Part shown: positions 1 through 64,000 of the stretch, piece after piece
Numbering within the stretch: position 1 is the stretch's first letter
Layout: every line of letters begins with the position of its first letter
From: Clarkia xantiana subsp. parviflora
Taxonomy: Eukaryota; Streptophyta; Magnoliopsida; Myrtales; Onagraceae
NCBI GenBank assembly: GCA_036873135.1
Contig: JAPTYO010000015.1
Location: forward strand, 8,287,683 to 8,351,682
Reading direction: 5' to 3'
DNA: 64,000 bases
Program-made: the position numbers and the translations under genes
Notes under the pieces: generated by a model
Told to the model about the DNA's origin: nothing
The model's input: only the letters and a program-made list of their open reading frames with translations
The model's database searches: none

Positions 1-4
1 CTCG

Positions 5-3000
5 ATGGTGGCTGGCAAGAACAGAAGGGGACAATCTGGTGGTTCCCGTCACCCTGCTGCAACAAACCTGAATTCAGTACCAGAACAAGGAGAAAACCAG
101 AATCATCCCCCGGCTGAACTCTCCCAGACAGGGGGGCACAATGGATCGCATCCCGAAGAAGTTGCCCCTCGACACCAGGATAACAGGGGGCAGGAGGCCC
201 CCCCCCCCCCCCCCCCCCGACTGCAGATTTGACAAGGGCCGTGGCGGAGGCCATGCCCATGTTCCTGGCGGCTGTAGAGGCTCTCTTAAACCGAAGGGAG
301 GCTACAAGGAGGCAGGAGGAGATGCCCCCGCTGGAAGAAGCAACCCTACCAACAGAGGGTCGGAACGTACAGGAAGCCCCACCCCAGGGCCAGGAAGGAG
401 GTAAGATGACCGGTCAGCCGGAGAGGTTCGTGGTTGATGGGCCAGGACCAGTTCAGCACAGGACCATTCCCCTGAATGGCCCCATCACTCCCGACCAAGT
501 GGTAAAGATCGTGAACATCTGTATGGGAGAACAGAAGCCGCTGGTGTCGGAGTTAAGGGATCGATCCACTCATCCCTTCGTTCCCCGCCTAATAGACACC
601 CTCGCCCCGCCAGGGCTGGGTATCCCCGAGATCAAAGAATATGACGGAGAAGGAGATCCAGTCCGTCATGTCCAGAAGCATCTTATGGCGTGTCTGGGTA
701 GAGCCCCGACAGAGGACATCGTGTGTACCCTGTTCCCTAATACACTGGGAGAAAGAGCCCTGACCTGGTTCTTTAGTCTGCCCCCAGGCTGCATCACCTG
801 TTGGGCTGACATGCACGACCGTTTCATTCGACAGTACCAGGGTCGCCGACGTCTGCTGAAGAGTGTGAGGTCCCTCACCCTGGTGGTATAGAGGCCCGAC
901 GAATCACTGGCACATTACTACCAGCGGTACACGGCCAGTGTGGCGGAGATAGACGAGGAGATCTCGGAGGGCGAAACAATTCGTACCTTCATTCGGAACC
1001 TAACGGCCCCCTATGGTTCCGTCCTAATGCACAGCGTGGCTGAGAAACCTGTGTGGAATATGGAAGCATTGCAGAAGAGAGTGAAGCGGCAGATCGATGT
1101 CCAGGAGTCAAAGATAGCCGCAGGAGAACTGGAGCCCCCAAAATCGAACAAAGGGAAGCAGTCGAGCAAGCCTTTCGACGATCGTAAGTCAAAAGGCAAA
1201 CCTGAAGATAGTCGGGACCGAGGTCGCTCTGGTCGGAGGGATGATAGACGTCCTCCACGGAAGGATAAGAGGGAAGATCTCGACATTCCTCTCAACTGCT
1301 CCATGGCGGAAGTACTGACAGTCATGGAACGACAAGGTATCTCCAGATACCCCCCGAAGAAAGATGGAGAATTCCTGGGGTCCCGCACAGATCGCTATTG
1401 TCGGTTTCACCGCGCAAATGGCCATGACACTAATCACTGTCGAGAGCTGAAGAAGGAGATTGAAAAGCTAATCCAGAAGGGAAAGCTCAAGGAGTTTGTT
1501 GGAGACAAACGATGCAGGTCCCGCTCTCGGTCCCGATCGCGGTCCCGCTCCCGATCCCGCGATCGGTCCCCGAAGAAAAAGAGAACTGATCCAGATTCAT
1601 CCGGTGTTCACAAAGAAAGACGAGTCATCAATGTGATTCATGGAGGATTTGCTGCTGGAGGTGATACCTCATCCGCTCGAGAGGTTTATGCCTCTAGGAT
1701 TCCTACTGCGGTGGTACTGGGTAAGAGGTCTCGATCTTGGACCTTGAAAGAAGAGATGGTGATCTCCTTCTCGTCGGAAGATCTCATAGGTGTGGAGACC
1801 CCGCACGACGATGCCTTAGTAGTAACTCTGGATGTAGACGGGTTCGAGATGAAGAGAATTCTGATTGACGGAGGAAGCTCCTCCGACATTCTATTCATGG
1901 ACGCGTTGGAAGCCATGGGGAAGACGAAGAAAGATCTGAAGGAGGCAAACTTCCCGATGGTCGGGTTCTCTGGCTCAACTTCCTACCCGTTGGGAGTAAT
2001 CACCTTACCAGTAAAGTTTGGTAACGGGTGGAAGTCAGAAAGGAGGAACGTGGAATTTGTCGTGGTCGATTCTGCTGGGACCTACAACGCAATTATCGGG
2101 AGAACAACCATCAATCCACTAATGGCAGTTGCCTCGACTGTGCACCAGAAGATGAAGTTCCCGACCGACCACGGAGTCGGGGAGGTCAAAGGTGACCCGG
2201 TGGCTTCCCGAAAATGCTATGTTAATGCCACCCAGAGGAGGAGGCGAGAGGCCATGGCTGTCCTCCAGACAGACACAGATCCCAGAGAAAAGTTTGGACA
2301 TTCCGTCCCCATAAAAGACCTGAAAGATATGTTGGGAGAAACCGTGGAAGCCTACGTGGATGATATGCTGGTGAAGTCCCGACAAACTGAGGATCACGTG
2401 CACAACCTCACCATGGCGTTTGGGCGGATAAAGCTCCGTCAAGTTCGCTTGAACCCGACGAAGTACGCCTTTAAAGTCCATTCAGGGAAGTGTTTGGGCT
2501 CCAGGATGAACCAAAGAGGAATTGAAGTAAACCCAGAGAAACTGAGGGCAATCAAGGAAATGCAATCTCCGATAAACCATCGGAAGATGCACTTCCTGGA
2601 AAAGGCTTCTCGTATGTTGAACTTGGGCTATTACTGGCCCACGATGAACAAAGAAGCAACGGCGTTGGTCCGATCATGCGACGCATGCCAGAGGTACGCC
2701 CCGAGTATTGTGGCCCCAGCTGCCAACCTGACATCCATCAAGAGCGCTGGACCCTTCGCGCAATGGGGCATCGACTTGGCGGGACCTCTTCCACAAACAC
2801 AAGGACAATGTAAGTATTTACTGGTAGTTATCGGTTATTTTTCAAAATGGATAGAGGCGAAGGCATTAGCCAGAATAACGGGGAATCAGATCGTCAAGTT
2901 CCTCCAAACCCACATCGTGTCCAAATATGGGATTCCTAAGGTGGTGACCAGTGACAATGGCCCACCGTTTAACGACTCTCAGGAGAAGAAGTATCTGGAA

Positions 3001-3120
3001 GACCTCGATGGCAGAGCGATAAAGCATTCTCAGTGGCGAACACTTGAAGAAACACCATGCTTGAAGAAAGTCGCCTTAAGTGGTGCCCGAGAAAGTCGCC
3101 TTAAGTGGTGCCCGATGTAA
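5..3120 (+). pseudogene. gag-protease ORF fused to RT and integrase fragments (internally deleted)
   Basis: Gag-like sequence starts at or before 5. A run of 21 C at 198-218 shifts the frame, which continues from 229. An in-frame TAG at 889-891 sits where relatives usually read Q-R-P-D-E-S-L, so it looks like CAG to TAG. From 940 the frame is open for 726 codons. Visible in it are a Cys/His cluster (CRFH...GHDTNHC, about 1396-1443), an Arg-Ser repeat (about 1510-1570), and a protease motif at 1861-1887 that reads LIDGGSSSD where D-S-G is usual. The reading then jumps to an RT tail with YVDD at 2353-2364, and again to the integrase zinc-binding and core start (W-G-I-D-L-A-G-P near 2760). It ends inside integrase and runs into the 3' repeats. 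The joins keep one frame. This is a non-autonomous deletion derivative; whether its Gag-protease is still made is unknown. Confidence 0.85.
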
Positions 3121-3236
3121 AATCGCCTTAAGTGGTGTATGCTGTTTATCGTTTAATTCGATGTAAACCTATTTTATGCCAATAAATAAAGAGGTTGCTT
3201 CCAAACAAGAGTTGTCCTTAGATTTATGTTAAGTAT

Positions 3237-3836
3237 AAAAGTCGCCTTCAGTGGTGCACGAAGAAAGTCGCCTTCAGTGGTGCACGATGAAAGTCGCCTT
3301 CAGTGGTGCACGAAGAAAGTCGCCTTCAGTGGTGCACGATGAAAGTCGCCTTCAGTGGTGCACGAAGAAAGTCGCCTTCAGTGGTGCACGATGAAAGTCG
3401 CCTTCAGTGGTGCACGAAGAAAGTCGCCTTCAGTGGTGCACGATGAAAGTCGCCTTCAGTGGTGCACGAAGAAAGTCGCCTTCAGTGGTGCACGATGAAA
3501 GTCGCCTTCAGTGGTGCACGATGAAAGTCGCCTTCAGTGGTGCACGAAGAAAGTCGCCTTCAGTGGTGCACGATGAAAGTCGCCTTCAGTGGTGCACGAA
3601 GAAAGTCGCCTTCAGTGGTGCACGATGAAAGTCGCCTTCAGTGGTGCACGATGAAAGTCGCCTTCAGTGGTGCACGAAGAAAGTCGCCTTCAGTGGTGCA
3701 CGATGAAAGTCGCCTTCAGTGGTGCACGAAGAAAGTCGCCTTCAGTGGTGCACGATGAAAGTCGCCTTCAGTGGTGCACGATGAAAGTCGCCTTCAGTGG
3801 TGCACGATGAAAGTCGCCTTCAGTGGTGCACGATGA
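3237..3836 (+). repeat. 26-bp tandem array in retrotransposon 3' region
   Basis: About 23 near-perfect copies of a 26-bp unit (core gtcgccttcagtggtgcac). Units differ mainly at one base, ending cgaagaaa or cgatgaaa. The two types alternate, then fall into a repeating block of five units, giving a 130-bp higher-order period seen between about 3407 and 3758. Degenerate relatives flank the array: 3063-3140 (cttaagtggtg variants) and dispersed copies at 3837-4080. The array is very homogeneous, so it expanded or homogenised recently. Confidence 0.97.
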
Positions 3837-4215
3837 AAAGTCGCCTTCAATGGTGCGCAATATTAAGTCACCTTAAGTGGTGCGCGACCTTTAGAATTAT
3901 CCTAAGTAACGATTAAAGTCGTCTTAAGTGATGCATTCGAGGTTAAGTCGCCTTAAGTGGTGCGAGTTATTAAATCGTCAGGAGGACGTCTGGGAAATTC
4001 ATAAGTATCGGAGTTTCGACTGTCAAGAACTAAGTCGTCTTAAGTGACGCACTCGAGGTTAAGTCGCCTTAGGTGGTGTAAGTTGTCGAATAGTCGGGAA
4101 AGACGAAAGACAACAAAAATATCGGAACTAAAGGAGTCTAATATTGATAAAGGGCTCGAAGGCCCGACGACGACACAAGAGAAGAAAATACAAGGACTCT
4201 GAGAGATAAAAACAT
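3837..4215. other. degenerate 3' spacer of the retrotransposon
   Basis: No coding sequence is recognisable. Scattered diverged copies of the 26-bp unit (cgccttaagtggtg and cgtcttaagtgatgc) occur at about 3837-4080, followed by unique sequence up to the stop of the antisense gene. Confidence 0.7.
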
Positions 4216-6904
4216 TCAAGCTTGGTCCTTGTCAGCAGCAGCAGAGGGGTCCGCAGGATTGGCCTCGGGAGGATTGGCTATTGGGGCGTCCGCACTTGGA
4301 AGCTCAGAGGCATCCTCGACAACTGCCGGAGTACTCCCCCCATCACTCTCCTCGGAAAGAGCGAAGTATTCCTTCGCAAAGGGAGCGAGGGAAGGAGACT
4401 TGTCGAAATTGATGGCGTCCCCGTACTCCAGGTGGAGCTCCTCAACGGCGTTGAAGAGAGTGTTCTCCACCTCCGCGCTGAAGAACTTCAGGGCGTCAGC
4501 CTGGAAGCCCTCCGACTTCCGATAGTCCTCCCGACCCTTGGCCTCCGCTTCGGCCAGCCGTGCCGGGAACCCCGCGATCAGCTCCTCCCGAGCCTTCTTT
4601 TCGAGGACCAGCTGGTCCTCAGCGGCCTTCTTCTCCTGGGTCAGCCGATCCACGAGAGCCCCCCGCTCTTGCCGCTCTTGCCTCAAGAGCCCCTCGAAGT
4701 CCGCAATCTGCTGTTGAAGACCCCGAATCTTCTCATTAAGGGCAGCCAGCTCTTAGGCCAGCTTCCCCCGCGAAGACTGGGAGGCCTGGAGATCCGCCTG
4801 AAGCTGCTCGCGGACTCCTCGGTCCCGCTCCCGGGCCTCATCATAGGCAATGACATACCCGATGAGGCGGTTGTAATCCCCGAGCTCCTACAGTCAAAAG
4901 GAAAAGTGTTAGAAGGACAAAAGACTCGATTTTATTGATCAATAAGGAAAAAGTGAAGTTTCACCTCGACGCGGCGCACAGCCATATCCCTGACGTCCCG
5001 CTCCATATGCGTCCGATTGAGGTGAATCGGATGTCGCATAGAAGGCAGGATGGAACCCGCTAGAAGATGCAGGGCCAGCTCTTGGTCCTGTTCCCCTTGT
5101 GTGAGCGGGACTCCCTGGAGCGTCTGGATCGGAGCCCAAGGGGCATCGGCCTGCGAAGGGTTGAAGGGCCTATAGAAGTCCCTGTCGAGAGCCATGGGAG
5201 AGATGGGACGGGGAAGAGAAGGGCACATCTCCGTCTCAGCCCGGACAGGAGAGGGAGAAAAGTCATGGATGGGAGAGAGCTCCCGCTGCTGTGGAGAAGA
5301 CGAAGGAAGCGGCTCCTGAGGGGTTGGTTTCAAGGGGGATTGCCCCGCCTTCCGACGCTGCTGAAGGGGATCAACCCCGCCGGTCTCCTCGGAGGAGTCC
5401 AGGGTCTCCACCTGGCGAAACTGTTCACCAGATGGTGCCTTCTCTCCAGCTGAGGGAGGCACCCCCGCTAAAGGCGGTGCATCTGTAGGAGCTGCAGTAC
5501 CCGAGGAAGCTCCCGAGCGACCTGCACCTGGAGGATGAAGAGCTTCAGATAGGTAGTCAGGAAGTTCATCGGGATTCTTACACCAAATGATACGTCGGGA
5601 GACGTATTGATCCTTCCCGCGGAAGTGATAGTAGCCTGCCTTCAAGACCCGGGGAGTTTCACCTCGAAGGATCCTCTTGACATCAGCAATTCGGCCCTCC
5701 TTGGTCGAGGAAATCAAGTCCGACGGAACCATCCTTTTATACGATTTAATAGCGAGTCGGAGTCGTTTACCTTCTTCAGCATTCTGGACCTCGAAGAGTT
5801 GGTCCAGATCCACCCGCGGCCGCTTGGGCTGCTCCGTTGAAGGAGACCCCGACCTAGCAGCAGCAGCCTTCTTGGCAGACTTCCTCTTCCGCGAGGGGCG
5901 GACAGCATCGGTCTCCCCCTGCTTAAGGAAGAAATCGGTCAGCACAGACACCTTCTTGGCTGCAAATAATAAACGAAGAAAAAGTTAGAAATTTTACCCA
6001 ATGGACCATGCTAGAAGGGCCGTCGAAGAGCTGCCCCCCAGAGACAATACTAAGGAGTCGGACCCCAGTATGCACCAGGTCCCGCTCCACCAGAGAGTTA
6101 GCATTAAGGGGAGTGTAAGACTCCCCCCAACGATAAAGCTGGATCAATTGAAGAGTCTCGAAGTCCTCATCAGCATAGGAGTGGAAAGCAGGCGGAGGGT
6201 CTGCTGCCACCTCCCACCGAGGCCAAGGGATAGAAGAATGTTGGATGAAGAAGTAGCTCCTCTTCCAGCTACTGTTGTCAGACCCTGTATCGATCAAGAG
6301 TCTCCGACCCTTGACCACCTTCCAGGTGTCACTGGTCCAACCGTGCCGGGCAAGCTGCTGCTTACTCCACTTGGGCATCCGAGGGTAGAAGGCGCAAACC
6401 CCCGCCTCGTTGCATTTCAGCCCATAGAAGGTCCTGAAGAGTTGGAGGCTGTAGAACCACTTCTGTCGGAGACAAAGGACTTGAAAGGCGTTCCAGATGC
6501 GGATGGCATGAGGAGAGAAGGTAGTGGGGTGTGTTTGGTAATGTTGGCACAGCTCGACCAGGTTACCACAGAAGGGGAACCTGATCCCCGCTGATATTTG
6601 TCCCGTAGAGACAAATACCTCCCCTTTCTGGGGACGAGTAACCTCAGGGTCACTCGAGGGACGATGTCGATCATACGGGAAGCGAGGTTCCCAGGTGAGG
6701 GTGATGCAACCCTCTCGGAGAGCTGCATCGTAAGCAGTGGTGGAAATTTCATTCGGAGCATAGTCAAATTTAAAAGGTTTTCTCCCCTCGGAGCTGGAAC
6801 CGCTATCTGAAAAGCAACCAGGGCAAGAAAATACAGTGGGATTCTGGAAGAAATTAAAAAGGAAAAGACGAACAAGCAACGAAGAGTGTTTCCTTACCAG
6901 ACAT
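4216..6904 (-). pseudogene. spliced antisense gene of the Tat element (coiled-coil protein, one nonsense codon)
   Basis: A four-exon gene runs opposite to gag-pol. Exon 1 is 6904-6898 (ATGTCTG, then gtaagg). Exon 2 is 6806-5998. Exon 3 starts near 5953 and ends at 4965. Exon 4 is 4887-4216. Exons 1-2 give a protein starting M-S-D-S-G-S-S-S-E-G-R. It has a Trp-rich globular part in exon 2, then a basic K/R stretch (SRKRKSAKKAAAARS) and a Ser/Pro-rich linker in exon 3, and a Lys/Glu/Gln-rich coiled coil with an acidic Ala/Pro-rich tail in exon 4. An in-frame TAA interrupts exon 4 near 4756, so this copy is probably dead. The exact exon 3 acceptor is ambiguous (several AGs). Antisense genes of unknown function are known at this position in Tat elements. 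I infer no biochemical role. Confidence 0.65.
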
Positions 6905-7461
6905 GGTGGAGTAGAGATTGAAAGAGATGAACGAAGTGTCGCCGGAAAGATGATCGGAGAAGATTCCAAGGATCTTCGAAAGCACAGAGCTGGGAATTGC
7001 AGAAGAATCGCAGAGAGCTTTTGAGGATTCGAAGACGGTAAAAGTTAAATTGTGACTGCGGCTAGGGTTTTATAGTCGAAGAAGACAGTTGAAAGGACAC
7101 TTCGATCCGAGCCGTCAAATTCGAAAAGTCTTAATCTGGACCGTCGAGATGAAACGTGCAGAAGGACAACGGGCGTAATGATGAAACGGTCTGAAAAGCA
7201 CTTTTCAGAAAAGGACAGGCGCGAAAAATCAGGCACGTGGGTCGAAAACGTCACTCCATCATCTGATGCATTTAATGCACTAGAAAACCGAAGAGACCCT
7301 TGGGATATAGCAGTTATCCATAAAACCCTGAGGAAACGTAGAGGAGAAGACTGATGACTTTAAGTAACTGAACCAAGGAGAAGATCCCCGACTCTAGTAT
7401 CGGAAAAATCGGGAGTTGGAAGACACGACGAACTAAAAGTCCCTCATGTCTTGGGGGCAAA
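6905..7461. other. untranslated segment and polypurine tract before the 3' LTR
   Basis: About 550 bp lie between the antisense-gene start and the LTR. The last bases, 7451-7461 (ttgggggcaaa), are a purine-rich tract directly before the LTR TG, the position expected for the plus-strand primer. The promoter of the antisense gene should lie in this segment; no clear TATA box was chosen. Confidence 0.6.
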
Positions 7462-7780
7462 TGATGGGTCCGATTATAGCCGTCAGGCCCTTTAACGGCG
7501 AGGAAACGGCAAACAGGCCCACCAGGCCCAGAGTAAAGGTCATGATGACCTAGGAGAAGGGTCCCGATGAAGGGAGTCCCGACGAAGCAGGGCCCCGACA
7601 GAGTCGGTCCCGACGGTGGAGCTAGAAGCTCCCGATGAGAAGCCTTTAAGTAGGCCCCGATGATGAATCCCTGAGAATGATTGGCCCTGTCACGATGACG
7701 AGGGGCCCCGAGCGGTGACACCACGAGATAACTCTGGAGTCCCCGACGGGAGTCGGGACTCGTTACCAGAGGATAAAGCC

Positions 7781-7900
7781 AAGATATGCGGGGCGTGGCC
7801 GAGATATACGGAACGTGGTTAAGATACACGGATCGTGGCCGAGATACGCGGGGCATGGCTAAGATACGCGAGATCGTGTACGAGATAAGCGGGATACGGG
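7781..7900 (+). repeat. 20-bp tandem repeat inside LTR U3
   Basis: Six imperfect 20-bp units begin at 7781, 7801, 7821, 7841, 7861 and about 7881. Each reads roughly (a/g)agatacgcgg followed by a variable (g/a)cgtgg part. They end about 45 bp before the TATA-like box, the usual location of enhancer-like repeats in LTRs. Enhancer activity is inference. Confidence 0.85.
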
Positions 7901-7946
7901 CTAACCACCCCTAACGGTTCGTCAGGTACCTGAGGCACCTCCTTGC

Positions 7947-7954
7947 CTATAAAT
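7947..7954 (+). promoter_or_regulatory. TATA-like box of the LTR promoter
   Basis: The sequence ctataaat sits about 210 bp before the LTR end. The reverse-strand LTR near 58930 has the same octamer at a matching position. Confidence 0.6.
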
Positions 7955-8157
7955 GGGCAGGAGGTCACCTCAGATCACTTACGTTAAATTACATACCTTT
8001 TGAGATTATTGCTTGCCAGTCATACGAGAGACTCATTTAAGCATCGGAGAGGGATTCTGGGTCACCGCCCGGTCTATCCCCTCTTGCAGGATTGCGTGGA
8101 GCGAAGGAGCTAGGATTGCCGTCAAGATCCGTACCGGAGTTCCACCGTGATCCAACA

Positions 8158-8892
8158 GGTATCTCCTGATTGATAGTTGAATAAATAGTTAAGTTGAATT
8201 CAAGTATAAACTTTAGACATTAGTGTTTTAAAAATTTGATGATTTAGTCCCTACAATATTTGAGTATTACTAAAAATTTCATTAGATAAATTGCATTAAC
8301 ATTTTTGTTAAGGTCGCTTAACTGACATGTTACATAATAATCATTAACTTATTAATACAATATACCTATAAATTTGAGCCACCCATAAAGTATGATATGT
8401 ACTCAACTCGTGCAAACTTCGAGTACATGTTGAGATTTTTTTGTATCACATATATCAGTCACTTGTCAAATCATATTAATTGTCAAAATATGGGTCAACC
8501 ACGGTTCTTGAATTTTGACCTTTTACGGATAACCTAGTACTCATCGTCCAACATTTAGGGTCTCGAATCATTAATTTAGTTCTTCCGTCTGTTAATTAAA
8601 TCAAACCGCGTACAACCTAATTAGTAGTTAAATAAGTAATTAACATAAAATCAAGTATAAACTTTAGATTTTAATGAATTGAAATTTCATTTAGCAAATC
8701 ATTTTTTGTTTGTATCATTTTTTTGACTTAATTTTCCTCTTCTATTTTTCCCATTTTGAATTACTTTGTGTCGTTCTTTTCGATCACGGATTCATTTCTC
8801 GCAACCCCTAAACTTGGCCATGTATTAATTACATATTATCACATTAGAAAACTGAAGATAAAATATGTATTTTGAAACTTAGACGATTTATG
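8158..8892. other. AT-rich sequence up to a Helitron end, no gene seen
   Basis: No convincing coding sequence. Phrases such as tcaagtataaactttaga recur at about 8200 and 8651, suggesting old internal repeats. This may be the body of the Helitron that ends at 8920. Confidence 0.5.
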
Positions 8893-8920
8893 CGCGTGCA
8901 ACGCACGCGTTAATAACTAG
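8893..8920 (+). mobile_element. Helitron 3' terminus
   Basis: A GC-rich hairpin (stem cgcgtgc/gcacgcg, loop aac, 8893-8909) is followed 8 bases later by CTAG at 8917-8920 and then T. A short hairpin about 10 bases before a terminal CTAG, inserted before T, is the known 3' end of plant Helitrons. The 5' TC end was not located. Confidence 0.6.
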
Positions 8921-11331
8921 TTATAATAAAAAATAAGCATGTGCAGGTACGAAGTTAAATAAGCAAATTTTTTCATTAAGTAAATAACCCTTTTTTATTC
9001 TGCTAATTATTAACTCGTGTATGTAGTGTGAAATTTAATTTAAATAAAAGTATTAGGGAAATAATATAATATTAGGAAATTATATTATAGTATAACCTTT
9101 ATTGACTTTTTTTATATAATAAGATGATTTGTTCGATACTATTCAGATGAAAACTCTATCTTATAGTATTATTGATTCGTATTTTTTTGGAAATTTTATT
9201 ATATATAATTTTTTTTTTATAAATATAGAAAAGTAATTACACGTGTAAGTAATATCTATTCATTCAATCTATTAAAAAAATTATATATATAGAAGAATAA
9301 GTAGTTACGTGTATAAGTTTGACTCGTTTTTTATTAAATAATAATAAGGTTGACTCACTTTGAAATAAAAAAAATAAAAAATAAAATGGATATACAAAAA
9401 GCTTTAATTTTGTTGTTCCTATCATATTCAACTGAAAATGGCTTGATAAATGAAGAATATTTAGGTATTATTAGTTAGCAAAATTTATTTAGGTAAAATA
9501 TATGTAATTTAATTAACTCATACAAGTTATAAATTGAAAAAAAAACATATTTATAGACATTAAAATTACTTCTAATATTATTTGATAACGTGGATTTTCT
9601 AAAGCATTTAAAGTTTAGATTTATCGATTGTGCTACGTGGTGCAATTATACATTTCGTACAAAAAATTCTAAATTTATTTTTCATATCAGAACTATCGGC
9701 TTTGCTATGTGAATTATCGATCGTTTAATTTAACTAAACAGAAATACATCTTTAATTGGATTATACATTTTGGCTAAAAAATAGATTATACATTAATTTT
9801 TTTTTTTAAGTATTTAATACAATTACCTCATTTAATTTAATAGATTCCATAGGAATGTAGGTCTATTTTATTTTCCATTTCAAATTGTATTTATAAAAAT
9901 ATGTTTTTTTTTTCAAGTGGAAATATGGTATTAGTTCACCAATAACTATATTGTTTGAATTTAGCCAAAAAAGAGTGTTGATTGAACAAGGGTAAATATG
10001 GGAAGAGAGTAAAATAGAATCCTACTTTGGAATTTGCACTTCACACGTCATGCATGTTTCATTTTCGGCAGAAATTTCACAAGAAAAATCTCAGTTTAAA
10101 TCATTTTCCCATCAATTAAAAACACATTGCTGCTGCCGGGCTGTGCCAGACGGACTGAGCTGGGCCTGGCGCATTAGCCTTGCTCTCTTTTTTCCTCCTT
10201 TCTTTTCGTTTCATTTTTCAAAATTAAAAATGACTTCGAAAAAAAAACTAAAAAAAATATTGACTTATAGCACTTCTGAGTTCTGATGCATATGGCTTTT
10301 CAACCATGTCACCTACCTAATCAGTGGGTTCCAAAATGGAAAATAACTTTAAAATTGGCTATTAATTCTCTAAAGGGGAAATAATTTTTTTCATTACAAT
10401 TTTAGCCTAACAATAAGATAAAAAAAAAAAATTAGACACTAACACAATCTAATATTATTAAAAATTAAATTCACTATTTATTAATTTTATTAAAATTAAT
10501 TAAATTTTATATTATATTTTAAATGAAATGAATATTTTTTAATAATTATTATATTTTGAAAATTAAAATACATTAAATAATTATAAAGATAATAATTGGA
10601 GAAATTGGAGTTTTGCAAGTATTAATAGACGAAATTTTGATAATTAAACATATATATTTTTTTTTATCGGTGTTAGAGTAAGATTATTCTTTTTTCTCTA
10701 CGCATTGTACGGGTTATGTATTTTATATATTAACCGTTGTTTAATACAATGTCAAAAGTATATATATATAAGAAAGTGAACGGTCACATGCCATTAAACC
10801 AACAATTGGCATTCACATTAGTAATATAGTCAAATTAAATTAAATTTTCTACCGGTGAATTCCCAACTCATTAGTTGAACGGACAACTCTTTCTCAATTA
10901 CATCTGCAATGATATGTATTAAAGAGGAGGTTGTTAGGTAATTAGTTCTTTATACAGTTAGTTTTAAAAGGGTTAATAAAGCAACTATATATATATATAT
11001 ATAAGGAACAATAAGGAGTTGTTATAAGGAACAATAATGTGGGCATATAATATATTTTTTGTCAACACGTAAGTAATTACGTACCCTTGTTGATAGATTT
11101 GTTGGTAAAATATGGTTTAGATTCTCCATTCAGTGGGTAAACAGTCAGTGTTTGCAACAATCAAGAAAATCTGTAAGTCATGTGGATCAGTACCCCGGCC
11201 CTTGGGATAAACAATTATCTTCCTGTTCATAATTCAACACAAGTCGACTTTAAGTTAAATATTCGCTATTAATCTAATCAATTCTATGGATGGTTAATCA
11301 TATCATTCATACCAGTTGCAACCGCTAATAG
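8921..11331. other. AT-rich intergenic DNA, no gene seen
   Basis: Long A/T runs, short open frames with no family resemblance, and no splice-linked coding signal on either strand. A TA dinucleotide run occurs near 10988. Confidence 0.6.
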
Positions 11332-11460
11332 TGAAAACATCTGAGCATATTCTTGCTCCTAATTGTAGATGGGAGCCAAAAGCTCCGATCGGAGCTCTTT
11401 TGGCTCCGATCGGAGCCACAGAGCTCCAGATCGGAGCAAGAATATGCTCAGATGTTTTCA
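11332..11460 (+). repeat. perfect 28-bp inverted repeat hairpin
   Basis: Arms 11332-11359 and 11433-11460 are exact reverse complements and are separated by 73 bases. The loop holds smaller palindromes around gctccgatcggagc. The transcript would fold into a long hairpin. It may be a short foldback MITE; no target duplication was seen. The loop motif cggagccacagagctcc is shared with the MULE-MITE at 22207-22996. Confidence 0.9.
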
Positions 11461-12339
11461 TTATGTTGAAAATAACAAATCACTTCAACATAGATAGTAT
11501 CGAAATCTAAATTCCAAACAATCTGATAATATAAGTTGAAATATTTAAAGCATAAATCTTGAGACTTCCACCAGTTCTCGAGAGGCGACATGCGTAGTTA
11601 ACTGTTCAACAGAACTGAACCCAGTTCAGTTCTGTTGAACTGAACTGAGCCGTCGACGAACCCAAAATAAAAAATTCATCAAAAAATCGTTGTTGGTGAA
11701 ATAAACGAGGAAGGCATTATTAAATTGTATCAAGTGAAAGAAACGGATCGATTCAAACTCATTTAACGAAATCCTACAGAAACAATAATAAACGCTATAG
11801 GAAGTTAGAATTTAGGAACTCACCGTATCAAATTGGACTGGGCAAAACTCGCCGGCGATGTGGTGGACGAAGGATGGAGGTCCGGCGGGAGTGGCACTGG
11901 GCAGCGGCAGTTCTTCCTAGAGGAGCGGCGCTGCAATTTTTTTTTACTGGACTGAGGAACGGCTGTAATTAGGAGCGGCATAGGGTTAATAATTTTTTTT
12001 TTTACAACCGGTTCTGAACCAGCTGAGAACCGCTCCTAATATGTATATTAAAAACCAAACCATATACAAACTGGTTCGGCCAGAACCGGTTCAATCCGGT
12101 TCGGTTCAACCGAACTGGTTTTTTTTGCCCAACCCTAAAAAAATGGTCATTATAGAAGATAAATTGGTGTTTTTTTTTTTGTATATCTTGAATATTCATT
12201 TAACTGTCTGATGGAACAATTATGTAAATAACATTTTATTTTTTTCAATAGTTTCTCCAAAAATATTAACTATTTAAATTACACTTTTAAGTATTTGAAT
12301 TTAACCTGTCAAAACAATTAATACATAAAATATCAATTC
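11461..12339. other. non-coding repeat-derived DNA with ccggttc motifs
   Basis: Contains a 17-bp perfect inverted repeat (11604-11620 and 11624-11640, loop cca) and many aaccggttc-type words at 12005-12120. It looks like an old transposon fragment of unclear class; no gene is visible. Confidence 0.5.
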
Positions 12340-12365
12340 GCGCAATGCGCTGGGCAAATACCTAG
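12340..12365 (+). mobile_element. Helitron 3' terminus
   Basis: Hairpin gcgc-aat-gcgc (12340-12350), then CTAG at 12362-12365 followed by T, as in the other three Helitron-type ends in this window. Confidence 0.5.
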
Positions 12366-12452
12366 TAATATAATACTAAGAATATGCATTAGCTTCAAAA
12401 CTTATAAAAAGACAAAATTAGTCAGGGAATTTGAATGATTAAAATTAGACTT

Positions 12453-14080
12453 ACAACCCCCAAAGCAAAAATCAATAACAAATGGACCCTCCTAGAAAAA
12501 CTAATCACAAATCTGCCCTTTAGCCCAAGAGCCTCTCGGACTTTTTAGCCAAAAAAAAAGTGTCAGGCTTAAATGCTCTGCCAGCCGTGCATTTAATTTA
12601 CCTGACTGATCACATCAGTGATGTGATCAGCCAAGAGAAGGAAGCCCAGCTGGGCTTCCTTCTCCAATTGAGGAGGGACCGGTCCCTCCTCCATTCAAAC
12701 CCTATCGACAGCGATGGGGTTTTACTAAAAAAAATTGTTTTTTTTTTTTAATAAGTGGGTATTTTTCTCATTAAACCATGCATGTATGAAAAAAAAAAAA
12801 AAGAAAGAAGAAGGAAACATAAAAGGAAGGTGCATGTATTTGTCGGACTGTTAGCTAGTATAGCGTATTGAAAGTATAGCCGACTATTCTTTTTTATAAA
12901 AATAAGGGTTAATTATCAAATTACTAATTCAACTTTATGTGAAAGCGTGATTCGTTAGCTAAACTTATTTTTATAGCAAATTACTAGCCGAACTTTCACT
13001 AACATGCAATTTTCTAACTCTGTCAATTTTTTCGTTAATTATGGACAGAATATATATTCTAAATTAATAAAAATACTCTATAGTTCGTACTATTATTCTA
13101 AAATAACCTCAAATTTATTATAAAAACAAATCTCAAATAAAATTTAAAATTATACATATTATACAAAAAAAATATGTAAGTTAAATATATAACCCCCAAA
13201 GTTCAAAAATTAAAATTAATTTTTTTAAGTTTATTTTTTTATATAATTTTTTTATATAATTTTTTTAAAAAAATTATTTTTTAATTTTTATTTTCAAGCT
13301 ACGTTATTTCTTTAATATATTTCTTAACGTGTATTATTTTGAAAATTTGATTTTATATAAAACATCATGTCTTTATATTATCATATTAAACTTTAGGGTG
13401 AATTTAGCAATTATTGAAAGTATTTTTCGTCCAAGACTAACGAAAAAAACGGAGCTAACTTTTTGCACAATATCGAAAGTTCAGCTAGTAATTTGCTATC
13501 AAAAAAAGTTTAACTAACAATTTACACATTCATGTAAAGTTTGGTTAGCAATTTGATAATTAACATTAAAAATAAAATATTTATTAAGTGGAACATGATG
13601 AATTTATCTATACAATTCATGTCTGTCATTTAATAATTATCTTTTTAATTTATAAAATGAACTAGATTGTATTATTGAAAAAAAAAAAACCAAACCATAT
13701 CTATCCCACTAGCTATGAATTGGTATATATAGATGGACAGTGTAGGGATAGTGGACATAGTTAGCATGGTTTAATGAGAAAAATACCCACTTATTAAAAA
13801 AAAAACAATTTTTTTTAGTAAAACCCCATCGCTGTCGATGGGGTTTGAATGGAGGAGGGGGGTCCCTCCTCAATTGGAGAAGGATGGGCTTCCTTCTCTT
13901 GACTGATCACATCACTGATGTGATCTGTCAGGTAAATCAAATGCCCGGCTACCAGTCGGGCATTTAAGTCTAACACTTTTTTTTTGCTAAAAAGTCCGAG
14001 AGGCTCTTGGGCTAAAGAGCAGATTTGTGATTAGTTTTTCTAGGAGGGTCCATTTGTTATTGGTTTTTGCTTTTGGGTTG
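12453..14080. mobile_element. foldback element with palindrome-chain arms
   Basis: Long inverted arms at 12453-12781 and 13764-14080 enclose about 980 bp. Each arm is itself a string of five short palindromes. In the left arm these are 12571-12594, 12606-12630, 12635-12664 (perfect 30 bp), 12670-12691 (perfect 22 bp) and 12697-12722. In the right arm the matching last palindrome, 13821-13846, is a perfect 11-bp stem. No coding sequence and no clear target duplication were found. The centre is occupied by a separate MITE at 12906-13566. The outer end lies about 190 bp before the start codon of the CIP111-type gene, so it may sit in that promoter. Confidence 0.85.
12906..13566. mobile_element. 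MULE-type MITE (copy 1) nested in the foldback element
   Basis: Long terminal inverted repeats start GGGTTAATTATC on the left; the right end is gataattaacat, two mismatches from a perfect complement. It is flanked by the 9-bp duplication taaaaataa at 12897-12905 and 13567-13575. The termini match those of three other elements at 19202, 19935 and 22207. It is non-coding, 661 bp. Confidence 0.8.
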
Positions 14081-14266
14081 TTTGGAAAATTTTTCAAGTT
14101 TGAGTCTTGAAATGAGGACAACTTAAGCCTGGCCCTAATTACTGATCCTTTTATGAAACCCGACCCGTGTAAATCGGGTCAGGACGCCGTTCTGGTTCCG
14201 CCTCCTTAGCCTAAAGCCCTGCAACTTTCCGATCGAGGGTTTCTCTCTCTCTCTCTCGTCTTACAG

Positions 14267-19149
<4,883 letters not shown>

Positions 19150-19201
19150 AGGTGGAGAGCAGCAAGAAATTCATTCAAGGTGAATGTGGTATAATATTTT
19201 A

Positions 19202-19726
19202 GGGTTAACAGGTGTTTTGGTCTATGATGTTTGACAACTTTTGAGTTTTGATCAATGATGTTTTTTTTTACCTAGTTTTGGTACCATATGTTTGCAGATT
19301 TTTCTAGTTTTGGTCTAACCGTTACATTCCGTCCATTTTTTGACATGTACAAGTCACGTGATCCACCCTAAACTTTCAATTTTGTTCAATTTAGTCCCTC
19401 TAATACTTTCCTAACCTTTTTATTGTTCAATTTAATTCCGAAGTTTCAAAAATTCAATTGGACCTATTGTCCAATTGGGATCAATTTTGAAACTTCGGGA
19501 CTAAATTGAACAATAAAAAGGTTAAGAAAGTATTAGAGGGACTAAATTTAAAGTTTAGAGTGGATATCGTGACTTGAACATGTCAGAAAATGGACGGAAT
19601 GTAACGGTTAGACCAAAACTAGAAAAAATCTGCAAACATATGGTACCAAAACTAGGTAAAAAAAAAACATCATTGACCAAAACCCAAAAGTTGTCAAACA
19701 TCATGGACCAAAACACCTGTTAACCC
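19202..19726. mobile_element. MULE-type MITE (copy 2)
   Basis: A 525-bp element with nearly full-length inverted repeats, starting GGGTTAACAGGTGTTTTGG and ending with its complement. The 9-bp duplication aatatttta flanks it at 19193-19201 and 19727-19735. It starts 52 bp after the CIP111 stop codon, so it probably lies in or next to that gene's 3' UTR. It is non-coding. Confidence 0.9.
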
Positions 19727-19934
19727 AATATTTTATGCTAAGCTATTTGAGAGTTTTGTTAAAGAGTAGTAAATACTTTCCTTTATTTTTGTAGTAGGGT
19801 AGGGGTTAAAATTGAATCAAAGTGAAACCACACGGCTAAATTACTAGTTTGTGAATTGTGATATATAATCAAGTTGTACCATCACGTCACCATGACTACT
19901 TAATTTGAGAGATTTGATAGATAGATAGATAGAT

Positions 19935-20465
19935 GGGTTAATAACTAAAAAACTGTCCAAGGTTTACCCTATGTTAAAATTAGGTGTCTGAAGTTTGAAA
20001 TGTTAAAATGGAGTGTCCCAAGTTTCATTTTTGTTGAAATTTAGTGTCTCGGTGTGATTACTTTAGAGAAGTCAATTCCGACGAAACCGTTTGTCAAATT
20101 CGAGCTCTCATACACATTCCATTCTCGTCATCTTGCCGGGACCGTCACCTAAAAAGTTGGTCACATCCGGGCAAGTAAATCTCGCTCAATTGTCCTTGGA
20201 AAATGGCTCCACACCACTCTTCGAAACTTTTTTTTTAATATTCAATTTTTAGGTGAAATTTGACGATTTTGTGAAAAGTAAAGAGTGATGGATTATGATT
20301 GGGTTGGTGGGTTGATGAAAATGATTGAATGGAGATGAAAAGACGCACAAAGACACCAAATTTCAACAAAAATAAAACTTGGGACAGTCCATTTTAACAT
20401 TTCAAACTTCAGACACCTAATTTTAACATAGGGTAAACCTTGGACAGTTTTTTAGTTATTAACCC
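19935..20465. mobile_element. MULE-type MITE (copy 3)
   Basis: A 531-bp element with inverted ends GGGTTAATAACTAAAAAACT and complement. Flanking 9-mers tagatagat at 19926-19934 and 20466-20474 match, but the site is a GATA microsatellite, so the duplication is less informative here. It is non-coding. Confidence 0.85.
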
Positions 20466-20474
20466 TAGATAGAT

Positions 20475-21124
20475 ACCCTTCTTCATCGTTTGGTTTGGTG
20501 GTGATGGGGGGGGGACTTCTTGAAAACAATCAAGTGCAGTGCAGTTCATTGGAGAGAGAGATTCAAGATGGTGAACTTGTGTATTCTGTTCATCAAGGGA
20601 TTATGAATAACGAATTTGCAATGTTGCTCCTTTACCGTTTTCTCAGAGAATTATTTGTTTTAAATTATTATACACGCACTACCTTTTAAATGCAATTGCA
20701 CTCATTAACTATCATGAGATTATAGTTGTTGATTCCAGACTCAATTCAACTCTAATCAGGGTGATACAAATACAACTCAATTCAACTTCAATTGAGCTCA
20801 TTTTGAACCACAATTTAAATTCTAACCGTTTATATTGAACCAAGCAAGATCTATCTAATTGAGTTGGTAGTTCAACTATGGAAAAAAAAAAGTAATTGTA
20901 AGCTTTATTGTGGCCCTTTTTTTAATAATATATATATTACAAAAATTAACATCTCAATGAAAAGGACAAAATAATAGACAACAATTACATCTATCTATCT
21001 ATCTATCTAAATCAATAAATAAATATATATAAGTAAGAGTGTCTGTGTGTAGTGTCCAAGATTCATTCACTGTTTCTACTTGAAACCCGGAAGAAGCAGC
21101 AAGAAAGCAGGAGAATTCATATGG
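20475..21124. other. intergenic DNA, no gene seen
   Basis: AT-rich, with a tctatcta microsatellite at about 20990-21010 and a G9 run near 20507. It may contain the promoter of the decayed kinase-PP2C gene. Confidence 0.5.
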
Positions 21125-23220
21125 ATGGGAATAGAGGAGATTGTGGAGCCAAACAGCTGCATTAGGGAGGGGATGCTGCTGCTGCAGCAAAACCATCCCT
21201 CTCTACCTCCCCCCTTCTTCCCACTCCCTCCTTTCTCCAATTCTCTCTATCCATCTCTATTTCGATTTCAATTTCAATTTCAATTTCTGAGTTTGAATTC
21301 TAGTTGATTATTTGGAATAGGATGGGTGATGACCGATAGCCATTGATATTCATATAGATTAGTCGAATATGAGGAATAGTATGAGATAGATACTTGGTTT
21401 GCCATACGCTTGGTGTTAGATGTCGTCATTGGACCAAGAAGTTTCCTTCCTGAAACCCTTAAATTTCCTTTTGAAAAATGAGGTTCAGAAACTTATCTTC
21501 TTCTCATCTTCTTACTGCTAACTGTTGTCCATAATTATTATTTTTCTTACTGAAGCATTTATGTTAGAATTTCTTCAATATTACTTGTTTTTTATTCTGA
21601 AATTGTGTTCCCAATCTATCTATACAGTGAACTCCTTACTGGTGTTGTTCCATATACTACTGATCTACGAGCAGAAGCACAGGTACTTGAGTTCTTTTGC
21701 GTCTTTTCTTTATTTGGATGGACTAAGCGGAATATCTTCACTGAACAGAGAAAACCATAGATATGTTTGGAACGTTCTAAGAAAACCATAGATATGTTTG
21801 GAACTTTGATGCATCTAAGTCCATGGGACTTGTTGTGTTTAGGACTTTTGGGTTCATATCTCTTGTGCATTAAACTTGCATAAACTAAGTGAATATGGCT
21901 CAACCACATAGTTGACACTTTTGTTGTGTTTATGCTAGGTGCAGCAGCTGCTGAATTTACTGTTGGAGCTTTACCTGGGTTTCTGCAAAGTCTCGGTTCC
22001 ACTCTCAGGTAGGTTTGCTTCGTTCACTTTGCAACGGGCTATCAATTTCTAGCTCGCAAGATCAAGGGAGCTGTGCAGAAGGATTGACATCCCGGTTGCA
22101 CCGCAATTGCTGCATTGGGACAAGTTTTTTGTTGCATCCCGGTTGGCACTGCTGCTCTTCAGGTACGTACTTTCGGGATTTAATTATGATAAGGGTTTAC
22201 ATTTTTGGGTCAATAACCTGGGAGAGGTCTGAAGTTTGGCCCTTGTGAATTTGAGATTTCTGAAGTTTGAAATTGTGATAACAAAGGTCTGAAATTTCGA
22301 CTTGTAGATAATAGAGGTCTCCGTTAGTTTTTTCCGTTAAAACTGACGGAAGTTGGTCATGTGCATTGCATGTGACCAGAAATAAAAAAAAAATTCCAAA
22401 AATACCCTTCTTGCATCTCACATGATTCAATGAAAAGACGAAAATGCCCTTAAGGCCACCACCCAACTCCAGCCACCACCACGGCTCCGGCCGGCCACTA
22501 CCCAACTCCGGCGACCACCACTCTCTCCGGCAACCACCACCCTCTCCGGCGACCACCACCCTCTCCGGCCACCACCCTCTCCGACGACCGCCACCACGGC
22601 CTCAATTGGGCCCAAATCGGAGCCACCGGCCCCGATTGGGCCCAAATCGGAGCCACAGAGCTCCGATCGGAGCCGCCGGAGAGAATGGTGGTCGCCGGAG
22701 AGGGTGGTGGCCGGCCGGAGCCGTGGTGGTGGTCGGAGTTGGGTTAGGTTTAAATTATGGACAGGGGTATTTTTGTCATTTCATCTTTATATTAATTAAA
22801 CTTTTTATTAATTCAAATATTACAAAAGGGTATTTTTGACATTTCACACGGTTCTGTTAAATTTGACAGAAAATTTGGACGGAAAACCTAAAAATTACAA
22901 AGTCCAAACTTCAGACCTCAGTTATCACCATTTCAATCTTCAGACCTCTCAAATTCACAAGGGCCAAACTTCAGACCTCTCCCAGGTTATTGACCCTACA
23001 TTTTTTGTATTGTGGAGAATATTGCATGTTTTTTGAAGTTAAGTGGGTAGAATCTTCTCATCTGTGATCGAGAAAATGATAAAAGTGCATTTGAATTTGT
23101 GGGTATCTGTTTCGGGCTTTGACAGGTTACTTGGTCGGTCGATTGGAGATGATGATCTGAAACCTGGCTAAACCCGAGATTATAGAAACAACTGTGTCCG
23201 TCTTGTGTAGCGATGGTCAG
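21125..23220 (+). pseudogene. decayed protein kinase-PP2C fusion gene
   Basis: Separated fragments follow the order of plant proteins that carry a kinase domain and then a PP2C-like domain. They are: an N-terminus M-G-I-E-E-I-V-E-P-N-S-C-I-R at 21125; a kinase subdomain fragment E-L-L-T-G-V-V-P-Y at about 21628-21682; a PP2C fragment G-A-A-A-A-E-F-T-V-G at 21939-22008; G-A-V-Q-K-D-stop-H-P-G-C-T-A-I at about 22065-22125, where TGG appears to have become TGA; and R-S-I-G-D-D-D-L-K-P at about 23135-23170, followed by a stop. Several fragments still abut GT or AG, so this is a genomic copy rather than a retrocopy. Most kinase exons are missing. A MULE-MITE sits inside it and the giant MULE begins at 23324, where the next PP2C exons would be expected. 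The assignment rests on remembered family motifs. Confidence 0.7.
22207..22996. mobile_element. MULE-type MITE (copy 4), with CCR-rich core
   Basis: A 790-bp element. The left end is GGGTCAATAACCTGGGAGAG and the right end is its complement, with long inverted repeats of roughly 150 bp. A 9-bp duplication tacattttt occurs at 22198-22206 and 22997-23005. The middle (about 22455-22740) is rich in ccaccaccgg-type sequence, with a palindromic gctccgatcggagc. It is inserted in the kinase-PP2C pseudogene and is non-coding. Confidence 0.9.
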
Positions 23221-23323
23221 CAAGGAGATGTCATTTTCTTCTTCTCTTTCCTCCTCGTGAACAGAACACAGTGAGAAATGAGCTCATTAACTTCTCTTTC
23301 TGAGCAACTTGCTTCAATTCGAC

Positions 23324-23359
23324 GGACTAAACTATGGAACGGCCGCTGTTTCATGCGGC
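23324..23359 (+). repeat. left terminal inverted repeat of giant MULE
   Basis: 36 bp, perfect against 49987-50022; the two ends diverge abruptly after base 36. The target duplication caattcgac is at 23315-23323. The promoter of the Ulp1-type gene should lie in the next 200 bp. Confidence 0.95.
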
Positions 23360-23559
23360 GTATTAATAATGTATTTTAATATGAATTTCTGGTTTAATTA
23401 TTTTCGGCCTGGTCTGGTTCGAGTAATTCCGGTTTAACAGCGTTAGGAAGTCCCGTTAAATGTTGTTTGGATGTACCGTGTCTCAACAGCATAGTAGTGG
23501 CCGCACCTTTCAACCTTCACATAAAATCCCGACGTTTTTCTTCGTCTCAAGCTCCATTG

Positions 23560-25676
23560 ATGGCCAGTGAAGGATCATCTTCCCTTCATATTCCAAGTCC
23601 GCTCTTACGGTCGGAGATGTATCTAGTGTAGTGCATTTGTGGTATGGTTCTTCTTGTTTAATTGATTGAATCGGTTTCCTTCGTAGTTAGGTTAATCCTG
23701 CAGTAGCGATGTGATAATTCAGTCGTTTGTCCATTGAGGTTGGATTTATCTCGTGGGTGTCTTTGTATCCCTCGTCATCTGCACTGATGTTACGAGTGTA
23801 TTTAGCTGTTGCATCTAACATTTTTTACGAAATTCCTCAACGAGACATTCTTGCAAGAGTCCTTTGCAATGGTGATTAGCACAGTATAAAATTTGAATAT
23901 TATTCGGTGGATTATGACTAACCATTTCAAAGCAACAGGATCTCCAATCTCAGGAATATGGCTAACCCTTTAAGAGAACAAACCTCTTCGAGTACAAGTC
24001 AGAATGTCTGTTTTTTTATAATGTGTAACTGCTCATTTCAGTTTAAATGTAGAAGTAACCGTTGATAGGTTGATGATTTATAATGTTTGTAGACTTGGTA
24101 TGACGAGTGGTTGAAACACGAGAACCGGGACCAGGTATGTTGCAGTATTACAGCTAATATTGGCGTGCATAATGTTCATCATGTAACGAGGCTATAAAAA
24201 AACAATGAATAGGATGTCAATGGGAAAGTAGCAGTGTTAAGGTATATGGACGCCTGTAGGGGTCCTGAGATTAACAAAGAAGAGCAAATGGTTCTAAATT
24301 ATGTTTTTGCCCAAGCTCCGAGTCGCGTAAGCGAAGAAGAATATGAAAGGTGAGAATTTTGGGAGTCAAAGTTTCATTCGAAAAGTGAAATTCGTTATTT
24401 GAGTAGTGGTTTGTGTTTAACAGAGAGGTGCTCACGCAGAACGCGGTGATATCAGTCAGTCGTCGTTTTATGTTGACGCTTCGTCCCGGAGCATGGATCA
24501 TTGATGATGTAAGTTTCCGTTAGATTGGATTTGTTTGTAGTAGTACACGAAGTGATGATTATGCGTTGGTATGTCTATCTGATTGATGCAGGTAATCAAC
24601 AGTGTAGCGAATATTGTGAACTGCAAACAAAGATCAGAACATAACTGGCGTATTTGGTGCCTACCCACGTGGTTTCAGGTTTGATTAACTAGTGGATGTC
24701 GTTGCAGTAGTGCGTAATGTAACATTAACGGGAGGATCCAATGTTGTTCAATGTTAAATTTACAGCAATTCGCTGCTATGGATGCCGGACGTCAATCTAG
24801 GATGACATCACTTAGCCCATCCTGGTTGGGACTTGGTATTGCGAAATGTGAACGGGTAAGATGATTATATGATTTGGGACATTGTATAGGCTATGTTATA
24901 GTTAGAGATGAGGGTGATGATAGTGTTTTATGGACATATATATATATATCCAGATATACATTCCAATGAATGAAGAATCAACACACTGGTACTTAGTGGT
25001 GATATTACTAAAAGAGGGAGCTGTTTATTATGTCGATACGCTGCCTGGTAATTCAAGTAAAAGGATTGATGAGTGTGCCCGAGTGGTTAGTAAATGAACT
25101 TGTAGCATTGTAAGGTCATTTATGATATACCCTAAGTATTTTATTAGGATTTAACATAGGGAAGAGCAGGTATATTGGATCCAGGAATACTTTCTGCTGC
25201 TTGAGACCAGCATTCCCAATCCAACAACCCGCTATAGGCCGTGTGAATGGGAGATTAAAATTCCTGAGAACGTACCAAATCAAGCATATTTGGGTGATGG
25301 GTGAGAAAGTAGTACCGAGCGCTGAAGAATTATTTTTATTGGTCAGTACTAACGCATAATTAGAAAGATTGAGTCGTCATATTATGAAGATGTGTTAATG
25401 CAGTTTTATTATTCAGGAGTAACTGTGGCATGTACGTTATGCATTTCATGACCGCCCACGATCAAATTCCAAACATAACACCTCGAACGGTCAGATCGTC
25501 CCCTCAATATTGGTAGATTGTGATGTATATTTAAATCTCCAAGTTATCCAATTGAATATTGTCTACAGGTTTTAACCCCAAGACATCGGCTGTCGATGAT
25601 TGCTTCTTTGATACTAGCGAAGAATAACACGATGAGATTTACCGTGGAAGGACGAGCACGTATATACTGTCGTTAG
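23560..25676 (+). CDS. Ulp1-type (C48) cysteine protease, intact, 11 exons
   Basis: Exons are 23560-23618, 23939-24005, 24093-24134, 24213-24349, 24424-24508, 24592-24678, 24766-24855, 24954-25085, 25170-25300, 25417-25489 and 25569-25676. All are GT-AG and phase-consistent, giving 336 residues. The catalytic part shows L-R-P-G-A-W-I-I-D-D-V-I-N, then H-W-Y-L-V-V (His about 200), Y-V-D-T-L-P-G (Asp about 217) and S-N-C-G-M-Y-V (Cys about 280): the His-Asp-Cys order of SUMO/Nedd8-type Ulp1 peptidases. A Gln is present at about 271. The first exon and its donor are the least certain part. It is the leftmost gene of the giant MULE, reading inward from the left end. Every coding exon is open, which suggests constraint or recent spread. 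The substrate is unknown; deSUMOylation is inference from the family. Confidence 0.85.
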
Positions 25677-26322
25677 TTGTGGCTGTAAAAACTGTTGGAG
25701 TAGTAGGAACTACGAAGGAACTGAGGCAATGTAAGTTGTTTTGTCTTTATTATGATGCAGTGGTGTAGGAGTGTTTTGGCGTCCATCTAATCCACGGGGC
25801 AGTTAGACTTGAGTTGGCTGCGAACGAAGTGTGGATGAGGAACAAAAAAAACTAAGAAATCTGTAATTATCGTTTTGTGCGTGTTTGTATAGTAGACTTA
25901 TATTTCTGACTGATCTGTGGAATACAGCAGATATTTTAGATCCTATATATGGTAGACGTCGGATTCCGATTAGTTGATAGTTCAGCACATTGGATCCATG
26001 TTTTGGATCTGATGTACAGAAGAATTCGCGTGCGTTGGTGGTTTAAGTTGTTTTTCGGGTTGAAAGCTAAATGGCCAAGTCTCCGTTGAATTGATAATGC
26101 TGTTTTGTTATATAACATGGCTTCATTTAACACAGTTATGTCGTATTAGCTTGCGTTGATTTGGAAAAAAAAAAACACAGGATCACCAATTGCTTAAAGT
26201 GTAACGCGGTATACACTAACGACACATTGATGCTTTTTGATTGATTTAGTGGACACAACCACCACAACCTTGACTCACTGTCTAAGTGAGCATTCCCCAT
26301 CAGCAGTGTTCCATTCTCCACC
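25677..26322. other. spacer between Ulp1-type gene and broken GRF gene
   Basis: AT-rich, with no coding signal I can support. An A11 tract occurs near 26165. It probably contains 3' UTRs of the two flanking genes. Confidence 0.5.
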
Positions 26323-27400
26323 TCAAGAGTCAAGACTATCCTTCTGCATCGTGAAATTGACATTTGCGAGCTTAAACTTTGCATTCTGAATCTTGAATTT
26401 GTCATTCTCGAGATCATGCTTTGCACTGTCCATCTTCAATTCCACAACCCCCATCTCCAAGTTTGAACAGTTGCTGGTCAAATACTGGTACATTGATTTG
26501 AATTTATCCACTGGTGTCTATCCAATAACCACACATTGCCGGATGTTCCCTGTAAAATAAATTACATCCTCAATCCGGCTCAAGCTGTCGGAATTTACAG
26601 CAATTACAAGTATACTTAATTTGAACCTTAATTGACTGTTTTAATGCCTAATTGAACATAAAAGAAAGAGGAATTCGTTGTGTTAGACCTTAATTATAAG
26701 AACCCTAATTCAGGAAATAGAAATTAGTCCAGTTCAGAAACCCTAAGGTTTACAGCATGGAACCTAATTTGACATATTGAACCACGATTTTCGCGTATGG
26801 GGACGTTAATTGACAGTTTGAATTAAACCCCTAATTCATGTTAACCCGTCTTTCAATTGACAAACCCTATTTAAAACATTGGACTAATAACTGTCTAATT
26901 CGACACACCCACACATCAATTGGACGTTGATTTACAATTTTAATAGAACCCCTTATTGAGGTAAACCTTAATTTTAATGGAGAGACCGGTATTACAAAAT
27001 TGGAGTAATTACTATCCAATTCGACACGCCCACACATGAAATAATAAGAAATAGGCAAAATAACCCGGAAATAGGGGCACCCACGGTACATCCCGGAAAA
27101 GTCCTTCCACGAATAAGCCTGTTTGATTGTGCAAAGCATCGCTGTTGCATCGGCGAGCTTCGTACGGAGGACCGGTTGAAGACCTAACTTGTTTGCAAGT
27201 GCATTGGTCCAGCTAGCTTCGTAAGGGGAGTAGAGCAAAGGATTAGAAGAACAGAAAGCGCAGAGCACAGTACCTGAAAATGGAGGGAAGAACGGTGATT
27301 TTCCATGAAGTCCATATAGGTTAAGGGGTAGTTTTGTCCCATTAAAAGTGAATTTCAGGGAGAAAAATTGTAAAACACATTGTAAAAAACGGGACACGCG
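26323..27400 (-). pseudogene. broken GRF zinc-finger/coiled-coil gene
   Basis: On the reverse strand, a first exon near 27060-27200 encodes Y-S-W-K-D-F-S-G-M-Y-R-G-C-P-Y-F, the middle of a GRF-type zinc finger, directly before a gt donor near 27062. The expected leading C-x-C pair is not visible. A downstream exon starting about 26550 has M-C-G-Y-W-I-D, the second half of the finger. It then shifts frame near 26510 into a Lys/Glu-rich coiled coil ending at 26323. The intact relative at 33593-34477 has the same plan. Frameshift plus missing cysteines make this a likely pseudogene. Confidence 0.6.
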
Positions 27401-27806
27401 TATGATATGAGAAGAAAGAGCTAAATGTTCAGATCCAGGGCCGGCCCAAGAGAATTTGAGGGAGCTAAAGGTTCAGATCCAGGTCCGGCCCAAGAGAATT
27501 TGAGGGTTAAAGCCTCATTTGAATTTGGGGCCTTTTAGATGACTTTAATTGTATAAATACACGACGCTGAACACAACAAATATAAAGGACTAGTATCATA
27601 AATGAGGCCTCCCAAAACATGAGCCCTAAAACCCTAGGCTTAGTGGCCAACAGTTGGGCCGGACCTGTTCTAATTATCAGAACAGAAGGATAACACAGTT
27701 TAGTCTTTCCAAACAGAAGTTCAAAAGTATAAACAGAAGTTCAAAAGTATTTAGGCAAGCAAAAAAATAATTACACACAAGTTCAAAACTAAACATGTTG
27801 TCATTT
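27401..27806. other. spacer with short direct repeat
   Basis: A sequence of about 40 bp beginning aggttcagatccagg occurs at 27425 and again at 27471, in a ccggcccaa-rich context often seen in old DNA transposon debris. Another pair, aaacagaagttcaaaagtat, lies at about 27711-27750. No gene is visible. Confidence 0.6.
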
Positions 27807-29380
27807 CTACTTATAACTATGAACAGGTAAGCTGGACCAGTCGAATGTTTCATACAGCCTTTGAACCTCAGCATCGCATCGACAGTCGATGCAAGTTCGA
27901 TCTTCAAAGAACTCATATTCTTGCGACCAGTTATATACGGCCTTCCAGTGGTTTTTCCTGCATTGTGCTTCAGGTAACGGTGGTGGATCCCTCGATTTTC
28001 TCACAGGCCAGAAACATTTCATATGCTCAATCAAATTTTTCCGACATTCTAGCTCCTTGCCGGCTCTGCAAACCTTTCCGAGGAGGCTGTAGCCTTCTTC
28101 CACTAATGGAACATCACCGTCCCAATTAAAGATTTTGATGAATCCTAGAGTGTAAGTAGCGAGGAGATAGTCCGCATCTGAAGCAGCCTTCAACTGTACC
28201 AGACCAACTGCACCTCCATCATCTATTGCATAATATCCTCCAACAAAATTGGCTACTCCAGCCCTGTATAGAGCTTCGGGGTTGGAGTTAGCCAGGCATT
28301 GCCGGAGAAACGAAGCTTGTTTCCCGGTATTGAAATGATAGCTCATCCCCTGGAGTGAAATTCTCCGCCAAATGTAAGGATGGTCTCCTAGTTCCTTGAA
28401 CCTTTTGCAGCTGATTTAACGGGGAACAATTGTATTTAGTAAAAAGTTATCATTCAAGCAAAGTCGAATAGTTTTGAAACATTTATTATATATAAAAGTT
28501 AATTATTATATCGCGCAATCCGTGTAATTATTGGGTACACGAACAGTTTATAAAAGTTAGTCATTAGTTGAGTATACCACAGCATAATCTTTATGCTATG
28601 AACAAGTTATGGTTTATGAGGGGTAACTACTATATAACATCATAAAATTGTTCCTCAATGTTCATTACCACACAACATACGAAGAATATCTAAGTTTTCA
28701 GTCCTGCAGAATTGCATATTTGTTCCGCAGAACTGCAGTATTTCTGGTTAGTATTAACCCTAACCATAATTTCCATACATTGAAGCAATTGTGAACCCAA
28801 ACACATAGTTTGCAGTTCAAAAGTTTAATACAAGGGTTTTTGAAGACAAGATATAATACTGTATGGTGGTGAATCTGATTTTCGCAACATATAAACCCTA
28901 ACTCATTTAAACAACATTGGTTCTAATAGCATTCATTTTTTTTTTTTCCAAATGCAGTCATTCGTTTCTATATGTATAACCTAGCAGAAATATGACGAAT
29001 ATATAAAACAAAGATGTGTAACGCTATCATATAGATAACAATATTTATAGCAGATATGTTCGTTTTTCTGTTTTTTCCCAACAAATATATATAATATATG
29101 TATATGTATATATATATATACACAGTCCTAGTTGTGTATATATCACAAATAAAACAAATGTCGATGGAAAATTAGACAAAAAATTAGAGAAAGCAGTGAA
29201 ATCAGTGAACAAACTCCTAATTCATGTACTGAAGAAAGGTTTAAATTTATATAGGGAATTTCCAGAAACTTACCATAGCTTCAGCTTGATAAAATCGTGG
29301 GTCGAATAAGCTCCGACACAAATCATGATAAACCATAGCGCCTCCGCGGGCAGGTCTAGAATTGTTGTGCATGCAGCCAT
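27807..29380 (-). CDS. F-box-like protein A (236 aa, two exons)
   Basis: Exon 1 is 29380-29274 and exon 2 is 28410-27807, joined through an 863-bp intron with GT-AG ends. The N-terminus (about residues 8-50) reads L-D-L-P-A-E-A-L-W-F-I-M then C-C-K-R-F-K-E-L, an F-box-like pattern. The body has N-P-E-A-L-Y-R-A-G (about 79-87), typical of plant F-box proteins of the At1g67623/At2g35280 type, in which a Sel1-like helical region follows the F-box. The C-terminus is Cys-rich (C-I-D-C-R-C-D-A-E-V). Two further copies lie in the same element. F-box proteins normally bring substrates to SCF ubiquitin ligases; that role here is inference. Confidence 0.8.
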
Positions 29381-29864
29381 CTTGGAGAAAGATGAAGAAA
29401 TTAGTTACGAAACGTAAGTGGTTCACCATGGTTAGTATAGCAGTAAAGGAAACGTACCTGTAAAAAAAGGTTGACTGTCTGTTTGAACAAAGTATCTGAG
29501 AGAACACCGTCGATAGAGACGATTTACGCGCAGAAGGAAGTTAGAGAGACGTCGGAGGAAAACTGCTTCGGACTTGAGGAAGAAGATAGTTGAATTTGGG
29601 AAAATAAAGTAATTTTGACGACGGTCCGTTGAATCAAGGAGAAAATGATTCTCTACAGCCGTGTTTACAGTTGGCAAATATGTGGTGGCTCTTTAGCGAA
29701 TGGTTTGATAACATGTTTTATAGCATTTTTACTCTCCGCCACGAGGCACCACACTGTGTCATCTGTTGGTACGGTCCGTTCCATTTAATAATTACTCTGA
29801 ATCAAGTATATGGCGTAATTATTTGTCCATTTGTAAAGCGTAATTAATTCTATTAATCCAGGGC

Positions 29865-32659
29865 GTGTAATGTTATTATATATTTGTTCAAAATGTTATG
29901 GAATAAGTATGAACTAATTTTTTTCATTTGAAGTGCATTATAATAGTATATTACATACAAATTTGTTAAATTATTTAATGTCCACTAAGTTAATATCTAA
30001 CTGTGGTTTAAGGGATAGGGTATGGTTAAGGTTTAGAGTAAAGTTGAAGAGTGTTTATTGCATTCAACCATACTTAGTTGTTAAATCACTTGAAATGTTG
30101 TGTTTAATGTTATTATATATATGCTCTAAATGTTATGGAATAAGTATGAACTAATTTTTTTCATTTGAAGTGCATTATAATAGTATATTACATACAAATT
30201 TGTTAAATTATTTAATGTCCACTAAGTTAATATCTAACTGTGGTTTAAGGGATATTGTATGGTTAAGGTTTAGTGTAAAGTTGAAGAGTGTTTATTGCAT
30301 TCAACCATACTTAGTTGTTAAATCACTTGAAATGTTGTGTTTAATGTTATTATATATATGCTCTAAATGTTATGGAATAAGTATGAACTAATTTTTTTCA
30401 TTTGAAGTGCATTATAATAGTATATTACATACAAATTTGTTAAATTATTTAATGTCCACTAAGTTAATATCTAACTGTGGTTTAAGGGATAGGGTATGGT
30501 TAAGGTTTAGTGTAAAGTTGAAGAGTGTTTATTGCATTCAACCATACTTAGTTGTTAAATCACTTGAAATGTTGTGTTTAATGTTATTATATATATGCTC
30601 TAAATGTTATGGAATAAGTATGAACTAATTTTTTTCATTTGAAGTGCATTATAATAGTATATTACATACAAATTTGTTCAATTATTTAATGTCCACTAAG
30701 TTAATATCTAACTGTGGTTTAAGGGATAGGGTATGGTTAAGGTTTAGAGTAAAGTTGAAGAGTGTTTATTGCATTCAACCATACTTGATTGTTAAATCAC
30801 TTGAAATGTTGTGTTTAATGTTATTATATATATGCTCTAAATGTTATGGAATAAGTATGAACTAATTTTTTTCATTTGAAGTGCATTATAATAGTATATT
30901 ACATACAAATTTGTTCAATTATTTAATGTCCACTAAGTTAATATCTAACTGTGGTTTAAGGGATAGGGTATGGTTAAGGTTTAGTGTAAAGTTGAAGAGT
31001 GTTTATTGCATTCAACCATACTTAGTTGTTAAATCACTTGAAATGTTGTGTTTAATGTTATTATATATATGCTCTAAATGTTATGGAATAAGTATGAACT
31101 AATTTTTTTCATTTGAAGTGCATTATAATAGTATATTACATACAAATTTGTTAAATTATTTAATGTCCACTAAGTTAATATCTAACTGTGGTTTAAGGGA
31201 TAGGGTATGGTTAAGGTTTAGTGTAAAGTTGAAGAGTGTTTATTGCATTCAACCATACTTAGTTGTTAAATCACTTGAAATATTGTGTTTAATGTTATTA
31301 TATATATGCTCTAAATGTTATGGAATAAGTATGAACTAATTTTTTTCATTTGAAGTGCATTATAATAGTATATTACATACAAATTTGTTCGATTATTTAA
31401 TGTCCACTAAGTTAATATCTAACTGTGGTTTAAGGGATAGGGTATGGTTAAGGTTTAGAGTAAAGTTGAAGAGTGTTTATTGCATTCAACCATACTTAGT
31501 TGTTAAATCACTTGAAATGTTGTGTTTAATGTTATTATATATATGCTCTAAATGTTATGGAATAAGTATGAACTAATTTTTTTCATTTGAAGTGCATTAT
31601 AATAGTATATTACATACAAATTTGTTAAATTATTTAATGTCCACTAAGTTAATATCTAACTGTGGTTTAAGGGATAGGGTATGGTTAAGGTTTAGTGTAA
31701 AGTTGAAGAGTGTTTATTGCATTCAACCATACTTAGTTGTTAAATCACTTGAAATGTTGTGTTTAATGTTATTATATATATGGTCTAAATGTTATGGAAT
31801 AAGTATGAACTAATTTTTTTCATTTGAAGTGCATTATAATAGTATATTACATACAAATTTGTTCAATTATTTAATGTCCACTAAGTTAATATCTAACTGT
31901 GGTTTAAGGGATAGGGTATGGTTAAGGTTTAGAGTAAAGTTGAAGAGTGTTTATTGCATTCAACCATACTTAGTTGTTAAATCACTTGAAATGTTGTAGT
32001 TTAATGTTATTATATATATGCTCTAAATGTTATGGAATAAGTATGAACTAATTTTTTTCATTTGAAGTGCATTATAATAGTATATTACATACAAATTAGT
32101 TCAATTATTTAATGTCCACTAAGTTAATATCTAACTGTGGTTTAAGGGATAGGGTATGGTTAAGGTTTAGAGTAAAGTTGAAGAGTGTTTATTGCATTCA
32201 ACCATACTTAGTTGTTAAATCACTTGAAATGTTGTAGTTTAATGTTATTATATATATGCTCTAAATGTTATGGAATAAGTATGAACTAATTTTTTTCATT
32301 TGAAGTGCATTATAATAGTATATTACATACAAATTAGTTAAATTATTTAATGTCCACTAAGTTAATATCTAACTGCGGTTTAAGGGATAGGGTATGGTTA
32401 AGGTTTAGAGTAAAGTTGAAGAGTGTTTATTGCATTCAAAGATACTTAGTTGTTAAATCACTTGAAATGTTGTAGTTTAATGTTATTATATATATGCTCT
32501 AAATGTTATGGAATAAGTATGAACTAATTTTTTTCATTTGAAGTGCATTATAATAGTATATTACATACAAATTAGTTAATTTATTTAATGTCCACTAAGT
32601 TAATATCTAACTGTGGTTTAAGAGATAGGGTATGGTTAAGGTTTAGAGTAAAGTTGAAG
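29865..32659 (+). repeat. 237-bp satellite array inside the giant MULE
   Basis: About 11.8 head-to-tail copies with an exact 237-bp period (unit landmarks at 29933, 30170, 30407 and so on), stretching to 238 bp in the last units through a one-base insertion (ttgtagttt). Divergence between units is very low. Each unit contains a telomere-like patch (agggatagggtatggttaaggttta). Because 237 is divisible by three, the same 73-codon open frame recurs in eight units; I treat this as a by-product, not a gene. The right edge breaks into gctaacttcccgacagggg. Confidence 0.97.
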
Positions 32660-33035
32660 AGCTAACTTCCCGACAGGGGTCAGTTTTGGCAAAGGTACAA
32701 CCCCGCATTAAATGCTACTGCGGCATAAAGCTATGATTGTCCATGTCTTATCAGTCCATATATATGTGAATTATATTTTACTTAATAAGATTACATTCCA
32801 ACAAAAGGGTAATTCAAATAACTGTTTCGGTTTACCTTTTTTGAGAAACTGTTTCATAATGAAGATGAAACAATGTTTTATAATGAAGGCGAAACAGTGT
32901 TTCATAATGACACCAGTTATGAAAAGATACATCATTTTGTATTTTTAAATTTGTTAACAGATACTGAATTCTGGTTATTATAGTAGTTGCACTTTGTAAT
33001 TGGCCAATAAAAGTATACTATGCACATAGAAGTTA
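32660..33035 (+). repeat. internal segmental duplication, copy 1
   Basis: This segment after the 237-bp array resembles about 41960-42310. Shared runs include gagctaacttcccga, ccccgcattaaatgctactg, a duplicated cataatgaag/gaaacaatg motif and ttgttaacag. Here the flanking array is long; at the other copy it is one or two decayed units. Confidence 0.85.
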
Positions 33036-33592
33036 TGTGTCTTCTTCTAACTAAATTAGTTATTTCAAATAAGTCGACAGTTATTTATTATATGAAATTC
33101 AAATTATATACTTAGGCAGGATCTGTTGGGATGGTCCCATTGAAGAAAATTTCCGAAAATATTATAGCGCGTAAGTATGTTCCATTTGTAAAGCCTAATT
33201 AATCCCACATTCTATGAACTATATTAGACAAAATACGCTAATTAAACGCGCTATTAATATTTGACAAGTAAATTTTATTCGTAAATTAATTGAATTATCC
33301 CACTTGACATTGTTTGTAATTGAAATTCCCAAATATATATTTTCAAACAAATATTTAAATTATGATACTGTGAAGAGTTTTAATCCTGACCAATTTTTCC
33401 CAACTTGTAACGTAATTATACCTCCGTTAATGCTTCGTGTATTATAATCGAAAAAAACATCGCGACGTGCGCAGCACGTGACTCTTTTTGTTTGTGTAGA
33501 ATAAAAAAACAAAACTTCAAGGTACGATATTACACCATTTTGAACCTCTTCTGTCTCCCTTCTTCCCGCCTACAATCTCGAAGACCATAAAG

Positions 33593-34477
33593 ATGAACGG
33601 GAGCTGTCTGATGTCGCACCCACCACATTCCCAAAACACGGGCGATATTCCTCCGACTGAATTACGGAGGTGCTTTTGCGGAGCAGTCTCCACAATGGTT
33701 ATGTCATATACGTGGGAGAATTTTACCAGGAGGTTTCATCGGTGCCCTTACTGGAAGGTATTGCTGCTTAGTGTTTACGGCTTTTACGACTTTCATGGTG
33801 AACAACTCAATTTTTTAACGATATTGCTGTCCAATATTCAATTAGGGATTTGATTTACTGCTGATTTGGGGTTTCCTGTATTGAAATTATATGGAATTGA
33901 ATTGAGTTTTAAGTTTTGTCAATAAGGGTTAGTATATACCAATTAACTGTTCAAGGATGGTTAATAGAATTTGGCTTTGATTGTACTTGGATTATATAAT
34001 GTTTTCTCATTTAGAAATTAGGAATGGTAAACAGTAAGTAAATGTTCAATTAAGGTGAAATATGTTGATTACTCTTATGTCTGTCTGTATTGTGGGCAAT
34101 GCATACAGGTTGGTGAAGAGACTGGATGTAATTTTTTTGGGTGGGAAGATCCGTTAATATGTGGTTACGGAAATAGAGCAATACATGTATTCCAATCACT
34201 GCACCAAACACTGGGTACCAGATGTTCAACCCTGGAGATGGAGAATGAGTTGTTTGTGGTTGACATTGCTGAACTGAAGAGTAATAATACATCCCTGGAG
34301 ATAGCGAATGAGAATTTTGTGTTTGATATTGCTGAATTGAAGGCCGAGATTGCACTGTTGGAGATGGAGCATGAAAAATTGAATCTGGAGAATGCACAAT
34401 TAAGATTTGGGATCAGGATTTCTACATATATAGCAGGTGTTGTAGGTTTATTTTGTATTTTCAGGAAAATAGTTTAG
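33593..34477 (+). CDS. GRF zinc-finger, coiled-coil, membrane-anchored protein (177 aa)
   Basis: Exon 1 is 33593-33757 and exon 2 is 34109-34477, phase 0, GT-AG. The finger spans the intron: C27-F-C29-G, then R-F-H-R-C51-P-Y-W, then C62-N-F-F-G-W-E-D, matching the C-x-C...C...C-x-F-x-W layout of GRF-type zinc fingers. A coiled coil follows, with two approximate repeats of (L-E-M/I-x-N-E-x-F-V-x-D-I-A-E-L-K). The protein ends with a hydrophobic stretch (T-Y-I-A-G-V-V-G-L-F-C-I-F) and R-K-I-V, a plausible tail anchor. GRF domains bind nucleic acid in some proteins; the role in this element is unknown. A broken paralogue lies at 26323-27400. Confidence 0.8.
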
Positions 34478-36677
34478 GGTGCCGTTTTGTATGTGTAGAT
34501 GACCCAGTTATGGTGGATGCATTTTGTTATGTGTAATGAACCCCCTTACAAGCATGATATGCAGTTGTTATTGGTATGTGTAAGGAATCCAATTCTTATT
34601 GGTCCAAATAGGAATGTGTAGAAACTCAGCTATACTGGCACAGGACTGCTTTGCAGTAAACCATACATTTAAATTATAAAATACACTCAAACGTAGTATT
34701 ATATTCACTTACTGTGAATATGAATAAGATTATGCTTTTTTGATTACAACTGACAAATACAGTTTGGCCACCATAGTTTCAACCCTTAATTCGTTATGTT
34801 TGTGTCAAGCTGATTCCCTAACCTTAAACCGGATGTCGAGTGATCTATTATTTCATCGTTGCGTTATTTATTTAGTAGATGTTGACGTACTTGATGTATA
34901 ACTTTAATTTACATTAACTAGACAGGTAATTTGTACCACACACTGCGCAATGCGCGGTCAACCGCCTATTATAATCAATTCATACAGAACCTAACGTATA
35001 TAAATAGAACAGAGACAAATATTACATGATAATAGACTGGTTGTGGAAAGACGTGGGTTCCTATGTACAGAGCACATTTACTTTAGGATATATAGAGGAT
35101 GGGATATGCAGAGCCGTAGCCGGGAATGTGAAGTTACCTTTGAAAATTTTTCTAAAAACGGAGATGGCTTACACACATTTATATTTATTTATTGTAATGT
35201 GTATATACCTGTTAGAAGTAATACAGTGTTTCTTTGCTTAAGACTTTTACGTGATATCAGTATCAATAGGGCATGAGTTCAAGATTTGACAATTGCATAT
35301 GCTAACATTGTATTTGTTGACATACAAAATGTAGGGATTTGTCAACTAGTTGAAACTTCAAGTAGTTCCCACAACCATGTATGATTCATTAAACTGTGCA
35401 AAACCCTAATAAATTAATCACCCACGTCAGCTGTGTAACCCTATGTTGACTTGGATTAAAGCTAATTTCAATCAAAGGTACCAATATATGATAACGTTTC
35501 TACGATAAAATTACTTTATAATCAGACTTAACATTTTATTTTTAGTTATAAGTTATTTGTTCGACAAAACAAACAAACTAAATAAAGTTCATTGGAACAG
35601 TACGAACTTAGTGGAAAGTGACAGATTTATGACAGGACGTGGATATGGATGAAGCTTGTCAAGCACGCGGCCACTAATTTGGCTCATAAGGGGCAAGACA
35701 ATGAGTTAAACAAACTAGGGTTAAGTTTGAAGATTTCTTTCGACTGGATATATTACAAAATTGAAGAATATAATTACATATAGTTAATAATTACAGGGGA
35801 TATACTAGTAACTGCACACTGTTCAGCTACATGATAGTGTATAAAAAAAAACCAGTTATTGATAGTTCAACTATTACATCCTGCTATATTTATACAATAG
35901 TATGTAATAAACAAACATATAGTTTGTAGTAAAAAATTAAAATACACAACTATTAAAACAAAATATACTTAGCAATTGTTGACCAACAAAAAATTAAAGT
36001 AATCCTACATTCATCTTACTTTAAACTGAACGTACAGTTTGTTAAATGCGAATTATAGCAAAAAAAAATTGCTTTTCTGTTTAATAAAAAATAACATAAT
36101 ATAGCCCACATATATTAGTACAAACTGGACACTATCACCTTTCTATCCAAATGTATATATATATATATATTTATATGTATATGTGTGTGTATGTATGTAT
36201 ATAGGGGTTTTAGGGCTGTCTCTCAATATATATATATAATAGTAAAGAGAAATGATTATTGCTTGTCAGTTGTCAGGGTACATGTTGAATTATATTTTTT
36301 TATTCAATGTTGTACTGTTCATCTTCTTCATTTTACTTGTTCTTCCATAACCATGTCTCTGCAACTGTTTTCACACAGCATATGAATTTTTTTAATTATT
36401 GTCTAGAAATCTGTGATGAGCTTCATATTCAACAGCACAAAAATTACCAGAAAGTGACAACTTCAGCTGAAATTTAAGTGATAAAAACATTGATTTTCTG
36501 ATGTATATCATGGACAGCTTAATATATTATATTCAACTGTTGGACCAGCCACAGAAGGGGTTAGTGATAAAATATAGATGAACACACACACTGAAAAATT
36601 TAACTACTACTTTTTTCGATATACAAATGCAAAAAAGAAGGGAGAACCTAAACCCAGAAACCCTATCCCAGACATTA
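34478..36677. other. AT-rich spacer, no supported gene
   Basis: Only short open frames without family features. A GC-rich hairpin (gcgcaatgcgc) at about 34947 resembles Helitron hairpins but is followed by cctatt rather than CTAG. Microsatellites (TA, GTAT) occur near 36155-36230. Confidence 0.55.
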
Positions 36678-37466
36678 CTAGCTAGGTTTCTGGTGAGGAA
36701 AAGCTGCCCAGCAGTTATAGTAGCGAAAACGAATGACTTCAGCATCACAATAACATCTAAAGCACCACTGGACGGGAAAAAAAATCCGGACCTCGTTGAT
36801 ACGATAAACCACAATTAATTCGTGCTGGTTGCATCGACGTCGAGGGGCCGGCGGGTGTGATGGCCTACCTTGGCGGTAACTGGTTAATCTCCTAACAGCA
36901 TCGATGAAAACTGTCCGGACATTCATCGCGCGTCTCGTAGCGACCACTAATCCTAGCATGTTGAACGCGTCGTCCAGCACATTTTCATCGGTTGGCCAAT
37001 TGAAGATACGGATCATTGCTACAGCATATTTAGCTACATCATGTCCCCGATATGCTGCTGCCGTCAATTGGGCAAGACCAAGATTTAATTGCCTGGGTAA
37101 TTGTCTGAAAAAGGTATGCATACCAAGCCGATACAGAGCATCTGGGTTACGTTTGTCCATGATGATGTCAACAAAAGGTCCACATAACACCGGCAAAGTG
37201 CGTGGTACGATGTCACGTGGTACCAGGGTATGCACCATATCTGTGCTTGAACCTATCCCGTGAAGCCTTCTGCAGCTGGACATTCAAAATCATCTCATGT
37301 TACAAATGTACTTAACACATACTAAATAAGGACATCTAGACAATGATATTGTTCATTCGTACCATGATCTGAACCTTATGAAGTCCGCGATCGATCCAGA
37401 CATAACGGCAACCATGATGAGCATAATCATCTCATCAGGAAGTGACATCAACCTATATGGATTCAT
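36678..37466 (-). CDS. F-box-like protein B (233 aa, two exons)
   Basis: Exon 1 is 37466-37363 and exon 2 is 37275-36678, GT-AG, phase preserved. The N-terminus has M-S-L-P-D-E-M-I-M-L-I-M-V-A-V, then C-C-R-R-L-H-G, an F-box-like region at about residues 7-40. The body has N-P-D-A-L-Y-R-L-G followed by A-A-Y-R-G-H-D-V-A (Sel1-like). The C-terminus has C-F-R-C-Y-C-D-A-E-V, matching C-I-D-C-R-C-D-A-E-V of protein A. The intron falls at the same place as in protein A, after the F-box, so the two are duplicates. An AG just before the start region suggests an untranslated first exon. The sequences are well diverged, so the duplication is old. Confidence 0.8.
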
Positions 37467-37469
37467 GAC

Positions 37470-38239
37470 TAAGGAATTGTTCCTGCAAACCAACAAATTA
37501 TAAACACAAGATATATAAAAATCCAAATACATTTTTAGAAACATAAGACGATAATCAATGGTTTGTATTAACGACCAAAATTTTCGGAAGCTTACTAGTG
37601 GAACTTTTGCAGACAGTTAGATGTATCCCCAGTTGCAGTGATGAAGATATAGCAGATGGACCCAGATTAAAAAGGTTTTTTGAACAGACAGGTTCTACAA
37701 AACTAAAAAACAGTCTTTTAAATGGTTATCCCTCCGTGTATCGGGAACCGTCATATGATACACCTGTGGGTCCTAATACAGTGCCAAATATCTCCTTGTG
37801 ATATTGTAAAAGGTGCCATTTCGGATCGTCTGAGCCACCAATTAACGTAGTTTGCCAGCTAATGTACTTCGAGTGTATAGTAACCTACAATCTGGATCCT
37901 TCGAATACTTTTTCGGGGTTAGATCCAACCAGCTGAAGGGATCTCATATATCAAAATGAACCCTCAGTTCAAATAGTGATAACCAATGGTTCAGATTTTA
38001 GGTTTACTGAAAATTGAAATTCCAGTAGCCGGACCCATAATTTCCCATCATTAACTCGGATACTAAATGATACTCCGATTTAACAAATAAGGATACGTTC
38101 AGTCTATAATTATAACACATATATGGTTCTGTATTAAAAACATTTGTATTGGTATCTAATATATGACATATTAATTATACGTATATTTAGTGCCTTAACA
38201 TTATATTCGGTAAATCTAAGCCTATCATGTTAATGTTAA
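37470..38239. other. spacer, no supported gene
   Basis: No splice-linked coding sequence recognised. It contains the likely promoter of F-box-like gene B and AT-rich DNA up to the 225-bp array. Confidence 0.5.
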
Positions 38240-39813
38240 AAAAAAGGTTGTGGGTTAAGTTTTAGGGTATGGATAAGGTATACAGGGAATGTTGGAGAGG
38301 GGTTAGTGGTTTCAAGCAAACACAGTTTGTTAATAAAATGTAATTATTTAATTTTTAATATTTATTTTATTTATTATAATAAATAGTAACTTAATATATT
38401 GTAGTTGCATTATAATTAGATTCCCTACATTTAATTAAATATGTAAATGTCCAATTTGATTGTAACTATGGTTGTGGGTTAAGTTTTAGGGTATGGATAA
38501 GGTTTACAGGGAATGTTGGAGAGGGGTTAGTGGTTTCAAGCAAACACAGTTTGTTAATAAAATGTAATTATTTAATTTTTAATATTTAATTTTATTTATT
38601 ATAATAAATAGTAGCTTAATATATTGTAGTTGCATTATAATTAGATTCTCTACATTTAATTAAATATGTAAATGTCCAATTTGATTGTAACTATGGTTGT
38701 GGGTTAAGTTTTAGGGTATGGATAAGGTTTACAGGGAATGTTGGAGAGGGGTTAGTGGTTTCAAGCAAACACAGTTTGTTAATAAAATGTAATTATTTAA
38801 TTTTTAATATTTAATTTTATTTATTATAATAAATAGTAACTTAATATATTGTAGTTGCATTATAATTAGATTCCCTACATTTAATTAAATATGTAAATGT
38901 CCAATTTGATTGTAACTATGGTTGTGGGTTAAGTTTTAGGGTATGGATAAGGTTTACAGGGAATGTTGGAGAGGGGTTAGTGGTTTCAAGCAAACACAGT
39001 TTGTTAATAAAATGTAATTATTTAATTTTTAATATTTAATTTTATTTATTATAATAAATAGTAACTTAATTTATTGTAGTTGCATTATAATTAGATTCCC
39101 TACATTTAATTAAATATGTAAATGTCCAATTTGATTGTAACTATGGTTGTGGGTTAAGTTTTAGGGTATGGATAAGGTTTACAGGAAATGTTGGAGAGGG
39201 GTTAGTGGTTTCAAGCAAACACAGTTTGTTAATAAAATGTAATTATTTAATTTTTAATATTTAACTTTATTTATTATAATAAATAATAACTTAATATATT
39301 GTAGTTGCATTATAATTAGATTCTCTACGTTTAATTAAATATGTAAATGTCCAATTTGATTGTAACTATGGTTGTGTGTTAAGTTTTAGGGTATGGATAA
39401 GGTTTACAGGGAATGTTGGAGAGGGGTTAGTGGTTTCAAGCAAACACAGTTTGTTAATAAAATGTAATTATTTAATTTTTAATATTTAATTTTATTTATT
39501 ATAATAAATAGTAACTTAATATATTGTAGTTGCATTATAATTAGATTCCCTATATTTAATTAAATATGTAAATGTCCAATTTGATTGTAACTATGGTTGT
39601 GGGTTAAGTTTTAGGGTATGGATAAGGTTTACAGGGAATGTTGGAGAGGGGTTAGTGGTTTCAAGCAAACACAGTTTGTTAATAAAATGTAATTATTTAA
39701 TTTTTAATATTTAATTTTATTTATTATAATAAATAGTAACTTAATTTATTGTAGTTGCATTATAATTAGATTCCCTACATTTAATTAAATATGTAAATGT
39801 CCAATTTGATTCC
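38240..39813 (+). repeat. 225-bp satellite array inside the giant MULE
   Basis: Seven copies, with the landmark gggttaagttttagggtatgg at 38252, 38476, 38701, 38926, 39151, 39376 and 39601 (period 224-225 bp). A degraded partial unit lies at about 39825-39885. Units are nearly identical. The core tagggtatggataaggttta resembles the core of the 237-bp satellite, but the rest differs. Confidence 0.97.
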
Positions 39814-39889
39814 CTATGATTGTCCCTACAGTTTGGTAATAAAATGTAATTATTTAATTTTTAATACTTAATTTTATTTAATACCTAGC

Positions 39890-40284
39890 AGTATAATTAG
39901 TTAATAAAACATTTCACATATATGTAAACACAAAATTTGCTACTGCGTACTGTGAGGGAAACACGAGTGCCCCCAAAGTTGACAACAAATTACGATGCTT
40001 GCCATCAAGTGATTGCTGGAACTTATTCGACCAAAAATTCGGAATATCTATATGGCAGGATAGTAAATTCTAGTAGTTTGTTGACCTTTTGAATTACGCC
40101 CTAATATCGGAATACTTCGGAAATCCAATTCACAAGCTTTATATACCTCGTTGCCGCGGGAAAATAACTATCCACGCGGGAATGTGTACACCATATTGGC
40201 CTATATAAAGGGGGTAAATATCGACAACCTCATCAGAGATATATTAAACAAAAAAACAAATATCAAAAACAGCTATATTCCGAA
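39890..40284 (+). promoter_or_regulatory. upstream region of F-box-like gene C
   Basis: Non-coding. ctatataaag at about 40201-40210 is a good TATA box about 80 bp before the ATG at 40285. Confidence 0.5.
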
Positions 40285-41394
40285 ATGAGCAAACAAGACA
40301 AGCAGCAGAAGAAGGCAGACTCATACGAATGGATAAAGAAGGTGACGTCTTTTTCCAAAGACGAGAGTTCATCTGAAGCTACAAATCAACTTTCAGCGAC
40401 CCCGTCAAAGGGTTCATCTACCTCCCATACTAGGACAAGTCCGGTGACCCCCCAACTGAAGGCAACTCGTCATGCCTTCAGGGATTCTGCCACCAAAAGG
40501 CAAATGTTATTCACTGCATTATTAAGCGGATCATTTAAGGTTCAGCTCGTTATATTAACAATAGATTATTATAACTGAATTTCCTCTGCTATTTGCCAGA
40601 TTGTTCAATGAAACTGAATGGTCCCCACTGCCGAAAGAAATGTGGGACGAAGTGTTAGGAAGGGTTGCCGAAACAGACCCTTCGTCGGTCGGTTCATTCG
40701 GCTGCTGGTATAACGCACAGAATCAATTATTATTTAACACTGATTTTGAAAGAAAAGCATTCATTATATATATTTATTCAGAGTTCAAGCATATTAGTGT
40801 GGTGCATGTTGTTTTCATTTATGCAGCGCTAGGGGTGCTGCTGTGGTCGCACGAAGATTATACCCACTGTTGTCTCTGAAACACCTTTTTGTAAGGGTTC
40901 CCAACATGCCTCCCAAGTTGCTGGGAAGCATTGAGAAAATGTGGGGAACATTTAACAACCCTGATGCTGGCATCATGATCGGGGTGCACAAAGGCCTGTA
41001 CCAAGGTAATGTCCAAGGAGGTGTTCTGTTGCTGAACAAGGTGTTTGTGATAAATGATGACCCACTCGCCGAGTATACTGCTAACATACTCGCGAGGATG
41101 AGGCTCTGCACACCTCCACCGTTGATGCATGCGTCTGATGTTTCACTAGAAATAGGAACAGAGCAGGAACAGGTGTTCTTAGAGACCCGAGCAACAGCCA
41201 TGAAAATGATAACTCTACACGCTTTACATCAACAAGGTTGGTTGGGCGACATGGGTTATTGTTCACGTGGCCCAACAGGAGGCCATTGGGATCACTCTAT
41301 CAGGCATCATCGATACATAACCTGTAGGTCTTGTTTGTACGATTTCGAGATGCATAGGGTATATGTAATGTTTCAGGACATAATTAATCCCTAG
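40285..41394 (+). CDS. F-box-like protein C (three exons, N-terminal extension)
   Basis: Exon 2 (40600-40707) and exon 3 (40827-41394) join in phase. Exon 2 has an F-box-like L-P-K-E-M-W-D-E-V-L-G-R-V-A. Exon 3 begins C-A-R-G-A-A and ends with C-R-S-C-L-Y-D-F-E-M-H-R-V-Y, matching the Cys-rich tails of proteins A and B. Exon 1 starts at 40285 and encodes a Ser/Lys-rich extension (S-K-Q-D-K-Q-Q-K-K-A). Its obvious donor (after ...G-S-F-K, about 40539) is out of phase with exon 2; a donor near 40506 would restore phase. Either that donor is used or exon 1 is damaged. Proteins A, B and C share an exon break soon after the F-box. Confidence 0.7.
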
Positions 41395-41454
41395 TAGTAC
41401 ACGTTTTTGAATCCCCCTTTCAGTGTTCAGTTAGTAAACATGAACTTATTTTGG

Positions 41455-41960
41455 ATTTGAAGTGCATTATGATTGTAGTACATACAAATTACTTAAAATA
41501 TTAAATGTACAAACAGTTCAAAACTAACTGCGGTTTACGGTTTATGGTATGGATAAGGTTTATTCTATAGTTGACGAGTGTTTATTTCGTTCAACTATAA
41601 CTAGTGGTTAAATCATTTACAATGCTGTGTATAATTTTATGGGTGTTGCTACAAACTGTGAAATTTTATGTGAAATTTCTATAGAAAGTGAAATAGGGTC
41701 CCACCAAGTACCGATACATTTGTTCATTTACTTTCTCTTTCTTACTTTCTATTGAAATTTTACAAGAAATTTCACATTTTAAAGATTTACTCTAATTTTA
41801 TTATGTCTGTTCTAATTGTTATGACGTGACTGTGAAGTAATTTGCCAGTTGCTGTGTATCTAATATTTGTATGCACAAGTTACTTCAATTATTTGACATA
41901 CAAATTAGTTAAAATCTGACTATGGTTTAAGGTTTAGGGTATGGTTAGTAGACTTGCAGA
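41455..41960 (+). repeat. decayed single relatives of the 237-bp satellite
   Basis: About 41455-41640 aligns by eye with a full 237-bp unit (tgcattatgat, acatacaaatta, ggtatggataaggttta, gagtgtttatt). A second part unit is at about 41870-41950. Between them lies a small inverted repeat (gtgaaattttatgtgaaatttctat against its complement), possibly a tiny MITE at about 41658-41780. Confidence 0.75.
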
Positions 41961-42310
41961 GCTAACTTCCCGATAGGGGTCACTTGTATCACAGCTGCAA
42001 CCCCGCATTAAATGCTACTGCGGGATAAAGATATGATTATTCATGTCTTATCAGGCCATAAATATATGTCATTCGAAGTCCAATTACAGAAAGTGAAATT
42101 CATAAAAAGTTGTATTTCAAATTAATGTTTCGTTTTAATGAATATGAAACAATGTATTATAATGAAGCTGAAACAATGTATTATAATGAGAGCAGTCCAA
42201 GAATGATACATCAGTTTGTACTATTAATTTGTTAACAGAGACTCACTTGTGGTTATTATAGTAGGTGCACTTAATAATTGACCAATACAATTATACAATA
42301 TTCCTTCGCA
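41960..42310 (+). repeat. internal segmental duplication, copy 2
   Basis: Matches 32660-33035 in order and orientation, with substitutions and small gaps. As in copy 1, it directly follows satellite-type sequence. Confidence 0.85.
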
Positions 42311-43653
42311 ATAAATATTTTCTTATAATAAACACATTATTTTATCCAAATAAATCGACATAAACTGTAGGGCTTGTGTGTACCATTTCGAGGGACACAA
42401 CATGTATGTACTTTTTGACAACTAAATTAATCCCTACTAGGTATTTAAAGATGACCCGTATATAATGAGAAATAACTAAACCCTAAACCCAAACCACTGA
42501 ACCCAAATGACTACACCGTATACCGAAAAACTTGCAAATTGACAACACATTAATGAGAGATTGTTGACATAAGTATCATAGATTAGAGATTAACAGTGGT
42601 TTTGTTAGTTCATCGCTGACTAAAATAAGGATCATACAAATTATTAGTTACACCGACTACAGTTGTATGACTGGACTATATTGAACTATACAAGGACTAA
42701 CTAATAACATCATGTGGATAAAATGTTAGTTACATTTTTAATGAATTACACCACATCCCACATGGTAGACTTAATACTGTCCACATAATAAAAAAACTAT
42801 ACCGTACCTTTGTCTGAGAACAAAAATCTACCGGATGAAATTAATGCTACATAGCTAAAAGTGAAGGCAAACACATTGGAGTGGACAGCCGTTTAACCAA
42901 GATTTTTGACATAAACATATGATTAAACTTGCATGCAGCACTCTAGCCGACGTGGTTGCAGCTGGGGAACGGTGATGTAATTGAAAGAGAAATAGACTAT
43001 GACTTTATGAATAATTTTTCTCAGACCAATCATAACAAAAATTATACAATTATAATATGGAATTCTATGTTTAACAGCTATGGAAATATATGTATTGAAT
43101 GAACTAATCAAATGTACTATATGTACTATATATACACGACAGTTATATTTATATAATAAAATTTTAATGGTTTTCACATATAAATAAGTATCTAAGGTTT
43201 CTTAAATATATACACTTGTGTATATGAGTGATGACCTTACAAATTAATACAATACATCAACTATTAAGTATATAGGTGACATTTACATTGATTTTATTAA
43301 GTACAATTGTTTCTTTATGGAATTTGTTTTTCTAATTTTACTTAACACAAAATATTTGTTCATTTTATTATGTGAATGTTTTTGCCAAACTATCATATTA
43401 TTAGCGGTCTAAAAACAAAAAGCACCAACTAGTGAATTCTTTAGTATATAATTAATTCTCCGACCCCTATAATGTACAGTGTACTGTTGAATATAGGCCA
43501 AGGGAAGATTAAACTATTACAAGAAGGGAACTGGCACAGCTAATCTTCATCGTCAATTCCAAACTTGTATCCTCGAACCCTTCATCTCCTCTCTATCTAG
43601 TATCTACCTTCAACTTTAAGGAAAATACCCTTTGATAATTGGTCGTCTCAACC
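42311..43653. other. AT-rich spacer upstream of the transposase gene
   Basis: No gene seen. The last few hundred bases should hold the transposase promoter. Confidence 0.5.
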
Positions 43654-46600
43654 ATGTCAGCCAACGATAAACAACCTGGAAACGGAGACTCTGAAGGTTA
43701 GCTCCAAACCCTTGTTTTCATGTACTTGTTTCCACCCTCAAGCATGTTTTAACTTGACAATGCTTCAGTACTGCGTGTTCATATAATTTTACCCCACTGA
43801 GTGTTCATACATTTTGACTACCTCGCCAACAAAAATAATTATACATTAGTATTGTCATCCTAAGTATACATTTTCTGCAGCATGGCCGTCTCAACAGAAG
43901 TTGACACCTAAACCCAGAATTTAATTTGAGGCTTTTTGATATTGTTCCTTTTTTTTGTTAAATTTTTTTTTTTTAAAAAATTTATGATATGTATACGTGG
44001 AGTCCCTAGTTAAAGGAATCTTATAAAATATTCATTCATAAAATTTCATTTTTAGTTGATAAATATAGTAAAAAATAACAGTAGTTCATTGAAGTTTTCT
44101 TGTTACATTGGTGAAACTGTTCACTATTTTTTTGAACTAACTTTGTTTTCGTATGACTGAATTCATAAAATCGTTGACTAACTTTAGATTCTAAAATTCA
44201 ATTCGACGAAAAATGCAATATAATTTTGTGCAGATTTTAATTTGTTCTGGAAAAGATATATAGCAAAAAATAAAAAAGATAAAACATGAAAATAATTGTT
44301 ACATACTGGAATCGACACCGTGACTACTTCCCAAAAAAACACAATCTCGTTCCACTGACATACAAATGCATCTGGTTATAATTACGACATATTTGTTAAA
44401 TGTTTATAACGTCCACCAAGTTAAAACGAGGCCTACAAAATTGTGAGGGCCAAAGCCCAGCCCTTGGTGGCTTGGGCCTTAAGCCGGGCCTCATTTTCTG
44501 GATGATAACTTGTATGTTCGATTTATTGCTTTGCTTGTGAGTTGTCCCAGACTATGTACTCGAGCTTTAAGTCGGATTCGTACACTGAACCTGACTGAGG
44601 TCCTGACACAATTGGTATGACTATAGGTTTGCAGTACGAGAACCCTATACATTTCGACGAGTTCTATGATCCGATTCCCCCAAGCAAGGAAGATGACCCG
44701 CCAAAATTCTTTGACTCACTTGATCATGTACTGTCGTGGTACACTGCATACGGTCAGGAATGTGGGTTTAGGGTAAGAAGGCACTATAGTCATAAAGACC
44801 CAAATGGAGCAGTAATTCAGTGTGTCTTTGCTTGCAACCGGGAGGGGAAACGTAGAGAGGTGTACAAAAATCGACCAGACCGCAAGAGACAAGCCACAAC
44901 AGAAACACGTGTCGGTTGTAAGGCAAGGCTATCATGTAAATTAGTACCAGTAAATATGAAGTGGTGTATCGACGCATTCCACAATGACCACAACCATGAA
45001 TTACTTCCGAATACTTACAGTCAGTTCATCTCCGGTTTTAACAAACGCGTTCCATCGGCTGACACTTCACTAACGGAGACAATGAAACAGGTAGGAATAC
45101 CCGCTACCAGAGTCTTCGATTTCCTAGCAGTTAGGGAGGGTGGATACGAGAAGTTGGGGTATAGGAAGCGGGATTTGTACAACTACCTAGATATGATACA
45201 GAAGAAACTGACTGGCCAGAATGATGCGGATCGGGCGTTAAGCTATATGTCCGGAAAGGAGGTCAGTGACCCTCAATTCTTCTACGCCATCGACTTGGAC
45301 GAACAACAGCAGCTATCCAGATTAATTTGGATGGATGGTGGATGGATGGTGGATGTAGGTCTGACTACGCATCTTTCGGCGATGTAGCTCTAATGGATGC
45401 AACCTACAAAACAAACATATATGGCCAACCCTTGATTGTAATCGGCGGCGTAAGCAACCACCACAATACGCTCATATTTGCCACCGGTCTTCTACATGAC
45501 GAAACAGAAGCCAGTTACATATGGTTTTTGCAAAAATTTCGTGAAGGTATGGGTAACTCTGCCCCAAAATGCCTGATAACAGACGGCGACACGTCAATGG
45601 CGTTGGCAATTCAGCAGGTCTTCCCTGAGACGAGACATCGATTGTGTGGATGGCACTTATCTAGGAACGCAGACAGCCATATAAAAATTCCAGGATTCCA
45701 AAAGGAGTTCCAACAGTTGGTGTATACCCCTATGACAGAAATGACTTTCGAAAATGAGTGGCTTAAATTTTTAGCTAAATACGGGATGGATGGAGAGGGG
45801 GGGTTGGGAGGTGGGGGGGGGGGGTTGGAGGACGGAGAGGGGGGGTTGGAGGAAGGAGAGGGGGGGTTGGAGGAAGGAGAGGGGGGGTTTGAGAAGGACC
45901 CGTTGAAGAAAGCAAAGAGGTGGCTGAGGGCCCAGTACCGTCGTCGCTCGAAATGGGCAGCAACTTTCTTTAGGGGAGTTTTCTGCGGTGAGGCTAGGAC
46001 GACGCAACGTATAGAAGGTCTCAATGCTAAATTCAAGAACCAGCTAGTCAGGGGGACATCGATGCGCCTGATAGTGTTGCTCAAGTATGCCGACATCCTG
46101 TTGCAAAAGTCAAGGCAGACAAACTTTGAATCCGAGTATACGGCAATATCGACACTAGTGCAGAGTTCTGTAACAGTCCTAAAACAAATTGAGAAGAATG
46201 CACGCAAGATTTACACTCCAGCTTCGATGGTCAGGATAGTCAAACTGATCGGACTGGTGGGTGCAACGATAGTCAACGGCCCGGTGAGATCAGAGACAAC
46301 CACCGTGTATACGGTCAAAGACTAAGACAACTTTTTTATAGGTGAATGGACGGTTCAATATTGTGAAGCCACGACCGAGCTCAATTGTGATTGCCTGTAT
46401 TTTGAGACTGTCGGCTTGCCTTGTGAACACTCGTTTGCAGTAATGAAATACGAGCATCTGCAGCAAATTCCCGACAATTTGGTGAACAATAGATGGACGA
46501 TGAGGCCAATCAATAGTCCAAGTATACCAACAGGCATTCCGTCCGAGGCCCCACGCAGCATACACTCTCACTACGCCTCGATTTTATCAGCAACAGTAGC

Positions 46601-47069
46601 AGCAGGTGATGATGCCACGTTTAAAAAGGCACTGCATGAATTGAACAATCTAGGCGACCTGCCCCGTCATACACCTCGACAGACTACAACATCGCCAAAG
46701 AAGACTGCTGAAAATCCCAGGAATTCAACTAAGAAACGAACTGCCAGGAAGAATAAATGTAGTCGTAAACGACCAGACAATAAGGATACAGGTAAAGAAG
46801 ATACTGGTCTGCGCTCTAATCATCTACCCAACAGAAATGAAGTTCCCCCTGATTACAACTATGATGATTTACCCACCCAAGAAGAAACTACAACTGATGT
46901 ACCTAACACCCAAGAAGAAACCACAACTGACATACCACCCAGCCAAGAAGACACAATTACTGATGTGCACAATATTTACGCCAGCCCTTATACTTCTGCT
47001 TGGTCGGTGAACAACAATCCAAATTTCTACTACCCATCGTTCAGTTTCCTCCGCTCTTATCGAAATTAA
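43654..47069 (+). pseudogene. FAR1/FHY3-type MULE transposase gene, two disabling lesions
   Basis: Exon 1 is 43654-43696 (M-S-A-N-D-K). A long exon starts at 44627. It encodes a FAR1-type DNA-binding domain (C-x(n)-C zinc-type residues ending H-N-H-E-L), then a MULE DDE core with L-M-D-A-T-Y-K-T-N (Asp near 45396), I-T-D-G-D (near 45580) and T-Q-R-I-E-G-L-N (Glu near 46010), and a SWIM finger C-D-C-L-Y-F-E...C-E-H near 46389-46430. A ggatggatggt repeat at about 45326-45357 shifts the frame inside W-M-D-G...S-D-Y-A-S-F. An in-frame TAA lies at 46324-46326. A G-rich minisatellite at 45785-45893 inserts an in-frame Gly/Glu tract. The tail (46620-47069) is Lys-rich, then has T-Q-E-E-T-T-T-D repeats. 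The element is probably no longer self-mobile. Confidence 0.88.
45785..45893 (+). repeat. G-rich minisatellite within the transposase coding region
   Basis: Repeats of ggagagggggggttggag with length variation, in frame, coding for E-G-G-L-E-E-G-type units. Runs of seven to ten G could form quadruplexes on this strand. The insertion lies between the DDE Asp residues and the Glu region. Confidence 0.9.
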
Positions 47070-47361
47070 CCAACTTGTAATTTCATATACTGCTCAACAC
47101 ACCGGGTGTATCAATCAGATTCCCGTTAACCTTGCAGATTATGTTACCTAAGAAAAACGTGTAAAATAGGTTCTAACACAGACAGCCAAACGAATATGCT
47201 GCAGTTTCCTAACAGCATGCGTATTTCTTAGCAAACACATGTTTTATCAGTCAACATGCTGACGGACACAATTGAAATTCATGTTGGACCTGTTATTTTA
47301 GGCAGCTGATTTATCATCACAACAAAAAATCCTGTAGGGGAGAAAAAACATTTATTTAACA

Positions 47362-47436
47362 TGCAGCTACCAAGGATTGAACCTAGGACGTATCACCCAT
47401 TAAGTAGCGTGCTACCACTAGGCTGAATTGAAAACT
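47362..47436 (-). repeat. tRNA-like (SINE-head or pseudo-tRNA) sequence
   Basis: Read on the reverse strand, agcctagtggt resembles a Pol III A box and ggttcaatcc a B box, at tRNA-like spacing, with a recognisable T-arm (cctaggttcaatccttgg). The acceptor stem does not pair well. It may be a tRNA-derived SINE head or a decayed tRNA. Confidence 0.45.
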
Positions 47437-47839
47437 TAGTCTAATATCGTATACATTTAATAAATACACAAATAATTGGTTTATAGTTGCTACGTTGGAT
47501 TGTCTATAATTTGGACCTTGCCGTCCATTACTCTCCATTCTGCAGAAAACCCTAGAAGACACATCAAGGAAACGGCGAAAGACAACAGCTCCATCGGCTT
47601 CGTCGCGTCGACTCAACTGTCTTTTGTTGCATCTCTAGGTAATATAATTGTTCTATGTTAGGTTACATTTTCAATATCATCATCTAATTGTCAATCGTCT
47701 TTGCACTTCATCGATTTTAGGCTACAATTACTGCAGTTGAATAAATCAAACTGTAATTCTTTTCGGAATTCATGTGTTTGTGTTAATTTTTTGTTAAATA
47801 GCTGATACTTCTACGATTCGATGTGTTTCAGATATAATA

Positions 47840-48415
47840 ATGGCTGATCTCGGTAAGTTCGACGGTAACAACTTGTCTTTCTTATTGGTTGTGGTTTTTT
47901 TTAAATTGATATGCCTTTACTAAACAAGCAGTTTAAAACGGGACTTGCAGATGAGCTTCAGATGTTGGATTATTTCCTGTCTCGAACTAATATTTCATTT
48001 CGAGTAAGAGTAGATGAGAGCACGAAAACAAAATTAGTAAGTGAATTCAACAATTCATCTTTTGATGTCATGGTACTGGCTCAGTGGATTGGATACTTGT
48101 TGTTGGTTTGATGATTCAATTAAATTGTACTTTAACTGAATTATGTAGCCTAACCCCAATGGGTTTATCCAAGCTGCACGTCTGGAAAACCGTCGAACGC
48201 TCCTTGTAATTGACCGGTCTGAGCTGGTAACGCCGATGCAGCTTGCTAAACGCTATATCACTAATTGCGAACCATCGGGTCCAAACCCATGGCGATACAG
48301 CATAAGGAATGGGTGGGCAGAATTTTACACCAGAGCTGGACTAAAGGAATCAGATGAGCTGACTGTTGTGTTTGCTGGTGAAGACATGGTGTTTGTGGCA
48401 GTGGAACGTTCCTAA
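47840..48415 (+). CDS. small B3-like domain protein (121 aa, three exons)
   Basis: Exons are 47840-47852, 47951-48036 and 48149-48415, GT-AG and in phase. The short leader M-A-D-L-D-E-L-Q-M-L-D-Y-F is followed by S-F-R-V-R-V-D-E, then N-P-W-R-Y-S-I-R-N-G-W-A-E-F-Y-T-R-A-G-L and E-S-D-E-L-T-V-V-F. The G-W-x-E-F-x(5)-G-L-x-x-x-D-E pattern is that of plant B3-type DNA-binding domains. It is the last complete gene before the right end of the giant MULE. If it binds DNA it could regulate host genes or the element itself; this is inference. The tiny first exon is the weakest part. Confidence 0.7.
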
Positions 48416-49051
48416 TAAAATCTACGGCGTTAAATGACACAACATTGGAGCCCAATGGGCGTGTATTATGACTTTTTTGGGGTTTACAAACTATTAGGGA
48501 TGTATGTTTCCCAATAAGTACGACTGAATGTTGCAATGGGTGTTCATCAAACTTATTTCCTGGTTTTCTTCTTAATGGGGATATATGTGTCCCCTTGTGT
48601 GGATGTTTAAAAAATGATTCATAAAAGGCAATAACGACTATAAAAGAGCCATCGAGGATATTGAATCCAGTAGTAATAATTCAGCAGGAGCACATTATGC
48701 TTATACATATCTATTAGCTAGAATCTGAATGCAAAGATTGTTAAAATAAAAATCATTCAATATTGCAGGAACCATGAATAAAACCATCAGAAGTTTGCCT
48801 TGTCTATTAAACTGCTCAGATCGACCAACTTGACACTCCTTTCCAATAACGCCTGTATGGCTGTCCCTTTTCCTGTTCTGAATTATCCCAAATATCCATC
48901 CCTTGTTTGTTCCAGAACCAGATGCACGTTCCCAAACGGATACATCAAAATCAGCTAGCTCAACGGCTTCTGGTGTCTGGTATTTACCAAGCATTACAGC
49001 TCGATAACACTCCTTGATACACATACCTCGATATGACTCCATCAAACAACT
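48416..49051. other. spacer with an unassigned reverse open frame
   Basis: A reverse open frame at 48701-49045 (114 codons) contains S-V-W-E-R-A-S-G-S-G-T-N-K-G-W-I-F-G but I do not recognise a family. It overlaps the transposase ghost at its 5' end. I cannot call it a gene. Confidence 0.35.
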
Positions 49052-49265
49052 ACCTAAACATGATACAGAAGAAATTGACTGGGCAGAATGATGCAGATCC
49101 AGCGTTAAGCTATATGTCCGGAAAGGAAGCCAATGAACAACTGTTCAGTTTCCTCCGCTCTTATCGAAATTAACCAACTTGTGATTTCACATACTGCTCA
49201 ACACACCTGCTGTATCATTCACATTCCCGTTAACCTTGCAGATTATTTTACATAACCAAAACGTG
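49052..49265 (+). pseudogene. ghost of a second, internally deleted transposase copy
   Basis: 49052-49135 matches 45178-45265 of the transposase gene (aactacctaaacatgatacag, then agctatatgtccggaaagga). The next bases match 47038-47165, the gene's C-terminus, stop and 3' flank (cagtttcctccgctcttatcg). About 1.77 kb is missing at the join, so this is a remnant of another element copy with most of the transposase removed. Confidence 0.85.
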
Positions 49266-49986
49266 TCCAACCAATTATCTCCTTCGCTGGAATTTTTATA
49301 GTCACTCAACCATAAATTGAATGAAACCTAAACTGATTGAAAAATCCTTTTGCACGAAACACAAATGTATGTATCTACACTTTCAAAAACTGTTTCTTGT
49401 TAAACAACATTCAATTCATCAGGATTGCATTAAAACAGAATGTAATGTTCGAAAATGAATGGCTATGGATGTATTGAACAGCAAATTAACACAATACAAC
49501 AGTAATAGATGTTCAATTCATCAGTATCACTATCCCCGTATCCATATACAACCAACAACACGTCTCATAAATATCAACAAACAGACAATTGAAGCTTCAT
49601 ACTGCAAGATGAAAACAAGCTTCAGAATGGACTTGTCTGGCCTGTGAAATGGAGCAACCACATTCAAATCCCTCCTTCGAGAACCGACCGCAGCGGAATG
49701 ATTCAGCAATGGAGGTAGGGAAGGAGGTAAGGGAAGGCGGGTGAAGAAGGATAAGGGGTAGCTCCGTCGAACTAGACTACAGACCCAAAACGTAACGTAT
49801 AGTAAACGGCAAGTTCAAACGTCTGTTAAAACTTCACATCCGGTCTGGATAAATCTTCGAACCGTGGTCTAATTCACTTAAGTGATGTGATATGATGTGA
49901 CAAGAACCACTAAACCGCATTTTTTCTCTTTTAAACGAAATTACAAGTTTGCCATTAAATACAGGCCTCTGATTGGTGGAAATTAG

Positions 49987-50022
49987 GCCGCATGAAACAG
50001 CGGCCGTTCCATAGTTTAGTCC
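49987..50022 (-). repeat. right terminal inverted repeat of giant MULE
   Basis: 36 bp, exact complement of 23324-23359. The target duplication caattcgac is at 50023-50031. Confidence 0.95.
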
Positions 50023-50031
50023 CAATTCGAC

Positions 50032-50596
50032 CGAACTGGATATCATCATCAAAACTAAATACACAACAAGGTCCTCCAAGTTTGGAAGCAAGACTAGCCA
50101 TTTCCATAATAAATATGCTGCTCTCTTACGTTTCCTTTGCCCCCCCTCATTGACACAAGATTATTCGCCATAACCGGACTCACTTATCTCTGCCTTTTCG
50201 TTTTTAGAGCAGCGAGAAATGATCCCTTAGCATTACTTGCCTCTTCCGATACAACATAGTTCTGGAATCTTCTGCTAGATCATCATCATGAGACTCGTTC
50301 CCACTGCTCAAAGTTTTCCTTGGCGAACTCTGATCCGTGGGTTGGTTGATCATCTGTAGTAGTAGTAGTGATAAGTCCGGATCCAATTAATGCAACAACA
50401 ACCATAACGTTCTCTTCAAGTTTACATGCCTAAATTCAAAAAGTCCACATTAAGGAAGCTCAAACCCATATTCTTGAAATATATATTTACAATATATATA
50501 TTTCTAAATATCTATATTTTTTAGTAGGAATATAACATTATAGATAGTTTCCTATATGTAGGGATGCTTTTCCTTATCTATATATAATATAATTTG
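50032..50596. other. right flank of the giant MULE, no assigned gene
   Basis: This is the sequence that adjoined the kinase-PP2C pseudogene before the insertion. A reverse open frame of 60 codons at 50204-50386, with an AG acceptor-like site before ATGATCAACC, could be a gene remnant; I do not recognise it. Confidence 0.4.
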
Positions 50597-51670
50597 AGTG
50601 GGTTTAACATATGGTTGACAAGTACTAAATTTAAGTGGTGATATGTACCAAAAAATCAATATAATTGGACCAACTCACCCATTATCTCACATACATGATG
50701 TGTATTTGTCCAACTAATCATCTCTAATAGCTTGGATGACCTCCAAGCACCCTCATTGCTCCATGGACTCCGTTTTATTCTTCATGAACGTTACAAAAGT
50801 TAAATATCTCTCATTGTTCTATAGTCATGCACATATATATTTGAAACTATGTAAGTTTTAGCAAAAAAAAAAAAAACACACACAATCTCATCAATTAATC
50901 ATTACATAATAGATTAAAAAAATTGCATATAATTTTGGTGAGTTTAATATATGGTTGAAGTAATAAATTTAAGTGGTAATATGTACAAAAAAAAAATTCA
51001 ATATAATTGGACCTAATTTGAGTGGGTTTAACATATGGTTGACAAGTACTAAATTTAAGTGATATGTACAAAAAAATCAATATAATTGGACCAACTCATC
51101 AATTATCTCTCATAGATGATGTGTATTTGTCCAACTAAGCATCTTTAATAGTTTGGATGACCTCCAAGCACCCTCATTGCTTCATAGAGTCCGTTTTATT
51201 CTTCATGAACGTTACAAAAGTTAAAGCTCTCTCATTGTTCTATTGCCATGCATATATATATTTGAAAATATGAAACTATGTAAATTTTAGAAAGAACAAA
51301 AAAAGCACAATTTCATCAATTAATCATTATATAATAGATTAAAAAAATTACATATAATTTTGGTGAGTTTAATATACGGTTGACAAGTAATAAACTTAAG
51401 TGGTAATATGTACACAAAAAAAAAACAATAATTGTACCAACTCATTCTTTATCTATGGTAGATAATGTGTATTTGTAAACCTAGGCATCTCTAATTGTGG
51501 ATGGCCTCTAAGCGTCATCTCCTCCATATAGTCCGTTTTTTTTCCATCATGAACGTTACAAACTTTAAAGCTCTCTCCTTATTCCATAACCTTACATATC
51601 AATAAATATATATGAAATATGAAACCATATAAATTTTAGAAAAAAAAAAACACAATCTCATCAATAAATC
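50597..51670 (+). repeat. three diverged direct repeats of about 340 bp
   Basis: Copies begin near 50597, 51020 and 51364, with a short partial copy at about 50937. Shared words include taatatggttgac-like starts, atgatgtgtatttgtccaact, gatgacctccaagcaccctc and cttcatgaacgttacaaa. The third copy is most diverged. No coding sequence is visible. Confidence 0.85.
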
Positions 51671-52787
51671 AATATATATAATATTTTTTGTCATAATATA
51701 TATTGTATAGTATAATTCGACTAGAGATGATAAGTAATCTTACTTACCGCTAACATGTACAAATAATTTTTAATCGATGTTATAGTTTTGATAAATAATT
51801 TTATATCTCTTTTATTATTAAATTCATTTTTTATAAATTAATTCTATGCCATGCGGTAATGATTCCTCTGACATTACAACCTTTTTATTCATGTTATTTT
51901 CCAAAATCCATGTTATTCAACATTTTATTTAATCAAAATACAAATATCTTTAAAAAAAAATTGTGATTCATTGATTAGGGATCATTTAAAAAAAAAAACA
52001 AGTAAACTTTTTTATTCATTTTATTAGCAACAAAAAAGTGAGCAAATATTTTTACTTTCTTAATATAATAAGTAAGAATGACTCATTAAACACATAAATT
52101 CTTAGATTAAAAAATATATTCATTAACATTTATTTTATTTATTGTCCGTTCATAATATATGATACTCATTCTAATCTATTTAAAATTTTAATATACTTAA
52201 ATAGGTTAGTAAGTGAAAAAAAAGGTTAGTAAAAGAGGTTTTAATTATTATTTTTCAAAGATTTATTGTGATTCTAACTAATAAAATTATATTTACTATT
52301 CAACTTTTCAATATCTTAGTTATTAATCATCCCATGTACCATTAAGTGACAATTAAAATACACATTATTTATAAAATTATATTTTACTAACTAAACCAAT
52401 TTTCTTCTGATTAATGCTTTGTCTAATATATATGTTTATAAATTAGAGGTTTGTCTTTTCATTTTCTTTTATATTTTGTTTTAGTTTTTACATGCATTTA
52501 TGTTTGTATTGTATATATGTATTAGCATAATTTCTTTTAATATTGTTAGTTTTTTATGGGTATACTCGAAACTCATAATATCAAACATGTAAAATCATTA
52601 CATAACAAATAGAACCTCCATTTAAACAAAGTTGTTTTGAATATATTATATATTTTAAATGTGTATTGTACTGTTTCATCTTTCTTAAATAAATTATTTC
52701 AAATAACAAAGATTAATAGAATAAATTATCAATAAAAAAAATATGAATATCTCAACATCTCTACAATTTTATGAAAAAAATACTTAT
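51671..52787. other. AT-rich DNA, no gene seen
   Basis: Very AT-rich with A/T homopolymers; possibly the body of the Helitron ending at 52814. Confidence 0.5.
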
Positions 52788-52814
52788 CGCGCAACGCGCG
52801 AATCAACAATCTAG
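52788..52814 (+). mobile_element. Helitron 3' terminus
   Basis: Hairpin-forming cgcgcaacgcgcg at 52788-52800, then CTAG at 52811-52814 followed by T. Confidence 0.6.
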
Positions 52815-53417
52815 TTATGAATATAACTTTCAATGCAACTTTCAAATAATTAATATATTTCAGAGACATTGTTATTGTTCTTGAGTACTTAGTTTAGTAC
52901 TTGTTTATATTTATCAACATCCACTACGTCGCGGACAGCGTAGGTATGTAGTCGATGTAACTCTAGTATTATCCACAGCATCAACTGAACAAATAACAAA
53001 AAGAACGAAACCGGTAGAAGAAAACGACGATGAACCGGAAAAAGGTTGAACAAAACCTGTTTAAAATACGCAATACATATTAGGGGTCCATGAAGCGGCC
53101 CAACATAAAAAAATAGTCCACCAAATAATGAACCGGAAAAATACCGGACAGGTTGGAATAAATAGGTACGCATGGTTATTGTCCATCAACATAATAAGAC
53201 GGAAATTTAATAATAACTCAATTTTTCTATCAAATAAATTATATCAATTTACTTGGTCTCTAGAACTATATTTCGAACTTCTTTTTTTTGGCCAAAAAAA
53301 AAAAGAACTATATTTCGAACGGATTAGTGTTAGTTATAATGGTAAGATCATTTATATGGACAGTTCACATGTAGAAAAAAAAATGTAAATCGCATGTTTC
53401 ATGGGTCACAGCGTCAC

Positions 53418-53907
53418 GAGTTTTTGACTAATATATGTCTATATAAACAACCAAATACAAATATAGACTATTTGAACAATTAATTACAAAAATAGGTCAA
53501 ACCGAGATGTGACATCTCGGTTTCGGAAAAAAAAAAAAAGATTTTGGTCAAGGGAAAAAACCAAATTTTCCTTTTTTTTTTTCCTTTTTTTTTTCCTTTT
53601 TTTTTTTCCTTTTTTTTTTCCTTTTTTTTTTCCTTTTTTTTTTTTTTTTTTTTTTTCCTTTTTTTTTTCCTTTTTTTTTTTTTTTTTTTTTTTTTCGAAA
53701 CCGAGATGTCACATCTCGGTTTCGAAAAAAAAAAAAAAAGATTTTGGTCAAGGGAAAAAACCAGATTTTCCTTTTTTTTTTTTTTTTTTTTTTTTTTTTC
53801 GAAACTGAGATGTCACATCTCGGTTTGACCTATTTTTGTTATTAATTATTCAAGTAGTCTATATTTGTATTTGGTTGTTCATATAGACATATATTAGTTA
53901 AAAACTC
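53418..53907. mobile_element. palindrome/polypyrimidine MITE with 9-bp duplication
   Basis: A 490-bp element starting gagtttttgactaatatatg and ending with its near complement. The 9-mer cagcgtcac flanks both ends (53409-53417 and 53908-53916). Inside are three copies of a ccgagatgt(g/c)acatctcgg palindrome (about 53503, 53701 and 53806, the last with one change). Between them lie long T tracts broken by CC (53568-53695 and about 53768-53798), each headed by a copy of gattttggtcaagggaaaaa. It is non-coding. Tract lengths may be affected by sequencing error. Confidence 0.88.
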
Positions 53908-53916
53908 CAGCGTCAC

Positions 53917-54858
53917 ACACACTTGTTGACCCATAAACTAAAGAATTATGTTTATATTGATTGACAGACAATTCATGTCAGGTTCAAGGAATGACCCAAC
54001 TCATTCTTCGTTTAACTGAGCCAGTGGTGTAGCCAGAAACCGGGGCCGGGGCCAGGGGTTGCAAAAGTGATCAGTTTTTTTTTACTCATATACCAACCTT
54101 AAAAAATCAAAATATCAATGTCGAAAATCAAATCACGGTTTTAGAAGAAAAAATTCAAAAGAATTAAATAAATCTTGTTTTCAATTCAGGGAATGACCCT
54201 TTGAGAGCATGGGGGTTGCCCTCGCAAGGAGGATGTCGCAGCATGCTATGTTTGAGTTGTTGTGAACACGTGGTTGCCCAAAACTAGGGTCGCAACATGC
54301 CACTTGTATGTATATCTTGGTTTGAAATCCAAGATGTATGTTGTCGACGTTGTTCGTAATAGACTCCGATAGAGTTAGAGAGTGTTTGTATGCTCGTTGT
54401 CGATGTCGATTGTTGACATGTCGGCGTTGTATAATATAAGCCGTTTGTTGTACTTAGCATAATATCTTGTATTGTCGATGCAAATAGTATGCGTATAGTC
54501 CGCTACTTGGCGTGATTCCAAAGTAGGGTGTATAATGTAGTAATGTACCTACAAGAATACGTTAAGTTCATTAGATGGTTTGCGCAAATATAAAGTTGCA
54601 TATTTATGGAGTCATAAACCTCCTTCAAGTAATGCATATAATAAGTAAAGAAAAGAGCTTGATACGAAAGCTCCTTGGTTAAATCGGAAGTCTTCCTTTA
54701 GGCGTGAAACTTTTTCAAGTGTCCCCGGCTGAATGTGTTCGTAGAGATGTTGGCGTCCGCGTCCTAGAGGCGATATGCATTAACGTACGACACATAGGCT
54801 ATCTAGTATGGACCTTCCCATTTTGGAGATAACTTGTGATTTGGTCCAGGTGCGAGAA
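53917..54858. other. 3' region of the reverse-strand retrotransposon and unassigned DNA
   Basis: No LTR matching 58664 onward was found here. cgatgtcgattgttg-type repeats occur near 54398. The boundary of the retrotransposon on this side is not visible. Confidence 0.4.
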
Positions 54859-57800
54859 CTAATTCTTTCTCCACACCATTTCGCCGACATGAAATTGTCT
54901 TGCCTTGACTTTCCTATTGTAGTATCTCGAAGTTACAAGACGCATCCTGGCTTGCAACTCCTCTGACTTCCATCGCCTCTCGTCTGCAAGGTCGAGGTCT
55001 ATACGCATCTCTTCCTCATTTGCCTGAGGGTCAAAGTGAGTTGTTCGATATGATGCAATGGCTATCTCGACGGGAGCGACTGCCTCGGTTCCATACACCA
55101 TGCTGAAAGGTGTTTCACCTGTTGCTTCCTTGGGTGTTGTGCGCACTGCCCAGAGTACGCTGCTGAGCTCCTCTGCCCATCCACCCTTTAATGCATGGAC
55201 TATTTTCTTTAGACCATCAAGGACAATCTTGTTGGCTGATTCTACCTGCCCGTTAGTCTGTGCATGACGCACTGACGCGAAGTGGTGGTCGATGTTTAGT
55301 TTTTCGCAGAATCTTTTCAATCTCCCACTTTTGAACTGTGGCTCATTGTCGCTTATGAGCACTTTCGGGACGCCATACGTCGCCACAATGTGGTTTCGAA
55401 TGAAACCCATGATCTGCGCGTCTGTTGTTCTTGCCAATGCCTTGGCCTCTATGCACTTGGAGAAATAATCAATGGCAACCAAGATATACTTGGTTTGCCC
55501 CTTGGATCTTGGGAGTGGACCTACCAGGTCGATGCCCCACTGCGCGAAGGGCCAATAGCTCGCAATCCGACTCAACTCAGCTGCGGGAGCAGTTATGCTT
55601 CTCGAGTATTGTTGGCAAGAGTCGCACTCTGTAACCATGTTTGTTGCTTGGATCTTCATTGTCGGCCAATAATACCCCAAACTTAAAGCCTTGCGAATTA
55701 AAGATCTTGCCCCTCGTGACAAGCTGTTTGTCATTCGTGTAGTTTGCCCAGAACTTTCCATCCTTCCGGGTGTGTGATACACTTTAGGTATGGGGTTGAA
55801 AAACCTTTCTTGTACAACTATCCCTCTATCAACACGTAGTTGACGACAATTCTTTCAATTTTATTCGCCTGAGTTTTATCCTCAGGTAATGTGCCATTTG
55901 TGAGGTGTGCATGGATTGGCGTCATCCATGTTGGCTCTGAGTCGATGTTTAACACTTCGAGTTGGTCGATTACTGACAGGATCCTGTTCTCCACGAAGTG
56001 CGTCTCCTTGCCTTATTCGTTTCCTTGCGCGAACTTGCTCAAGGCGTCAGCCTCCTGATTTTTCTCTTTAGGGACTAACGTTATGTCGAAGGTGTCAAAA
56101 ATCGCGACGAGTTCTTTAGCCTGCCCCAAGTATTTCTGCATATTCTCCGACTTAGCCAAATAGTCGCCTTTTACCTGGTTGACGACGAGCTGCGAGTCGC
56201 ACTTGACTCTTAGGTGTTTCACACCAACACCCTTTGCGATCATCCTTAGACCTGTTATCAAGGCTTCATACTCTGCCTCGTTGTTTGTTGCTCTAAATGT
56301 TAATTTTAGAGCGTACTTCGGCGGGTCTGATCCTTTTGGCGGTATTAAGAGGAGTCCAGCACCAGAGCCTCCTACGTTCGAGGACCCATCAGTATACATC
56401 TCCCACACTTCCACAGGCTCTATGTTTTGTTGTGCATCCTCCTGAGTTGCAACCTCAGGATTGATTCCTGTGAACTCCGCAATGAAGTCTACCAAAGCCT
56501 GCCCTTTGGTTGCTGTTCGAGGTGCGAAGTGAATACGGAATTCACTTAGCTCAACTGACCATTTTGTCAGTTTTCCCGACATGTTCGGTTTTGACAGGAT
56601 GTGCTTCAAGGGTTGGTCTGTTAACACCGTTATCTCGTGCGCGTGGAAATACAGTCTCAGCTTCCTTGCCGCCACTATGAGAGCGTACAAGTACTTTTCA
56701 ATTGTCACATAGTTCACTTCATACTTAGCCAAGATCTTGCTTATGTAATACACTGGTAGCTGAGTACTCCCTTTTGCTTGACCAGTACTGAACTGACCGC
56801 AGTGTTGCTTACGGATATATAGAGGTAAAGAGGCTCGCCTTGAACCGGCTTTGCCAATGCTGGTAATGTTCGTAAGTGCTGTTTCAACTGCTGAAAAACC
56901 TCCTCACATATGGCTATCCACTCGAACCTCTTGTTAGCATGCAAGACATTGAAGAAGGGTAGAGCCTTATCTCCAATCCTGGCAAGGAACCTGTTCAAGG
57001 CTGCTAGACGACCGTTTAGTTGTTGTACCTCCTTGTGTTTCTTTGGAGATTCCATTTCTTCTATTGCCTTGACTTTTTCAGGTTTCGCCTCTATACCCCT
57101 TTCACTTATCATGAAGCCCAAAATCTTTCCTGACTGCACACCAAAAGCGCACTTAGTTGGGTTCAGGCGAACTTGGAATTCACGCATCCTATGGAATACT
57201 GCGCACAACTTCTCGGTGTGGTTACGCCTCTTCATTGATTTTACCACCATGTCGTCCACGTACGCCTCCATCATTTTCCCGATCATATCTCCGAATATTA
57301 TGTTTACCATTCGCTGGTATGTCGCACCCACATTGATTAAGCCGAAGGGCATCGCCTTGTAATTGTAGATGTCGGCATCAACATAGAATGTTGTATGCAG
57401 CGCGTCTTCTTTGAACCTTGGGATCTGGTTATAGCCAGAATACACATCCATCACAGAAATCAACTCATGTCCTCAAGTTTCATCGACTAACTGGTCGATT
57501 CTTGGTAGAGGGTACAAGTCCTTAGGACATGCATTGTTGAGGTCCCTGTAATCAATGCACATTCTCATCTTGCCATTGGGCTTAGGTACCAAGACTGGAT
57601 TTGCTACCCAAGTTTGGAACCTTGCTTCCTCGATGAAACCTGCATCTAGCAGTTTTCCTACTTCTTCCCAAATGGCTATCTTCTTGTCACCCCCAAGTGG
57701 TCGTAATTTCTGCACTACGACTCGAGACCCTGGCTTTATGTTAAGCTTATGGAAAATTATGTCTGGACTTATCCATGGCATGTCACTTGGGGACCATGCA

Positions 57801-58837
57801 AATAACTCCTTGTATTCTACTAGGAGTACTGTGATCTCAATGACTTCGTCTTCCGACAAAGATGCGCCTATCCGGACATTCCGATCTGGCTCATCTATTT
57901 TTATTTGTCGTAACTCCTCCATTGGAGCTGGACGAGCTCGTTCTACCCTGGGGTCTTCGTCAATGGTTGGGATACCGCTGTTGTCTTCCTTGACGTTGCG
58001 CTGGAGTGCCACGCTATAACAATCCTTTGATAACTGTTGGTCTCCCCTAACTTCCCCAATTCCTGCCACGGTTGGGAACTTAATCTTTTAATAGACTGTT
58101 GAGGTTATCATGCACCACGCATTCATGGTTGTGTACCCTAGGATTCCGTTGTACGTGTCTAGCTTGTCTACTACTACGAATGGTATGTCCATTTGAAGTT
58201 GTTGCTTCCCTGTCCCAAGATTGTCTGAAAGTGTGATTGTTCCCAACGGGTAACTGGTATCACCTATGAAGCCTACTAGTGGCGAGTTCAATTGCGTAAT
58301 GCACTTTTTCCTTCCCAGAGCGAGGACTATCGCTTTAGTTAGTATGTTTGGAGAACTCCCACTATCCACTATTATACGCTTGATACTTATGTCGTCGATT
58401 GTCATGGTAATGACTAAAGTGTCGTTGTGAGGATATACTATGTGCTCCTTATCCTTCTTTGAGAAGCATATAACGTCCTCCATACACTCGTCGCCCTGTT
58501 GAGATTTCTCAGCGTTATGCATCTCCTGGGATGCATACACTTCGTGCGCATACGATGATTCACCTCCTGCACCGCAGCCGCCGTGTATCACATATGTGTT
58601 TGCCATCTTGTCACTGCTGTTGAGCAAGTGCTTGTTTGTTCGAATCTCGCGGACGACGCCAAATGTTTCGACCTGACCCGAGCGAGATAACAGGTAGTCG
58701 AATGTACGGGTTAAATTTCGTGCAAATTCTTCAAGTCCGCGCTGTCTACTCCGCGCTTCCTTGCCCAACCTGCACACGGGGCAATAACTAGCACGTGAAG
58801 AGGGGTGGTGCAAGTTGAACCCTCTCTGATGCTTCAA
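54859..58837 (-). pseudogene. Tat-type protease-RT-RNase H-integrase polyprotein, decayed
   Basis: On the reverse strand the order is protease (58837-58088, with I-V-D-S-G-S-S), RT (58069-56741, with Y-V-D-D-M-V-V-K-S), RNase H (56753-56013, with M-Y-T-D-G-S-S and a later E and D), and integrase (55782-54859, with W-G-I-D-L-V-G-P and I-S-D-N-E). Lesions: a TAA at 58088 where relatives have Gln, a TGA at 57473, a frameshift near 56750, a TAA at 56013, and further breaks before 55782. The RT is otherwise nearly complete. Gag is missing. This is a different and more complete element than the one at 1-8157. Confidence 0.85.
58643..58663 (-). other. probable primer binding site
   Basis: On the reverse strand, tggcgtcgtccgcgag directly follows the LTR end ...cgaaaca. 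Plant Tat and Athila elements commonly have a tggcgccg-type primer site here. Confidence 0.55.
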
Positions 58838-59452
58838 TGAGATTCTAGAGAGATAAAGCTAGAGAGAAGTCAGAGCTCCTAAGTCAGTCTCAAGATGAGT
58901 TAAAATGAAATTGGCGGCCAAGATTCCAATTTATAGGAGCTCTTGAACCCGAACCCGGGTTTGTGCGGTTTGACCCCGATTTAATAGAAAAATGTGAACC
59001 AGAGTCGGATTTGATCAAGGTTGGCTATTGGAAAACTCGGACTTAGTGTAAAAACAAGTTGGGTAAAAATACGCGTGTCGAGGGCGGCGATCCGGACCAC
59101 GTCGAGTTTGCACCCGACGTGGTCCGGATTGTCACTTAGACAATCCAGCCGAGTCCAGTCCGAACGTGCGTGTTGCCCGTCCGGACCGTTTTGACTTGCG
59201 GGTTTAGCGCTTCGATCCGTTTACGTGGGTTTGACGTGTTTGCGAGGTCCGAAATATAAAAGCGAACCCGAATTGGACATATATCCATCAGAAACGAGCC
59301 GAGTAGTACTGGGCACGAGCCGGCCTCTTAACTATACTATGTTACTGTGAGGCTGTGTTGACGATGCCAGTGTGTGCGCTGATTGGTCGCTAAATTTGGT
59401 TAGGAAAAACCTAGATCGAGAGGAGGAGTCCCATTCCTTTTGTTGGAAAACA
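58664..59452 (-). repeat. 5' LTR of the reverse-strand Tat element (outer edge uncertain)
   Basis: The inner edge is clear: on the reverse strand it ends ...cgaaaca at 58664 beside the primer site. A ctataaat box lies at 58929-58936. The outer edge is tentative at 59452, where reverse-strand tgttttcc would give TG...CA. No partner LTR was found downstream. The primer site is followed directly by sequence just before protease, so gag was deleted. Confidence 0.45.
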
Positions 59453-60134
59453 AAATATATAATCTATATATATTATAAGTTCTGAAGGAAAGATAATAAC
59501 ATAGTGAATGTGGAGCTGAGAATTTTGTTTTTTACTTTAGTCGATACATTTATGACAATTGAGCTTAGTGTTTTGTAGTTATTAACTCCATAGCATTGAT
59601 TACACTAGGGAGCTGAGGGTTTTTAAATTGCAATTAATTGCAATTAAAATTTCGCTGATTTCGAATCGTTCAAGATTCAATGTATACAATTAATCGCAAT
59701 TAAAATTTCGGGTCGTTCAAGATTCAATGTATGCAATTAATCGCAATTAAAATTTCACAGATTTTTAACAGACGCTTGACGCGGAGCCGACGAACGAAGA
59801 TACCAGGCGGTACGGGCGGCTGACAGTTTCAGTGGCAGAGCCATATCTATCTCCGGCGAGATATCGTCGGTGGTCATCGAAGCCATATTTGTTGAAGAAC
59901 AGACGCTTGACACGGATCCGACGACCAAATGTAGCATGCGGTACGAACATCTAAAATTTATTTGTGAATTTGCGTAATGGTATTTTATGGTTCAAAATTT
60001 TCAGTCTTTCGTTTACTTTTTCAAATTTTAGACTGATATTTTATTTAAAAATAATGTTTCAACATATTACAAATAGTCAGCATAAATTTCATTGAATATT
60101 ACTTTATTAATTATACATATTTGGTAAGTCACCA
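59453..60134. repeat. non-coding DNA with two local direct repeats
   Basis: A roughly 46-bp sequence starting acagacgcttgac occurs at about 59769 and 59902. Before it, a unit containing gttcaagattcaatgtat and aattaatcgcaattaaaatt is repeated at about 59640-59755. No gene is supported. Confidence 0.7.
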
Positions 60135-60161
60135 CGCGCGATGCGCGGAAAATGCAACTAG
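60135..60161 (+). mobile_element. Helitron 3' terminus
   Basis: Hairpin cgcgc-gat-gcgcg (60135-60147), then CTAG at 60158-60161 followed by T. Confidence 0.6.
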
Positions 60162-60189
60162 TAACAAATATATAACGTGTCAACAAATA

Positions 60190-61809
60190 TACACAACTAT
60201 ATTTCAAGTTTTCAGCAGAAAGGCAAAACCGACCATCGTTTATCTCTCCGGAAATCAGACAGCTGACCCACCTCTCTTCTCCTCTTTTCAGCATCCGACG
60301 ACGACTGCGACTGATGCTGCTGCAACTGTCTCAACAAACGCCTTAGGAGTCTCTCTCTCCCTGCAATTACTTCGCTTCCACTCCCATCCTCAGAAAGAAC
60401 GTGCTGCGTTCTTGCAGCTTCACTGATCTTCCAGAATTGTTCCGATCATGAGGTGCCGATTCATCCCAAGCTTCAACGTCACTTCATAAAGCGGCAAGCT
60501 CAGGTGCATTCACACTATCCTCGCACTAGAAGATCATCGTCCCGCTACTTCTCTCGCTTCAGCGCCAAGTCGAAGCTCGAGTAAGTCTTACTTTACCGTA
60601 CACTGCACTCAATTTCTTTATCGCGGATTTGAGAATCGAAATCCGCTGTTTGCTCTCTGTGTGGACTCTCTGTCGCTGAGCGCGAGATTCGGAGCCGAGT
60701 CATTTCTTTGACTGCTGTGTTAAGTGTTCGATTGGATCCCGGCAGACGACGACTTCACAGTCGCTCGACTCAGTGTTTTGACCTTTAAGTCTTACTGACT
60801 AAGTCAAGGATCGCCGCCGTCTACACCGATATTTTGAGGTGTAGATCAGTTCCTTCGTTTTTCCGTTCCTTTCGGTGGTGATTACGTCCTTTTCATATGG
60901 TAATTGATATTGCTATTGATTTGGACGGCGAGCCTACTCATTTCCTTTGGTGGTGGTTCTTAATTCCTTTTGAGTGGAGATCGTCTTTTTAAAATAAAAT
61001 TATGGAATATTCCCCTTTGTCAAATTCGATCTGCTCTATAATTCTTTTAGGCGTGAAAAGGTAAATGAACGTTGTGCATTTATTCTGTTGGATGCGAAAA
61101 GTTGAATGAACATTATACCAGACGGTTGGTTTCTCTTGCTCCTCCACAGTATACATCAAGTTCGCCTGTAATGGTACTTGTTGGATGCTTTAGTACAGTT
61201 GACCTGCTTGGGAAAAGTCAATGATCGTCTCCTACAAGTACTGATCTGGATTTTTATGTTAATGGTTTTGTGATAAGCTACATCATTGCAGTATGGTGAT
61301 GAATTTGTTGTATCCTGTTTACACTAGGTGCAGTGTCAAACTCGAGTCATCATATGTATAATAGCCTGTTATGATGATGCTTAACAGTGAGCAGAGAATG
61401 ATGACAATTTAAAGTTTTGCTTTATCCGATTATTCTTTTTTGGTCCTTTACATTACCCAGAAAGGAAGAGGTTTTTCTGAACTCTGAAACTCGAATAAAT
61501 AAAGATGAAGCATCTAATCATCAGGTCGGTCTAATAACTTTTCGTGGGATGCATGGGGTTAGCTTTATTGATTCTTTTATATGGTTTTCTTTGATCAACA
61601 TGTGAATGTGATCATGTATGATGTTACTTGTGCAGGAACAAATTCTTCTGTTGTTAAATCCTCCATTCATTAGTTTTATTCTTGGTGCTATACATCTCTG
61701 ATTTCTATCCGCATATTTCGCAGGGGGGACTGACGTTATAATAATTGTTAGATTCACGTTGGTGCTGAAGATTTGCATTGTATTTGGATTCTCGTGTGGA
61801 ATTCTCGAG
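60190..61809 (+). promoter_or_regulatory. promoter, leader and probable 5' UTR intron of the VAP27-type gene
   Basis: CT-rich, leader-like sequence at about 60230-60580 ends near a gtaagt donor (gctcgagtaagtc, about 60577). An AG acceptor shortly before the ATG at 61810 (for example tttcgcag near 61724) would remove about 1.15 kb. No upstream coding exon is visible. The leader boundaries are inferred from splice signals only. Confidence 0.45.
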
Positions 61810-64000
61810 ATGGGATCGCCGCTCCTAGACATTCAGCCTTTTGAACTCCAGTTTTTATGTAAGTCCAGATGCTATCTTCTAGCACATTTTGTACTCTGCC
61901 TTCTCATGAAGTGCTCACTGCAGTGTATGTTAGAACTATTGATGGGTAACTTTTATTTTGAATGTTTAAGGTTAATTACTGCCTTATCATGTGCCTGCTG
62001 CAGCGTTTGTTACAACTATTCATGTTTAACTTGTATTTGGATCATGCCTTTTCCTGTTTTTCAATGTGAAAAGGACTTGAGTTTTCTTTTCGTATTTGAT
62101 GTTAGGCATATGAAAAAGGGCCTGTGTGATCTTGTTTCCTCTTCTTATTGCAGTTGAGCTTAAGAAGCAAAGTTCATGCACTATCCAACTTCTGAATAAG
62201 TCCAATCACCATGTTGCTTTTAAGGTAACACATTTTTTTTAATCAATTTAAGTGCCTACTGCCTTTTAACAATCAAGCTTCCTAAAAACTTACCTATCCC
62301 TCAACTTCGTCATAGGTTAAGACAACATCCCCAAAGAAATACTGTGTTCGACCTAATGTTGGTGTTATTATGCCAAAATCATCATCCGAGTTTACTGGTA
62401 AGCATTTTGATCAAATTTTTTTGCATTTAAGTCTACTGTTTTTGTTCGATCAGCATCAAGATACATGTCCTCCATGGATCATCATAGCAGAATCTAAAAC
62501 CTACCTTTTAGTATTTACGTGATGCAGAAAAATACTTTCAGCAGCATAAAATTAATTAGAGAAACATGATGTGTTTGAGATTCTAGAAATTTAGGCGTAT
62601 AGGATGAAGACTGTATTAAGATTGAGTAATCGTTTAACTCTGATAGTTTGTTCAGATGTATGGCTGTGAATCCTTGTTTCAGTGCATCTGAGTGTCAGGA
62701 TGCATGTTTTCTGATTCAGTCTCAACTGAAAGTCTTAAACTGTTTTTTTAACTTGAGACTTCAGCTTATGTGCGAAGTACATTATACTATAGTTAGCTGG
62801 CTTAACATTTTCTAGTGAATGTGACGTATTTTCTTCTGGTCGCTGGGAATGGTAAAGGATCAAACTTATGTTGTTGAGGAGTTTGGGTCCTGCAATTCAT
62901 TCCGACTATTTATATAATAAAAACATAAGTATAGAGGAATGAGCACACTCTTAGGGAAGGGTTATCCATCTCTCTTTGAGTATACCCATGAAGGAACTGT
63001 TTCAAAAATTCAAACAGGTGAACCTCAAGCCCCACCACCACTAAGCAATGACCAATTTAAGGACTGTTTTACTTTTTAGCACTTGCAAATAAGGAAACTT
63101 GTGAAAATTGGGATATGATAAATTATAATAGAACCATTTCTTGTGCAAATATAGTCTACTACACATCAAACCTTTTCTCTTGCTTCAGTCACCATGCAAG
63201 CGCAGCGTTCTCCTCCACCGGATATGTCGTGCAAGGACAAGTTCTTAATTCAAAGCACTATTGTTCCAGCTGGTACTTCTGAAGAGGACATTACAGCTGC
63301 CATGGTTGGTTTCTGTGTTTCATCTTCAATCTGCTTCTATTGTTGTAGGTTTCTCATGGTTTGTATCTTCTGTCAGTTCTGCAAGGAGGAAGGAAAATTT
63401 ATTCAAGAGAACAAACTCAGGGTGTCGCTTGTCAGCCCAGCCTATTCACCAGTGGCATCATCCCCTTCACCTGTCAATGGAACGCTGAAGCAGGAGAGAA
63501 ATGATGCTCCAGTCTTAATGGATCAACGATTGACTGACGATGACTTCCTCCTTGAGCCCATGGTTAGATTACCGAACCTTTGTGAATTATTTCAGTTACA
63601 CTTGAGAGAAGACTAGCTAAAAAAAAAAAAGAACGCCGCCGAAGCAAAAAACTTCCTTGAACATTGAGGAGTTGATTCCGTCTCGTCTGTTTTGTGGCAA
63701 AAAAATAAAAATCTTTTTGGTTTAGGTTGGCCTTGCAAAGACTGTGAACTCATTCAAATTGGTTAAAGTCAAAGAAGAGGAAAGCCTGGAGAGAGATGCA
63801 AGGGTAAAGTCGATCAAAGTGGTTAAAGATGAGGCGAGTCCACTGGAAAATACAACTGTTAAGTCAATCAAGATGGTAAAAGGTGAGCAAATACCAGTGG
63901 AAGATGCAAGAGTAAACTCAGTCAAAGTGGCAAAAGATGAGGATAGTCCACTGGAAAATGCAAAATTGCAGTCAATCAAGGTGCTTGAAGATAAGCAAAT
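61810..64000 (+). CDS. VAP27-type vesicle-associated membrane protein (5' part)
   Basis: Exons are 61810-61858, 62154-62224, 62316-62397, 63189-63304, 63377-63562 and 63726 onward past the window edge; all are GT-AG and in phase. The protein starts M-G-S-P-L-L-D-I-Q-P-F-E-L-Q-F and forms an MSP domain with K-T-T-S-P-K-K-Y-C-V-R-P-N, the conserved VAP signature, then C-K-D-K-F-L-I-Q-S. VAPs sit in the ER membrane and bind FFAT-motif partners at contact sites. After the MSP domain comes a Ser/Pro linker, then in exon 6 imperfect 18-residue repeats (V-K-S-I-K-V-V-K-D-E... and variants). The coiled coil and tail anchor expected of the family would lie to the right. The layout resembles the longer VAP27-2-like group. 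Confidence 0.9.

What the first reader, a model, noticed from the sequence alone, without database searches (positions are those of the whole stretch)
23324..50022. A 26.7-kb Mutator-like element with perfect 36-bp ends and nine cargo genes or gene remnants
The two ends are exact 36-bp inverted repeats and the same 9-mer (caattcgac) borders both sides, so the whole block moved as one unit. It holds Ulp1 protease, GRF finger (two), F-box-like (three), MULE transposase, a transposase ghost, B3-like, and two satellites. Ulp1-carrying MULEs are known (Kaonashi type), but one unit combining Ulp1, F-box, B3 and GRF genes at this size is something I do not know to be described. The ends are far shorter than in classic Mutator.
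Basis: partly seen in the sequence, partly recalled or inferred. Interest (0 to 1): 0.95.

Follow-up and report, generated by a model that had tools for sequence, protein, structure and literature searches.

The report
Giant gene-carrying plant jumping element
This 26.7-kb block is one copy of a plant jumping gene that exists in dozens of copies in its genome, unusually large for its kind, and it carries protein-degradation and SUMO-pathway genes kept working by natural selection, which suggests that the element uses them for its own spread.

Summary
Confirmed and extended. The block has exact 36-bp inverted ends and a 9-bp target duplication; a paralogous uninterrupted site exists. It is one member of a high-copy family of giant FAR1/MULE-type (Jittery-like) Mutator elements in a 695.6-Mb genome. 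I paired 25 complete elements, 10.8-50.2 kb, median 26.2 kb, 18 of 25 between 24.9 and 31.3 kb; 23 have 9-bp duplications with at most one mismatch, one 8 bp, one only after a 2-bp offset. Genome-wide, 58 of 68 close F-box1 copies have a transposase in the same relative orientation, and 28 of 64 close transposases are open for 800 aa or more.

Most cargo is not junk. Ulp1 protease, a GRF finger and two F-box/TPR proteins are spliceable whole genes, and F-box1, F-box2, Ulp1 and the transposase show purifying selection between element subfamilies. The GRF gene is lost in one sub-branch. The two satellites are related; the first is tied to the element at 29 of 29 listed loci. Third F-box, GRF1 and B3 are weak. 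Cargo function (counter-silencing through ubiquitin/SUMO) is inferred. New variant of a known kind.

The parts
23315..23323 (.). left target-site duplication CAATTCGAC
   Evidence: single copy in the paralogous empty site
50023..50031 (.). right target-site duplication CAATTCGAC
23324..23359 (+). left terminal inverted repeat, 36 bp
   Evidence: 40 left ends listed at 96-100% over 200 bp, of 377 candidates
49987..50022 (-). right terminal inverted repeat, 36 bp
   Evidence: 40 right ends listed at 98-100% over 200 bp, of 389 candidates
23958..25676 (+). Ulp1-like SUMO protease gene, 10 exons, 310 aa, with the H/D/Q/C positions of the family
   Evidence: model; Pfam C48 E=2e-14; SENP2 (1tgz_A) E=2e-6; free of stops, gaps and splice defects in 13 of 20 other copies
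26451..27200 (-). GRF1, decayed GRF zinc-finger paralogue
   Evidence: 70% DNA match of 26451-26569 to GRF2 exon 2, inverted; no Pfam hit; missing in L009 and L016
27807..29380 (-). F-box1 gene (F-box + TPR_27), exons 29274-29380 and 27807-28410, 236 aa
   Evidence: intact in 16 of 20 other copies; dN/dS 0.25-0.41 between subfamily majority sequences
29868..32661 (.). satellite A, 237-bp unit x 11.8, between divergent F-box1 and GRF2
   Evidence: an array of 235-238 bp period in 19 of 20 other left parts, 3-11.8 units; next to F-box1 at 29 of 29 listed loci
33593..34477 (+). GRF2 gene, exons 33593-33757 and 34109-34477, 177 aa, GRF finger + coiled coil
   Evidence: largely deleted in L021, L023-L026
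36678..37466 (-). F-box2 gene (TPR_27 paralogue of F-box1), exons 37363-37466 and 36678-37275
   Evidence: dN/dS 0.25 and 0.37
38246..39811 (.). satellite B, 225-bp unit x 7, about 66% identical to satellite A
   Evidence: exon 2 open in 3 of 3 copies, dN/dS 0.38, p=0.07; profile of F-box1/2 does not match
41440..42299 (.). decayed satellite-related repeat and a tail shared with 32478-33021
42358..42440 (+). remnant of the 3' end of the third cargo gene
   Evidence: 76% DNA match to 41315-41397
44599..47069 (+). transposase: FAR1 + MULE domain + SWIM-like; broken in this copy (frameshift near 45328-45355, stop 46323-46325); G-rich repeat 45788-45898
   Evidence: open for 800 aa or more in 28 of 64 close genomic copies
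48149..48415 (+). B3-like exon, weak, no sign of constraint
   Evidence: E=0.017; dN/dS 1.71
49046..49266 (+). transposase ghost: pieces like 45179-45269 and 47039-47162
   Evidence: first piece also seen in copy L019

Best explanation
This is one copy of a family of giant autonomous cut-and-paste DNA transposons of the Mutator superfamily (FAR1/MULE, Jittery-like transposase). Shown: it moves as a unit of about 26 kb bounded by 36-bp TIRs, makes 9-bp target duplications, is present in dozens of copies with conserved gene order, and its Ulp1, F-box and transposase genes are whole in many copies and under purifying selection across element subfamilies. Inferred: the transposase cuts at the TIRs; copies with broken transposases, this one included, would move in trans; the F-box proteins (SCF adaptors) and the Ulp1 SUMO protease act on host ubiquitin/SUMO control of silencing or repair to favour the element; the homologous tandem arrays between its divergent genes are binding platforms for an element-encoded factor, by analogy with VANC target arrays of Arabidopsis VANDALs. 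I give about 0.95 to the giant-element part, 0.85 to cargo selected for the element's benefit, and 0.35 to the counter-silencing mechanism.
For: TIR/TSD. Other copies: 40 left and 40 right ends scored of 377 and 389 candidates; 25 elements paired; duplications checked in all 25. Paralogous empty site. Conserved order; 58 of 68 F-box1 copies with a transposase within 60 kb in the expected orientation against 3 pairs in any other. Transposase frames: 28 of 64 open for 800 aa or more with no stop in the match; 23 F-box1/transposase pairs intact in both by these measures (which corrects 29 and 24). Selection: F-box1 dN/dS 0.25/0.41/0.39, p=5e-6, 5e-3, 4e-3; F-box2 0.25 (p=7e-4) and 0.37 (p=0.01); Ulp1 0.34, 0.27, 0.47 (p=0.009, 0.017, 0.19); in a scan of 326 ORFs, 7 of the 8 with p below 0.02 are F-box or transposase ORFs (one of them antisense). 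Satellite A tied to the element, variable in length.
Against: No expression, methylation or binding data. B3 shows no constraint. GRF2 is inconclusive (dN/dS 0.66, p=0.22, window against L022; exon 2 alone 0.33, p=0.02, window against L019) and is largely deleted in L021, L023, L024, L025 and L026, so it is dispensable for amplification. GRF1 is missing in L009 and L016. In 6 of 8 copies read in detail the transposase is in different frames on either side of a G-rich repeat, which may be real decay or homopolymer error. The number of ORFs passing the scan (8 of 326) is close to the 6.5 that p below 0.02 would give by chance; their identity, not their number, is the evidence. VANC-like proteins were not found. 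Counts are lower bounds because only the best candidates were scored.
Confidence: 0.8

Rival explanations
1. Passenger cargo: a MULE captured host genes (transduplication) and merely carries them; they do nothing for the element.
For: Gene capture by MULEs is well documented (PMC13317346 passages, PMC2528002 passages and section 10); GRF1, B3 and the ghost look decayed; GRF2 is lost in five copies.
Against: Whole spliceable genes with purifying selection measured between element subfamilies for F-box1, F-box2 and Ulp1; 58 of 68 close F-box1 copies have no stop beyond one TAA, which in the window is intronic.
Confidence: 0.1
2. The cargo serves the host: the element spread useful F-box/Ulp1 genes and selection acts at the plant level on copies.
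For: F-box relatives at about 31-45% identity exist elsewhere in the genome, some without stops.
Against: High copy number, different insertion sites and close linkage to a transposase fit selection on the element.
Confidence: 0.1
3. An old composite: two MULEs flanking a host gene cluster, or a host cluster with nested insertions, that only looks like one unit.
For: A transposase ghost and internal duplications show a layered history.
Against: Same order at many loci with private 9-bp duplications at the outer ends; a paralogous empty site.
Confidence: 0.03
4. Assembly or chance artefact.
For: Tandem arrays and G-runs are hard to assemble.
Against: Many loci on different contigs with matching duplications; 0 of 420 swapped pairings match.
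Confidence: 0.01

Closest known systems
Jittery-group MULEs of flowering plants (group 36 of PMC6446971, passages read)
   Same: Transposase with N-terminal FAR1 domain, MULE domain and SWIM-like C-terminus; TIR-bounded.
   Different: The table gives one ORF and TIRs of 39-292 bp, or none, for the plant subgroup; here 36 bp, about 26 kb, and several cargo genes and remnants.
Ulp1-carrying MULEs: KI-MULEs/KIU VANDALs, melon, rice and grapevine MULEs (PMC2528002 section 10; PMC13317346 passages)
   Same: Carry an Ulp1-type protease gene; Jittery-like grapevine families do too.
   Different: KI-MULEs lack TIRs; no F-box, GRF or satellite module is mentioned in the passages seen; in grapevine Ulp1 lies downstream of the transposase, here near the opposite end.
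Arabidopsis VANDAL21/VANDAL6 with VANC anti-silencing proteins (PMC5735166 passages)
   Same: Tandem arrays in non-coding parts of the element that vary in copy number; in VANDALs these hold binding motifs of the element's own protein.
   Different: No VANC-like protein found here; binding untested; unit lengths and genes differ.
Hvu_Abermu of barley (PMC9168764 passages)
   Same: Probably autonomous MULE with extra ORFs, many copies, 9-bp duplications, Ka/Ks below 1.
   Different: 8.2 kb, 138-145 bp TIRs, three ORFs, called much larger than the MULEs it is compared with; this family is about three times longer.
Pack-MULEs (PMC6431247 passages)
   Same: Gene-derived sequence between MULE TIRs.
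   Different: Those of Jiang et al. 2004 do not exceed 7 kb and rely on a transposase in trans; here whole selected genes travel with open transposases in many copies.

Membership tests
Mutator superfamily (MULE) | MULE transposase domain | tested here: met
   PF10551 E=1e-26, 93.5 bits, cut-off 27.6
Mutator superfamily (MULE) | 8-11 bp target-site duplication next to the ends | tested here: met
   9 bp in 23 of 25 elements with at most 1 mismatch, 8 bp in one, one after a 2-bp offset
Mutator superfamily (MULE) | catalytic DDE residues | not tested
   no residue-level alignment made
Jittery group | FAR1 domain at the N-terminus | tested here: met
   PF03101 E=2e-18
Jittery group | SWIM or CCHC at the C-terminus | tested here: inconclusive
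   SWIM 16.7 bits, cut-off 19.6
Jittery group | placement in a transposase tree | not tested
   no named plant reference set was at hand; the one protein search, with F-box1, found no relatives
Jittery group | single ORF | tested here: not met
   selected genes besides the transposase
KI-MULE / KIU VANDAL | Ulp1 domain gene | tested here: met
KI-MULE / KIU VANDAL | no terminal inverted repeats | tested here: not met
   36-bp TIRs
KI-MULE / KIU VANDAL | VANC-type protein | tested here: inconclusive
   no such Pfam hit on the Ulp1 gene or the ORFs scanned; not every frame was scanned
Pack-MULE | no transposase gene | tested here: not met
   transposase present; open in 28 of 64 close copies
Pack-MULE | gene fragments rather than whole genes | tested here: not met
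   whole spliceable genes

The most novel reading that the evidence does not exclude
The family is a self-contained plant transposon that encodes its own ubiquitin/SUMO counter-defence module: F-box adaptors that redirect SCF ligases against silencing factors, a SUMO protease, and homologous satellite arrays between divergent genes that serve as element-specific binding platforms keeping the unit unsilenced, so that a 26-kb DNA transposon can multiply to dozens of copies.
Probability: 0.3. Interest if true: 0.95.

Novelty: new variant of a known kind. Interest (0 to 1): 0.82.

Why it matters
MULE cargo is usually thought of as captured gene fragments in elements of a few kb. The review of giant transposons that I read in passages says that no Pack-MULE reported by Jiang et al. 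2004 exceeded 7 kb and that transposition efficacy drops over 6 kb of cargo (PMC6431247). Here a MULE family of about 26 kb with whole, selected cargo genes has reached dozens of copies, many with an open transposase. It gives a natural, many-copy system for testing whether a plant transposon uses F-box proteins and a SUMO protease against host silencing, and what tandem arrays inside a transposon do. Such elements could be misread as gene clusters and satellites in annotation.

Tried and rejected
Plasmid and viral collections: a plasmid search with 23324-31000 and a TIR pattern search of viral contigs found nothing. The protein database gave no relative of F-box1 exon 2, so plant proteins seem not to be held; I made no further search of it. 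A single-sequence fold of F-box1 exon 2 had mean pLDDT 35.5 and was not used. An intron in the G-rich part of the transposase was considered and dropped: the only likely donor I saw is missing in copy L020. A profile of F-box1/2 did not match the third cargo gene better than shuffled sequence, so I do not call it an F-box protein. One ORF at 35008-35238 passed the selection scan but is frameshifted in L020 and L019 and was dropped. The 9-mer of the duplication also occurs at 27017 and 44199 inside the element; the TIR does not occur there. A short motif (GGTATGG[AT]TAAGG, 19 times, all in the arrays and none elsewhere in the window) is shared by both satellites; any piece of a tandem unit would repeat, so it is only a lead. 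It also showed that GRF2 is largely deleted in five copies, which I had not noted before.
Full report
OBSERVATION. The window holds exact 36-bp inverted repeats at 23324-23359 and 49987-50022, flanked on both sides by CAATTCGAC. Beyond about 39 bp (97%) the two ends are not alike.

IT IS A FAMILY. The assembly that holds the window has 695.6 Mb in 59 contigs; no species name is given, and a plant is inferred from domains such as TPR_27, described as plant repeats, and gypsy-type neighbours. The first 200 bp of the element gave 377 candidate places, of which 40 were scored, all at 96-100% identity; the last 200 bp gave 389 candidates, 40 scored, all at 98-100%. Matching listed left and right ends by contig, strand and distance gave 24 elements including the window; a 25th (L019) was closed by finding its right TIR in fetched sequence. 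Lengths run from 10,814 to 50,208 bp, median 26,218, 18 of 25 between 24.9 and 31.3 kb. Ends whose partner was not among the listed 40 stayed unpaired, so this is a lower bound.

TARGET DUPLICATIONS AND EMPTY SITE. Window, L020 and L016 have exact 9-bp duplications and L019 an 8-bp one. Of 21 further pairs, 19 are exact over 9 bp, one has one mismatch, and one (5 mismatches as placed) fits only if its right end is moved by 2 bp, as its incomplete hit (query 3-200) suggests. None of 420 swapped pairings fits at one mismatch. The two flanks of the window, joined, match a second locus on another contig without interruption: 71% over query 125-376, across the junction at 200/201. There the sequence CTTCAATTCGACCGAA runs through with one copy of the 9-mer. 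This is a paralogous, not allelic, empty site.

CONSERVED CONTENT. I fetched the first 10 kb of 20 other copies. Ulp1, GRF1, F-box1 and an array of satellite A period lie in the same order in most; identities are 97-100% in one group and about 87-97% in the others, repeat stretches lower. Exceptions: GRF1 is missing in L009 and L016 and partly in L017; L018 is split by an inner insertion, and its F-box1 lies further in. GRF2 is largely deleted in L021, L023, L024, L025 and L026 and gone with the deletion of L016. Further stretches of L012, L019, L020 and L022 continue the order into satellite B through GRF2 and F-box2, and L019 and L020 through the transposase to the right end. L016 is a 10.8-kb form lacking about 33.5-47.3 kb. 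Genome-wide, an F-box1 search gave 68 places with 80% identity or more over nearly the whole second exon, shorter matches left out (150 of 332 candidates scored); 58 of these 68 show no stop apart from one TAA, which in the window lies in the intron. A search with the window's first transposase piece gave 64 places at 92% or more over nearly its whole length, shorter matches left out (146 of 399 candidates scored); 28 of the 64 sit in an open frame of 800 aa or more with no stop in the match (one search had counted 29, one with a stop). 58 of 68 F-box1 places have a transposase within 60 kb in the orientation seen in the window, most of them 14-21 kb away, against 3 pairs in all other orientations; 23 pairs are intact in both genes by these measures.

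CARGO GENES. Ulp1: ten exons give a 310-aa protein with Pfam C48 E=2e-14 and an alignment to SENP2 that covers the His, Asp, Gln and Cys regions (the naming of these as catalytic is recalled). Under strict rules (length, no stop, splice dinucleotides; the last codon itself was not in the model) it is intact in 13 of 20 other copies; L010 and L011 fail by one splice site only, L019 has a deletion, L021 a stop and a splice change, L026-L028 one stop each. F-box1: intact in 16 of 20 others; L009 is frameshifted, L016 has a stop, L018 lacks it in the first 10 kb, L026 failed by truncated extraction or damage. GRF2: intact in the window and in 7 of 8 other copies where it was fully covered; L019 is frameshifted; the five deletions above come on top. 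F-box2: open in window, L012 and L022 and L019, frameshifted in L020.

SELECTION. F-box1 was compared between three subfamilies (9, 5 and 3 sequences of 18 gapless ones; L016 was left out). Between majority sequences dN/dS is 0.25, 0.41 and 0.39, with binomial p of 5e-6, 5e-3 and 4e-3 against equal rates. F-box2: 0.25 (window-L019, p=7e-4) and 0.37 (window-L022, p=0.01). Ulp1 (groups of 9, 6 and 3; L009, L016, L018 left out): 0.34 (p=0.009), 0.27 (p=0.017), 0.47 (p=0.19). Third cargo gene: 0.38, p=0.07; GRF2 exon 2: 0.33, p=0.02; B3-like exon: 1.71, p=0.86; GRF2 whole, window-L022: 0.66, p=0.22. As a control, 326 ORFs of the aligned element with at least 5 changes were scanned in all frames (window against L019): 8 had p below 0.02, about as many as chance alone would give (6.5), but 7 of the 8 are the two F-box1 exons, F-box2 and one antisense of it, and the three transposase pieces; the eighth, at 35008, is frameshifted in other copies. 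The copies differ in place and share the ends, so this selection most likely acted while the genes were in the element.

TRANSPOSASE. FAR1, MULE and a sub-threshold SWIM match. The window copy is broken by a short tandem duplication that shifts the frame and by an in-frame stop. L020 has one open frame of 819 aa. In 6 of 8 copies read, the stretches on either side of a G-rich repeat of variable length are in different frames; errors in G-runs cannot be excluded. An internally deleted ghost lies near the right end.

SATELLITES. Satellite A (237 bp x 11.8) lies between the divergent F-box1 and GRF2, satellite B (225 bp x 7) between the divergent F-box2 and the third gene. They are about 66% identical, and a decayed third stretch with a shared tail follows the third gene. 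An array of 235-238 bp period is present at this place in 19 of 20 other left parts with 3 to 11.8 units (L027 may be cut by the end of the stretch). So the array is part of the element.

HOW IT LIKELY WORKS. Cut-and-paste by the FAR1-MULE transposase at the TIRs is inferred from family knowledge; the duplications and the empty site show insertion. Selection on Ulp1 and F-box genes across copies makes a role for the element likely. SCF adaptors and SUMO proteases suggest interference with host protein control; the best precedent for element-borne anti-silencing is VANC in VANDALs, where arrays in non-coding parts hold the protein's binding motifs (PMC5735166, passages). That link is analogy, not test.

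KNOWN OR NEW. Ulp1 in MULEs, Jittery-like ones included, is known (PMC2528002 section 10; PMC13317346 passages). In the MULE table seen in passages, the plant Jittery subgroup has one ORF (PMC6446971). An 8.2-kb barley MULE is described as much larger than those it is compared with (PMC9168764 passages). Arthropod MULEs are 1.4 to 10.0 kb (PMC13359780, start of the abstract in the listing). The listings of my paper searches showed me no MULE of this size or with F-box plus Ulp1 plus GRF cargo; I opened six papers in part, and the library holds open-licence papers only, so this is not proof of absence. I file it as a new variant of a known kind.

Noticed in passing
genome C15:7463454 / 7475700, C1:28618971 / 28561782, C9:38070539 / 38194181: Transposase matches at 58-59% identity with F-box relatives at 37-45% in the same relative orientation, about 12, 57 and 124 kb away: perhaps an older sister family with the same cargo.
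   Followed up: no
genome C13:23241606, 23270033, 23294178: Three F-box1 relatives at 45% identity, free of stops, on one strand and 24-28 kb apart: host genes or another giant element.
   Followed up: no
window 45788-45898: G-rich 21-bp repeat inside the transposase coding region, with runs of G of differing length in the 8 copies read.
   Followed up: partly
window 16140-18422: AAA ATPase domain pieces in neighbouring ORFs upstream of the insertion, a likely CDC48-type gene.
   Followed up: no
window 3238-3887: 26-bp tandem repeat, 25 copies at 95%, just after gypsy-type integrase sequence.
   Followed up: no
window 54862-58858: Gypsy-type retrotransposon ORFs on the minus strand in the right flank.
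   Followed up: no
genome C58:9076759-9077979: Paralogue of the insertion site at 71-84% identity, hinting at a duplicated host region.
   Followed up: partly
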